64,000 bases of DNA. It comes from Ostrinia nubilalis (lineage: Eukaryota > Arthropoda > Insecta > Lepidoptera > Crambidae). Positions 1-64,000 of the stretch are shown piece after piece. A model generated the notes under the pieces. It did no database searches, had not been told where the DNA came from, and saw only the letters and a program-made list of their open reading frames with translations. Position 1 is the first letter of the stretch, and the number at the start of each line of letters is the position of its first letter. The DNA is taken from assembly GCF_963855985.1 (NCBI RefSeq), contig NC_087099.1:13484001-13548000 (forward strand). Direction: 5' to 3'. Both the position numbers and the translations under genes were made by a program.

Positions 1-689
1 ATACGTTCATTATGATTAGTATCATTTTTAGTGTTCCGTAGTCCTGACAAGGAACCCTTATATAGTTTCGATATGTCTGTCTGTCTGTCCGAGGTTTTGC
101 TTCCATACTAGTCTAGTCATGTAGTCGGAATAGGTTGAGTGATTCTTTCAGGCAGTACATTTTCGCATGTTAACAGCACTATGGAACCGCTGGGAAGGGG
201 TATCTTTGTTCAACAATTACGTCGAAACTAATAGACGTAGACTAATAAATTAACATTCGTTTTGTAGAATAGCTCAAATAATATTAATACAATGCAAATA
301 AAACATACTTTAACGACCTGGTTTTTATTGTGTTAGAAAATAACTGAAAAAGAAGTGAAAAAAATATTTATTTTTCTAATTAAATCCATTCTTACTCCTT
401 TAAAATGTATGAAACTTGTGTCTGTTTTCTACTTCTACTAATAGATAATTTTATTGGCTATCGCATGATATAAAATATTTGCTTATTAGTGTTAAGCTAC
501 CCACGCTGTCACTTGTTTTTGAAGGAAGAGGTGAAAAATAAAAATTAAAAACTTTAATCCTTGTAGGTAATTTTGCGAGAAATGGGTCAAGCCCCAAATT
601 TGAAGTATATTGTGGTAACGACAGACAACTACTTACGGAACCCTACACTGCGGGTGCCACGACACGTACTTGCCAGTTTTTTTGTTATT

Positions 690-931
690 TTAACTCAATT
701 TAATATAATTTCCTTCATGTGTCACTATATATTTTGGCGGTGCATGAAAATGGCTGCAATTGGCTTCTTTTATGGCTCCATCTTTATTCAATTTTATTTT
801 TGCTTTACACCCAGCATTCTTCTTTGAACAGTAATAGTTCAGAGAGCTTGCATTTTGTGAGTATGTAAACCCATTCATCATCAGCAGTGGCTTGCCTTTA
901 CTTGAGGGGATGAACTTGTACGACATTTTTC
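690..931 (-). CDS. mod(mdg4): mod(mdg4)-type alternative 3' exon, FLYWCH finger (minus 1)
   Basis: This terminal exon would supply the isoform-specific C-terminus of a BTB chromatin protein. The acceptor is tatagtttcag at 932 onward on the minus strand; GA completes the split codon and the frame runs K-MSYKFIPS to a stop at 690. Counting from that Met, the FLYWCH core is F20-T-Y22, Y31-Y-C33, C40 and H59-x-H61, a C-x6-C-x18-H-x-H ligand set, followed by PPKYIV and GNYIKL. The Met is internal to the exon and not a translation start. It is the duplicate of the exon at 2764-3005. Gene identity rests on the array of FLYWCH terminal exons, since no BTB exon is present. Confidence 0.88.
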
Positions 932-1681
932 CTGAAACTATAATTCGATTATAAAATAAATAACTAGGTACTTAGATCTAACTTTCTGACTACATTGGGT
1001 GTCACGAATTATTTGACGCGGGTAGTATACGTTCATTATGATTAGTATCATTTTTAGTGTTCCGTTGTCCTAACAAGGAACCCTTATAGTTTCGATATGT
1101 CTGTCTGTCTGTCCGAGGTTTTGCTTCCATACTAGTCTAGTCATGTAGTCGGAATAGGTTGTGTGATTCTTTCAGGCATTGCTTTTTCGCATGTTAACAG
1201 CACTATGGAACCGCTGGGAAGGGGTATCTTTGTTTAACAACTACCGTCGAAACTAATAGACGTAGATTAATAAATTTACATTCGTTTTGTAGAATACCTC
1301 AAATAATATTAATACAATGCAAATAAAACATACTTTAACGACCTGGTTTTTATTGTGTTAGAAAATAACTGAAAAAGAAGTGAAAAAAATATGTATTTTT
1401 CTAATTAAATCCATTCTTACTCCTTTATTTTAAAGAAACTTGTGTCTGTTTTCTACTTCTACTAATAGATAATTTTATTGGCTATCGCATGATATAAAAT
1501 ATTAGCTTATTAGATTAGTGTTAAGCTACCCACGCTGTCACTTGTTTTTGAAGGAAGAGGTGAAAACTAAAAATTAAAAACTTTAATCCTTGTAATTTTG
1601 TGAGAAATGAGTGAAGCCCCAAATTTGAAGTATATTGTGGTAACGACAGACAACTACGAACTGCGCGTGGCACGACACGTA

Positions 1682-2740
1682 GGGGAGACTGGGTACGGTT
1701 GAAACAATTTTGCTTTAATTGTCAATAATTTTGTTGTTTAATAACCAAGTGACGATTATGATACGTGAAATTGAAATTTGAAGTTTTAGCTATGATATGG
1801 CTGTATCATTATAGTTCCCGGGTTACTATTCATAGAAATATACGAAATTTAAAAAAAAAGAAATTTTGTTTCAACCGTCCCCATGCCAGGGGCGGTTGAA
1901 ACAGCGATTGGAATCTGTTGAAATACATACAAATAATACAAAAAGTACTAATAAAACGTGTTTTATTTATCATTAATACTACGAATATTAAAATTATGGT
2001 ACCACATGACGACATTAATCAGTCTAAGTATTTAATATTTCTAAAACATTAATTAGCCTTTGATAAGTAGTAAACATTTAAAAAAATAACAGAAATATGA
2101 TTAACTAAACGATATTTCCAAACCTAATAAACATTAATAATAAAATAATATTACCATTCTGAATAAAGTTAACGAAAATCTTTTTTTGTTTTCAAACTAT
2201 CCTTTTCCGCCACTTTCCGCAGTGAATCTCCAGCTTTTACCTCCTCTTATGCTTTACTAAGTCAATTTCCTCTCTGGAAATATTCCTTACCCAAACTCTC
2301 GGTATCTACAAAAAATAAACATTAATAAATTTTCTGTTTCAACCGTACCCACAAAAAATGTTTCAACCGTCCCCAACCCCACTTTTGGTAAAATATACTT
2401 TATAGTTTCGACACTAATGATAACACATTAAAAATAGTTACTGGACCTTATTCTACAAGCTTCATTTTAATCGCAAACGCACACTCGATACATTCACATA
2501 AAAAGAACAGGTAGTATAAGCGTTAATGTCTGAAGAAAAATACTTAGTTTTGGGTAGTAAAAAACAATATGGGGTTTTGCACACAACGTCAACGCGTTAG
2601 GAAGTTTTAGGCATTAAATTCGTGTTCGGACCTGTTGTCAGCTTCTTTTTCCCCTAGAACCCCTAACTCCTCGCGGAACCGTTTACGAGATATTTGCTCT
2701 GTTTCAACCGTCCTTTGTTTCAACCGTACCCAGTCTCCCC
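1682..2740. mobile_element. TIR DNA transposon (TA target), non-autonomous, 1059 bp
   Basis: The terminal inverted repeats begin ggggagactgggtacggttg and are perfect over about 24 bp. A TA flanks both ends (1680-1681 and 2741-2742). The duplicate unit at 1-960 shows the uninterrupted site cacgtacttg, which proves the insertion boundaries. Several gtttcaaccgt motifs recur inside. TA duplication suggests the IS630/Tc1/mariner superfamily. No transposase ORF is seen. Confidence 0.88.
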
Positions 2741-2763
2741 TACTTGGCCAGTTTTTTGTTATT

Positions 2764-3005
2764 TTAACTCAATTTAATATAATTTCCTTCATGTGTCACA
2801 ATATATTTTGGCGGTGCATGAAAATGGCTGCAATTGGCTTCTTTTATGGCTCCATCCTTATTCAATTTTATTTTTGCTTTACACCCAGCATTCTTCTTGG
2901 AACAGTAATAGTTCAGAGAGCTTGCATTTTGTGAGTATGTAAACCCGTTCATCATCAGCAGTGGCTTGCCTTTACTTGACGGGATGAACTTGTATGTCAT
3001 TTTTC
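2764..3005 (-). CDS. mod(mdg4): mod(mdg4)-type alternative 3' exon, FLYWCH finger (minus 2)
   Basis: The acceptor lies at 3006-3007 (ag on the minus strand), GA completes the split codon, and translation reads K-MTYKFIPS to the stop at 2764. Protein sequence is identical to the exon at 690-931 except Thr for Ser at residue 2, with zinc ligands C33, C40, H59 and H61. The upstream intron sequence is also duplicated. The 1059-bp transposon sits just beyond the stop codon, 23 bp away, so it separates this exon from its ancestral 3' untranslated region and polyadenylation region. Isoform expression may therefore differ from its twin. Confidence 0.87.
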
Positions 3006-3045
3006 CTGAAACTATAATTCGATTATAAAATAAATAATACTAGTC

Positions 3046-3150
3046 TTGTCTGCGAGCACGTAGAATTTTAGTCCAATGACCCCAAGCTACTCATCCTTTT
3101 CGCTCGCGCGTAATTTGGGGTCATTGGACAAAATTCTACGTGCTCACAGA
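3046..3150. mobile_element. Short inverted-repeat MITE
   Basis: The ends tctgcgagcacgtagaattt and its near-complement aattctacgtgctcacaga form arms of about 34 bp around a GC-rich centre containing cgctcgcgcg. It lies in the intron just upstream of the exon at 2764-3005. No coding capacity. Confidence 0.7.
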
Positions 3151-3809
3151 CCGGGCTTTACGTACCTAAATCTAACTAGGTACGTGCCATAAGACATCCA
3201 AAAATAAGTATGGTCTTGAACAGCAATGAACAGTTTGAGATTGAGTGTCTGTCGAAGAAAATGCCTTGACAATATTAAGATAAGTTAGCTTAATTTATTT
3301 ATTATGACACTTGTAACTTGAAAATACATTTAATTGCTATATTTTGTGATATTACGAGTTGAAAACTTTTTCATCTAAGTCATTGTCGATACAGTCGAAT
3401 ATAGGTACAAAATTAGCAAACATGACATATTAGCGATTTTATTGCGATGTGAATATAACATGTTTTCCAAATGCCTTCAAAAAAGTTATTAACACTTTCA
3501 CAGCGACCCACGAACTCGTTCCGTGCTCCTTAAATTTCTCTAACTCTATAGTCGATACAAATATGCCGAAAAACGCCCGCGCACTAGAAGTAGCGGCGCA
3601 ATAAATCGCCCTGCTGTCAAAGTGTTAGACTAGGCGCAGACCACCAATTTTTAGTTGGCCGATATTTGTGCCCGATTTTAAACTGTATGAAGAATCGGCC
3701 AAATCAATTCGGTGTAATGTGCGCACTTCCATACATGCCCATACTGATCAACTGCCCGATTATACTATCGGCCGACGAAAAATCGATGGTCTGCGCCTAG
3801 GCTTAAGGT

Positions 3810-4048
3810 TTACATTTTTACATAAGTCCCTGACATTGTTTGATAATATTTTGGGGGCTCGTGTGTGTGATCACAATTAGCAATTACCACGTTCCCTTCT
3901 TCGGACAACTTCACGCGAGCCCTGCATCCCGCTCTCATCCTCCTCGAGCAGTAATAGTTCCTGCTTCTGTTATCCTTGCGATAAGTAAACCCGTTCATCA
4001 TCAGCAGCTGGGTTCCTTTAGAAGTCTGTATCATTGTGTACCACTGTC
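3810..4048 (-). CDS. mod(mdg4): mod(mdg4)-type alternative 3' exon, FLYWCH finger (minus 3)
   Basis: Acceptor aacttccag, then GA plus CAG TGG TAC ACA ATG: the exon starts QWYTMIQTSKG. From the Met the core is F16-T-Y18, Y27-Y-C29, C37 and H56-x-H58. The Cys-Cys spacer is seven residues (SRRMRAG), one more than in the exons at 690 and 2764. The tail is EPPKYYQTMSGTYVKM. The finger is more basic than the neighbouring left-end copies and is closest to the exon at 9182. Confidence 0.87.
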
Positions 4049-4106
4049 CTGGAAGTTAGAATCTTTCATCATTGATTAGAGTTAGAATAATAATTGTAAT
4101 TGTAAG

Positions 4107-4235
4107 CCACGATAGCCGAACGGTGAAGGGGTCGGACTGGCCGACTCGTGATCCGGGGAACGCGGGTTCGGTCCCCGCCACCGCTCGACTATTGTGGTGA
4201 GCTCACTCGTGATACAAGCATATTTTATATATCTT
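4107..4235 (+). mobile_element. tRNA-derived SINE
   Basis: An A box (tagccgaacggt, 4113) and a B box (gggttcggtcc, 4164) are spaced as in a tRNA gene and are followed by an AT-rich tail. There is no foldable acceptor stem, so it is a SINE and not a functional tRNA. A related copy on the other strand lies at 20640-20737. Confidence 0.72.
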
Positions 4236-4447
4236 TAAAATAAAAATAATCAAACTTTTGCGTTAAACTCATTTGAATTCAATAACATTTTGTTGAATAA
4301 CGTTCTTTTATTTTTACACTACACTTGTCTGTAGCATATACTTTCAGAACTATGGATATGGATTAGTATCCAAACAAAGTTGGCAAAGTCTTCGATACCC
4401 TGTCAGAGCACAATGAAATAGAGTATGGGTCCAAAATGAATGTAACT

Positions 4448-4683
4448 TCACAACTTCACATAATCCCCTGCTTTCGTCACTAGATATTTTGGTGGAGGAT
4501 GAATGTGGTTGCAAATGGCGTCCTTTATGGATCCTCCTGCAGTTAGTTTTATTCTTGCTCTACAACCGTTGTTTTTCTTTGAACAGTAGTAGTTTAGGGT
4601 CTGAGCTTGTCGGAAATATGTGAACCCGTTCATCATCAGTAATGGTTTGCCTTTGGACGAGAGAATGAACCGGTACGATTGTT
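4448..4683 (-). CDS. mod(mdg4): mod(mdg4)-type alternative 3' exon, FLYWCH finger (minus 4)
   Basis: The acceptor attgttccag gives AA then CAA TCG TAC, so the exon begins QSYRFILSSKG. The core contains NGFTY, LNYYC, a GC six residues later and the final HIHPPPKYLV, ending GDYVKL. It founds a four-member paralogue group with the exons at 5347, 6983 and 7581, which share NHIHPPP. The first Pro of the usual FIPS is Leu here. Confidence 0.88.
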
Positions 4684-5346
4684 CTGGAACAATAAATAAC
4701 AATATTTAAATTATAAAAAAATATGAAACATTCGTTTTTGTCAAATTTTTTGGCGATACCTTCGCAAGGGCAATTTGACATCATATACCGTAACGTATCA
4801 ATAACATAAAAAACTTTTTAATGAAATTGAATCTTGAAAGAATTACATTTTTACATATTCACTTTATATTTATTTTAGTTAGTTAGTTATTATGGTCAGG
4901 AGGAAAAAGGTACACTGTTATTCCGGATCATAAGACCAAAACTCACAAGTCTGTAAATTGTGAAACGTTTATTAAGTAGTGTCTCGTTATTTCTTTTAAC
5001 AAGTCAATAATTAAGAGGAGTATCGTTCAACATTTCGAAAGCTTTTCTGTTTTAATCATTGTTCTCTCGCATTCGTAACTTCATTCCCGCATTCGACTTG
5101 ACTGTTTTCACATCTTTCATGCCGGGCATTTATGTACTAATGTGATCCCCATGGTAAAAATCACGAATCAGTTGTATTCCTTCATCGTACAGTTTTCAAG
5201 GCTTAGGTTAGTTAATTTTGTCACTTGTAGCAATTTGTAATTCCGCAGGTGGAGCTATTTTTTTACAACTTTCACTCCTTTATTGGGACTAGCTGGTAGA
5301 TTACGTAACACTTTTGCCACAGCCCACAGCTAAAATGTATGTAACT

Positions 5347-5582
5347 TCACAACTTCACATAATCTCCTGTTATCGTCACTATATATTTTGGTGGAGGATG
5401 AATGTGGTTGCAAATGGCTTCTTTTATCGCTCCTTCTGCAGTTAGTTTTATTCTCGCTCTACAACCATTATTTTTCTTTGAACAGTAGTAGTTCAGGGAC
5501 TGAGCTTGCTGTGAATATGTGAACCCGTTCATCATCAGCAAAGGTTTGCCTTTCGACGAGGGAATGAACCGGTACAATGATT
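5347..5582 (-). CDS. mod(mdg4): mod(mdg4)-type alternative 3' exon, FLYWCH finger (minus 5)
   Basis: Acceptor ctttccag, then AA, TCA, TTG, TAC: SLYRFIPSSKG. The ligands are the Cys of LNYYC, the Cys of NNGC, and the two His of NHIHPPP. It ends GDYVKL, one stop codon after the conserved Leu. The sequence flanking the stop (acttcacataat) is shared with the exons at 4448 and 6983, so the duplications included the 3' side. Confidence 0.88.
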
Positions 5583-6982
5583 CTGGAAAGATAACACACT
5601 ATCTTTTTATGATTGAAGACATTTAAAAAGGCGTTAATCTTCCTAAATATGTTAAACCATTGTTATTGTTTATTATTGCTCCCCGTCTTCCAGAGTTTCA
5701 ATTAAAAAGGTTATAAAATTAATATAAATCATCATCTGCCTAGACAGCATATTACCTTGGATTTGGCAAGCCAAACTTCAGTCGGCGACTTTTCGCAAGT
5801 CATCATTCCACTTATATTATAGAAATTGCAATCAAGAACTGGATAATAAATTGTAACATGTGTCATGTAACAGTTCACACATAGACGACAGATTCTGGTG
5901 GGCTGACCTCAAAACTAGGATTTAATCCCTATTTATTTTTAAATTATTCAATCAATTTTACCCTAATATGATTTTTTAAGATTGTCTTGGTAACACTGAA
6001 AAATTAAAACATTATTTCATTTTATTTATTAAATAGGCCAACCAACAAGACATACACTAAAACAATCTTTACAACATTTTTGAACTTAATAATATATTTT
6101 TATCAATCCACAATTATTTACAACTGATAAATAAAGCCAATTACACACTTTTTTTAGTATAGGTACCCATTTGTAGATCAAATTATCGTAAAAATAGTTT
6201 CATCATTAGAGCCACTAACAAATATATAATACTGCATTTAGTCATTTAGACATCTTTCATGAACGCATTGTGAAGTTTCGCCGTCTCCTTCAATCTACTT
6301 GATTTTTAGCGTATTACCATGTTAATTGTGTTTAACTTTTTTTAATGTTAATGTTAATTTTTTATAATGTTTTAATGTTAATATTTTCTTTTGCATGCAT
6401 AAATTATGCTTCACGTCTGTCTCCTTTTCAACTTTGACAGTACAACCTAGCTTTAGAAACTTTAAAGGCCAATGTATATAACCCACTTAATTTTAAGCTG
6501 CATGTGTCAAACAAGGCTGTATGTTTCTTTAATAAAGATAAATAATAAAAAAGAAAAGAAAATTAAGGCATGACACTGATGCTGCGAATAATATTAGTGA
6601 CATGAACGGTTGGTGTTGATAGACCGTCTTTATTCCAATTACCCGACTGTCCCAGAAGGAGGTTTATATTTTTGAGTGTATGTATGTATATTTCATTGGC
6701 ACGGCCTACAGCCTAAACGGCTTGATTTTAGCGTAAGAGGTGTCATTAAACTCGTATAAATCGTGAGAATGACACTGGCTACATTAAATAAAATTGAAAA
6801 AAATCAAAATGGCGGATTTCAGGCTCCATAATGTCTTTAGAAATTTTTTTTTTTCTCAAAAGTTATCGAGTGGTGTATCAAAATAAAGGGCTTTTTATGT
6901 AGCTTACAAAAATTTATGGTACTTAACTTACCCACACTTACGTAACACTTTTGCACAGCCTACAGCTAAAATATATTTAAAT
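5583..6982. other. Intronic/intergenic stretch, no gene seen
   Basis: AT-rich sequence without a supported exon. The part around 6655-6725 (gagtgtatgtatgtatattt followed by cctaaacggcttgatttta) has the look of a common lepidopteran interspersed repeat. No FLYWCH remnant was found on either strand. Confidence 0.5.
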
Positions 6983-7221
6983 TCACAACTTCACATAATA
7001 TCCTGTTTTCGTCACTAAATATCTTGGAGGAGGATGAATGTGGTTGCAAATGGCTTCTTTTATTGCTCCTTCTGCAGTTAGTTTTATCCTCGCTTTACAA
7101 CCGGAGTCTTTCTCTGAACAGTAGTAGTCCAGGGACTGATCTCGCTGTGAATATGTGAACCCGTTCATCATCAGTAAAGGTTTGCATCCTTTGAACGAGG
7201 GAATGAACCGGTACAATGGTT
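6983..7221 (-). CDS. mod(mdg4): mod(mdg4)-type alternative 3' exon, FLYWCH finger (minus 6)
   Basis: Acceptor ctttccag, then AA, CCA, TTG, TAC: PLYRFIPSFKGCKPLL. One residue (Cys) is inserted after the SFKG turn compared with the 4448 and 5347 copies. The core reads LDYYC, DSGC and NHIHPPP and ends GYYVKL. The one-residue insertion is shared in position with the exon at 7581 (Ser there), which supports a direct duplication between the two. Confidence 0.87.
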
Positions 7222-7580
7222 CTGGAAAGATAATTCACTATCTTTTTATGACTGAAGACATTTAAAACGGTTATAATATTGACGGAATTGTACCTATATT
7301 TTCCCCGGAAACGTAGGTATGATAAAATCTTTCAGAATTGTAACTAAAAATAGAAGGTTATGAACCTTAAGACTGCCTCGATTATAATGAACTTTAAAAC
7401 GTAATAAAATTTAATCAAATCACATTAATTTATTTACATTGACCTAATGAACTAAAGCATAAAGGCAGAATACTGATGCTGTATGTAATGCTGCGTATTT
7501 TTCGTGACAAAACGTTTTAATTTGAGTTATCGTTCTAAGTACTTTTAAATTATATTGTCTACAAATCGCTGCTAATGTTG

Positions 7581-7825
7581 CTAAGGATATATCTTCACAT
7601 AATTCCCTGTATTCGTCACTAAATATCTTGGAGGAGGATGAATGTGGTTGCAAATGGCTTCTTTTATTGCTCCTTCTGCAGTTAGTTTTATTCTCGCTCT
7701 ACAACCGGAGTCTTTCTTTGAACAGTAGTAGTTCAGGGTATGGCCTTGCTGTGAATATGTGAACCCGTTCATCATGAGTAAAGGTTTGCTTCCTTTGGAC
7801 GGGGGAATGAATCGGTACGATAATT
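7581..7825 (-). CDS. mod(mdg4): mod(mdg4)-type alternative 3' exon, FLYWCH finger (minus 7)
   Basis: The acceptor tttccag at 7826 gives AA, TTA, TCG, TAC: LSYRFIPPSKGSKPLL, then MMNGFTYS. The Met at 7775 is internal, so the exon starts 50 bases before it. Ligands are in LNYYC, DSGC and NHIHPPP. The C-terminus reads GNYVKIYP, three residues past the usual stop because the ancestral stop region has changed. Confidence 0.87.
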
Positions 7826-9181
7826 CTGGAAAAAAAATGCCATATTTAAGACAAGATTTTTTAAAGGGCTATTCATGCTGACTGCAGTGAGAAATTAAAT
7901 CATAATTCATTTTATTCAAATAATCACATTTATTTAATAAACTCACATCCAAACAGCGCATCCAGCCTGTATCCTAATACTGTTGCTGTGAGTCTATCTA
8001 TTATTTGCTGAAACGAACAACCAGGGTTGCTACTTTCAAGTTATTTTTTTTTTTGTTAAACTAACGTTTTGACTCAGATTAATTTTCATCTTTATACAGG
8101 GTGTCCCGTAATGCAACGTCAAGCCGGAACTGGGTGTTGAGGCAAGTTATGCTGGTTATCAGAAAAATATTAAAAAAAATCTATGTGTCATTTTGTCAAA
8201 ATAATAGGTACCTATTTAAAAAAAACAAAAAAATCTACTCCCGGTGACGGTCTTTTTACTCGTGTTGCCACAAATCTTCACTTTTTCAAAAAAATATTTT
8301 TTGTTATGTAATCCTGAAGAATGCTTCTCTAAATTGTTATCAAAATTACAAAACCAGCTACTCCAGCTTGGATGAAAAAAATACATTATTCCCAATAAAA
8401 TTTTCAAAATAAAAATTTTGTCTAGTTTAAACCGACTGTACTGAAAAAAAAATGTACTACGCGAGTGTGGCAAGTGACGTCATAATTTGGCGCATTTAGT
8501 AAGGATTCCAAAATAGTATAACACTTGGTAAATTCTTGCTGAAATTGTCGACAATTTTTGTTTTTTTGGAAATAAACCCGTTCTTAACTTTATCTACCTT
8601 GGTTAAAAATTATTATTCTAATGTGCCCAAAATAAGTTTCTGGCTTAAGGAAGGTGGAGAAGCCATTTTAAAAGGTCCCTGTTACCAAGTACAAGTGCAG
8701 GCAGAGCAGGTAGTAAAGGCGCGCGCGCACGGGTGACTTTTGTCATAGTATGTCAAGTACTAATTACTGTCTAGGTGACAAAAGTTTCTGTGACTGACTG
8801 TACGGTAGTCAGTCACAGAAACTATAATGTTTATTTTCTCAATATTTTAGGCATGCATAAGTATTTAACAATGTTAATTGTTAAATAATAAGTAGGTACT
8901 AATTAATCTACTCTATCGCATTGGGCTAACCTGTAATGTAATGTTAGAGATTTAATTGTTGTTAATTAAATAAATAAATTAACATCGAATATAATTACAA
9001 AACTCATTTTAGTTTTACTTCAATGTTTTACTAACATTGTTCCAAATAACACCACAAAAAAGTATTTACAATTACAAACACCTACACAAAGCAGAACTAC
9101 TGATATTCTATTTTGTAGATCCTGGCTAGTGGCTTCACAGGAGTTGCAGCGGTGGGAACGAGAGTCCCGTGCTATTCTATT
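7826..9181. other. Intron sequence with repeats and a perfect hairpin
   Basis: No exon is supported. A tacagggtgtcccgtaatgc transposon-like terminus lies at about 8095. A perfect 17-bp hairpin is at 8783-8823. The stretch 9118-9180 is an interspersed repeat whose other copy (around 15350-16110) is split by a hAT element. Confidence 0.55.
8783..8823. repeat. Perfect 17-bp inverted repeat with 7-nt loop
   Basis: Arms agtttctgtgactgact and agtcagtcacagaaact enclose gtacggt. Weaker inverted sequences (gtgacttttgtca at 8739 and tgacaaaag near 8776) lie outside, so it is probably part of a small MITE. Confidence 0.75.
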
Positions 9182-9420
9182 CTACACTTTAACATAACGT
9201 CCTGAAGGTGTAATATAGTATCTCGGCGGTTCATGATTGTGATCACAGAGAGCTTCCTTCACAGCGCCTTCTGCAGACAACTTCACCCGAGCCTTGCATC
9301 CTTGAACTCTCCTCGAGCAGTAATAGTTCCAGCTTTTGTTGTCTTTGCGGAAAGTAAACCCCTTCATCATCAGCAAAGTCCCTCTGCGTGACTGAGACGG
9401 TATCATTATGTACGAATGAC
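9182..9420 (-). CDS. mod(mdg4): mod(mdg4)-type alternative 3' exon, FLYWCH finger (minus 8)
   Basis: Acceptor aaacttttag, then GT, CAT, TCG, TAC: HSYIMIPSQSRRGTLLM. The core is KGFTF, WNYYC with a true Trp in the FLYWCH 'W' region, then QGC, and DHNHEPPRYY, ending GRYVKV. The SRR turn replaces the usual SSKG. It resembles the exon at 3810 more than its direct neighbours. The stretch just upstream (about 9475-9790) is interspersed repeat. Confidence 0.87.
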
Positions 9421-9489
9421 CTAAAAGTTTAATATAAGATTTTAAACTTTCGCGTTCCGTTTCAACTAAAATCAAAATCAAAATCAAAA

Positions 9490-9790
9490 TTTTCTTTATT
9501 TGTTTAGACTAATTAAATTAGTTCTTGCAAATCGTCAAATGCTCTTAAGGAGCCTACACATGTCTCATTCTTTTTTGCCCTACCAGCGCTTCGAGACAAA
9601 CATTTGGCAAGTGCTGAAAAGAAGCGCCGCAACAAACTCAGTTACCACTAAAATAGAGAAACACGAGTTATATGAGTTGTGTTGTTGTGACCACGGCTGC
9701 AGTATAGCAGCTGAAACGTCAAGCCGTGAGTACATGTAACTCATATAAAAAATATCGCGTTGAGAGTCGTGTTTCTCTATTAACTTACCT
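9490..9790. mobile_element. Interspersed LINE-like repeat fragment with inverted ends
   Basis: A stretch reading taccagcgcttcgagacaaa with agaagcgccgcaacaaactc has the look of a lepidopteran LINE-associated repeat. It is followed by a segment bounded by agagaaacacga and tcgtgtttctct. No intact coding capacity. Confidence 0.5.
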
Positions 9791-10227
9791 AAAAGTTTAT
9801 AGTCAACTTACACTTTTATTCGCATCTTATGTAACATTAAATAAAATATTATTTTTGAAGATGGTTTAAAAATATGGATATGAAGAGATCAGTAATTTAC
9901 TTAAATATTTATTATGAATGTTTCAATAGAAGACCTACAGAGATACAAATAGAAGTTGCTATTAATAAGTACTCACATGCATAAAGCACATCACCTTCTA
10001 AAACATAAGACAGAAAAAATGGCTATGGAGAATTGGAGATACCATTATAAAATTAATAATGATTATTAAGGCAATATTCAACAGAATAGCACACAATTTA
10101 CAGAAGAATACATAGTATGTATGTTATTTACAGAAGAATATATAGTATGCATATTGCATATTAACGATGCCGAGACCTACGTTAAAACTTTTCGTAACGC
10201 GCTTCAAGCGTAAGATATTTTTATTTT

Positions 10228-10463
10228 TTACATTTTAATATATTGTCCCTTAGGTGTCCTGTAGTATTTCGGGGGTTCGTGCGTGTGATTGCAGTTGGCT
10301 TCTCTAACTTCCCCGTCTACCGACAGCTTCACTCGGGCCTTGCACCCTGACATGATCTTCGAGCAATAGTAATTCAGAGTTTTTCTGTCTTTATGAAATG
10401 TAAACCCGTCCATCATCAGCAAATGGTTGCCTCTGGCTGTCGGTATCATCGTGTAGTTTCGGC
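10228..10463 (-). CDS. mod(mdg4): mod(mdg4)-type alternative 3' exon, FLYWCH finger (minus 9)
   Basis: Acceptor ctttcag at 10464, then GC, CGA, AAC, TAC, ACG, ATG: RNYTMIPTARG. The core is MDGFTF, LNYYC, SGC and NHTHEPPKYYR, ending GQYIKM. A tttatt (AATAAA on the minus strand) lies about 15 bp beyond the stop. First of a four-copy tandem set with 10652, 11055 and the pseudoexon at 12091. These share intron sequence such as gaagatggataaaaatatgg. Confidence 0.88.
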
Positions 10464-10651
10464 CTGAAAGTTTATAATTGTCAACGTAACATCTTATGTA
10501 ACATTAAATATAAGATTATTTAATGAAGATGGATAAAAATATGGATATGAAGACATCAGTATAATTTACTTTTAAAATTTATTAACGACACGTGACTTAA
10601 CAGAGCTGTAATTCACATTTGACGTCTCGCGACATTTGAGATATTGTTTTT

Positions 10652-10887
10652 TTACATTTTAATATATTGTCCGGTGGGTGTCCTGTAGTATTTTGGGGGT
10701 TCGTGCGTGTGATTGCAGTTCGCTTCTCTAACTTCCCCGTCTGCCGACAGCTTCAGCCGAGCCTTACACCCCGACAGGACCTTCGAGCAATGGTAATTCA
10801 GACTTTTCCTGTCTTTGTGAAATGTGAACCCGTTCATCATCAGCAAATGGTTGCCTTTGGCTGTCGGTATCATCGTGTAGTTTCTGC
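10652..10887 (-). CDS. mod(mdg4): mod(mdg4)-type alternative 3' exon, FLYWCH finger (minus 10)
   Basis: Acceptor aaactttcag, then GC, AGA, AAC, TAC: RNYTMIPTAKG. The core has MNGFTF, LNYHC, SGC and NHTHEPPKYYR. The residue before the first zinc Cys is His where most copies have Tyr. It differs from the 11055 copy at only a handful of positions and shares its flanks, including gacgtctcgcgacatttgag on the 3' side. Confidence 0.88.
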
Positions 10888-11054
10888 CTGAAAGTTTATT
10901 TGTCAACATAAAATCTTATGAAACATTAAATATAAGATTATTTATTGAAGATGGATAAAAATATGGATATGAAGACATCAGTACTTTTCATATTTATTGA
11001 TTACACTTAACAGAGCTGTAATTTGACGTCTCGCGACATTTGAGATATTGTTTT

Positions 11055-11290
11055 TTACATTTTAATATATTGTCCGGTAGGAGTTATATAGTATTTTGGG
11101 GGTTCGTGCGTGTGACTGCAGTTCGCTTCGATGATTTCCCCATCTACCGACAGCTTCAGCCGAGCCTTGCACCCTGACAGGATCTTCGAGCAATGGTAAT
11201 TCAGACTTTTCCTGTCTTTGTGAAATGTGAACCCGTTCATCATCAGCAAATGGTTGCCTTTGCGTGTCGGTATCATCGTGTAGTTTCGGC
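11055..11290 (-). CDS. mod(mdg4): mod(mdg4)-type alternative 3' exon, FLYWCH finger (minus 11)
   Basis: Acceptor aaactttcag, then GC, CGA, AAC, TAC: RNYTMIPTRKG. The core is MNGFTF, LNYHC, SGC and SHTHEPPKYYI, ending GQYIKM. Compared with 10652 it changes A to R in the turn and has IIEANCSH in place of VREANCNH. Upstream (11438-11830) a LINE 3' end separates it from the broken fourth copy. Confidence 0.88.
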
Positions 11291-11437
11291 CTGAAAGTTT
11301 ATTTGTAAACATAACATCTTATGTAACATTAAATATAAGATTATTATTGCTATATAATTAGCTTGTAATACTTTCCCTACGACATCAAACTTATAAATAG
11401 TGATAGCAGAAGAAAGAAAAATGTTGTTCCTGCAGCT

Positions 11438-11830
11438 ATGGTCAAAACTACTTTTGCTAAACGTCAATACGGTAGACTGTCATCCTCTATTTATAATGTC
11501 CTTAACAATGAATTAAATATTTATCCGTTGACTATCCATGAGTGTAAAAACAGAATCACAGAGTGGCTTAAGACCAAAAACTATGACGATATCGAAAACC
11601 TAGTCAAACCTTACACATAGTATTCACACACACACACACACACACACACGCGCACGCACGCACACACATACACTGACACGCGGTACAATAGAGATTTTAA
11701 TAAGTTCTACTTAAATATTGTTAACACAAGAGCGGTGTTTCCTAACACAAGCAACTGTATGCTTAAAAGGAAACTCCAAACCCTGTATGTTATTTAATGT
11801 ACTTTTGTAATGAAATAAAATATTTTGTAT
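11438..11830 (+). pseudogene. Non-LTR retrotransposon 3' end (RT C-terminal tail plus UTR)
   Basis: About 60 codons ending at 11620 read FAKRQYGRLSSSIYNVL followed by HECKNRITEWL, a pattern I associate with the end of insect LINE reverse transcriptases. A CA/CG-rich microsatellite (11625-11672) and an A-rich 3' region with aataaaatattttgtatttg follow. The 5' side is missing, as expected for a 5'-truncated LINE copy. A similar tail is at 28573-28860. Confidence 0.65.
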
Positions 11831-11839
11831 TTGTATTTG

Positions 11840-11950
11840 TAAACTTTTTTCGTTAACTGTACTTAGTGCAAAAGCCGAAAAAATAAATATTTTAAATCGG
11901 GGGCGTCCACCACGGGTGCGTCGAACACTGGGGGACTCTGCCACGGACCC
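11840..11950. mobile_element. Solo end of the gggtccgtgg TIR element
   Basis: The right-hand half of the element seen complete at 44712-45128: the same ttcggcttttgcactaagtac block (in reverse) and the same terminus with ggactctgccacggaccc. Only one terminus is present. Confidence 0.7.
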
Positions 11951-12090
11951 CCAAGTGTGCCCAAGTGAAGATGGATAAAAATATGGATATGAAGACATCA
12001 GTATTTACTTGTAAAATTTATTAACGACACGTAACTTAACAGAGCTGTAATTCACATTTGACGTCTCGCGACATTTGAGATATTGTTCTT

Positions 12091-12333
12091 TTACATTTTA
12101 ATATATTGTCCGGTGGGTGTCCTGTAGTATTTCGGGGGTTCGTGCGTGTGATTGCAGTTTGCTTCTCTAACTTCCCCGTCTACCGACAGCTTCAGTCGAG
12201 CCTTGCACCCTGACAGGATCTTCGAGCAATAGTAATTCAGAGTTTTGCTGTCTTTGCGGAATGTGTATTGTGTACCCGTTCATCATCAGCAAATGGTTGC
12301 CTTTGGCTGTCGGTATCATCGTGTAGTTTCGGC
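12091..12333 (-). pseudogene. mod(mdg4): Frameshifted FLYWCH exon (fourth copy of the 10228 group)
   Basis: The acceptor (ggcctgaaag on the plus strand, boundary 12333/12334), the RNYTMIPTAKG start and the 3' half (LNYYC, SGC, NHTHEPPKYYR, stop at 12091) are all recognisable. A 7-base gain inside the exon near 12267 (plus-strand tgtgtattgtgtac, a near-tandem repeat) shifts the frame between MMNG and the FTF/YTF motif. Removing it in thought restores the domain, so this is a broken copy and not a divergent exon. Without correction the zinc ligands are out of frame with the splice site. Splice site and flanks look intact, so decay is recent. Confidence 0.85.
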
Positions 12334-14094
12334 CTGAAAGGTTAAAATAAGAATTATTGGTATGAAACTCATTATAATAATTATTAATTTGGTTGCAAGA
12401 AGTGGTTGAGAAAAATCATCAGCTTGTTTATATCGTCAGTTAAGAAATCATCCATATGAATCCTATCAAGCAATATTGGTAAACAATCTACGCCAATCCA
12501 TGTTTTTAATTGACTCGCTTATATTTGGAAATTGGTAAATTTCAGCGAAATAAAATGGAATTTTTGACTGGCAAAGCTAGCATGAAATGCACGATATTTA
12601 TAGTAACATTATACCTACCAAGTTGTGTCTAGAATGACATTTTTGGATTAGGTTCTTATGAAATAAAAAAATGCTATAGAATTTAAATGATAAATACTTT
12701 TATGGTATTGTATTTTATTGAAATAATTGAGTAAATACTTTAATACATCTATCATAAGTACATACACCATATATTCGTGTTTAAAATACATTAAATAAAT
12801 ACAGCCGTGAAGTTCCAGCTTCAGAGCCTTATCTTTGTGAGACTACACTTGGCATTATTTGTATTATCTTTGGTATACAATGAAACATGTGATCAAAATA
12901 AAATAAATAAACAGTAAACATTTTAATGAGTGCACATGATCAGATGTCGCACGATATAGTACAAATTTGCCTCCTGTCACATAAAAAAAAAACATGCCTA
13001 GCTATCGTTAACAAAGTATGAATAATTGAAATACGGGAAACTCTAACATAAAATACATAATTAAACATTAAAAAATGAAATTATTCACCGAATCACAGCT
13101 TTCCATCATTAACAGTTCACACGTTACAGTATAGTATACAGACATGTAATTTTTTTTTTTAACATTATAAGTCTTGAAATTGCACGATTATTACATTGCA
13201 CAGTTGCACTATCATATCAACGTATTTACATGAAGGTCCTGTACCTACTTATTAGTCGTAGAGGAACAAGCCTGTAAAATATTTCACTATAATTACAATA
13301 TTGTTTGTAAAATTCACACTAATTACAAAATGAGGTTACAATAGATATTTCTTGTCATACATAGAGGTACATGCTATTATGTAAAGAATTTTGTTATTTA
13401 TTAATTTCTTAACGATGAAAGCTTCAACCACACCAACGCGTGCAGATCGCCATCGCCGCCGCGGTGCGATCAAAGGCCAATGACAGGTCGCGCGACCCAT
13501 GACAGTTCACGCGACCTGTCATTGGCCTATGATCACGCCGGCGATGGTGATCTGCACTCGTTAGTGTGGTTGAAGCATAAGACTTTTTATACTTACAAGA
13601 TTTAACACTACGGCGAGACATTTCGTTTTTTATTAAAGAGTAAAAGAAAATGTACAATAAATTGATTGTCAGTTCATTCAAATACTGTCAAAATGTGCCA
13701 AACTTTTGGCCGCAACAAATACAATGAGCTCACAGCAGCCAAATGATGTGGAAACGTCAGTTTGATGAGCTCACTTAATGCCGCACCCACGATGGATAAA
13801 TACTGAAGGCGAGATTCACGCCCATGAAAGTAAGAAAGAGACCGAAACGGAATACCGCGACTGTTACTCGACTTTAGGCAACTTATAACACAGGCTTATA
13901 ATCAGCAGTTCGCGAGCGAGACAGAGACCTAAGTCAGTAACGATCGCAGAATCTCCCGTCTCTTTCAAGGCGCGAGCCGTTGCCTTTAATGCTTCAAACT
14001 AGTACAACAGCTACACTAAGAGCTACGAACGCTAAGATTCTATTACAAACGTGGTCATAAGTAAAGTCAAAGTCCTTCACCATGAGCCGATCTA
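12334..14094. other. Non-exonic stretch, mostly AT-rich
   Basis: No gene is supported. It contains a foldback element at 13421-13576. The GC-richer part at 13700-14090 holds no FLYWCH remnant. Confidence 0.5.
13421..13576. mobile_element. GC-rich foldback MITE
   Basis: Ends gcttcaaccacaccaacg and cgttagtgtggttgaagc, with an internal nested inverted repeat (ggccaatgacaggtcgcgcg and cgcgacctgtcattggcc). A fragment with the same left end reappears at 44305-44336. Confidence 0.78.
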
Positions 14095-14369
14095 TCAGTA
14101 GAAGTATGACGCGTCCTCGTGGACCGAATCTCCAAGTTGCAGAGGATGGAGATGCTGCTGCATATATTTGATCCTTATTTGTGGAGGATCATGTATATGG
14201 TTACGCTGGGCTCGTATCACCTTCCCGTCCGAAGCCAGTTTGAGTCTAGCCTTGCATCCTCTGGTCCTATAAGTGCAGTAATAGTTGGAGCTCCGGTTAT
14301 CCTTGGCGAACCTGAAGCCGTTCATCAGGAGCAACGGATGTCCCCTCATTGATGGTATCATAGTATACC
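14095..14369 (-). CDS. mod(mdg4): mod(mdg4)-type alternative 3' exon, FLYWCH finger (minus 12), altered tail
   Basis: Acceptor tatccctcag, then GG, TAT, ACT, ATG: YTMIPSMRGHPLLLMNG. The core is NGFRF, SNYYC, a GC after TYRTR, and NHIHDPP. After the last His the usual KY(x)V/GxYVK ending is replaced by about 30 unrelated residues rich in His and Gln ending DASYFY. This looks like loss of the ancestral frame or stop downstream of the finger. The zinc site itself is complete. Confidence 0.83.
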
Positions 14370-14833
14370 CTGAGGGATACAGGTTTGTTATTATCGGGAT
14401 TCACTTTTATTTAGGCACTACAGTATAAGGCATTCCATTTTAAACGTAGATGAAATTACTTACAAGAAAGGTTTAAATGGTTAAAATAAAAATACATTAA
14501 TATCAGGTAATTATTTTATTGACACTTATTAGAAAGCCTAAAAAATATTCATATCATCCAAATCGACACCTGCTCGGAAGAAAGCAATTCCATCATAGCT
14601 TCTTTTATTTATTTATTCATTCAAGACGCAAAACTTTAATGGTCGCTCTTATTATCATAGTGCACAATGTACACAATGAACCACTTACTCGTCTATTTTA
14701 AACCTCCCCCGAAACGAAACCCTTGCGAAACGAAACAAAAGCTTGCTCGAAAATTAACAGTTACGGCTCTTATGTTACAATCTTTCATGTCTTTGGAACA
14801 ATGTCTACAATTTATACTTAGAACTAACAAATC

Positions 14834-15069
14834 TTACACTTTGATGTAATCTCCTCTAGGTGATATAATATACTTTGGTGGATCATGCGTGTGCGCAAAG
14901 TCCCCGTGCACGATAACCCCCTTTTCGTCCATTTTGAACCTCGCCTGGCACTTTCTCAATCTACTCGAACAATAATAATTACGGCTTTTACTGTCCTTAG
15001 AAAATGTGTATTCGTTCAGCATTATTAAGTGGCTTCCTTTCTTCGTGGGGATCATTTTATAGGTATTAC
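14834..15069 (-). CDS. mod(mdg4): mod(mdg4)-type alternative 3' exon, FLYWCH finger (minus 13)
   Basis: Acceptor acatttcag, then GT, AAT, ACC, TAT, AAA, ATG: NTYKMIPTKKGSHLIM. The core is NEYTF, RNYYC, RKC and AHTHDPPKYII, ending GDYIKV. The second ligand motif is K-C where most copies have G-C. It groups with 16309 and 17065, which share the NYYCSS and HGD/FGD features. Confidence 0.88.
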
Positions 15070-15392
15070 CTGAAATGTATTGTTTTAATTAAATAATCAT
15101 ATTAATAGCATGTGATATTTCTTTGAGGCTCAGAATATTATTAATAAACAATGCAATGTAATAAATAATTTTTTTAAAGGTCAAAAATATATCACGGTGT
15201 ATCAAATTCTTTATTACCAAATTGTATTCTCTAATAACTAATAAAACATAATTGTCAATTAACAAAAAGTTATCCTATTTTTAAGCGTTAAAGAAATGTA
15301 GGAAATGTCTGTCAATTGTATCGCGTACAACAAAAATGAATAGGTTGATGTGCTACGGGACTATTCCCACCTCTCGTTCTCACCGCTGCAAC

Positions 15393-16066
15393 TAGGGATT
15401 GCAATCCGGTATCATTTTCAATCCGGCCGGATTTCACCGGATTGACGCTAATCCGGCCGGATCCGGACGGATCCGGCCGGATTGCAAAGTAACTTGGTCT
15501 AGTATTTAGTGATTTTTAGTTTTGATAATAGTACATAAAAAGAAAAAGGAAATACGTATTTATGCAAAATAAAGTCACTTTTATTTATATTTTTCAGTAT
15601 TGTAATTTTTGGTAAGTGCGTACTATTTGTACTAATAAAATTATGAAAATTCTAAATAATAAAGTTAGTAATCAGTCTGACTCTCACTTATTGATGTATG
15701 TAAGTATCTGAAAGTACTTAAGTAATAATACTATTAAACTCTTATTAATAATCTAGGTACACAGACTTAAATCAACAAAACAGTCTTTTAAATGTGTACC
15801 TATAAATTCAACTTCAGTTCTTTTTAAGAAACAATCTGACTCCTAAGAAACAATAAAACAAGAAGCATTTATTTTTTGCAAAGGAAAATACAATGTAGTG
15901 TCGCGGCACGTCTAGCGATCTGGCAAATGCGCGCGCGCTCGAGTTTCCCAGTTCACGTTCGCGTATTTTTTGCTTTACCGGATCCGCCACCGGATCCGGC
16001 GCAGACTCGCCGGATCCGGTAGGTCCAAAAACACACCGGATCCGCCGGACCGGATTGCAATCCCTA
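15393..16066. mobile_element. hAT-type DNA transposon, non-autonomous, 674 bp
   Basis: TIRs start tagggattgcaatccgg. An exact 8-bp target duplication gctgcaac flanks both ends (15385-15392 and 16067-16074). The target is an interspersed repeat whose uninterrupted copy is at 9118-9180 on the other strand (ccgctgcaactcctgtg). Sub-terminal blocks are rich in ccggatccgg repeats. No transposase is left. Confidence 0.92.
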
Positions 16067-16308
16067 GCTGCAACTCCTGTGTAGCCAGGATTTAAAGCTT
16101 GACCGCCATAAAAACCCAACTAATGAAGGTCAAGTTTGTCCCGGGGGAAAGTTAAACTGTCATTGGACCCGCAACGAAATTAATCAGAAGGACCTAGGAG
16201 GAGTTCGAAGTTAAGGTTCGACTTCCCTCTATTGCAAAGCGGATGACAGTGTCATACAAAGGTTTCAACCTTTGTCTGTCGTCGACTGTATCCCATAAAG
16301 ACACAACC

Positions 16309-16547
16309 TTACATCCTGATGTACTCCCCTGTTTCAGTTACTAAATAATTAGGGGGGCTGTGTATATGTTGAATATCCCCAAAGATGATTTTCCCCGATG
16401 CGTCCAGCTTGAACTTAGCGCGACAGCCTTTATGTTTGCTCGAACAATAATAATTGTTGTACTGACTGTGTTTAGAATACGTGTAGTTGTTTACCATCAT
16501 CACGTGGTTCCCTTTTCTTGTAGGGATTATTCTGTAGGTTTCCTCGT
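16309..16547 (-). CDS. mod(mdg4): mod(mdg4)-type alternative 3' exon, FLYWCH finger (minus 14)
   Basis: Acceptor gcgaattgcag, then AC, GAG, GAA, ACC, TAC: EETYRIIPTRKGNHVM. The core is NNYTY, NNYYC, KGC and QHIHSPPNYLV, ending GEYIRM. The Met upstream at 16560 lies in the intron and is not the start. Closest relative is the neighbour at 17065. Confidence 0.88.
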
Positions 16548-17064
16548 CTGCAATTCGCATTTGAACATTTTTTAATTCTCAGAAAGTAATCTCTCCACAA
16601 TATTTGTATTTGATAAATCAAGTACAGAATACATTAAATGCAACATTCAATGCAATAACATTAATATTATCTTGTAAAATCAGGTTACATAATAAGCATG
16701 TTCTAAATAAAACATTAGAAACTACGAATAAATTTAATTCTAAATTACAAGTATAAGTATAATTACAAATAATTGTATTGCGATTAATATTCATTAGATA
16801 ACAATTTGAATATTTCTTATGATCTTCGTTATCGTTAGTACCATAAAGTTCAATACGCAAAAATAATATTAGGTATAAAATATGATATTGTTAAAGCTAA
16901 TAATTCATGTAGAGACACCTACAGGTGAATTTATTTATTATTAAGCTACAAGTATGAAAGCTAAAATTAGGTGAGTAGTAGTATTTCTAAAAAATATATA
17001 TTTACCTATTTACATTTTAATTCATAAGAAAAACACTGGGAAAACATTAATAGCACAAAGCTCG

Positions 17065-17312
17065 TCAGTTAGATTTTTTGACGAACTCTCCCGTAGGCGT
17101 CACCACATATTTAGGGGGGTTGTGTGTATGAGGCATGTCCCCGTGGACGATATGCCCCGAATCGTTGAACTTGAACTTCGCCCTACATCCTTTTGACTTG
17201 CTCGAACAATAATAATTGCGGGGACTTTTACTATCCTTCGAATATGTGTAACTATTCAACATTATTATGTGGTTCCCTTTCCTTGTTGGGAGCACGTTGT
17301 ACTCCATTTTTG
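17065..17312 (-). CDS. mod(mdg4): mod(mdg4)-type alternative 3' exon, FLYWCH finger (minus 15)
   Basis: Acceptor actttatttacag, then CA, AAA, ATG, GAG, TAC: KMEYNVLPTRKGNHII. The core is NSYTY, RNYYC (one extra Pro precedes it), KGC and PHTHNPPKYVV, ending GEFVKKSN with three extra residues. The acceptor has a reasonable pyrimidine run. It shares the RAKFKF/RAKFKL signature with 16309. Confidence 0.88.
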
Positions 17313-18303
17313 CTGTAAATAAAGTTTTACATACAATTCAAAATATATTCTTCTTTATGGTCACTTATTTCTTCTTTTCTTCACTTCAATTTGATAAATT
17401 AAATGATATAAAAATCTTAACTATTTGATCTTAGTTCAGCTGTAGAGACCATCAAACACTATTCATTTACCTTTTAAGAAACACAAAATTACCTTACCAT
17501 ACCGTTTAGGCATTACCTTCTGAGGAAATGGATATCAATAAAACTTTCAAATACTAAAAAAACAATATTTAATAAAGAATCACAAATTCATTAGGTACAC
17601 GTAGTTGTTGATATAAAATACATTACAGAAGAGCAAAATTAGTACTAGGACATTCCATCACTATGACTAGATAGATACCTACCTACATTAATAGCTTATT
17701 GCTATAACAATCATTTTAAATCGTCACTTTCACTACTTGAAATTCTGGAAGCAATCACTTTCTGGAATTTCTTCATGATGGATCCAGTCCTTGACTTACG
17801 GTGAGTTGCGCTATCTTACTTTAACTTTGACAATCGTCAAAAATCTTTCAAACTTCATACTAAAAGCACCGGTTATTGTTGTTATTACGGTTAAAATAAG
17901 GTGGTGAAACTCAGCCTTAAAGAAAGAAAGACCTCCGTGTTATCACGAGCGCACCATATAATGCTTCTGCTTCGGCTTAGTATTTGCCTGTTTTAATTAT
18001 CTGGATGATTACAGTAGGAGGACCACGACTAAGCCACCGTCTACTATTTGGTATGCTTATTGTACACAAATTCTAAGTATTTTTTAAATAAAAACTTCAA
18101 CAATCAAAAGTCTTCTCTACACACTGAATCCATAGATCTTCGTAGAACATAAATTAATTAAAACTAGAGAAAATATTGCTTCATTTGACTAGATAATTGC
18201 ATGTTTTCCTAAAAAGTACATTAAATATTCTAAACAGTGTGCTATTCCTTAAAATAAAGAGTATAAAATAAATGCCCGTTAAGTCATTGCGTTAAAACTA
18301 TGC
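17313..18303. other. Intron sequence, no exon; MITE relic at 17801-17917
   Basis: AT-rich. Bases 17801-17917 (gtgagttgcgctatcttact to gtggtgaaactcagcctt) are a diverged copy of the small TIR element found at 59342-59462. Nothing else is recognised. Confidence 0.55.
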
Positions 18304-18551
18304 CTATACCCTCACTATGTCTCCCGACGCAGTCTTGACTAGATGTGGTTTGGCATGATTGTGTTTAATATCAGCTCGGATGATCCTCCCCCGCTCATCC
18401 AGTTTTGCCTTTGCCCTGCATCCGTAGTTTTTCTTTGAGCAGTAGTAGTTTGTAGACCGACAGTGCTTGCTGAACGTATACCCACCAATGACTATGAGCT
18501 TTGACGTCCCTTTAGACCTCTCTACGCGGTGGTAAGTTAACCTCCATGGAT
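18304..18551 (-). CDS. mod(mdg4): mod(mdg4)-type alternative 3' exon, FLYWCH finger (minus 16)
   Basis: The best acceptor in the shared phase is aatgttttag, giving AT, CCA, TGG: PWRLTYHRVERSKGTSKLIV. An alternative AG after CCTATG further upstream is in the wrong phase. The core is GGYTF, TNYYC, YGC and KHNHAKPHLV, ending GDIVRV. The PP after the last His is KP here. The reading frame stays open upstream into the intron, which is why the acceptor choice rests on phase. Confidence 0.83.
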
Positions 18552-18675
18552 CTAAAACATTCGTCATGGTGAAACTCTGCATAGGATTATTTACCATCAT
18601 ACTTAATTTTTCATAACTTAATCAAGGGAAGCAAAAGAGACAAAAATATTGTTAAACAACTGAACTTTTATTTTT

Positions 18676-18906
18676 AGAGACCAATTCAGAAGCTGGTCTA
18701 ATGATAACAATGTACCACATACCGCTATCGATGGATTTTTGCAGATTCTGAACATACGAGAGCCAGGAGTTTTACCTAAAGATGCTAGAACACTTCTGTA
18801 TTATGCCTATTTGTATAGTAAATCTTGCTGCAATGGAGAATATTGGCATAATAGCCTGACAAGCAAAGATAATCATAGATCATCAATGATTGACAGGATG
18901 CATTGA
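18676..18906 (+). pseudogene. EnSpm/CMC-like transposase N-terminal fragment
   Basis: An open stretch without a start Met reads RSWSNDN, then HTAIDGFLQIL, then LPKDARTLL and later GEYWHNSL. This order resembles the N-terminal region of CMC-EnSpm transposases from arthropods (WA..hnIs..AlndLLkiL, LPkdaRTLL, G.YyHfGL; from memory of the family). It stops at 18904-18906. It is a truncated transposon remnant. Confidence 0.65.
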
Positions 18907-19278
18907 AAGACCGAATAATTTTAATGTTTCTTTATTACCAGAAAAAGAACAAAATCTATCAACAATTTTACCAAAGAATTTTTGCTGTCGCAATCCTGAT
19001 TCATAGTTTTTACAATAGATAATTTAATCATATTTGAGTAAGTACGCTGTCTTGGTAAACAACAATTTGTATTGTTACAGGCTGCCTTTAATAAAAAGGA
19101 CCCCTTTTTCTCTAAACTAATAGAATGTACTGAATATTTAAAAAAATAATGAGATAGACTTACATCACCACAATCTTATTGCGTACGGCAATTTTTTTAC
19201 GCTCAATTTTCGCTTTCTTTTTGCTGGTCATTTAAATTATCTACTACAATGTTATCATCTTGCAAGGGACAGACGTGA

Positions 19279-20139
19279 TCAGACGTCTCTTCGATTGAGA
19301 TCTGTTGAGACTTGAGGCGGAGGCGATATATTGGCACTATTATTGTCGTTTAATTGCTCCCTAACCAGACCAGCAAGCGTTTGTTTCATAACCCGGGGTT
19401 TACTCGTCCTTGTTACAGAATCAATCTTCTTTTGCAATCTTGGTTTTGCGTTCTTAATTATCATTTTAAAAAACTTATTGGCGTCAATTTCTGTAAAGTC
19501 ATTATCTGATTTTCTTACAACATCTAGAAAACAGTTTCTTATTACAGAATAAAATTTCAATGGAATCTTCTTTTCGCCAGTCAAAATTCTCGTGGACCCG
19601 GTCCAATTGCAATGCGTTAATATTTCCCTGGTAAAAAAATAGTCTACAAGTTTATAGCATGAATCAAGTCCTTTACATTTTCCCGATTGTCCGCAAACAA
19701 ATGTTAAGTCAGTGACCACTTTATTATAAAAATGTTCGTCCTTTAATTTGGATTCTAGGTTGTCCAAATCTTCTTTACAGTTGAGTGGTATAATAGGCAA
19801 TTTATTTAAAGGCGGTTCTGGGCGCGTAGTCTTCAAAGGTTTTCCCATGAAAAAATCAACGGATGATTGTAAAACAGCTATCTGAGATATAATCTTTTCT
19901 TGATTATGCAAGAGTTGTGTAAAAATTTGATCTTCTGTTACATTTACATACGCTCCTGAATTCGGTTCAGCATTTGTATTAGAACGAGAAAAGTTATTTG
20001 TCGTCTGTGTATTTTGACATGCATTCGGTATTATTGCTTGCTCTTCGTCTGCTCTTAACATTGGATCATTATTTTCTTCCCGGCGACAACTGTCGTGCGA
20101 TGAAACTTGGCTTGAAGGTTCTGTATTTTGAAATAACAT
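19279..20139 (-). CDS. DUF4806-like protein, transposon-associated
   Basis: An intact 286-codon ORF, the longest in the window. Residues 1-80 are Ser/Asn/Gln-rich and probably disordered. Residues 85-105 form a short predicted helix (LLHNQEKIISQIAVLQSSVD). Residues 112-235 match the DUF4806 pattern as I know it: PIIPL, LDNLESKLKDE, a Gly-rich turn at VCGQSGKCKG, YFFTREILTHCNWTGSTR, then KIPLKFYSVIRNCFLDVV. DUF4806 proteins occur widely in insects, often as the second gene of DNA transposons. The transposase relic 373 bp away on the other strand fits that. It is not in the mod(mdg4) acceptor format and has its own start Met. Function unknown. Confidence 0.65.
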   Translation of the reverse strand: MLFQNTEPSSQVSSHDSCRREENNDPMLRADEEQAIIPNACQNTQTTNNFSRSNTNAEPNSGAYVNVTEDQIFTQLLHNQEKIISQIAVLQSSVDFFMGKPLKTTRPEPPLNKLPIIPLNCKEDLDNLESKLKDEHFYNKVVTDLTFVCGQSGKCKGLDSCYKLVDYFFTREILTHCNWTGSTRILTGEKKIPLKFYSVIRNCFLDVVRKSDNDFTEIDANKFFKMIIKNAKPRLQKKIDSVTRTSKPRVMKQTLAGLVREQLNDNNSANISPPPQVSTDLNRRDV

Positions 20140-20639
20140 TTTGTTATGTAATTAATTCAGTGAGCTGTTCATTATTATGTCAAAACCCATTATAATGTAT
20201 AACATACTAATCTATTTACTTTAATAAATGAGTAAATTTAAGGTGTGTCTAAGAAAAAAGCGTTTTTTTAATGAAAAAATCATGTTTCATCCAGTTAATA
20301 AAACAAGAAACTTAAATTTTTAGAAGAAGTCGTATATTGTACCGCTTCGTTACTTAGTGCCCCAATAATAAATACTGTATTTGGTTGATCAAAACAAAAC
20401 CTATGAGCAGTTCCGGATTAACCTTTAAACAATTAAAGCAACTGAATCACGTCTTGGGTAGCACCAATAAAATTGCAGGCACATAAAGATATTTTTGGTG
20501 AATTGAATTCCCAGGAAGTAGTCCTAATCCGGCATTGCCTTTTTTTAAAAGATTTATTAGTAATTTGTTTTAGCACAAATTATTAATACTCCCTTTAGCC
20601 CCTCGTGGTAAGCTAAATATTTTTGTTATGAGTGGGTTC

Positions 20640-20737
20640 ACCACAATACTCAAGCCTCCGCTCGATCGGGATTCGAACCCTCGTTCCTCGGATCTCGAGT
20701 TAGCCATTCCAAACCTTCACTGTTCGGCTATTGTGGC
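20640..20737 (-). mobile_element. tRNA-derived SINE (minus strand)
   Basis: On the minus strand the order is ccacaatagccgaacagtga (A box), then gagggttcgaatcccgatcg (B box), ending in ttgagtattgtgg. The two ends are complementary over ccacaata. Related to 4107-4235. It lies directly beyond the stop of the exon at 20747. Confidence 0.72.
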
Positions 20738-20746
20738 TTCTTTTGA

Positions 20747-20985
20747 CTATAACTTGAAATACTGTCCAGACTGAGATTGCATATACATCGGAGGAGGGTG
20801 CGTATGCGCATAGTTCGCGCTGACGATTTGGCCGTTCTCGTCCAACCGCACTCTAGCTTTGCAGTTACCCGACTGCTTCTTGGAGCAATAGTAGTTGTTG
20901 GTCAACTTCATTTGTGAGTAGGTATACCCCTTCATAACCAGTAGATGCTTCCCTCGAGGTGTGGGTATGAAGCTGTAATTATCAT
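20747..20985 (-). CDS. mod(mdg4): mod(mdg4)-type alternative 3' exon, FLYWCH finger (minus 17, innermost)
   Basis: Acceptor cccttttcag, then AT, GAT, AAT, TAC, AGC, TTC: DNYSFIPTPRGKHLLV. The core is KGYTY, NNYYC, GNC seven residues on, and AHTHPPPMYM, ending GQYFKL. It is the last minus-strand exon before the divergent gap, and its intron runs toward 25 kb. The Met in the middle (20935) is not a start. Confidence 0.88.
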
Positions 20986-23900
20986 CTGAAAAGGGAATTT
21001 AATACTAAACTGCTAAAGATCAAAATTGAGTGTATTCTGCAAAATTATGCTATATTACCTTTTAAATAATCCATGAATGAAACCTAAATATCTTTGCATC
21101 CCAGTTTTAAACTTTTTCCAATACACCAGGGTTATAGGAATATTGTATTTTTATTTTAAATATTAAATCAAACAATGTAACATCATAAATCATAATTAAA
21201 AATCAACTGTGAAATATTTTGCGTTGTTTATAAGTAAAATAATGGATCACATTGAAAAGAATCACTATGGAAAACGGATAACCTGAAAACAATTTTAAAG
21301 AAATGTGACATCGCTGACATTATTAACCATTACCATCATTATATTCACTTAATACAAATTTAACTACAAATTAAGGCATCAAATATACCTATTTGAGCAT
21401 CGCTGAAAACAATGTGAAAAGATAATGCAGTAAACCAAAAAAGTAACCTATAATAATAGTTAAAAATCGGCAAACAAATAATTTATAAGCAACTTAGTAT
21501 CTAATAATATCGTTTATGAAAAAAATCTCTGAAATAAGAGCACAGGACACAACACAAAAACAATAAAAAAGTTTACAAAATTAGTGAACTGACAACATAT
21601 TTGTTCCTTTAAAAGAAACTTAATCACTCTCTAGTGGTTAAATGTGATAAAGTAAGTGCAAATTGTATTTTAAATTAGAATTTATCAACGTTTTAAAGAA
21701 ATTCTAAACAAAAATTGAAGTAAACAACAAAGATGCTGTCAGTTTGGAACATAAAAAATCACTTACCAGGGCACCAACTTACTGCTACTCACTATCACTT
21801 TAATAAAACACATCACTGATTCATCACCAGATTCACCACAACTATAAAACTATGATTTTTATCACCAAAATTTAAAAAATGTTCACTGCACATTTTGAGG
21901 TTATATCACATCAACAATAAATTTAATCACTCAACAAGTGTTTATGAATTTATTTCACATCACATATAAATAATATCCGTTTAATAAGTAGTTTTCACGC
22001 ATTTTAGCATGAATTTTGGTATTTGTTTACAACATAATATTTAGATTACTGACTTTGACATTAACTGTCTGTTTACAACTAAAACTAAAACGTCAAAGGG
22101 CATCCCGTTATTTGTAACAGGTAACAAATTTAAGTATCTTCGTAAATGTTCGTTACTTTTTTATCCACAACGAGGACTTTCGAGGAATTCCCAATTTCCC
22201 ACCAGATGGAAACTGATGAATGGTGACATCACCATTCAGGCTGAAGGTGGAAGGGAGCTTCACCCTTAACCATAGAGGAACTGGCAATGTTATCTAGAAC
22301 CGCAGGAACATCATTCAAAAACTTCTCCATTCTGGTTGTCTAAACTAGCTCTTGCTCTTCTAGGCAACTACCTACCTATCTACGGATGAAAGAATTAAGC
22401 GTCACGATCACGATGTCCTTTGCGACAACTTGGCATAATGCTGAATGAATGCCCTTTCAGTTACTCATTTTTATGTAGCTTAGTTTCATTATTGGTATTG
22501 TTGTTATTCCTTGAGCCGCGGCTGACGGAGCAGCAAGTTTCTAAAGTTGATTATACCGGAAAGAGCAGCAGTGTAAGACGTCCACGCACAAGGTAGACCG
22601 ACGACCTCACAAAGGTACTAATCAGCAGGATGGCGCTAAAATCTGGATGCAGGTCGCTACCAACCAGCCATTATAGAAATCATTAGGGAAGGCCTCTGTT
22701 CACCATCACCAGTGGACGTCCTATGGCTGAAATAATAATAATGATGAATCATTGAATTATGACTGTATTCTGTGATACTACCCCCTAGAAAAACCCGGGA
22801 AGTGTTCGTGAACCCAAGCCCCTGCGTGGGAAGTGAAACTTTGATTGAACTTTGTTCATTCCGGAAGTACCGGTACCGTACCGGTGCTGAGCGAGCTGGC
22901 TCAGCTGGCTGAAGGGGAACCTGGATCGGCTCAAAGGTTAGTGGGACCAACTATTTCTCTCTTGCGGACGAAAACTATTTGGGAACGGTGATCTTCAAGT
23001 ATCTGAGTAAGATCCCGCCTGGTGTGGACCACGTCACGTCCAGCTTGAAATACGTCTGCAATCGGGTAGGATGGATTCGGTAGCTGCGCCGCTCGGTTTG
23101 GTTTTATACTAGGTATTTTCTAGTTATTGTATTTAGAAAAAATCTGAACTGTAATTTTTATTGTGATTATTTTTATAAGCCTGACCAGGAACATAAAAAC
23201 CCTCGCCATGTTGCGGAAAACTAATGGTACTAATTTCTTTTAATGGCAACAGTAACTGAAAACTTCATTGTCATGTCACCCTGCATGTCAGTCTATTGCT
23301 GTCAAAGTGTAAACAAACTTTATTTTAAATGTGCGCAATTGATTTTGTGAATTAAATTGCTAAAATCTTTTTATAGTCGTGAAAGAAAAGTGGCTTACAA
23401 TGTGTTAAAGTGTTTGTCGAAGAGAAATACTAAGGGTTCGGACAATATTTTCATTGATTAATGTTTCCGACAAAGGTTGTCAAATTGACTGACATGTTTA
23501 TCGCATAGTACAGTCCACTATGAAAATTAGCTGTGGTTTGTTTCAACTACCTATTTTAAAAATTTTTGTCACTTTCTAAGTGTTGAATTTTATGGAATTG
23601 GGAAATAAGTACCGAGTTTAAAGCGTTCTTGAGCAAACATTGCAGTTGAATATACAAGTTCTTAATTTGATTATTGATGAATAATAAAATAAATCCTACT
23701 AGCTCGATTGATGGTTTCATTTAATTTATTTAAACCAGGTTACCTATAATAATATTTTCTCGTTAATTTATGAAAATATCAAATTAGCCCGTAATCCTGA
23801 ATCCTGATACATAAAGTTAGCCTATTAATTAACACAGGTACGACTGTACTCAGTGTTGCACTATCAAATGCAATTGAAGCGCCTCTATGCCAGGGTTTTT

Positions 23901-25799
23901 ATGTTGCTGGTCAGGCTATATAATTTTAATAAATTTGATTCCATCAGATCAGTGTGAAGTTACCTTAATATGACTGTGGCGTGTCATTCGTATTTTTTGA
24001 CATCTGTCAAAATTTATGAATGACGCCAATTGACGCTTCTTGACGCTGAAATTCTAACCTAAAATATTGTTTATTTTTTTGCAATTTTATAAGAACAAAT
24101 GTTATAAAATCAGTTTTCATACCACTAATATTTCTAAAAAAATGTGTGTGTGTTGTGCCAGGTGTTTAATATTGAGTGTAGTTGTTATGTGCATAAGTGT
24201 GACTTGTAATCACCTTATTTTTAGTTTTTACAAATCTAGTGAGTTTACCTAGTGGAAAGTGTTAATTCTGTTAATTTTACATCCAAATTTAGTGTAGGCT
24301 TAGTGCTTTGCCTAGTGTGTATTTTAAAATCTGTTAGTTGGAGTGGAGGTCATAGTTTGCAAGATTAAAAGGTATTATTTGTAAACATTGCTTTGTATTA
24401 TTTTCCTGTCTATTAAAATATGTTTAAATAGTTTATGTTACTACTTATTTCCTCAAAGCTGTTTATCAGACGTTATCGTAATTAAATTTGGAATAAAATT
24501 TTTAATCCAAAGGTATAACCGATTTCGCGCTATTAAAGTTGCTATGGCGTTCTTTTCACATGATTATGGATATTGTGAGATACAATATTTGCAGAAAAAA
24601 CTTTTAGTTAGCACTAAGTGTTTCTAGTATTACTAAAACTTATTCACTAAAACTCAGTATTTCTAGCTGTTGATATATCATTGCTTTGCTTTTGGAATAT
24701 CAAGACAGCAAAATATTGGCACACTATAGTGTTAGGGATGATATCTATTTTTTTATTCTAATTTGTAATTTAAATTTAGGACCAGGCTTTGAAAAAATAT
24801 GGCCTGTTTTATTGATCATCTGAACCAATGAGGTACTGGATAGGCTTTTAGATTGATAGATTTTTATTTAATAGAAAGTGTGAGCATTGTAATACATTAT
24901 ATTTAATAATTAATTAAGCATAAGATTGTTTGCAAAACATTTATAATGGATAAATTGATTTGCTCATTTTCTCAGTGGATAGATGCAGATGGATTCTGCG
25001 GAGAAGTGTGCTTGCTTTGAACAAGTCTAAAATATCAAAGTTGATAATATAATAATAATGTATTCACATGCGCAAGGAATATAAATACTTATGAAGTTTT
25101 ATAATGTAACCTTTAAGAAATCATAATTAATTTTGTCTTCATTGTTCTAGGTAAGTCCTCTCTATCAGGCCGTAGAAGATAATTATATCAACTGGTAAGT
25201 GTTTTGACTTATTGTTCTGTAAAATATTTGCCACTACTTTTGCACTAAACATTCACTACAGTTCAAAGAAATTGTGTTTACTTTGTTTTTTAACCAATAT
25301 TTTGTTCAATGATGTTGCAATTTCTAATTTTTCTGATACTTTACTCACTGATCTGATTTGTTATAATAGTGCACTTCATGCTGAAATTAAACTTAAACAA
25401 TCTGAACTAATTTTGTGAACTAAAGACATTACATGAATAAAAATATAATTATTCTTTACACCAAAATGTATTTTTATTAACCCTGTCCTCTGTCCTGGTA
25501 AAAAATGGTTTCATATAAAATTGGTAAATGGTAAGTAAGGTAAGGGAGGTAAGGCACACAACTTGAGATAAAAACGAAAAAAGTGAAGCTTGCCTTCATT
25601 GTTATTAGAAACAACTTGTATTGTTAATATTTTATTTTACATGTTATATTAAAGAAATATTTTTCTATGTTGCCTTTCTTATTTCATTTGCCACGTCTAG
25701 TATGTAGTTACTCTATGTAGATTTTTATACCATTAAAAGTTATTAGCAAATCCAAGGCTTTTTCATTGGCTCTTTTCAAACTTATACATTTCTTTACAG
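20986..25799. promoter_or_regulatory. Divergent gap between the minus and plus exon arrays; possible promoter region
   Basis: This 4.8-kb interval separates minus-strand exons to the left from plus-strand exons to the right, so transcripts for both arrays could start here. No BTB or other coding exon is visible. Candidate leader-like sequence with gtgctgtg/agtgaaagaaaagtggc character lies near 23300-23440. Splice-like strings include ttgttctaggtaagt at 25146 and caactggtaagt at 25190. Bases 22558-22745 are an RTE-like LINE 3' fragment (gacgtcctatggctgaaata). Promoter activity is an inference from position only. Confidence 0.35.
22558..22745 (+). mobile_element. RTE-like LINE 3' fragment
   Basis: Degenerate coding for the end of an RT (GR..RR.TD), W-M-Q-V-A-T-N and a final block over cagtggacgtcctatggctg, the common 3' terminus of lepidopteran RTE-like LINEs. 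5'-truncated, with an AATAATAATAATGATGA-type tail. Confidence 0.6.
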
Positions 25800-26164
25800 C
25801 CAGATATGTCCGAAGTGCTCGCGGTGCAAACTTGCTCATGTTCGCTGGGTTTGTATACCGACGCCAATGCAAACCCTCAAAGGAAGGTTACAAGACTTGG
25901 TACTGCGTGATGTATGCCAAAAGCCAATGCGATTCAGTCCTCATCACAGACTCCAACGAACATATCGTACAGATCAAAGGACGGCACAACCATATAAAGC
26001 CACTTATCACGGAGACTCCGCAGGGGATCATACATAGCCATCCCAAGAAGGCGAAAGCGGAGAAACAAAAGGCGGTAGAAAAACCGAAAGTAGAAATGCC
26101 GCCTCCGATAGAAGTACCCGTGACGCGTTTCAGCGATAGTATTGATATAGAAATTTTACCGTAA
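25800..26164 (+). CDS. mod(mdg4): mod(mdg4)-type alternative 3' exon, FLYWCH finger with long tail (plus 1)
   Basis: Acceptor cattctttacag-like pyrimidine tract (ttctttacag), then CC, AGA, TAT, GTC: RYVRSARGANLLMFAGFVY. The core has TWYC (Trp-Tyr-Cys), a Cys seven residues later (KSQC) and RHNHIKP. After the finger come about 55 residues, first Lys/Glu-rich (KKAKAEKQKA) and then Pro-rich (EMPPPIEVPVTR), ending IDIEILP. It is the longest tail in the array and may be a protein-interaction segment. It is the first plus-strand exon. Confidence 0.87.
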
Positions 26165-26322
26165 TTTTTACAAGAACCTTTGTTTGAACTGCCTTCTGCA
26201 TCAGCCTATGTATTTTTTTAACTGTACAATGATCGGTTTTGTTTTTTGACATAAGCATAGGTAACATGAGTAGTTCTCAATCATTTTAACGCGTCTTCTT
26301 AGTAGGTATGTATTGGGACTAG

Positions 26323-26490
26323 GGTTCGTTCGTTTCAGCCGAAAGACGTCCACTGCTGGACAAAGGCCTCCCCCAAGGATTTCCACAAAGACCGGACCTG
26401 CGCCGCTCGCATCCAGGCACCTCCCGCGACCCTCACCAGATCGTCGGTCCACCTAGTGGGAGGCCTGCCCACGCTACGTCTTCCGGGTTG
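26323..26490 (-). mobile_element. RTE-like LINE 3' fragment (minus strand)
   Basis: The minus strand encodes RPPTRWTDDLVRVAGG followed by WMRAAQ-like and LGEAFVQQWT-like codons, here partly degraded (the plus strand reads gacgtccactgctggacaaa). It is the RT C-terminus of a common lepidopteran LINE. Confidence 0.7.
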
Positions 26491-28446
26491 CCAGGTCCAA
26501 AAATACGAAATCCGGACTTAGTGCTTAAAATAAAAGCCGGACATACCTTTTTAAGCATGTCACTTGCAATTAGTATCTTCGTATCGGTAGCCAAACATCA
26601 CATGCCCATGTGTGCTCGATATTATTCTGTGGCTCGACTTTTGACTGGCTAAAGCCGGGCACCTGGTAACCCTAATTGGGATAATAGATGAAAATTTTAC
26701 AGCATTGCTAATTGGGGCATTATAGTACGTGTTTCTCAAGCTTCAAAAATTACAATGGTGGTCACCACACTTGACCACACCATTGTGATTTACAGTATTG
26801 ACATCTTACAATTTACAATACATGCTCGTTTATAAATAAAGACCATGTAGTATTAAAAGGAGTAATATAATCATACCTCTAACTAAAGGTTAGGTCAAAC
26901 CCACACGTCGCCATTTTAAATCGTAATAAATATTTTTGGAGAGGGCGACACTTGCATCAGACATTCATGAGACCACGTAGAGACTTACGCCCGTATTCAC
27001 AAACGATACTTGCTTAAGGCCGGGTAGCAGAGAAAATGGCGAAAATGAGGTTTTCATTTTTCATTTTTGGGGTACTAAACAGTAAAATTAAAGGCTAAGA
27101 TTTTTATTGGGCATAGTTGAGGATATTTTCTAGGGCTATTAACGGATGGAAACACGATTTGATGAAGTTGACTCGATAGAATATATTCCCAAAGTTACCT
27201 CTATTCGTTTTCTATTTATGGTTTTATTTTTAAAATAAGCGATTTGAGATTCTAAATCTTTTACTAAACTAAAGTTCAGAAATAACTTGAGGGCTTTTAA
27301 CGGATGAAATTTTTATATTGCGTCTTATTTAGTTACTATGTTAAAAAATGTGGAAAAAATCGTCCATGACGGCTTGGACAATCTCAATCAGTCGCGCGGT
27401 GGCGCTTACGGAGGACGGACGCGTGTCAGTTTTTTGGCCGTGACAGTTCGCGATTTGTCAATATTTTTGACAATGATGACTTTGATGAGTCACAGTATAA
27501 TAATATCAGTGTTACTGGAGAAAGCTAAAATTTTTGATAATTAAGAATTATCAATTTTGTCTACCTATTGAAATTTAAATCGTTTGCATCCTTTTAAACG
27601 AAGACTCTACTCATGATACATAGTACATTCCTCAAATATGAGACAAAACCAATGAGTTAAAATTACATTTTAATAGTAGGTACCTACATACAATCGTCTT
27701 ACACTCTTTAGAAGAGCACACTGATACAAATAAACAATAAAAAATTAGGTCAGTGGGTCAAATATAGGGGCAGCTGCACGTCACTGAAAGATGATTCTGT
27801 TTACTCGGCATCTGGGCTGGAGAACATGAACCCTTGTTTACAGATGCAGATGTAAATGGAGTTATAACTGGACAAATTTTACATGAAATGTTTAACAGAA
27901 ATCAGTTAAAAGACACATACATGGAATACCAATAAGGTTGCGGAGGGAAAGCTACCTATTATAAACTAGCGGCCGTCCGCGACTTCGACTGCGACCTCGT
28001 TTTACCTCCGTTAGATATCATGTTGATAGGCGTTTCACGGCTTCCCCCGAATGAATATTTACGCACTTCATACAGTAGTTTGTCCAGTGCTGTAGATTTT
28101 AACCAATGACGATAGGTAGATGGCGCTTTTTTTTTTTTTTTTTTATGTGATATGAGGCAAACGAGCAGACGGATCACCTGATGGTAAGTGATTACCGTCG
28201 CCCATAGACACCCGCAGACCCAGGGGCGTTACAGGTCTTATTTATTTTTAGACACGTCTTATTTATTTATTGAAATTTATTTGTCACATATCGTCATAAG
28301 TTAGCCTATATGTTAATTTGGTTTATAAACAATAATACTGTAAAGTTTCAACAAAATCCGTTCAGTAGTTTTTGCGTGAAAGAGTAACAAACATCCAGAC
28401 ATCATGACATCCAAACTTTCGCCTTTATAATATTAGTAGGATAGGA

Positions 28447-28519
28447 TATTTCACAATCCAAACTAATATTTACTATTTAACATTTACATACAGTAAATAT
28501 TAGTTTGGATTGTGAAATA
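28447..28519. repeat. 28-bp inverted repeat
   Basis: Arms tatttcacaatccaaactaa and ttagtttggattgtgaaata (28 bp in total) around a 17-base spacer, inside the core of the TTAA element. Confidence 0.75.
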
Positions 28520-28572
28520 ATTAAAATAAAATAAGATACTGTACTGATACTCTTTATAAGGAAACAGGACTG

Positions 28573-28860
28573 ATGAGAGTGCGACAACTGTATATCATTG
28601 CCGTCACGCTTAAATACCACAAAACCTCACTATGCACAATTCAAAAAAGCCAAAGGTCACAGAGGAAAACGAAGTGGAAAAAGGAAACCTGCAAGCTAAT
28701 GTTTGGGAAAAGATCATTTACCTTCAAGGGGCCACTTATCTACAATAGAATCAATACCTTACTGGATGTGGTACAACTAACAAGGCGTAAATGTAAAAAT
28801 GTACTCACCAAATGGTTATATAACCTAGATTACACGCATACAGAACTCTTAATTACATAG
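28573..28860 (+). pseudogene. LINE reverse-transcriptase C-terminal fragment
   Basis: 95 codons contain FGKRSFTFKGPLIYNRI followed by RRKCKNVLTKWL, a pattern like the end of insect non-LTR RTs (gKrsf.f.gp.iyN.l). The 5' part is missing and it is nested in the TTAA element. Confidence 0.65.
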
Positions 28861-31729
28861 CTTTGCCCGCGGCTTCACCCGAGTAAAATTTCGTTTGTCA
28901 CAAATCGATCGTCATAAATTAAAGCCTATATGTTATCCTGGGCTATCAGCAATAATACTGTAAAGTTTCATCAAAATCCGTTAAGTAGTTTTTGCGTGAA
29001 AGAGTAACAAATATCCAGACATCCAAACTTTCGCATTTATAATATTAATATTAATTTTAGTTGGAAGTAGGATTCACACAACCAGCAACACAAACACACA
29101 TACACTACAATTATTTCAAATTACACTCGGCTATCACATTCCATTGCTTCTTCTCTTTAACTTTGTTCTATAACCTTTAATGTATTAACATAATCAGATG
29201 AAAGAGACTGGATCCCACAACACAGGGAATCCTAGTGTGGGAACCAGTGCCTTACTTTATGTGCATGTAAAGTTTTGAAATAAATAAATTTTATTATTAT
29301 TATTAAAAAAAAGAACAAAACAAAATAGGGTTTCAAATTACCTACCTTTATCTAATTTATAAAGAGGTAAAGTTTGTGTGTTTGTGTATTTGTTAAATTG
29401 TAAGGAGTAATCTCGGGATCTGCTGAACCGATTTTAAAAAATCTTTCACCAATAGAAAGTCACATTATATCTGAGTGTAATAGGTTATATTAAAACCGAA
29501 AAATTCCACGCGGGCGAAGCGGCGGGCGGAAAGCTAGTCTATTTATAATTATGTAAGAGCATAATTATTAAAGTCGAAGTCTTACAGGCGAGATTACAAG
29601 GCGTCAAATATTTCAAGAAAAAAATTAAAAACTATTATAAAGCTAAATTTTGCTCTCATGGAGCCTTTACCTACTCTGACAAATTAAGACTTAGAGAAGA
29701 ATTTCATAATAAAACTATTTAACTGCATTGAAAAGCTTGATCGGGTACAACACCTCAAGTTATTTCAGAACTTGATTTCATTAAAAGACTCCGAATATCA
29801 AATCGCTTAGGTATCTAAAGTCAAACGATTCTGAAATGTCAAGTGGCATAAAGTTGGGACTAATGAATAAACCATTAAGATAGTAGCGCCCTCCTGTCAA
29901 TGACATACCTGGAACGATAGAGTATGGGACAACTAATAAAAATGCTTTGTCCTAAATGACTGACGGATATCGTAGAGACCTGAAAGTTGGAAGGTGTGTT
30001 CTTTGTATGACGTAGGCATCCGATTTTCCGAAATGGGGTCATGAAATGAAGGGGGTGAAAAAGGGGGGCAAAGTTTGTATGGGACAAAGTGATTCTTTGG
30101 TTCAATCTACTTGAAATTTTGCTTAACAATTCCTTAATATTATAATTCATGACAAACGTGTAAAAGGGGTAGAAAGTTATTTTGGGAGTCATTTGCTTCG
30201 AAGTTGATATCAATACTACTTAGTGCCTTTGATTTAATTACTTTTTATTTTTACAAGTGTTTGAAAACTCCATGTCAGATTGTGTTCAATGTCAAGTGAA
30301 ATCTCAAATTGAAATGTCTCAATCTCAATGAGGAGACTTTATTTATTCCTAGAATTCCCGTAACACCGTCAAATTTCCCTTTCGAATTCAAGACAGTGCA
30401 GTTTCCCATCAGTCTGCTTCGTAATGACTATAAACAAAGCTCAAAGTCAAACTCTAGGGACCTCTGCTTGAACTCCCATGAGTGCACAGAGGTATGCAGG
30501 TAACCGCGTGTGATGCTCATAGTAATTTTCGATACAGAACCCCGTACATACGTCATACATACAATAGATAGAAAACACCCAGACCAATACAAACAAATAT
30601 GTTTCTGCAATTTTAGTATGATATTTTTATTTATTAATAAACAAAAAGACTGAACAAAATTGATGCGTTTACTGATTAATGTTATTAACCATATGCAAAG
30701 CTTCGTGAATTGCAACAACTATAATTTATTATCCAAGCTCTAAATAATCGCTACTAAGAATAACTTATCATAAAATGTTTTTCCTAGCTCCCAAGGGCCT
30801 ACCGATAGGTCGGGTGACGTAATCTTGAAATTCTTTAAGCCGGCGCAGAACTTCTAGAAGATCGGGCGACGCCACGGCCACTTTGAACCGTGTTTAGTTC
30901 TGCAGTTATATTTTATATTTATTCGATTTTAAAATATATTCCCAAAAAGTCTGAAAGGTGTTTTAATTTGTATCACTTGGATATGATTTGTATTAGAAAG
31001 TGTTGTGAGTGTGACGCTTGAAGGGAAGGAAGTCAACCTAACCTAACCAACTGCGTATTTTTCTATACTGTGTAGCTGGAAATTGTGGCGGGAGCTCTTT
31101 GGCGCGCTGTCTTCGGCGAAGAATTGCGCACGCAGATTTTGACAGCGCGAAATACCTACTTTAGCAGAAATACCAAGCCTTAAGTGAAGCAGCAAATCGA
31201 ACGCACAGCGTTGAATAGAGCTCTGTGATTGGTTCGTGTGACACCCTGTGCGTCCACGCGCACTGTGAGACCTCATAGTAATGTTTGTGAATACGGGCTT
31301 TAAGCTAGTAGGTACTTACCCGTCTCCTAAAAACATTAATTTTAATGTTAAAGTGTTGAACGTGTGTTCATTATTACTACTCATTTGTATCGCTTCAAAT
31401 ATTTATTTGCCTAGAATTATTAGGTAGGTATTAGGTATTTTAATATTATCACAATTAATAGTAAGTTAAAAAAAATATAAGTATATAATATAAAAGATTT
31501 TAAGAAGAGTATAACAGCAAGATATAGGTAACTTTAAACTAAATTTTAAATAACTTAAAAAATCCATCCTAGGCAATTCGATTTTTTTAATTATTTAAAA
31601 GCTATAATTGACAATGGAACGAAAATCTGGCTGCATGTCTACTAGTCAAAAAATAGTATTATTAATCTAAATTTTATTCCAAAAATTTCCGGGTTATTTG
31701 GCGTAATATTCATATTATAATAGTATATC

Positions 31730-31930
31730 TATACTAAATCTAATATTATAAACGCGAAAGTAATTCTGTCTGTCTGTCTTGCTTTCACGCCTAAACCACT
31801 GAACCGATTTTGATGAAATTTGGCATGGAGATAGTTTTTCCCGGGAAAGGACATAGGATAGTTTTTATCCCGGTTTTTGAAACAGGGACGCGCGCGATAA
31901 AGTTTTTCTGATGATCCACCTAGTATCTTG
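31730..31930. repeat. Interspersed repeat (tctgtctgtctt / gaaccgattttgatgaaatt)
   Basis: Contains aatattataaacgcgaaagt, ctgtctgtctgtctt and gaaccgattttgatgaaatt, a motif chain common to many lepidopteran interspersed repeats. Related pieces occur at 28300-28440, 28860-29045, 29360-29540 and 38766-39140. Confidence 0.6.
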
Positions 31931-32541
31931 TGGTAGAGCTGTGCAGAAAGTTAAGAGTTAGTAAATGATTTATGAACGGGGCAATATTTTAAATGTCATT
32001 TATTTCAGTTTTCGCACAGTCGCCAGTGCCAGAGTTTAGTAGAAAAGCTAGCTAGTTGAAAATATTATAGGGCAATTTGTTGATAAGTATGAATTCAACT
32101 GCTGTCGATCTTGTATTATAGCATTTTAACAACGTATTTTGACTTAGTTTTAAACTTTTTTAACATAGCATAGTATTATAATTTACTTATTATATTATTA
32201 CAATTGTGCATACTTTTTTTTACTAAATAACATAAATGCAGTGTAATGAGAGTAAATTACAAAAGTTACACACGTGTTCAACACTAGTTCAACAATTATT
32301 TTTAAACGTTTCATCAAACTAGTGTTCAACGTGCTTGCAACTTTAATAATAATGGAGTAAGAGTTTTAGCGATTTTGAATGTATTTATTTATTATTTAAA
32401 ATTTTAGAGTAGTGAAATAAAAATATATTAATTATCCTTACAAGTTATTTTATTTGTTCTCCTTGCCTAACGATAAAACTTTGAAAATAAAACACTCAAA
32501 TTAATGTGTGTATGTCACGTATAAAATTGTTAATTTTCCAG

Positions 32542-32789
32542 ACGCTCTTATAATTCCCTCCAGGAATAGAAGGGGAATGGTGTATTTTCGGAAATACACG
32601 TATTCTTGGCGCAACATAAAAAAGGATGGGAACTATTGGACTTGTTCCAGCCACCATAAGAAGGGTTGCAGAGCCAGCGTGACCACTGACGAGTCGAAAA
32701 AGCCCTTTACTGTGACCAGTTTCTATGGGGACCATAACCATCCACCGCCGAAAGTTAAAATACCCCCCGATATGGAATTCGTTGTTTGA
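32542..32789 (+). CDS. mod(mdg4): mod(mdg4)-type alternative 3' exon, FLYWCH finger (plus 2)
   Basis: Acceptor gttaattttccag, then AC, GCT, CTT, ATA, ATT: ALIIPSRNRRGMVYFRKY. The core is KYTYSW, NYWTC (a Trp-Thr-Cys version), KGC after SSHHK, and DHNHPPPKVKI, ending MEFVV. The Met at 32508 is in the intron. The nearest AATAAA-type signal is near 32983. Confidence 0.87.
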
Positions 32790-33090
32790 TTGTTTTAGAT
32801 TACTTTTTATAGCTAGGTATTAAATGTTTAGGGAAGGGTAAATAAGCTATGTTATTCGTTACATTTTGAGGAAGAACTAAGGTTACTTCCAAATAATTCT
32901 CTACCCGATAGTTAGGATTAATCTTTATGAATCGCGCAACTTTGTTAACAAACGAATTAATGGTTACGGTTTTTAAATTTTATAAATAAATGTTATTTTT
33001 AAATTGTTCATTTCTCTTTGAATATCCCAAACAAATACCGCTCCTATCATCGAAGATAGAAAGCATGTTTTAATTTAAAAACTATTTCAG

Positions 33091-33449
33091 AGATACACTT
33101 CATAACATCGAAGAAAGGCTACAAGTTGCTGGTGTATGAGCAGTATACATTCGCGCAGAACTTTCGCAGCAAGAACAAAGTTAGTTGGACGTGCTCGTCT
33201 AGGTGCTCCAAGAAATGCAACGCCCAAGTGCGGTTGACCAACACCGGCGAATTGTTAGTTATAAACAACGAACACAGTCACGCACCCCCTGTATTCTACG
33301 TCAACGAGAAGGGTGAATACATCCGCGTATCCGACAAACAAGTTAGTAAACTCATACTGGATGATGATGAAGAGAATCCTGAGTTCCTAGATCCTATCAC
33401 CGATGATGATCTATCTGCTATTGAGTACGAGCAGAGCATAGCAAATTGA
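33091..33449 (+). CDS. mod(mdg4): mod(mdg4)-type alternative 3' exon, FLYWCH finger with acidic tail (plus 3)
   Basis: Acceptor aactatttcag, then AG, ATA, CAC, TTC: IHFITSKKGYKLLVYEQY. The core is QYTF, VSWTC, KKC and EHSHAPPVFYV. The tail after GEYIRV is strongly acidic (ILDDDEENPEFLDP, ITDDDLSAIEYE), ending SIAN, and is unlike the other exons. A polyadenylation signal aataaa is at 33495. The real start is 35 bases upstream of the first Met-like codon. Confidence 0.88.
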
Positions 33450-34186
33450 TTTGGGTTGTGTAATCCATTGATAGTTTTAAATTATTAGTTACAAATAAAG
33501 TGCAAATAATATTTTTTTTCTTTATTTCTTGTAAACCTTTTGTTCACAATATCAAAAATTTAAAGTTATTGTTCATTTATTGAGTTTCTTACGTATAGTA
33601 CAAGAATGACTAATTTCCCCATTTAAGTATGAATTTTATAACAAAGTTCCAAATAGTTTATTAATAAAAATTTTTAGCGTTTAGGTTAAGAGTCGCATCT
33701 CGAATTTATCGAAGGTTCTAAATGATTGAGGAATTGTTACCTTGGTAAGGTTTCCCAATAGGAATGACGGATAAAATTAGAAGAGAGTACATCAAGGTAA
33801 AAACACTGGTGCATCTTGTGTAGAATTACAACTGCATATTAAGAAAGATGCCACAGTGTTAGCATAGCAACTAACAAAAAAGTAAAAAATATTACTATGA
33901 CCACCTTCGTATAACGGCACTTATGTTTAACACTGACGTTTCAATTTATTTCGACTGTAGGTATAAAAAATCCACAGTTTAGCCAATGATTGTTCATGTT
34001 TTAATTATTGTACAGATATAGGTATCCTAATGAAAATAAATTTAATATTTATGAATCTGAATGTTTTTTATTTCTTACAAAATATTCATGTATTTAAAAG
34101 GTTTTTTTTAATTCATATCGGTTTTATTTGCTAGCTTCGTATTCTGTTTTGTGACCTTAAAACTAATGTGGTTTTCCCATTTACAG

Positions 34187-34455
34187 GACCGGTGCTCGTG
34201 AAAGGCAAGAACGGGAAATATATTTTGTTATACGACAAATATACGTACAGAAGGTGTACCATGTCCAAGAAAGGTGCCGTGTGGAGGTGTTCCGTGAGTA
34301 AAGAAGAAGGGTGTAAAGCGACCCTGACGACTGACGACAATTTGAACGTAGTCCAGACTAGAAGGCCGAAGGAAAAGAGACACACTGGCCATACACACCC
34401 ACCCACTCCTGTGCCATCTAAACCCAAACATGTGTACTTTTCTACGACCCAATGA
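34187..34455 (+). CDS. mod(mdg4): mod(mdg4)-type alternative 3' exon, FLYWCH finger (plus 4)
   Basis: Acceptor ttcccatttacag, then GA, CCG, GTG, CTC, GTG: PVLVKGKNGKYILLYDKY. The core is KYTYRR, VWRC, EGC after SVSKE, and GHTHPPTPVP. The C2-to-H spacer is longer than the standard 18 because of the TRRPKEKRHTG stretch. It ends HVYFSTTQ. An aataaag follows at about 34498. Confidence 0.86.
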
Positions 34456-36303
34456 TAAAGGCTTTAGGTCTTCATGGCCAGGGAAATTATCACCCAATAA
34501 TAAAGAAGTAGGTCATCATGGCCAGGGAAATAAATATAAATGGTCGAAAAAGCTGATTGTTTTCAATGCAACTGCCATTATAGAACAAAATTTTAAGGTT
34601 CCAAATTATTAGTACTAGTTATTTTAGTTATTTTTACTAGTCTAGATACAAAATTACTGAGAGACATTGATTCGATTGTTTCCATTGTAAGGAAATTGTA
34701 ATTGACATCTTAAACTATTAATAAAAAAAACTCATTGATTTTTTGACTAACATAATCTTGCGTATAATTTTTTTGTGTTAGATTGCTAAAATAAAAAATA
34801 CAAAATTATATCTATTTTCTTTTATCAAATATGCTGCTGAACATTATACATAAGCGTAGCTATTGTAATAAATGTGTTTAATAAAATATAAGTCAAACTA
34901 TTACTGCCTCATTAGCATAGCATTATGGACGAAACGTAAATTGCTAAATAATTAATCATAAATTAATTATTTTGAAGATTTATTTAAATATTTTTTCTTT
35001 TTTGTATTATAAGTGCATGCAAAAAGTAAAGACTAATGTCTTAAGATTAATATTTTTAGTTTTTTTTTTCATATAAGCAAAGTAGCTTTTAAAGTTAGAT
35101 TTTTATATTGTGACTAGGTATATTTAAGAATAAGTCAATAGTGAACATTATCTGTATCGCTTCTACCTCAGACATTTTTTACTTACTTATGTAAATGCGT
35201 GTACTTACTTATGTGACGTTATTCATGTGTATTTGCATAGTGCATTTAAACATTTCTTATTTAAGAAGGAAATCATATATCCGTACTTTATAAAAGTTTG
35301 TCTGAATGAGATTATAACAGTTGTTTAAATCCCTGATGTTTATTTTTAGTTCATGTAATCTTGTAAGAACTAAATGGTCATTGTGCTTTACCACATTAAA
35401 TAGCTTTTTTATATATTTTTTAACATTGACTAACAATAATATCGCATATTAGAAAACAAAAATTTGATTAATGTAGGTTCATTTTTTTCCCTCTTGATCG
35501 ACGAAACAGCAATATTATGTAATGCAATTACTTATTATCGTTTATTGTTAAAGAAAACCACTGTTCAGTTAGCTACATAAAATACGAAGAAAAATTTTTT
35601 TTATATGTAACTTTTTGACGCTAACTGTACGTAGACGGTAGAATATTATAGTTATTAGGCTAAATAGTGACGATTCAAGTGTTCAAAGTCATCCTACTAT
35701 GTATTTTGAATGTGCTGCTACATTGTATGTAAAGTTGATTTAATGGGAAGTTTAATAAAGGGTTTTATTCTACAAAATTATACTTGTTTGATTTCGTTCC
35801 GCCTGTTCTCCAATCAAAACAATCCTTTACATAAAAAATATACTGATCTCTCAATAACAAAACATAACTTCTACGAGAAAACTAAAAATTGGTTTCCAAA
35901 AAACCTATACATATTAGCTGGTACGTACAGTGGCCCAGTTCTAGTCCAGCTAGCTAGCCAGCTACCCATTTGCGATCATGTCGTCTCGTTCTATGTATGG
36001 ATATACATATGTAATGAGAGAGAGTGAAAGAAAAAACTGGAATTGGTAGCTGGAACTGTACTTTTGTGAGGAAATACGCCAATTTATTAAGAATATTACA
36101 AATAGTTTTGCTACTATATTTTTATTAAATGTATTTAACCACTCAGGTTACTTATACACACAACACTACAGTTTTCTTCAAAGTTTTCCTTCACACACAA
36201 ATAATTTGCCTATCACAGCGGGTTATTCCCAGTTTCCTTCACCAGGATCGCCCCCACTAGCGGCAACTCGGAATCGATTAAAATAATTCAAAATTGTCCC
36301 CAG
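34456..36303. other. AT-rich intergenic/intronic stretch
   Basis: No exon or recognisable repeat is supported between the plus 4 and plus 5 exons. The small ORFs have no recognisable domain. Several AATAAA strings lie in the first 400 bp. Confidence 0.5.
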
Positions 36304-36366
36304 TAGATGCGACACTGGTGGAGGCAACTAGGGATAACCCATCACAGTCATATACTTATTCTGCAG

Positions 36367-36566
36367 AGTACGAGTTCGCGTTGATAACAAACAGTAGAGG
36401 CCAAATTCTCCTGGTGCATGATAACCACACGTACTGGAGGCACCACACCACCCTCTCCAAGATCTGCTGGTACTGTTCCTCCAATAGCCAGCGCAAGTGC
36501 AAAGCCAAAGTGTACACAGACCACCAGAACAGGTTTCTGGAGATGAAGTTTGACCATTCTCATTAA
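36367..36566 (+). CDS. mod(mdg4): mod(mdg4)-type alternative 3' exon, FLYWCH finger ending at last His (plus 5)
   Basis: Acceptor acttattctgcag, then AG, TAC, GAG, TTC: YEFALITNSRGQILLV. The core is HTYW, CWYC, RKC after SSNSQ, and FDHSH, with TAA directly after the second zinc His. All usual C-terminal residues are missing. A second acceptor, aaattgtccccag ending at 36303, is in the same phase and would add about 21 residues (VDATLVEATRDN onwards). Both are possible; the inner one matches exon starts elsewhere in the array. Confidence 0.83.
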
Positions 36567-36924
36567 GGGCTCATTCCAATGGCAATCCAGTTTTGCAGGA
36601 TACCGCAAAACAAGACACACTAGATCGTGTCATCCACGAAGACGCGCCCCACCATTCTTCCGCTAATGTTTGAGTAAATAAGTATTTTTATACTTGAACA
36701 AAATGATCCTAAACATGGATGAATACAAGATTTGTAATTGAATTTTATTTATTTCCCTTGACTTATTAAGGCCAGTACAGTACAGTCGGCTACATATAAA
36801 CCTGATACAAAACGAGGTACGTGACTCGGTGGTAAAATATACCATAGAATATATCACATAGATAGTCTTAATTTAAAGGACAACCTTTAGAATATTTCAT
36901 AATGACCAGCCCACTTCATTACAG

Positions 36925-37202
36925 TGACGGTCGTGACGGCCATCAACGGGGCAACCCTTCTCATGCTGAACGGGTATTCCTTCACGAACCCCTCCCCAAT
37001 GCCTGGGGGGGAGAGATGGTACTGCTCTGGCAGGGAGAGGTTCGAATGCAACGTCTGTATCCACGTCAACGATGACTACGAGCTGGTCTGCGTATGCGTC
37101 TCCCAAGAACACACGCATCTACCGCCTGTATACGAGAAGACGTCGGATGGGCTATACGTGGAAAAACCCAGACTCTTTGCCCAAACCAACCCCACCACTT
37201 GA
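36925..37202 (+). CDS. mod(mdg4): mod(mdg4)-type alternative 3' exon, FLYWCH finger (plus 6)
   Basis: Acceptor cacttcattacag, then TG, ACG, GTC, GTG: TVVTAINGATLLMLNGY. The core is NGYSF, RWYC preceded by a Pro/Gly-rich NPSPMPGGE insertion, a Cys after GRERFE, and QEHTHLPPVYEK. Extra cysteines (CNVC, CVCV) fall between the two ligand pairs and may be structural. It ends AQTNPTT. It is 359 bp from the plus 5 exon, one of the tightest spacings on this strand. Confidence 0.86.
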
Positions 37203-38294
37203 ATTTGTTGTTTTTTTTTTCGTGCGCAAAATTGTTACCTGTTAGTTAGTTTAAGTGTTATATTTATAAGTTTTTAATATAGACATGTCTGAAAGTATAC
37301 AAATCAAATTTTTGGAAAGAAATACCTACTAAATTATACATACAAATTGATAAACTAAGTCACTATTAGGTATTTTGATAAAATAAATATTAATAGTAAT
37401 GTAAAATACCTACATGTAAAGAAAACCTCGGAATTAGTTATGGAAATAAATAAAGATAAGTACCATAATTTCGGCCTTCCAAACCTATCTATTTAAAATG
37501 ATTTCATTTTTTATTTTATTTTTTTAAATATAACTTTTAATTGTTTTTGCTAATTATTTTTAAGTATTTTTTTTCTTTATAATTAATTCGCTTCAATCGT
37601 TCGCGTTTTGCCATTAATTATGTGTTCCACGAGACATGACGTCATAACTTTAATGTTTTCAAAAAAACATTCCTTTTTTTCATGGCACATGATGTCATTT
37701 CTTTCATTTTTCTGACATTGTCGTTTTGCTTATTTTTGATTTTGTTTTTTTTTCTTGGGTCGTTATGTTTGTATTTGCCGTTTGTGGATCTTTTAATAAT
37801 TAATATTTATTCTGTTTTCATTGTATTTCAATATTAAAACTGTTAATCTTTCCTAAATGAATTTGAATAATTAAACAGACTTCTATCAAAAGATCTCAAA
37901 AATTATGAAACTGGTGATATATAAAATTTAGTCATATTGTGTTATTATTTAATGTTAAGACTATTATTCTTGGATTTGTAAAAGTAATAAAAACAGGTTC
38001 ATATCGAATAATACCATCATCAGCTACTTTTTGACCTGTTGAATCTATTTTGATGTTTTGATGACGTCGTAATATTTTTGTGTGTTAAAAGAGTCTCTAA
38101 TAAACCTTGTTTTCAGACTCGTGACTTGGAGTATTATTTTTTAATAGCTAAAGTTGGGTTATAAGGGGTTTTATAGTTTTCATTTTTGGTTATTTTTTTT
38201 CTTTTGTTACTTTCTATTGTGGTGTAGGTATGTATTTAATATTTTAAGATATTTCTTTGTATCGTGTAAGTTAAAATAATGGTTTTTTTTTCAG
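37203..38294. other. AT-rich intron sequence, nothing recognised
   Basis: No FLYWCH remnant, repeat boundary or RNA gene is supported. aataaa strings at about 37383 and 37443 may serve the plus 6 exon. Confidence 0.5.
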
Positions 38295-38449
38295 CGCGGC
38301 CATTAACAAACGCAGAAAGGCAAAAGCGGTTTAGACAAAAGGTAAAAAAAGATCCAGTGAAATATGCAGAGTTTAAAAGAAAAAATCTGATATACTATCA
38401 CAAAACCAAACATAAAAGGGATAGAAGGAAGAAATGTAAAAAAAAATAA
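38295..38449 (+). CDS. mod(mdg4): Candidate non-FLYWCH alternative 3' exon, short basic motif
   Basis: A strong pyrimidine tract and acceptor (ggttttttttttcag) is followed by CG, CGG, CCA in the phase common to the array. Fifty codons read RPLTNAERQKRFRQKVKKDP, then VKYAEFKRKN, ending KKCKKK and TAA at 38447. It has no zinc ligands. The ERQ-R-R-K-K-DP-KY pattern resembles a short basic motif seen in many arthropod proteins (ErqrryReKlk.DPeky), a resemblance from memory. An aataaataaataa run follows at about 38593. It has no start Met. Its position, phase and acceptor strength argue for a real exon. Confidence 0.6.
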
Positions 38450-38765
38450 TTTAAATTCATTATAATCATTAATCATGTTATGCAAATGCAATTTGAAGAA
38501 AGATGACGAGCCTGAATTTATTATTATGATTAATTAAAGTCGTGTCTTTTAAACAGTAATATCGTTTAAACTATAATCATTTTATCGCTTCATAAATAAA
38601 TAAATAATGTTTCATTCACTTACTTTGGCACTTTTACTGCTTACCTTGTATTTCATTGTAGCATTAATGTATACTTATGTACCGCTACATTTACTACTGC
38701 ATCGATGAAGTATTATTTTTAACTGACGTATTCCTCGTTGCATTTTGAACTTTATGATATTAACA

Positions 38766-39140
38766 AGCGGCCGCCCGCGACTTTGTACGCGTGGATCCCG
38801 TTTTACCCCCTTCATCTATCTTACGCGGTTTAGATTTTTTCATACAAATGTTTTTTCCCGCTAACTCCCGTTCCCGTGGGAATTTTGCAATATCCTGTTG
38901 TAACTAAGCTTTAAGTTTACTAAGGTACCTGCATGCCAAATTTCAAGCGTCTAACCTAAGCGGTTTAGATTTTTCATACAAAAAGATTTTCCCGCTAATT
39001 CTCGTTCCCGTCGGAATTCTTAAGTATACTATAACCTGCCCAGGAGTATGAAGAATAATTGTACCAAGTTTCGTTAAAATCCGTCGAGTAGTTGTTTCTA
39101 TAAGGAACATACAGACAGACAGACAAAAATTTTACTGATT
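38766..39140. repeat. Interspersed repeat (gcggccgcccgcgacttt type)
   Basis: A tandemly similar pair of blocks (gcggtttagattttttcatac at 38829 and 38959) and an end with atacagacagacagacaaaa. It is a frequent lepidopteran repeat type, also seen in part at 27965. Confidence 0.6.
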
Positions 39141-39244
39141 GCATTTTTGGCATCACTATCGATCACAAATCACCCCCTGATAGTTATTTTGAAAATATAT
39201 TTCATGTACAGAATTGACCTCTCTACAGATTTATTATAAGTATA

Positions 39245-39923
39245 CAGGGTGGAAACGTTAAGTGATCTCACTCGATTATTTCTAAACTATTCAAGATATT
39301 GAAAAACTCGTTACTGATCCTGAAAGTGCTTCATGAGCTCTTTCAAACGGTACCAATAATAGGTTACAGAATAAACTGGATCTATCTGAAAATTCAATGT
39401 TTCCAGCTTCCATACTAAATGTATGCCAGACACACAATATTAGAAGTGTATTTTTTTTCATTGAATAATAAACTCTTAAAATAAACTCGTAAATTGTATT
39501 CTTATTTAAAATTATTCATGGAAAACATTGGTTTTAGGCTTTACTTGCTATAATATTGTCAAGAGATGAGTGTCATGACTGTGGTAGTACTAAATGTATG
39601 GAAGAAGGAAACATTTAATTTTTTGATAGATCCAGTTTATTCTGTAACCTAATATTGATACCATTGGATAGAGCTTGTGAAGCACTTTTAGAATCAGTAA
39701 TCAGTTTTACGATATCATGTGTAGTTTTTAAAATAATGTGACTTTACCAAATGTATGGAAGCTGGAAACATTGAATTTTCGGATAGATCCAGTTTATTCT
39801 GTAACATATTATTAATACCGTTTGATAGAGCTCATGAAGCACTTTCAGGATCAGTAACTAGTTTTTTGATATCTTGTATAGTTTAGAAATAATCGAGTGA
39901 GATCACTTATCGTTTCCACCCTG
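39245..39923. mobile_element. TIR transposon, TA target, 679 bp
   Basis: Ends cagggtggaaacgttaagtg and its complement cacttatcgtttccaccctg, with TA on both sides (39243-39244, 39924-39925). The arms extend over the gatctcactcgattatttct block. The interior repeats a 'gatagatccagtttattctg' unit. No transposase. Mariner-like by target site. Confidence 0.87.
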
Positions 39924-40054
39924 TAGATAAGCTTAAAAATAAAAAATAATCAAGTCATATTGTAGATGATGTGCTGGCGGTATGTATGTTATATTAAAAA
40001 TAAACAAAAAAACAGTTTCTAATATTATTTTTTTCTTTAACTAATTCCAAATAG

Positions 40055-40308
40055 GTCACAAGGCGGACTTGGAGTACCAAAGACAATATCAGTCTCTCAA
40101 CCAAATAGGATTCAGGCTTTTGGAATCGGAGAGGGGCAAACCTATTATTCTCTGTGCAGGCTACAAGTATAACCAGCACAGATTAAATAAAGACGGCTCT
40201 GTGGTTTGGCGCTGTACACAACGGGCGAAGTGCAATGGATTCTTAATTATTACCGCGGACAATAACATAAAAAGAGAAGCATACCATTCCTGTCAACCCA
40301 TTATTTAA
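40055..40308 (+). CDS. mod(mdg4): mod(mdg4)-type alternative 3' exon, degenerate FLYWCH finger (plus 7)
   Basis: Acceptor ctaattccaaatag, then GT, CAC, AAG, GCG: HKADLEYQRQYQSLNQ, a helical, Gln-rich start. The domain has GYKYNQ, VWRC, a Cys after TQRAK, and then YHSCQP, where the final H-x-H has become H-x-C. A C-C-H-C site could still bind zinc. It ends PII and is short on the C-terminal side. The pyrimidine tract (attatttttttctttaac) is strong. Confidence 0.78.
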
Positions 40309-40638
40309 ATTGTTATTGGTAAAGAAATGATGCTATAAAGTTCCAAAAAGTATAAAATTATTATACTGCAAATTGTGATTTAAATTAAATTTTTTTTTTT
40401 AACTATTTAATGTATTTTATTTTTTGCCTTAAAAAACTAACTTGAGAGTCTAATACTTTTGTGTAATACTGTACACTAGAAGAAATGGGAATTTCTTTTT
40501 CTGATATTTCTAAAAAATATAATTATGAAATAATACTGCAAATGTGTAACTGAAATATCAGTTTCAGTTTCTAACCAGTCAATTTCAAAAAAGCTTTTTT
40601 TCTACTGATTCATTGTTTGATAACCTTTTATTTTGCAG

Positions 40639-40853
40639 AGTACCATCCCTTGAACCGGCATATCCTAATGCGCAAGGACGGGCCAGTGAAGTTGACGAGA
40701 CACCGTTGCATTGGATGCTACAAGATAAACGTCACCGTGTACGGCAGTAAGAAAGCCAAGAACATCACTGCGAAAGTGCCCACTTACTGTCCACAATGTC
40801 CGAAAAAACCTTACCTTTGTACACCCTGCTTTAAATTAAGGCATAGCTTGTGA
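40639..40853 (+). CDS. mod(mdg4): Non-FLYWCH alternative 3' exon resembling the piggyBac transposase C-terminal Cys-rich domain
   Basis: Acceptor ccttttattttgcag, then AG, TAC, CAT, CCC: YHPLNRHILMRKDGPVKL. Counting Glu (split codon) as 1, ligands are C24-x2-C27, C51-x2-C54, C61-x2-C64 and H69. The stretch TYCPQCP, KPYLCTPCFK is close to the YYCp.CpgkpaLC..pCF..YH pattern of piggyBac transposase C-termini as I know it. Only the C-terminal domain is present: no catalytic region, and the acceptor is in the array's shared phase. That suggests an exapted transposase domain used as a mod(mdg4) C-terminus. Alternatively it is a transposon relic that happens to be in phase. Confidence 0.65.
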
Positions 40854-41115
40854 TGGTTTCTCTGGACCCCAACGCGCTTGCCCGAAAATGGCAAAGCATT
40901 TTTGCATGGAAACGCGCGGGCGTCCGCTCAAATTATATTTGTGTGTACAAAATGAAGACGAAAAAATCCAGAAGCTTTGTAATTTAGAGTATTCATCATA
41001 ATTCAGATCATTAATTATTATAAAACAATGCATTTAGGATTAGGACTTGTCTTCCAAATTTTGTTGATCAAGAACTTAAGCAATGTGTTATTTGTTCACA
41101 ATTATTCTCTCTTTA

Positions 41116-41211
41116 GGGCCATCGCCCACGGCGACTTTTTGTAGCTATGCAGTCGCGCTGCTGTAGCGCGTTACGCGTGTTAGTAGTAAAAGTCGCCGTG
41201 GGCGAGGGCCC
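41116..41211. mobile_element. 96-bp foldback MITE
   Basis: Ends gggccatcgcccacggcgac and gtcgccgtgggcgagggccc form a hairpin around gtcgcgctgctgtagcgcgt. Confidence 0.8.
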
Positions 41212-41214
41212 TTA

Positions 41215-41323
41215 TGCCCGTTTTCACCATCAATCCCTAATTTTAAGTGACCCCTATGAAAACAAAATTCCTGTTATGTGTAGGGGTCACTTAAAAATTA
41301 GGGATTGATGGTGAAAACGGGCA
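41215..41323. mobile_element. 109-bp foldback MITE, TTA target
   Basis: Ends tgcccgttttcaccatcaat and attgatggtgaaaacgggca, with TTA on both sides, 3 bp after the previous MITE. A second, 5'-shortened copy is at 51744-51857. TTA fits a Harbinger-like origin. Confidence 0.82.
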
Positions 41324-41581
41324 TTAGTCTTCTTAACATAACCAGCTAGTGACTTAAGAATAGCAGACCTATATTTGACTTTAATAATGTAAAAGTTAAA
41401 TGTTAAACTTTCAACTTACTGTTTTTTAATTAAAATAATTGTTTAACAACTTGATGTTTTACTTAAATCATCCTTCAATGTTATTCTCTGCCATCACGTC
41501 TCTATCTGTATTATTGTAATTAAGTAAACCCTGGTATTCCTAACGTAAATAAAATAAAATAAACACCACTATTTCATACAG

Positions 41582-41826
41582 AAATTGCATACGAGTTTAT
41601 GCCGTCAAATGCCAGAGGCAAGCGAGATGTCCTGGTCATAGACAATTACACCTTCAACCAGATTGCAGCGGGCCGCCGATACTTCACGTGCACCAAGCGG
41701 TGCTACTCTAGATGCCCTGCCAAGGTCAAGTTTGACGAGTACAACAGGATCGTGATGTATGAAAGCCAGCACAACCACGCGCCACCTCAGCTTGTCAGAG
41801 TCAACGGAAAATATGTCCGACTCTAA
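41582..41826 (+). CDS. mod(mdg4): mod(mdg4)-type alternative 3' exon, FLYWCH finger (plus 8)
   Basis: Acceptor ctatttcatacag, then AA, ATT, GCA, TAC, GAG: IAYEFMPSNARGKRDVLV. The core is NYTFNQ, RRYFTC (Phe-Thr-Cys), SRC after TKRCY, and QHNHAPPQLV, ending GKYVRL. An aataaa lies 60 bp after the stop (41886). It is one half of a 680-bp tandem duplication with 42262-42506. Confidence 0.89.
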
Positions 41827-42261
41827 CGTTCAGTCAGACTTTATCGGAGTATCTACTTTCCTGTACAACCGACTCGACATTTTAAAGAATAAAAAGGAAA
41901 TTTAAATAAGATGCCACAATTATCTTGAATTTCTCGTTATCCATACTGACTGATGCGTGTCATTTTCTGTAGAACGCAAACCGAGCCGCAACTCGCGCTG
42001 TAAAATTGTTATTTTAATAAATGTTTTACATAAACTAGCTGCATTGTTAGTATCGAAAGAAATTGGTATGGATTTTTGCCAACCGAAGGGTTCAATCGAG
42101 TCGTTTTCTAATAACTTGATGTTTTACTTAAATCATCCTTCAATGTAATTCTCTGCCAATCACATCTCTATCTGCTATATTATTGTAATTATTTAAATTG
42201 TAAACCCTGGTTTTCCTAATATAAATAAATAAAATAAAAAAAACACCACTATTTCCTACAG

Positions 42262-42506
42262 AAATTGCTTACGAGTTTATGCCGTCAAATGCCAAAGGCA
42301 AACGGGATGTCCTCGTGATGGATAGTTACACCTTCAACCAGATTGCAGCGGGCCGCCGATACTTCACCTGCACCAAGCGGTGCTCCTCTAGATGCCCTGC
42401 CAAGGTCAAGTTTGACGAGTACAACAGGATCGTGATGTATGAAAACCAGCACAACCACGCGCCACCTCAGCTTGTCAGAGTCAACGGAAAATATGTCCGA
42501 CTCTAA
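42262..42506 (+). CDS. mod(mdg4): mod(mdg4)-type alternative 3' exon, FLYWCH finger (plus 9)
   Basis: Acceptor ctatttcctacag, then AA, ATT, GCT, TAC: same start as plus 8. Over 75 residues it differs at a few positions (A-R to A-K in the turn, I to M and N to S before YTFNQ, Y to S after the first Cys, S to N before QHNH). Ligands are conserved, and aataaa is at 42566. The duplicate offset is exactly 680 bp and includes 3' flanks (tctaacgttcagtcagactt). Confidence 0.89.
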
Positions 42507-43028
42507 CGTTCAGTCAGACTTTATTGGAGTATCTATTTTCCTGTTCAACCGACTAGACATTTTCAAGAATAAAAAGGAAATTTAAATAAGATGCCACAAT
42601 TATCTTGAATTTGTCGGTATCCATACTGACTGTTGCGTGTCATTTTCTGTAGAACGCAAACCGAGCCGCAACTCGCGCTGTAAAATTGTTATTCTAATAA
42701 ATGTTTTACATAAACTAGCTGCATTGTTAGTATCGAAAGAAATTGGTTAGGAAAATTCTTCCAGTGCCATCAGAAGGGCTAGCGTTTAAATCTAGTCGTT
42801 TTGTCTACCAGTCTAACGTAGATAATTAGATATCTTTTTACAGTAGGTGTACTTGTTGAAATTTGGAATGCCCATTGCCCACCGGTTTTGAAGTAGGTAG
42901 TTTTTAGTGTTCGTAGTAACAATAGATCTTGTGATCTCAAAGTTTAATCTGAAAAAGATACGCTTGAAAGGCAATTTAAATGAATTTTCTTCAACTACTG
43001 AATTTAATATCCACCGTTGTTTCGACAG

Positions 43029-43267
43029 AAATCGCGTACGAATTCATGACGTCAACGCATGGCAAAAGGGATGTCCTTGTGGTAGACAACTACACTTTTA
43101 ACCAGGTAGCAGCCAGTCGACGGTACTTCACTTGTACGAGACGAAGCTCCAAATGCACTGCCAAGGTCCGCTTCGATGGCCATCAAAGGATCATCTTCTA
43201 CGAGAACAGACACAACCATCCCCCACGACCACTCTTAAAAGTTAATGGAAGATACGTTAGACTATAG
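43029..43267 (+). CDS. mod(mdg4): mod(mdg4)-type alternative 3' exon, FLYWCH finger (plus 10)
   Basis: Acceptor ttgtttcgacag, then AA, ATC, GCG, TAC: IAYEFMTSTHGKRDVLV. The core is NYTFNQ, RRYFTC, SKC (Cys-Cys spacing one residue shorter than plus 11), and RHNHPPRPLL, ending GRYVRL. It is the duplicate of the exon at 49446, sharing upstream intron text such as gatcttgtgatctc. An RTE-like fragment starts 17 bp after the stop. Confidence 0.88.
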
Positions 43268-43283
43268 GCATCCATCGTAAAGG

Positions 43284-43392
43284 TAGCAGGGAAGCGCTGG
43301 ACGCCGGCCGCTACCAATTGATCAACATGGAAAGCATTGGGGGAGGCCTATGTTCAGCAGTGGACGTCCTATGGCTGAAATGATGATGTTGA
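43284..43392 (+). mobile_element. RTE-like LINE 3' fragment
   Basis: Contains gcgctggacgccggccgcta and agcagtggacgtcctatggc, then a tgatgatgttgat tail. It is the same 3' end as 22558 and 54993. Confidence 0.65.
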
Positions 43393-43910
43393 TAGGCATC
43401 CAGGCAATGTCACGCGGTTCCTGGGTGGTCTTCATTGACGAGACACTTGACGCGGTAACCGTGCGGATTCGGTTTAATGGAAATATACGAGAACTGCGCA
43501 GTAAATGCGCGATTATCGCTTTATCTGAACCAGGCCCAATAATGACATCAGTATTACTGTAATTCCTTCCATCGGTAATGACATTCTAAATCTCCCCACA
43601 TACAAATAGCCATATCGCACTATAACCGTCAATCCTCAATCAACCACCAACCACCACAGTAAAAAAATCAAAAATATTTATTCAGTTTAGACCACAAGTG
43701 GCACTTATGCTATAATATGTTTTGTAGATCAATAGTGTCTCTGTCCGCTTTTAAGTAACAAGTAATCTGACTTCTTCAGGTCGACCCATTGTTTATTCTG
43801 AAACCCGATTAGACTAAATATAAGTAATAATTTATCTAATATAATAATGTATTTTTCTACGAGCTATGTGCAAAAAAAATTGCTCGTAGAGACGATGGCC
43901 GTTGGGGCAG

Positions 43911-44080
43911 AATAGTTCTCGAGTAGCGACCGCGGGCTGGAATACGTAGCGTGGGCAGGCCTCCTACTAGGTGGACCGACGATCTGGTAAAGGTCGCGGG
44001 AAGAACCTGGATGCGGGCAGCATAGGACCGTGCATTGTGGAAAACCTTGGAGGAGGCCTTTGTCCAACAGTGGACGTATT
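43911..44080 (+). mobile_element. RTE-like LINE 3' fragment
   Basis: One frame reads RPPTRWTDDLVKVAGRTW, then MRAA and WKTLEEAFVQQWT, the RT C-terminus, with no 5' part. Confidence 0.72.
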
Positions 44081-44304
44081 TTTTTTATTATGCTATTAAT
44101 TACAACAGATATTGTGTGCGAATAGATACTCGTATATAGGCGATTTATAACATAGGTATTATTTAGATTAAGACTTATGTAACGAAATATAAAAATATAC
44201 TAGTCATTTAACTATTATTATTTGTATTTTAGGTGTGTGTTTTCTTTGTTTTATTATACAGGTTATCATTGCTTCTGCTGGGCTACTCTTTAACGCCTTT
44301 TATG

Positions 44305-44336
44305 CTTCAACCACACCAACGTGTGCAGATCGCCTT
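44305..44336. mobile_element. Left-end fragment of the 13421 MITE
   Basis: gcttcaaccacaccaacg followed by tgtgcagatcgcc matches the left end of the element at 13421-13576 and then stops abruptly. Confidence 0.7.
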
Positions 44337-44695
44337 AGGCCCAGTTTTTTGATTAGTAGTTAAAGTAACTAATTGTTAAATTTTGCTACTAATGGTTAAA
44401 TATTAACAAAATGTAAACTAATAGTTAAAAAATGTATTAAAATTGAAGCTAAACATTGTTCGAAAAACATTATTATTTCTTATATTTAACCACTTGTCAT
44501 TTGTCAAATGTATAGAAAAATTATCCATACAAAGTTTCTTTAAACATCGCTATATATATTTCTGCTATACTCCTTTTCATGACTATTTTTGAGTGTTTTA
44601 TTTCACGTTATTTTATTTTACGTTTCTACGTTATGAAGAAAATAATTTTTAAAAAATCTAAATCAACTTTGTATGGAAAATTTTTGTATAATTAT

Positions 44696-46155
44696 TAGTG
44701 ATGGGCCGACTGGGTCCGTGGCCGAGTCCCCCAGTATTTGACGCACCCGTGGTGGACGCCCCCAATTTAAATAAATTTAATATCATTTTTTTTTCGGCTT
44801 TTGCACTAAGTACAGTCAACGAAAAAAGTTTCACAAGCTAGTTATTATACTAAACTATGCATGTTTGACGCTATTTATGCAATCTGGGAGCAAAATTTTA
44901 ACCCAAAACCAGCAGTAGTAAGAAACAAAAAACTTTTGTAGGAATTATTTTCATTTCATTAGATTCATTTTTGTGTTTAATTCTACTGGCCTAATAAATA
45001 TTTATTCGTTTATAAACATTTTTGTGCCTGACTGTACATTTGATTAAAAATTGCTTCAAATCGAATTTAACTGACCGGGGGCGTCGACCACGGGTGCGTC
45101 GAAAACTGGGGGACTCGGCCACGGACCCGGCCGACTATGGTCTTTGCCGACTAACCGACTAGCCGACTAATCGGTTTTCAAATTGCCGATTAGTCGGCCG
45201 ACTAATCGGCAATGCCGATCATTCTAATACCTACTTGTCCGAAGAATAATATCTAGATTTTCTCAAAGAAATATGAGTATCTAAATTCCTAAAGAGATGA
45301 ATATGACTTCTTGAGAAATGAGATTTATTTAATATGAGAAAAAATAAAAAGCAGCATTACAATCACCTAACAGTACCTAAGGTAGATGTCATAATTTTCG
45401 ACGGCGGAGGTGACAATATGATCGCCTCTTGCTGGGCTAGGATGCGCGCCGTGATATTATTGTTACTTACTTATCGACGTCAAAATGTATGGGAAAAATT
45501 GCGCTTATCACGCCACGCATTCAGGCCCATTGATTCCTCTCCACCATCCACGGTGATGGTCAGCGAGCTAGGGCGTGGGGGTACCCCTGCCTACATAACA
45601 CGGACTACCACCACCGTCGGATAGGGCCCGCCATACAGGTGGACAATTGCCGGGACGGACTGTGATAGTTGATGGCTTTGTCCGGATTCCCATAGTTCTT
45701 CACACTAAGGCGATCTCAGGGGTTATTTATGTGGGTATTCCTCATCCTTCCGATGAGAGGAGCCCCACATAATCCACCACTTCCCCTCAGGATAGGTATG
45801 CAATTCCATGCATTTTTTCCCCGAAAAAAAAGTGTCATAATTGTTATATGGACAAATTACATAAACTTTAAACATTTTTGATGATTTCCTAGTAATTTTA
45901 ACTAATCTTAACTTTGTATGAATTTAGACTGATTGCCAAAATTTTAAATCAGTTGAAACAATAGATAAACGCCCTTGGTCTACCTCATAATCATCTTGGT
46001 GATTATGAGTTTTATTTCATTCACATATTTAATTTTGTAATGCGCCGATTATAATCGGCATATTTTGCCGAATAGTCGTCACTAGTCGGCCGACTACAAA
46101 TGATGCCGAATAGTCGGCTTTCCCGACTAGTCGGCGACTAGTCGGCCCATCTCTA
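44696..46155. mobile_element. hAT-type element, 1460 bp, with nested MITE
   Basis: Ends tagtgatgggccgact and agtcggcccatctcta. An exact 8-bp duplication ataattat flanks both sides (44688-44695, 46156-46163). Sub-terminal regions are tandem gccgactaGTCGG-like repeats. A separate TIR element (44712-45128) sits next to the left end. The GC-richer part at 45390-45800 has no recognisable coding. Confidence 0.88.
44712..45128. mobile_element. Nested TIR element, about 417 bp
   Basis: TIRs begin gggtccgtggccgagtcccc and extend about 50 bp to gacgcacccgtggtc/ggacgccccc. A half copy is at 11840-11950. Confidence 0.82.
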
Positions 46156-47105
46156 ATAATTATTCCAATTTCTTCCATAAACTTTGATTTTTTGACGAAT
46201 TTCAATATTTAATTACTACATGTGATATATCATTGGAAAGAAGAAAAACTAGATATATTTTTAAGATCATTGGCAATCCATTATTCATTTTTTTTTCTGC
46301 TCTTTTTTGGCTGCTCGTAACTAGCTATCTAATCATTATCTGGACCTAAAATTTATTTTATTTGACTAAAAACATATTTTATATTAAGGCCGGGTAGCAG
46401 AGAAAATGGCGAAAATGAGGTTTTCATTTTTCATTTTTGAGGTACTAAACAGTAAAATTAAAGGCTAAGATTTTTATTGGGCATAGTTGAGGATATTTTC
46501 TAGGGCTATTAACGGATGGAAACACGATTTGATGAAGTTGACTCGATAGAATAAATTCCCAAAGTTACCTCTATTCGTTTTCTATTTATGGTTTTATTTT
46601 TAAAATAAGCTATTTGAGATTCTAAATCTTTTACTAAACTAAAGTTCAGAAATAACTTGAGGGCTTTTAACGGATGAAATTTTTATATTGCGTCTTATTT
46701 AGTTACTATGTTAAAAAATGTGAAAAAAATCGTCCATGACGGCTTGGACAATCTCAATCAGTCGCGCGGTGGCGCTTACGGAGGACGGACGCGTGTCAGT
46801 TTTTTGGCCGTGACAGTTCGCGATTTGTCAATATTTTTGACAATGATGACTTTGATGAGTCACAGTATAATAATATCAGTGTTACTGGAGAAAGCTTAAA
46901 TTTTTGATAATTAAGAATTATCAATTTTGTCTACCTATTGAAATTTAAATCGTTCGCATCCTTTTAAACAAAGACTCTACTCATGATACATAGTACATTC
47001 CTCAAATATGAGACAAAACCAATGAGTTAAAATTACATTTTAATAGTACCTACATACAATCGTCTTACACTCTTTAGAAGAGCACACTGACACAAATAAA
47101 TAATA

Positions 47106-48102
47106 AAAAATACTGTCTAAGGTCTGTAGCTAAAGGTCTAAGCTGTAAGATAGAAGAATCTTCTAGCCAAAGAGATGGCAGATGCAGCAGATGTCAACGG
47201 ATTTAAAACTGGAGTTCATATGACTCCTTGTAGACTTGAGTCTCTAGAGCGTCCCTTCCTCCACCATGCGTAAGAATGTTTCAAAAATACTGTCTAAGGT
47301 CTGTAGCTAAAGGTCAAAGCTGCAAGATAGAAGAATCTTCTAGCCAAAAAGATGGCAGATGCAGCAGATGTCAACGGATTTAAAACTGGAGTTCATGAGA
47401 CTCCTTGTAGACTTGAGTGTCTAGAGCGTCCCTTCCTCCACCATGCGTAAGAATTTTCACAAAAATACTGTCTAAGGTCTGTAGCTAAAGGTCTAAGCCG
47501 TAAGATAGAAGAATCTTATAGCCAAAAACATGGCAGATGCAGCAGATATCAACGGATTTAAAACTGGAGTTCATGTGTATCCTTGTAGTTTTGAGTCTCA
47601 AGAGCAGTGGTTCTTAACCTTTAAGTCATGAGGGACCATTTTACCAAATTTCTGTCTTGTCAGGGACCACCTCATAATCGGTCAAAACCAGTTTGACTGC
47701 AAAAATCAGTTAAAAGTGGTTTTGACCAAGGTGTGCAAGTGCACATCGTGGACCACTTGGAATGCCTCCAGGGACCACCAGTGGTCCGCGGACCACCGGT
47801 TAAGAACCACTGCTCTAGAGCGTCTCTTCCTCCACCATGCGTAAGAATGTTTCAAAAATACTAAGGTCTGTAGCTAAAGGTCTAAGCTGCAAGATAGACG
47901 AATCTTCTAGCCAAAAAGATGGCAGATGCAGCAGATGTCAGCGGATTTAAAACTTGGAGTTCATGTGACTCCTTCTAGACTTGAGTCTCTAGAGCGTCCC
48001 TTCCTCCACCATGCGTAAAAGTTTTCCAAAAATACTGTCTGAGGTCTGTAATAAAAGTCTAAACTGCAAGATAGAAGAATATTTTAGCCAAAAACATACT
48101 GT
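47106..48102. repeat. 177-bp tandem satellite inside the TTAA element
   Basis: Units start at 47106, 47283, 47461, 47853 and 48027 with aaaaatact(gtctaagg) and contain gatggcagatgcagcagatg and cttcctccaccatgcgtaag. The third unit is lengthened by a 208-bp hAT MITE. The last is partial. Confidence 0.9.
47605..47812. mobile_element. hAT-type MITE, 208 bp
   Basis: Ends cagtggttcttaacc and ggttaagaaccactg. 8-bp flanks ctcaagag and ctctagag differ at one base. Neighbouring satellite units show the uninterrupted site gtctctagagcgtc. Confidence 0.9.
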
Positions 48103-49445
48103 GGTTATAAAGGTGTACCAAGGGTACATGCTACACCTTTTTATTCGATTGTAAGAGTACTGGTTTACTCACAAATCCGTTTTATCTGATTTTCTGAAAT
48201 CTTTTAATTACACTGGGGTTTATCATTCAAATCAATGACTAATATTTGAACTAATTTGGAAATATTAAGGTCTATCATTGGTATTTTTTTCAAACTTCTG
48301 CGTTGAGCCATTTACGAGATCTGGGACATCACAAAACAAACAAACAAAGGACTAATTATCTGCTATACTCTCGACTCTCTAAAGCACAACATTTATAAAA
48401 ATTTTGCTGCGGTAATGCACTCCAGGTAACCGTGTGTGATGCTCATTGCTCATAGTGATTTTCGATACAGAGCCCCGTACATACGTTATACATAAATTAT
48501 GGAAAGAAAACACCCAGACCAATACAAACAAATATGTATGCAATTTTAGTATGATATTTTTATTTATTAATAAACAAAAAGACTGAACAAAATTGATGCG
48601 TGTACTGATTAATGTAATTAACTACATGCAAAGCTTTGTGAATTGCAACAACTATAATTTATTATTATTATCCAAGCTCTAAATAATCGCTACTACGAGT
48701 AACTGATCATAAAATGTTTTTCCAATCGCTCAAGCTCCAGAGGATCTACCGATAGGTCGGGTGACGTAATCTTGAAATTCTTTTAGCCGGCGCGGAACTT
48801 CCGGAAGGTCGGGTGACGCCACGCCTCTTTGAACCGTGTTTACTTTGGCAGTTATATTCTATATTTATTCGATTCTAAAATATAGTCCCAAAAATTTTGA
48901 AAGTTGTTTTAATTTGTATTACTTGGATATGATTTGTATTAGAAAGTGCTATGAGTGTGACGCTTGAACGGAAGGAAGTCAACCTAACCTAACCAACTGC
49001 GTATTTCTAAACTGCGTATTTCTATACTGTGTAGCCGCGAGAGCTCTTTGGCGCGCTGTCTTCGGCGAAGTATTGCGCGCGCAGATTTTGACAGCGCGAA
49101 ATACCTACTTTAGCAGAAATACCAAGCCTTAATACGAAATAAAAAAATCGGTTGAAAACGCGAGAAAAAAAATTGAATCAGTTTTTAGGTAAAATTTCGG
49201 AAAAAAATTACAAAAACAAAAATATCATTTAAAAAAAAGTAGCTCACTTAGGGTCAAATGGGTGAACTTGTATTCTTAAAATGACCTTACCTATACACCC
49301 ACGAAGTTTGTCTAACCGTCCGCCAAACACCATGTAGATCTTGTGATCTCGAAGTTTAATCTGAAAAGAAAAAAGATAAGCTTGTTTTCAAAGGCTATGA
49401 CAATGAGTTTTCTTCAACTGCTAATATATACCTTGGTTTTTACAG

Positions 49446-49687
49446 AAATCGCGTACGAATTCATACCGTCAACGCATAGCAAAAGGGATGTCCTTGTGGT
49501 AGAAAACTATACTTTCTACCAGGTAGCAGCCAGTCGGCGGTACTTCACTTGTACGAGACGAAGCTCTGCAAAATGCACTGCCAAGGTCCGCTTCGATGGC
49601 CATCAAAGGATCATCTTCTACGAGAACAGACACAACCATCCCCCACGACCACTCTTAAAAGTTAATGGAAGATACGTTAGACTATAG
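49446..49687 (+). CDS. mod(mdg4): mod(mdg4)-type alternative 3' exon, FLYWCH finger (plus 11)
   Basis: Acceptor cttggtttttacag, then AA, ATC, GCG, TAC: IAYEFIPSTHSKRDVLV. The core is NYTFYQ, RRYFTC, AKC and RHNHPPRPLL, ending GRYVRL. The last 40 residues equal those of the exon at 43029, and one extra codon (Ala) lies before the second Cys. The G of the turn (THGK) is Ser here. A TA-target transposon begins 6 bp past the stop. Confidence 0.88.
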
Positions 49688-49693
49688 GAAATA

Positions 49694-50879
49694 TCGTCAG
49701 TTGCAGGTTCACTTGGGGTAACTGACAAAATACGGTTTTTGAGTTAAATATACAGTTTTTCTTAGTTTTTTCTGCTCTTTCGAATGGTATACGTAAAAAA
49801 ATTCTAGCTTTAAAAAAATTACAATTACACGGACATTTTCAGGTGTGAACTTTTCAGATTTCCTTCACAATTTTGGTGTAACTGACATTGTAATAATTTT
49901 ACCAGGTTGAATTGGTGTATCTGTAATAATGTAAAAAATTTGCTACAAAACTTTGCAATTACACTGATTTGCTAAGGTTTATAACATGAAATAAAATAGG
50001 AATTTAGAAAGTGTTAAGACATATTACATTATTATTATACCAGCAGTATCAGTTAAAGAAGTTAAAGTTAGCTCAACAAAAAAAAATATTGCAATTGAGC
50101 AAACTATCCAGCCACTAGGCGTCACTGCGCGTTGCTAACATTAACCTGTTGTTACTCTGTTACTTTTACTGTTGTAGTACTCATGACCTTAATTTAACAT
50201 TGCTCTAAAGAGGTGGGAAATTAAATCCATTTTGTTTTCAGTTTAAGTTGCCCCGTAGAGCTAAATACGGTATTGGTAAGTCAAAGCTTAAAAAAATATT
50301 CAAATTAATTAGTTTCACAGTAATACTTTAGTAATTTCAATATTTCTGTCTTAAAAAAATTAAACACACATATTTTCTTGATTTTCGTGGCTTTTTTAAC
50401 ATTTTTTAATGAATAAAATAAAAGTTATTTCTAATAAAATTTGAAAAAAAAAATAAAGAAAACGACAAAATTTTATTTTTTTCATGAATTCTCTTATTTT
50501 TTAATACTTTTACATAAATTATACAGCAACTAAGTAACCAAATCCCAGAAAATCATCAAATTAATGTAACTTTGGGCAGTACTTACACCAATTTGACCTG
50601 TGTTTTTTCCAAAAGTGTGGTCTAAAATTAGTGTAACTGTCAAAAGTACAAAAATACATTGGTGTAACTGCAATTTATTTCCTTAACTAAGACATATTAG
50701 ATAATTCTTTTTATTTAATCTAAAACCGCGTAGAATTCTAAGCATTTCTGTAAAAACAGATCCAAAAAAGGTTAAATAGGAAAAAAGTTATGTCCGATTT
50801 AAGACGAAAAAAAACTTTAAACGGCTCTACTGAAAAACTGTATTTTGTCAGTTACCTCAAGTGAACCTGCAACTGACGA
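49694..50879. mobile_element. TIR transposon, TA target, 1186 bp
   Basis: TIRs of about 50 bp start tcgtcagttgcaggttcact. TA flanks (49692-49693, 50880-50881). The interior repeats ggtgtaactg-like text several times. No transposase ORF. Confidence 0.86.
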
Positions 50880-50883
50880 TATA

Positions 50884-51348
50884 CAGGTTGGAATTTTGTA
50901 ATGCCACCTGGAGGGAAAGTACTCTTAATACTGTAGATAGAATTTTTTCCTCAAAGAAAACATTCTTTTATTTTTGAAAAGAAATGGAACTGCATTCAAA
51001 TATTTACAAAAATTTGCTTGTTACTCCCGGGAATCGAACCAACTAAAATCTGTTAAAAATTTCACCCTGTATTTTTATTGCATGGATCGTTAGGGTTAAG
51101 TTAAGGATGATCTCTAACAAACTTGATAAATCAAATGAAAGGAAATCCATGAAATCTTAAATTATTTTAATTATTTACAGAAAATTTTATGGTATGGTGG
51201 TAAATTTTCAAAAAAATTTGGAAATCTTTAATGCAGTTCTCTTTTTTTTTTCAAAAATAAAGGAATGTTTTCTTTGAGTAGAATTTTCTATCTACAATAC
51301 TAAGAGTAGGTACTTTCCCTCCAGGTGGCATTACAAAATTCCACCCTG
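50884..51348. mobile_element. TIR transposon, TA target, 465 bp
   Basis: TIRs cagggtggaattttgtaatg (left end caggttgg) run about 90 bp as mirrored arms (agtactcttaatactgtaga and its complement). TA at 50882-50883 and 51349-51350. It is inserted directly beside the previous element. Confidence 0.86.
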
Positions 51349-51743
51349 TATATAGGTTCCGCTCTACCTGTTTGTCACTGCCACTCATACTGATAACTCA
51401 TTTTGCTAAAAAATGGAAACATCGCAAACTACGGACATGCGGACAGTGAGTAGCCCCGCTGAAATGCACGATAATAAGGTGACATAATCAGTATTATCTG
51501 TGGTATTATTATCCATAATAAGTTATACAGGGTGTTTGGCGGAATGTTAGACATACTTCGTGGGTGTATAGATTTTTAGATAATTTCAGTTGATTCCATC
51601 AACTGCTAACCAAGTGCAGGCACCTATTTCTTTTTGTAAATAAATTTTCTTTCACCTAAACCTGGATATTACCTACTCATAAAAACATTGTAATTTCGTT
51701 TTATTTAGAAAGAAAAAAGAAATAGTTTAAATAAAGTATTTTT

Positions 51744-51857
51744 GTGTTTCACCATAAATCCCTAATTTTTAAGGAGTCACTTAAATGGTAACACCTAACA
51801 GGCATTTTGTTTTCATAGGGGTCACTTAAAATTTAGGGATTGATGGTGAAAACGGGA
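51744..51857. mobile_element. Second copy of the 41215 MITE
   Basis: gtttcaccataaatccctaa at the left and gattgatggtgaaaacggga at the right. The left terminal bases are missing. Confidence 0.75.
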
Positions 51858-51962
51858 ATTAGTCTCTCACTCGGTAAGTCACACTATCGTTTCTAAATAT
51901 AAGTAGACGTAATATCACAGAAAACTTCCTTCTAGATTGAAAGAGCTGGGTTATCATTTCAG

Positions 51963-52213
51963 CACTCCACTACGAGTTCATTCCCTCCACCCATGGCAAG
52001 CACTCCATCCTCAAGATTGAGAACCATACCTTTAACCAAGTGACGTCAGATGGGAGATATTGGAGCTGCTCTAAAAGGACTTCCACCAGGTGCAAAGCCA
52101 GAGTCCGTTTTGACAGCACATGTCAGAAAATTGTGCTGTATGATCGAGTGCATACCCATGAGCCGAGGAAAGTCCCGAAGACCAACGAAAATTATTTTGC
52201 TTTTAATTGTTAG
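51963..52213 (+). CDS. mod(mdg4): mod(mdg4)-type alternative 3' exon, FLYWCH finger without internal Met (plus 12)
   Basis: Acceptor ggttatcatttcag, then CA, CTC, CAC, TAC, GAG: LHYEFIPSTHGKHSILKI. The core is NHTFNQ, RYWSC (Tyr-Trp-Ser-Cys), TRC after SKRTS, then VHTHEPRKV, and a C-terminus NENYFAFNC before TAG at 52211. There is no Met in the frame, so start-based gene finding would miss it. An aataaa is at 52222. It is a paralogue of the exon at 54287 (same NHTFNQ and THEP/THEL). Confidence 0.86.
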
Positions 52214-52570
52214 TTGAATGCTGAATAAAGGGTCTGACTTACAAGTGGTACCACGACGCGACATTGTTTTAAATATTATTTGTTAGTTTTTAGAGTTTGT
52301 TTTTTGTGTGGGGGTTTTTAAAATTTTCAATTTATACATAAAACGAACCCTCCCCGTCACGAATCACACAAAAATAAGTTTAGATATTCTGTGAAGGTAC
52401 ATTGGTGACGGGCTCAGATCATCTTTCTATGATCTGAGGTGACGGGTAGCTTGATTAAACGGTCAATTACACAGTCCACTTTGATCACCTGGATGAATAA
52501 ACCGATTAAACTAATTTATTATACCACCACAAGTCATGTTCCATTTCTCAATCTAAAAGTAACTTTTCAG

Positions 52571-52809
52571 GACTATCCTACGAATTCATCCCTTCAGTTC
52601 AGGGGAAGCATCCTATCCTGGTGCTGGACAGCCACACCTTCAACCAGGTGACCTCAGACGGGCGAAACTGGTATTGTTCCGGGAAAACTTCGACCAAATG
52701 CAAGGCGAAAGTCCGTTTTGCCGGGAATAAACTAGTGTCTTACGAAAACTACCACAACCATCCGCCTCGTAATCTCATTAAGGTCAACGGGAAATATTAT
52801 AAAGTGTAA
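52571..52809 (+). CDS. mod(mdg4): mod(mdg4)-type alternative 3' exon, FLYWCH finger (plus 13)
   Basis: Acceptor aaagtaacttttcag, then GA, CTA, TCC, TAC: LSYEFIPSVQGKHPILV. The core is SHTFNQ, RNWYC, TKC after SGKTS, and YHNHPPRNLI, ending GKYYKV. The stop TAA overlaps an aataaa (52808), so the 3' UTR could be very short. Confidence 0.88.
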
Positions 52810-54286
52810 ATAAAGATGGCGGGTGAGAAAGAAATTGGTTGTGTCTAGGCCAGCTATTCAAAAGAGATTATTAGTTATAGAGAATTTGGAGTAAGGTAGA
52901 TAAAACAAACAACTTACAAGATTTCTTGCGCTCAGAAATGTCGTGTCAAACCGCGTCGCCAGAGTAGGTTTAACTTCCTAATTATTATACAAAGTAAGTA
53001 TGTAGGTACGTGTATATTTAAGCTTAAACATCCACAGAACACTTTGTGGATAGGAGTATAATTTCCAGTCGATTCAATGAACTGATAAACATGTGTACCT
53101 ACCTGTTTTTTTAAATAAACATTTTTAGAGTAAACATGGATATTATTTCGTTTGAAATAATTCAGTTTTATAATACAAGACGAGCTTTATATATTATAGA
53201 AAAAGACATAATCCCATCAAAAACAATACTTGTCAAAAAAACCAAGTCTCGCAACTCAGTTGTTCTACGGTATAAAAAGTTGTGAGATCCATGTAATACC
53301 AAGTCCAGGCCAGGAAATCTTTAACGTTTTACATAAATTATTGACTTGGCCATCGCACTAAATAATTTAATTTACACGTGTTTTCATGCGATGGCCAAGT
53401 CAATATATTTATGTAAAACGTTAAAGATTTCCTGGCCTGGACTTGGTATTACATGGATCTCACAACTTTTTATACCGTAGAACAACTGAGTTGCGAGACT
53501 TGGTTTTTTTGACAAGTATTGTTTTTGATGGGATCTCATTTCTTTTTGTATTTTGTAGACAGCAGTTATGTATCTAGAAAACTGGACCGAAATTTAAAAA
53601 TTTTACTCGACTTGGCTGGGACACTACCGTGCGCCTTTATATTTATATGGTATTACAAAGTTATTTAAGTAAGTTTAAGTAAGTAGTTAAAAATTTATAA
53701 AACTGGACCGAAATTGAAAAATTTTGCTAGACTTAGCGGTTGCACTACCGTGCCCCCAAATATTTTAGTTTTTCCTTAATTCATACACCAAACACTACTT
53801 ATATTCCAAATTTGAAGCTTCTAGGTCTGCTAGAAGTGCCTTAGAATTTTGATGATCGGTGAGTCAGTCAGTGAGTGACAAAATTAAGAAACTTTGACCC
53901 GTTATAATTCTTAAACTACTGGTTCAAATTGAATGAAATTTGAAATATACCGTGTCTTTACAATGCCTGCATAGCTAATGAAAATTCAGCCTTCTAGTTT
54001 TATCCACAACGAAGTTACAGGCGGTCGAAAATGGCCTCAATTGCTTCGAGAAAAGGATGGTACGGCCGTGCCGCTTTTTTGCTCGACGATAATACAAGAA
54101 AAAGACATAATAAAGAACATTTTGTAGAATTTTTAACCTATAGCATTCTGTGCTATAGCTTCACACCTGGTTGATCACACAGCACATTATCGTTTCCAAA
54201 TCCAGACGTAGGTATATCCGCAGAAAACTCTCTGCTATCCAGATTGAAAATCCAGGTTTTATAACCAGTGCAGAAATTATTTTCAG
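52810..54286. other. Intron with long palindrome and a repeat block
   Basis: Apart from the palindrome (53211-53534), 53575-53900 contains two similar blocks starting aaaactggaccgaaatt and a stretch cttctaggtctgctagaagt of a common repeat. No exon was found. Confidence 0.55.
53211..53534. repeat. Near-perfect palindrome, 147-bp arms
   Basis: Arms 53211-53357 and 53387-53534 are complementary almost base for base, with a 29-base loop (aaataatttaatttacac centre). Outer ends atcccatcaaaaacaatact and agtattgtttttgatgggat. Probably a foldback transposon. A transcript would form a long hairpin. Confidence 0.9.
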
Positions 54287-54543
54287 AAATCCATTACAAG
54301 TTCATTCCATCCACCCACGGCAAGCACTCCATTCTCAAGATTGAGAACCATACCTTCAACCAGTTGATGTCGTCAGATAGGAGGTACTGGACCTGCTCTA
54401 AAAGGAGTTCCACCAGGTGCAAAGCCAAGCTCCGGTTTGAAGACAACACATGTAAGAAAATTGTGCGGTACGATCGAGTGCATACCCATGAGCTGAGGAA
54501 CAAGAAGACCAAAAGTTGTTTTGGGTTTGTTAATGTTAGTTAG
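54287..54543 (+). CDS. mod(mdg4): mod(mdg4)-type alternative 3' exon, FLYWCH finger (plus 14)
   Basis: Acceptor attattttcag, then AA, ATC, CAT, TAC: IHYKFIPSTHGKHSILKI. The core is NHTFNQ, RYWTC, TRC, then VHTHELRN, and a tail with KTKSCFGFVNVS. The first zinc pair and the His pair are both present. It is the close paralogue of plus 12, and the tails (…FAFNC and …CFGFVNVS) diverge after the second His. Confidence 0.87.
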
Positions 54544-54992
54544 CACAAATAGTACCAGTAAGTATGGCTTATTCCACTATTCCCCGTTTTCAATCCCCGT
54601 CAACGTAATCAAAGTAATGGGGATTAATGAACTTTTTAGTTCATTATTCCCCATTACGTACCTACTAGTATTTATTATGAGGATACTTACCTACTTACCC
54701 CCTTTTCCATACTAAACGTTACTTTATAACACTGTTCAACGAGCGTGTAATTTTTATTAGTAAGGGGGTTATATTTAAAAACTTCAAGCAATCAAACTGT
54801 GTATGTAAATGACTAAAATATTAACGATCTCACTCAATAATCAACTTTATAAAATATGAAGCTTGGTGTTCTGTAGTCTTATGTCTTAGATAAAAAAATA
54901 TTAAATTGATGAACGCGAGCAATCAAAATTCGTAATAAATATCTGATAACAATGATTTCTTTCTTGTTTTCTTGTCGATAAGCTTATTCGCG

Positions 54993-55127
54993 ACGATCTC
55001 ATAAAGGCAGCAGTAAGCCAGTAAGGCGCTGGATGCAGGTCGCTACCAACCGGCCATTATGGAAATTGTTGGGAGAAGCCTATGTTTAGCGGTGGACGTC
55101 CTCTGGCTGAAATGATGATGATGTTGA
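54993..55127 (+). mobile_element. RTE-like LINE 3' fragment
   Basis: Contains gcgctggatgcaggtcgcta and gcggtggacgtcctctggct, then a tgatgatgatgttg tail. It lies in the intron before plus 15. Confidence 0.65.
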
Positions 55128-55178
55128 TGCAAAGCTTATACAAGTCAGAAAAGGCATGAGAAAGTTCCTTATTTTCAG

Positions 55179-55405
55179 GTATTGGCTACTCGTTCGTCCC
55201 TACACTGCACGGTAAAAACTATTTGCTCAGCATCGGCGGACACACCTTCAACCAAGTCAAGAGGAGCACCCGGTACTGGTGCTGTTCCCGAAGGATCTCT
55301 CGAGGGTGTCCCGCCAAAGTCACGTTTGACAAGTTCCAGAATGTCATCAATTATGAGTTGGCTCACAATCATGAGCCGAAAGTACCTTATTTGACACATT
55401 GTTAA
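55179..55405 (+). CDS. mod(mdg4): mod(mdg4)-type alternative 3' exon, FLYWCH finger (plus 15)
   Basis: Acceptor ttccttattttcag, then GT, ATT, GGC, TAC: IGYSFVPTLHGKNYLLSI. The core is GHTFNQ, RYWCC (a Trp-Cys-Cys version), RGC after SRRIS, and AHNHEPKVPYL, ending THC. The tail is short; no conserved GxY(V/I)(K/R) ending is present. Confidence 0.87.
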
Positions 55406-55787
55406 TGTATGTTAGGTTTTGTAGTAATGAAATTGCAGTATTATAAACTTATTATATCGCGTATTGTTTTATTATGTTACTGATTTGACGACGTTTTGAA
55501 TTTGATGATGATTTTGAAATGTCTTAATAAGCAATTTTAAAAATCAAAAATGTTATCGTTTTTATTAATAACATCAATAAATTATGTTAATTCGTATTAC
55601 ATTAAAATAAGTATCTCTTTGCTAAACGGTTCTTTTGAAATAATATTTTGTAATTTTGCAAGTAAGTTCCATTGATCTCATATTTATCTTTATAAATAAA
55701 TTTTTGTACATTTTACTGTGCCTTTTATTAGTCCTGCACTTCCCAGTTACATCAAACAAGATAAATCTTATATTGTATTGTTCGCAG

Positions 55788-56110
55788 ACACCACAGAAAC
55801 GGTGGAATACTACATAGAGGCAGAAGACGATGCGGACGATAGCGAAGTGCCGGTGTTCGTCGAGTCTGCTTCAGGACGACTGCTGGTAGAATACAAAGGG
55901 CATAGATACGGAAAAAGATACAAGTCCAAGCGAGGTACTCGGTGGGTCTGCTCCATCAGCCGGCAGTGCAACGCGTTCCTGCTCCTCAATCATCAGGATG
56001 AGATCATCTTGGGCAACACGGTGCATGAACACGAAGCCCCGACGCGGATTGACACGATGGACGAGGATCAAAACGGTAAGTCCGTGCATTTATTGAGATA
56101 TTCAATGTAA
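55788..56110 (+). CDS. mod(mdg4): mod(mdg4)-type alternative exon, FLYWCH finger with acidic lead and internal donor (plus 16)
   Basis: Acceptor attgttcgcag, then AC, ACC, ACA, GAA: TTETVEYYIEAEDDADDS, an acidic lead of about 25 residues unlike other members. The finger is GHRYGK, RWVC, RQC (shorter spacer), and HEHEAPTRI. The frame ends after NGKSVHLLRYSM at 56110. However, a consensus donor (aaaacg|gtaagtcc, 56074/56075) lies before that stop in phase 1. It would join directly to the acceptor at 56410. The exon may therefore be terminal or internal. Confidence 0.83.
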
Positions 56111-56409
56111 AAGATTAAGTTTCCCAAAAATTTCACAATTTTTTTCACCCCATATTCGTAACCTTTTCACTTCTTAAGTCCTAGTGGTTGACGGACCGAA
56201 TAGCTAAACCTTAGTACTGATTTACCCAGGTTTTCTTGTAAAATTTTGAAACGATTTCATCCATCTTTCGTAGTTTTTGTACTCCTGTAAATCCTCCATT
56301 GTCTTCTGGTAATAAATAGGGGGGTCTTGGAGCCTCTAGGAGGGTGTTTTTCCAGCGGATTTAAATGACCTGCTATAAAAGTCCTTTACCAAATTATTTT
56401 ACTCCACAG

Positions 56410-56681
56410 ACACGGCAGTGGTGATCACCTCGCGCAAAGGCAAAGAGATGTTGCTCTTCAGGCAATACACTTATCGAAAGCAGTACGAGAAGTTCAACAG
56501 ATCCCGCTGGGTGTGCTCCAACCTCAAGAACTGTCGAGCAAGCGTGTTCACAGACAATAACAACTACATCACATCCGTGTATGAGCAACACTGCCATCCC
56601 CCTCCTAAGTACTACCGCAATCCTTCTAATGTTATTGGAGCGTTGAGGGAACCGCTGATCGTTGAAGAGATAGAACAATAG
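56410..56681 (+). CDS. mod(mdg4): mod(mdg4)-type alternative 3' exon, FLYWCH finger (plus 17)
   Basis: Acceptor attttactccacag, then AC, ACG, GCA, GTG: TAVVITSRKGKEMLLFRQY. The core is QYTYRK, RWVC, KNC after SNL, and EQHCHPPPKYY, where the His pair is H-C-H. The tail is NPSNVIGALREPLIVEEIEQ. It shares the RWVC and acidic/basic style of plus 16. Confidence 0.87.
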
Positions 56682-56689
56682 ATCCGAGA

Positions 56690-56900
56690 TTTTGGCACAA
56701 ATGCGCCTTCATTTGTTTGCTCCAACCTCTGGAACTTTTTAACAGATGAACACTGGTCTATCCGATCAGATCCGAGATTACAGTGTATAATGAGATGTCA
56801 TTTGTTTGCACAACCTCAAGAACTGCGGCGCCCAGTACACACTACCAACCCCCGCCTAAGTAGGAAGGTTCTACCGCAATCCTCGTTGAAAAGTTTAGGG
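56690..56900 (+). pseudogene. Decayed fragments of the plus 17 exon
   Basis: Downstream of plus 17, tttgctccaacctctggaac (56718) and cacaacctcaagaactgcgg (56802) repeat its tgctccaacctcaagaactg. ccccgcctaag-like and taccgcaatcctc text follows at about 56850-56882 (cf. cctcctaagtactaccgcaa). Frame and splice sites are lost. Confidence 0.7.
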
Positions 56901-59068
56901 GTTTCAGAGCACAAATGACGGTGACGGAGTATAAGATAGATAACAGTCATGTATGTTGCGGGATAGGTACATAAAATGTCAGTTTGTAGCAACGTTGATG
57001 TGCCGTCGTCTGTTAAATAAATTGTGGTATGTATTTTTAAGCGATAGTATCTTAAAATTATGTAAGAAGACTAGGACTAGCAGTAAAGGTTTAAAAAATC
57101 ATTTTCACACTTTTGATTTTTGAACCACCTTTGAAGTAAAATACAATATTGGGGACCACTATAACCCTTCAGACAATCACTCTACGTTGTATTAATAAAA
57201 GAAATAAATAAATTTTGCATTGTATTGCTAAGCAATTTCATTTTTTGAACGGCGAGTACTTTAAGAACGTAGTTTTATACGAGTAATAATTTGTAAAGAT
57301 AAGACAGCTTATAATCCATGCTAACACACTTTGGCAAATGTTGTACCTAAGAATACATACAGGGTGACTGGAACGGAATAGCATTATAGCAAATTCACAT
57401 TGACCTAACTTAACTTTGATTAGGAAAAGTAAGGTACCAAAATTAAATGACCTCCTCTTATTAGAATTTTCTACAGTGGGTTTAGTTCCACTACTTAACT
57501 ATATTTATTTATTAGATTGGATATTAAAAATTAAAACAGGCATCGAATTACGTGACTTCAAAATAATTTCGTAATTTCGCGTTGCATAAGATTTGTGTTG
57601 AATTTTGTTCACAATATTCGAAATTGTACCTACCTAATTGAAAGAAAGCATAGGACTTTGTAGTTTCTTAAAATACATTAATTTGTTGGTGGCAAATGTT
57701 AAAGTATGTAATTTATGAGATCATTGGCAAATAATTAATACCTATCATGATAGTTTGACTTTTTTGATTAGCAAGTAGCTACTTACCTATATCTATTGGC
57801 GCGGAGTATGTAAATACGTAATTATACCTAACTCGAATTAAATTAATTTTGATAAAATACTGATGTTTAAAAAAAAATAGGATAAAAATATATCTATTTA
57901 TGTACATAATTGACTAACTAACACAATTGTCGCAGTAGTTGTAAACTTAAAACGCCAGAGGTCGCGGGTTCCATTCCCGCTCAATACTATGTTAGTGTGC
58001 TTTGTCATAATAATATGACGTGTTTTATTGCTTTGGGTGTTAGCTATGTGTAGGTATATTATGTATGTATAATGTTTATTGTATTTATTCAAGTCAAGAA
58101 TATTAGATTGTAATGCCACGTAATGCTTTTGATTTTTTGGTTTAAGTGACATTAAAAATGTTGTACTACCTACTTTACTTTTGAAGTACAGGTGTGCATA
58201 TTTCCTCAATATTTTAAGTGTATAATAAAAAATTAAGAGGATTTTTTTTACCTTATCTGATGATTTTATTCTCACGATTTCAAGAAAATGTGTATATGAT
58301 GCATGTCTTCGCTATAGTGCCTGTGTGAATTATTTTGACAAACATTCATGATTAACTTATTTTTTCATGAATATCAAAAACCAAGATTTTTAAATAAAAG
58401 TTGTAAACAAAATTACGCTTTTTATTAAGTAGTCCTATAAATTATTCTTTTTTAATCCTTGCTTCAAAACACAAGTATTTTTTCTTCCCCCAAGGATCTC
58501 CACACAACGATCAAACGTAAGGGTCAGTTTCACTGATAGATATAAGGAAGGTACTTATATTAAAGTTTAGAGATTTACATGCCACTAATTTTAGATTTTT
58601 TTGAAATAAAAATTAGTTTTTTTTTACAAATAAAAATTGAAAAATCGGATCAGTTACTTAACCAATGGAAAACATCAAAGGTGTAAAGCGTGCGCTAGGT
58701 GTGGTGTACGATCTTCCGCTAGGTAGGTATTATTGCTCATAATGTTTAGTGTTTCAAAACACAAAATTACTTCTCCTATGTAGGTAATCACAAAAAGTTT
58801 CAACGGTTTAAAGATGAAAAGCAAGACTGATGCCCGTATTCACAAACAAATGCACAAAATTCTTGCATAAGTAAGTGAAGCAGCAAATCGAACGCACATC
58901 GTTGAATAGAGCTCTTTGGTTGGTTCATGTGTCACCCTGTGCGTCCACGCGCACTGTGAGACCTCATAGTAGATAATGTTTGTGAATACGGGCGTGAGTT
59001 ACTATCACGTGAGTAAAGAAACATATTTTACTATCGCATTTGTAATAAGTTAAATTTAACCCTTCCAG
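56901..59068. other. AT-rich intron; one MITE
   Basis: No exon. A possible transposon terminus tacagggtgactggaacgga is at 57359. The MITE copy at 58832-58993 is described separately. Confidence 0.5.
58832..58993. mobile_element. gcccgtattcacaaac MITE, uninterrupted copy, 162 bp
   Basis: Ends gcccgtattcacaaac and gtttgtgaatacgggc. It contains aagtgaagcagcaaatcgaa, which spans the site where the related copy at 26989 was hit by the TTAA element. Confidence 0.9.
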
Positions 59069-59310
59069 ACGCCGTAGTGGTAGAAGTGTTGTCAAAAAAA
59101 GGCCGGCCACTGCTACTGTACCAGAATTACACGTATGCTAAGTACAGCAACCCCACCAAGTTCGGCTGGCGCTGGTATTGCTCGAGGAAGAAAGGTTGTC
59201 GAGCCCACATAGTCACTACTACCGATCACGAGGTCCTGGCGATAGCAGGTGACCACAACCACGAACGTTTAGCCGAAGACTCCGTTGATAAGATCAATAG
59301 ATTGCTTTAA
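59069..59310 (+). CDS. mod(mdg4): mod(mdg4)-type alternative 3' exon, FLYWCH finger (plus 18)
   Basis: Acceptor aatttaacccttccag, then AC, GCC, GTA, GTG: AVVVEVLSKKGRPLLLYQ. The core is NYTYAK, RWYC, KGC after SRK (short spacer of five), and DHNHERLAEDS, ending NRLL. The final segment is acidic and lacks the Pro pair after the last His. Confidence 0.86.
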
Positions 59311-59341
59311 CAAATGCGTGCCAATCGGAATTAGTAGAGTA

Positions 59342-59462
59342 AGGCTGGGTTGCACCATCTTACTTTCAACTTTGACAAACGTGAAAAATCTGTCAATCTC
59401 CATACAAAAAACACCGGTTATCGTTAAAGTTACGGTCAAAGTTATGTGGTGCAACTCAGCCT
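59342..59462. mobile_element. 121-bp TIR MITE
   Basis: Ends aggctgggttgcaccatctt and tatgtggtgcaactcagcct. Related to 17801-17917. Confidence 0.8.
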
Positions 59463-59696
59463 AAGATTTTTTTATTATTAAATAATTAAATACCTAAACT
59501 TTTTTTAAAGTTAGGTAATAATATCCAGAAGGATACAAAATTCTACACAAGCGGAACCGGGAGTTCTGCAACCTTATTTATTAGTAAACTTAGATTAATC
59601 TAAGTTAGCAAATAAATTAGCAACCAGTTAATAAATTGAACAATAACAATGCTACTTAGTTGCAATAAAAATATTTACCCGGATAGAAAACCCTAA

Positions 59697-60821
59697 AGGT
59701 AGCATTCGGATCAAGACGACCGCGACGCGAGACCGCGACTCGAGACCGCGACCGGCGACCGCGACCCACTGCTTTATCAGTGTTGCCAGAAGGTTACTTT
59801 TGTAACCTTTTAGGTTACTTTTTAACTGCATTGGTTACTTTTAGGTTACACTAATGAAAAGGTTACTTTTAGGTGATTTTTCAAAAATAATTGTAGAATT
59901 AACTGTTACAGGTTATTTAATAAAAAATATTAATAGTGACAATTTAAAAATTATGTCATAAGTCATAACTGCATTTAAACATGAATTTGATTTATTATTT
60001 GTTAAAGAAAATGAGTGTTAGCGAATGTTTTTCGATAATAAAACGCAAATCCATGAAACGGTTTTATACGAGTATAATACGAACCTCTCACTTTTCGGTC
60101 TTTATGGAATGGTCAAAATTTCGAATTTAGGTAAACGATTGATGATGTGTACAATGAAACGAAAATGAATACAATTGCATTTTCCATTCATGAACAACAC
60201 AATCGCTCCGCACGTATGAAGGTTACTTTTTATGCTAAAAGGTTACATTTTTTTATATTTCTGGTAATTTCTGACAAGACCCCACTGGCAACACTGTGCT
60301 TTATATGAATTAATAGGAAGTGCTGACGGATGCAAGCGACCGAGTCGCGCGACGTGTGGGCGTGGCCTGCCGGCTACTTGCGTCGCGCGACTCGGTCGCT
60401 CACAAGGCAGTGCCGTGGCGCGACAGATGCAAAATGGCCGTGTTTTCTTCGCACGAAGACGAAATTTTAATAGAATTAGTAAGTAAAAACGCACCTGTAT
60501 TCGATACGAGACTTCAAGCTTATAAAGATAATACTGTGAGAGACAATATTTGGGAAAAAATTGGAAAAGCATTAAATAAAACAAGTAAGTTCAAATGATA
60601 CATATTTTTATTAGAAAAGGTACTTATTTTTATTGTTTACAGATGGATGGAATACAACCGTTTAGTTTAGTAACTGCAAACATACTGAGTTTCGTATGGG
60701 TCGCACGACTCGTGTCGCGAAGATTCGTAAGTAGCTGTCGCCCTGCGACCTGCGACCGGTCGCCGGTCGCGGTCTCGGGTCGCGGTCTCGCGTCGCGGTC
60801 GTCTTGATTCGAATGCTATCT
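59697..60821. mobile_element. Harbinger-like DNA transposon (TAA target), 1125 bp
   Basis: TIRs begin ag(g/a)tagcattcg(g/a)atcaag and run more than 60 bp through repeated gaccgcgac blocks. A 3-bp TAA flanks both ends (59694-59696, 60822-60824). The interior carries the start of a MADF-like gene. The GC-rich ends contrast with the AT-rich centre. Confidence 0.87.
60434..60598 (+). pseudogene. MADF-like DNA-binding domain, truncated, inside Harbinger element
   Basis: Within the element the frame from MAVFSSHEDEILIELV runs through FDTRLQAYKDN and VRDNIWEKIGKALNKT. This matches the first two helices of a MADF/Myb-SANT domain (family knowledge). It ends at a stop just after caagtaagt, a possible donor, so a downstream exon has probably been lost. 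Harbinger elements commonly carry such a second gene. Confidence 0.62.
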
Positions 60822-61595
60822 TAAGTGAAACCATGGCATATGATTGGTACTTATTTTATTCAAAATATCAAACTTTGATACAACATCGATTGTATAAACT
60901 AATTAGTAATTAATTAAGGGTACAGTCTCATTATAAAGAAGCTGCAAATTATCCAACGTACCAGTGTCTTCAGTATTGATAATTATTTTTTACAATAAAT
61001 AATACTTACAAATAAATGAGAAAAATATGTTCAGTGTTTCCATCTTATTTTATTACAATAGCAACATTGTTCATCGGTCCCTCCATTTTTCTTTTTAGGT
61101 ACATTTATTTAGATTTTTAAATTCTAAAATATTTGAACTGGCAGTAAAATAGACAAAATAGTAGACATAGGTACTTGGGTATGACATAAACAATTTATCA
61201 CCCTTTTCTTAAAAGAAAAAAAAAACAGTATTAAAATTATTTTCAAAATAAAGCTTAAATTGATAAAGAAAACAAAAAAAGTATTATTTCACACCAAATA
61301 TAAAACCAATTTAAAAATAAAACCTTAAATCAATAAATTGAGACAATTATTAAATTATCTAAGATGGCAATGAGTATTTTATCAGTCTTAAAGTAATTCT
61401 ATTATAGCTAAAAATTAATTACCATTAATTTTGCATCAATGCAACTCAGTCCTTAATATCAGTCTTAATTGTTTTTGTAAAAATATTAAGGTACTCAAAT
61501 CATGAGGTAGCGAGATAAATTATTCTTAATTGTTTTGTAAAAATATTAAGGTACATCATGAGGTAGCGAAATAAATTATCAGTCTTAAATTAAAA

Positions 61596-61849
61596 CTATA
61601 CAACTTTAAAAGACCCATCATTACGACGGTAAAATCCTGGAGCAGGGTGATTGTGAATTTTACGAACTCTCTTGATAATTTGTCCTTCTCGATGGACTTC
61701 GGTGGTAACATCTACATGACAGCCAGTCTTGGTGCGTGAAGTGCAGTACCATTGTTTTTTTCCGTATGCCAATTTGTTCTTCAACCGAAATGCAAAGCCA
61801 TTGTGGACTAACAGTAAGCTGCCCTTCCGGGTTGGTATGAAGTTTGCCA
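61596..61849 (-). CDS. mod(mdg4): mod(mdg4)-type alternative 3' exon, FLYWCH finger, isolated on minus strand (minus 18)
   Basis: Acceptor cctatttgttacag on the minus strand, then TG, GCA, AAC, TTC: ANFIPTRKGSLLLVHNG. The core is NGFAFR, QWYC, TGC after TSRTK, and IHNHPAPGFY, ending GSFKVV. The C2-to-H spacer is longer than usual. It is the only minus-strand exon right of 21 kb and is flanked by plus-strand exons at 59069 and 63551. Confidence 0.87.
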
Positions 61850-63550
61850 CTGTAACAAATAGGTATATATTTTTCAGTAAACATATAAACAAAGAAAAAC
61901 AACTATAAATCTAACTTAGATAAACTAATTTATCTATGAATGAAAACGGGAAAATAAAACGAAGAACCCATCAAATTTTTATGTTTATTCTTAGATGCCT
62001 TTAGCATGAAAAAGAGACAGCCAATTGAAGTGTGATTAATGAAATCTACTATCTAGGTACGTTTATCTCAAAATTTTCTTTAATGTTTATAATCACAGTC
62101 AGCCACATAAACTTATTAAACAGGATTGGCGCACAATCTTCAAAACTATAGGCTCATGTGGTAAACAAATCGAATTTACGTGTTCCACGTGTTTACTATT
62201 TGGTTTATAACTTCACAGCACTCATCACATCACTAAAAACGACTCCTCTAACGTTTTTGTTTAGTAATATTATTGTTTGATTGATCAATTAATTAATGAA
62301 ACATCTATTGTGTGTTACACTAATCCAGTCAAATAAATGAAGTAAACAGAAAAAAGAATGAACGAAAGGAATGATGTACGATGACGCTGACTGACGGACG
62401 CCGCCTCGGTTCGTCGTCCACAGATTACACAGACCTATCCAAAAAGACGCGCGCCCGCGCTGCCATCTCCGTTTCATTACGCACAATCACAATAGAAGCT
62501 AGTTTATACAAATTAAATTATTGCAAATAAAAATTTGCGTTTATTTTAATGTTCTTTTTTAGTTTGAGTTTTGAAAATAATTTATGATGAAGGAACATAA
62601 TTTAGTAACATAAAATTAATAACACAATTTTATTCATTTAGTTGAAAAGAAACGTAGTAACTAAAAGAAAGATTGAGATTTAATGAAAACAATACACCAA
62701 AATAAATTAGACCCTTAAAATGAAAACACTTTATGTAGGAAAAATAGTCGGCGCTAATTGGACAACGCGGCCGCGCTAATCCTAAACATCCAATTTAAAA
62801 AAATATATAAGTCAGTGTCAAAGTGACTTGTCAAGTTGTCATTCAGTTGTGTTACTACTTGTCGCATGTTTGTACGAAGAGAAAAAATGGAAGATTGTTC
62901 GATGGACATGTAATTAATTTAATGTTGAAGTGTATTTGACTTTAGTGGATGCAGTGTACGTTGTGCGTGTTAGAAGTGACGTGTAAATAAACATTCATTC
63001 CGTGATCCTTGGATAAAGTGCTGTTTTCATTGCTTGAAATACACGTCAAAAAGTGAACTAAGTTTCTGGATCAAAATTGCAAAACTTTTAAAGCTCATAA
63101 GTTACATAATGATAGCGTCCAATTACAGGTCCTTACTCGTAGAACTGGACCAGAAAACTTAGAATAGTAGTTTTAACTTTGTTTATAAATATTTCATGAA
63201 CTTTAGACAACAAAGCTACAATCACTAGTTTGGATCAACTTAACAATGTTTTACTATTCATTTATTCATTAGTTTAGGTATTTACTTATTTATGTTAACC
63301 AAAAATAAATGTTTTATGAGAAGTTTCTAAAATTATTTATACAATTACTAAACTACTAACTTATCAATTATGATTGCACTAACCTCTTAGAATTTTTTAG
63401 CAAAATCTCAACAGTTATAACTTCAGAACACACATTTATCATATTAAATAATTGTAACATTCTGTTGTTTTATTTCCCTTCACTGCCAACTTATTAGATG
63501 CTAAGTGAATATTATATTTTCGTTATCTTACATAAAATTATTATTTTCAG
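61850..63550. promoter_or_regulatory. Second divergent gap with candidate promoter near 62845
   Basis: This interval lies between the minus exon at 61596 and the plus exon at 63551, so transcripts of both can start here. A tatataa at 62804 is followed by an arthropod-type initiator ttcagttgtg (A at 62845). A partial DPE-like gtacg is at +28. A short open frame (MEDCSMDM, stop) begins at 62887. The candidate promoter would serve the plus exon. This is inference from motifs only. Confidence 0.35.
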
Positions 63551-63819
63551 GTATATTCATAAACACAAGAGGCAATTCCAAGTTATTTATTTACCAGAAT
63601 CACACATTTAGATTTATGTACAAAAAGGCATATGGCAGTCAGCTGTGGTACTGCTGGTATTTCTTCAGCCGGTGCTGTCCAGCGAAGCTCCGAATCAACA
63701 ATGCAGGAAAAGTTACCGAGAGCATAGGACGCCACAATCACGATCCACCAACCTGCTGGATGACACCGGACGGTAAATCGTACAGTCTTCCACCGTTACC
63801 CGATAAGAATTCACAGTAG
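63551..63819 (+). CDS. mod(mdg4): mod(mdg4)-type alternative 3' exon, FLYWCH finger (plus 19)
   Basis: Acceptor aattattattttcag, then GT, ATA, TTC, ATA: IFINTRGNSKLFIYQNH. The core is NHTFRF, LWYC, a CC after WYFFSR, and RHNHDPPTCWM, ending LPDKNSQ. An aataaa is at 63892. It is the last exon in the window. Nothing shows that the array stops here. Confidence 0.87.
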
Positions 63820-64000
63820 TTTATAAAATTTTGTAACTAATTAAAGTATTTTCAATGCCTTTTGTGTTTCACTGCCTTTTTTATTTGTTGTGAATAAACT
63901 GCCTACTTTTATTTATATTGAGATTGTATTGACAACCCATATTTTTTCTTTTAAGTTTTAGTATTCATGTTAGATGATAGCTTGAGTTATAATGCAACTT

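Follow-up and report, generated by a model that had tools for sequence, protein, structure and literature searches.

Organization of the FLYWCH cassettes

The window, by which we mean the whole 64-kb stretch of Ostrinia nubilalis DNA analysed here, contains 37 intact FLYWCH open reading frames (ORFs) and one frameshifted copy. They were detected with our own HMM, which was built from 11 ORFs of the window and run against the 823 ORFs of at least 35 codons; matches weaker than E 0.05 were left out of the count. The Pfam FLYWCH family PF04500, which is independent of the 11 seed ORFs, matches all 37 intact exons, 35 of them above its gathering score, and the other two (7221-6983 with 20.4 bits and 63551-63819 with 22.9 bits) fall just below the cutoff of 23.6. 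The 37 cassettes are packed in 63 kb and extend to both window edges, 18 on the minus strand and 19 on the plus strand. When the strand labels are placed on the tree of the exons, 2 changes are needed, versus 12.5 and 12.7 after shuffling. Rfam and tRNA scans of the window gave no match.

A block of 17 minus-strand FLYWCH 3' exons lies within 690-20985, including 690-931 (two-base fill), 2764-3005 (the region of which is 97% identical to that of 690-931 across 298 bases), 3810-4048, 4448-4683, 5347-5582, 6983-7221, 7581-7825, 9182-9420, 10228-10463, 10652-10887, 11055-11290, 14095-14369, 14834-15069, 16309-16547, 17065-17312, 18304-18551 and 20747-20985. The frameshifted cassette (pseudo-exon) at 12094-12333 is in the same block; the HMM finds its two halves at 12333-12167 and 12279-12094, both on the minus strand, the remainder of the domain being in another frame, and neither half matches any Pfam family. 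The single minus copy within the plus block, at 61849-61596, is 88.5% identical to the Spodoptera model P0028 (61 aa).

The plus-strand cassettes span 25800-63819. The first seven are 25800-26164 with a long tail, 32542-32789, for which the closest relative is the Arctia model P0026, 33091-33449, 34187-34455 (also with its counterpart in P0026), the divergent 36304-36566, 36925-37202, which is conserved in models of Danaus, Arctia, Loxostege, Leptosia, Maniola and Spodoptera, and a short divergent cassette at 40109-40308, possibly decaying (tree branch 2.56). These are followed by 41582-41826, its duplicate 42262-42506 (93% across 639 bases of the region), 43029-43267, its duplicate 49446-49687 (88% across 360 bases of the region), 51963-52213, 52571-52809, 54287-54543, 55179-55405, 55788-56110, 56410-56681, 59069-59310 and 63551-63819. 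The first-pass annotation had counted 18 minus and 21 plus exons, two of all these being non-FLYWCH exons; the counts agree with ours if both non-FLYWCH exons are on the plus strand. One plausible case of the two was recovered, the candidate non-FLYWCH 3' exon at 40639-40853 (plus strand), which has a strong two-base acceptor (score 5.7) and 70 codons plus the split codon with 6 Cys, and shows no Pfam family above its cutoff; the second was not identified.

Phase of the splice acceptors

The acceptor of each cassette was picked with a hand-weighted score that is blind to phase. A site leaving two bases to complete the split codon was chosen in 32 of 38 cases, a one-base site in 3 and a zero-base site in 3 (P = 1.4e-10 against 1/3). 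The two-base excess persisted among 28 clade representatives, 24 of which gave a two-base pick (P = 1.6e-8, or P = 2.8e-5 against the conservative background of 77/163), this background being taken from all 163 candidate AGs (77 two-base, 40 one-base and 46 zero-base). For each of the six exceptions, the second-best acceptor was a two-base site. These exceptions include 9182-9420, for which the two-base site in the register of its paralogues was taken, 10652-10887, where the blind pick is offset by 4 bases, 32542-32789, 52571-52809 and 54287-54543. The least certain acceptor position of all is that of 18304-18551. The two-base phase proposed earlier as common to the intact cassettes is thus borne out by 32 of 38 blind picks and, through the second-best acceptor, by the other 6. 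Among non-FLYWCH ORFs of at least 55 codons, 12 have two-base, 14 zero-base and 7 one-base sites; since two-base sites are not enriched in this group, a non-FLYWCH exon is not proven by its phase alone.

A k-mer comparison of both flanks of the 28 clade representatives detected no shared acceptor RNA motif beyond A/T-rich (T-rich) words near the random maximum; TTTTATTT is located upstream of 9 of the 28, the 95% level of the null being 8. Poly(A) signals were rejected as proof of terminal exons, being found within 500 bases in 36 of 38 cases versus 83% of random stretches, and so was AATAAA, present at up to 150 bases in 13 of 38 cases versus 30% at random.

BTB fusions in related species

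A tblastn search with the BTB common region of P0006 found no such region in the window (best E 2.7), in agreement with the earlier statement that the 64 kb carry no BTB exon. Searches with 13 of the 37 exons (7 minus and 6 plus) yielded 28 proteins of relatives; the 26 named ones are all from Lepidoptera. The best-matching species varies between exons.

Six of the 28 proteins contain a BTB domain. In all six, the common part ends with GGAVGDAQ, followed by one residue encoded by a GNN codon (G, G, E, D, E and E, respectively) and then by the cassette, indicating that the donor leaves one base, G. The BTB exon with a phase-1 donor, which the first-pass annotation had named as a check, was found in this form in 6 of 6 BTB proteins of relatives. 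Plus-type cassettes are joined to the BTB region in five of the proteins and a minus-clade cassette in one (P0025).

In P0006, the BTB region is followed by a C-terminus 97.7% identical to the plus exon 63551-63819; a second ortholog of this exon, 92% identical, is joined to the BTB region in P0007. With its 374 codons, the ORF of P0006 fills about 1,125 of the 1,252 bases of its contig, which is therefore almost certainly spliced RNA. Both P0006 (18.9 bits) and P0025 (15.0 bits) score under the Pfam cutoff in their FLYWCH parts. In the comparison of P0006 with solved structures, the matches listed were BTB domains, none of them of mod(mdg4) itself, and one scan each of collections of genome contigs and viral contigs found no relatives of P0006. 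The orthologs of the exons at 63551 and 33091 align with them from residue one onward, and here prediction and observation agree on the junction residue: G for 63551 in P0006 and P0007, and E for 33091 in the Papilio model P0009, which carries a 49% counterpart. For 55788 the predicted D matches P0010 and not P0014 (E), the first residues being unaligned there.

In total, three of the six plus query exons gave a BTB fusion in relatives, namely 63551, 33091 and the pair 56410 and 55788 (P0010 and P0014), and no such fusion was found for 34187, 36925 and 59069. An ortholog-level BTB fusion was found for none of the seven minus query exons (931, 4048, 15069, 16547, 17312, 20985 and 61849), the best match being 47.5%. 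This value belongs to P0025 of Pieris napi; the 15 best window matches of its BTB-joined cassette are all minus exons, to which it is a clade relative only. The database models P0009, P0010, P0014 and P0025 may be cis-spliced annotations.

The plus exon 55788-56110 contains an internal donor, ACG|GTAAGT after position 56075, in phase 1, and its counterparts are joined to the counterpart of the downstream exon 56410-56681 in both P0010 and P0014. From its sequence, this cassette could either be terminal or be spliced onward to 56410. For this reason not all cassettes are purely terminal: the earlier description of the array as terminal-exon cassettes needs correction for 55788.

Proposed joining of the cassettes to a BTB donor

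Taken together, we are confident that the window represents the acceptor part of a lepidopteran mod(mdg4) locus, with cassettes on both strands being joined in trans to a BTB donor outside it. The BTB fusions and the junction residues in relatives support the earlier proposal of a lepidopteran mod(mdg4) array of 3' exons. From the layout on both strands and the published cases we infer that joining takes place in trans and not in cis; separate transcription and the donor of Ostrinia nubilalis itself are likewise inferred. The common 5' exons, located outside the window, would encode the BTB domain and end with GDAQ and one G (phase-1 donor), and the cassettes would be transcribed apart from this donor, on both strands. 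The spliceosome would then join the donor in trans to a single acceptor, the donor G and the first two bases of the cassette forming a GNN codon, which is never a stop. The products would be BTB proteins that differ in their FLYWCH zinc finger. Prior chaining of some cassettes, as of 55788 to 56410, would be possible because the phase is unchanged.

A mod(mdg4) locus with cis-splicing only, the donor-strand cassettes being in use and the opposite-strand ones either silent or parts of other short genes, appears unlikely. It would account for the ortholog-level fusions being all of the plus type (P0006, P0007, P0009, P0010 and P0014), with none among the minus query exons, and for the frameshift in one minus cassette. 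However, open frames, acceptors and phase are retained in 18 minus cassettes, the Pieris napi protein P0025 carries a minus-clade cassette on the BTB region, and in Danaus mod(mdg4) opposite-strand acceptors are given for 33 of 40 isoforms (PMC4667647). That the cassettes are independent small FLYWCH genes or remnants of mobile elements, as might be suggested by the 22 of 28 retrieved proteins that are FLYWCH models without BTB and by repeats within the window such as 27014-27745 and 46384-47111 (98% identical), is most improbable, being largely refuted by the BTB fusions: the open frames start at splice acceptors of a single phase, and proteins of relatives fuse their counterparts to BTB in the same phase.

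The uniform G|NN phase might make the array an open docking system, in which any ORF behind a two-base acceptor may become an ending of mod(mdg4) and cassettes may be chained. The Cys-rich 40639-40853 and, with lower likelihood, the DUF4806 ORF at 19279-20120 would then be unrelated domains that the array acquired recently, and two FLYWCH fingers would be present in some of the proteins (55788 plus 56410). We regard this as a rather speculative extension.

Comparison with known trans-splicing loci

Arrays of this rare kind are already known, trans-splicing of mod(mdg4) having been published for other Lepidoptera and for flies, and the array described here leaves the known mechanism unchanged. 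As a compact and well-phased set of 37 intact cassettes and one frameshifted cassette in 63 kb, it is useful for comparing duplication, decay and strand change of cassettes, and also for finding marks of trans-splicing acceptors.

According to Kong et al. (2015, PMC4667647), mod(mdg4) trans-splicing was reported from RNA-seq for Bombyx, Danaus and Plutella, and mod(mdg4)-like trans-splicing was the sole event conserved across insect orders in their screen. The same paper gives 40 acceptor combinations for Danaus plexippus, 41 for Plutella xylostella and 9 for Bombyx mori, and RT-PCR confirmation of 14 of 18 Danaus isoforms (PMC4667647). As described there for the three species, the array is characterized by a BTB donor, mostly FLYWCH endings, variable exon combinations and tandem duplication of cassettes, and by acceptors on both strands, which for Plutella are stated only as possible (PMC4667647). 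The arrangement proposed here resembles Drosophila melanogaster mod(mdg4), in which common BTB exons receive about 30 alternative 3' exons, some of them encoded on the opposite strand, with independent promoters, but FLYWCH is found there in 26 of 31 isoforms (PMC12692577, PMC4667647). The FLYWCH duplications are described as separate in Diptera and Lepidoptera (PMC4667647).

The order of the cassettes was compared by placing 10 gene models against the window: 33091-36925-55788-56410 is kept in Danaus, and 36925-55788-56410 in Loxostege, Leptosia and Spodoptera. At Drosophila lola, a BTB donor is likewise provided with many alternative 3' ends, mostly C2H2 fingers and not FLYWCH. Trans-splicing, as proposed for the array, also takes place at lola, but is described there as inter-allelic (PMC4667647). 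The Danaus locus differs in extent, spreading over 550 kb (PMC4667647) in contrast to the 63 kb in which the 37 cassettes of the window lie, and the exon 56410-56681 shares 72% identity with the model from Danaus, a different species.

Inventory of the FLYWCH exons and phase of their acceptors

A profile made from 11 ORFs of the window was run against its 823 stop-to-stop ORFs (each of at least 35 codons), and 37 intact FLYWCH ORFs and one frameshift-split copy were identified, a few weaker matches (E > 0.05) being left out of the count. All 37 intact ORFs matched Pfam FLYWCH, 35 of them above the curated cutoff. The exons are hereafter designated by the window position where they start. The minus-strand copies span 690-20985, with a lone outlier at 61596-61849, while the plus-strand copies span 25800-63819. 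The limits of the array in the first-pass annotation, 690 and 63819, coincide with the outer boundaries of the two outermost exons, and so the array may continue outside the window.

For 38 ORFs (the broken copy represented by its first half), each AG between the ORF start and a point slightly beyond the beginning of the domain was scored with acceptor weights set by hand and blind to phase. The best-scoring acceptor left two bases for completion of the split codon in 32 ORFs, one base in three and none in three; the corresponding numbers for all 163 candidate AG sites were 77, 40 and 46. In the six exceptions (best picks at 9383, 10883, 18576, 32564, 52603 and 54274), the second-best site was always a two-base acceptor, in agreement with the single splice phase proposed at first pass, and a two-base site was chosen that keeps the register of paralogues or relatives. 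After merging near copies into 28 representatives, the two-base site was the best pick in 24. The acceptor of exon 18551 is the least certain of the set because it has no close paralogue. As a consequence of this selection procedure, all 38 exon lengths equal two bases plus whole codons up to the stop.

BTB fusions in relatives and the common donor

When 13 of the 37 intact exons were used as queries against 5.8 billion proteins, 28 distinct proteins were retrieved (15, 12 and 7 per query batch), six of which carry a BTB domain. The C-terminal ends of two, P0006 and P0007, are near-identical to exon 63551 (97.7% and 92%). The P0006 contig measures 1,252 bases, about 1,125 of them occupied by the ORF, and is therefore almost certainly spliced RNA; P0009 (Papilio), P0010, P0014 and P0025 are database models. 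For P0025, a BTB isoform of Pieris napi, the 15 best window matches were all minus exons (top 47.5%), and its ending groups with the minus-strand clade. Among the 28 proteins, no ortholog-level BTB fusion was detected for any of the seven minus query exons (0 of 7) or for three of the six plus query exons.

The shared portion of each of the six BTB proteins closes with GGAVGDAQ, and the residue after it is G, G, E, D, E or E, in every case one encoded by a GNN codon. From the window, exon 63551 is predicted to give G at the junction, 33091 E and 55788 D. The predicted G was observed in P0006 and P0007, and the predicted E in P0009, both with alignment from the first residue; for the 55788 counterpart, D was found in P0010, as predicted, and E in P0014, the first residues being unaligned there. 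The common donor in the relatives therefore leaves one base, G, in line with the phase-1 BTB donor anticipated in the first-pass annotation; the query exons that lack an ortholog-level fusion count against this.

The database record of P0010 is named modifier of mdg4, and the cassettes most probably represent the lepidopteran mod(mdg4) acceptor exons. Kong et al. 2015 (PMC4667647) describe trans-splicing of mod(mdg4) for Bombyx (9 combinations), Danaus (40) and Plutella (41); the Danaus combinations comprise 7 on the same strand and 33 on opposite strands, 37 of the 40 contain FLYWCH, and RT-PCR supported 14 of the 18 that were tested. The window thus represents a further instance of a kind already published. 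If acceptors on both strands serve one donor, those on one of the strands would have to be joined in trans, and we infer such joining for one strand of the cassettes in Ostrinia nubilalis.

Cassettes joined in series

Exon 55788 holds an internal donor, ACG|GTAAGT, after base 56075, leaving one base (G); exon 56410 begins with AC, and the join encodes D. The same order, 55788 counterpart, D and 56410 counterpart, is found in P0010 and P0014, and therefore some cassettes are non-terminal. The description of the cassettes as terminal exons must be amended for 55788, whose counterparts in these two proteins join onward. In P0009, D and the 56410 counterpart are preceded by a finger without clear partner in the window. 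Variable exon combinations are described for Danaus mod(mdg4) by Kong et al. 2015 (PMC4667647).

Evolution of the array

In a tree built from the 37 window exons plus nine relatives (84 columns), the 17 intact exons of the minus block were grouped with the Pieris and Galleria relatives (support 85, not starred), and the eight plus-strand exons running from 41582 through 55179 formed another group (support 92), while exon 61849 stood apart together with Spodoptera P0028. The strand label changed twice on the tree versus 12.5 (plus) and 12.7 (minus) times in shuffles, though the presence of near copies would by itself be enough to cluster the label. With 84 columns the fine branching is not settled, 21 of the 43 inner branches being open. 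Duplications at the DNA level were found between 41444-42067 and 42109-42747 (93% over 639 bases), 667-963 and 2741-3037 (97% over 298 bases), and 10213-10947 and 10639-11349 (90% over 735 bases).

Ten gene models were placed against the window. The order 36925-55788-56410 is preserved in the Danaus, Loxostege, Leptosia and Spodoptera models, preceded in Danaus by the 33091 counterpart, and also in Maniola, where a finger lying between 36925 and 55788 has 52571 as its nearest match. In the Arctia model the 34187 and 36925 counterparts occur in order; ahead of them lie two stretches, of which the first is nearest to 25800 and the second is the best match to 32542, although the greedy listing gave 56410 first place for the latter. 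The core of the array is therefore common to several lepidopteran families.

Other features inside the array

A Cys-rich ORF at 40639-40853 (+), of 70 codons plus the split codon and with six Cys, lies behind a two-base acceptor whose score of 5.7 is higher than that of the best site in 37 of the 38 FLYWCH ORFs. No Pfam family exceeded its cutoff (Tmpp129, 13.7 bits against 27), and no solved structure matched below E 0.2; it resembles the zinc ribbon at the C-terminus of piggyBac-like transposases, a likeness that Pfam does not support. Within the minus block, a 290-codon ORF at 19279-20151 (-) with a DUF4806 domain (64.6 bits) and a weak two-base acceptor at 20120 may represent either a gene of a mobile element or an unusual exon. 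A MADF/Myb-SANT-like exon at 60434-60584 (+) (26.3 bits), close to GC-rich tandem repeats, begins ATGGCCGTG and extends to a GTAAGT donor; it may mark the beginning of an unrelated gene within the array.

Two copies of a 0.73-kb repeat, 27014-27745 and 46384-47111 (+), share 98.2% identity, the highest among self-matches of the window over 200 bases. A 177-base tandem repeat lies in 47106-48097, with 2.8 copies (93%) in 47106-47605 and an additional similar stretch at 47813-48097. The segments 50879-51353 and 53163-53584 match their own reverse complements (71% and 89%) and are probably inverted-repeat elements.
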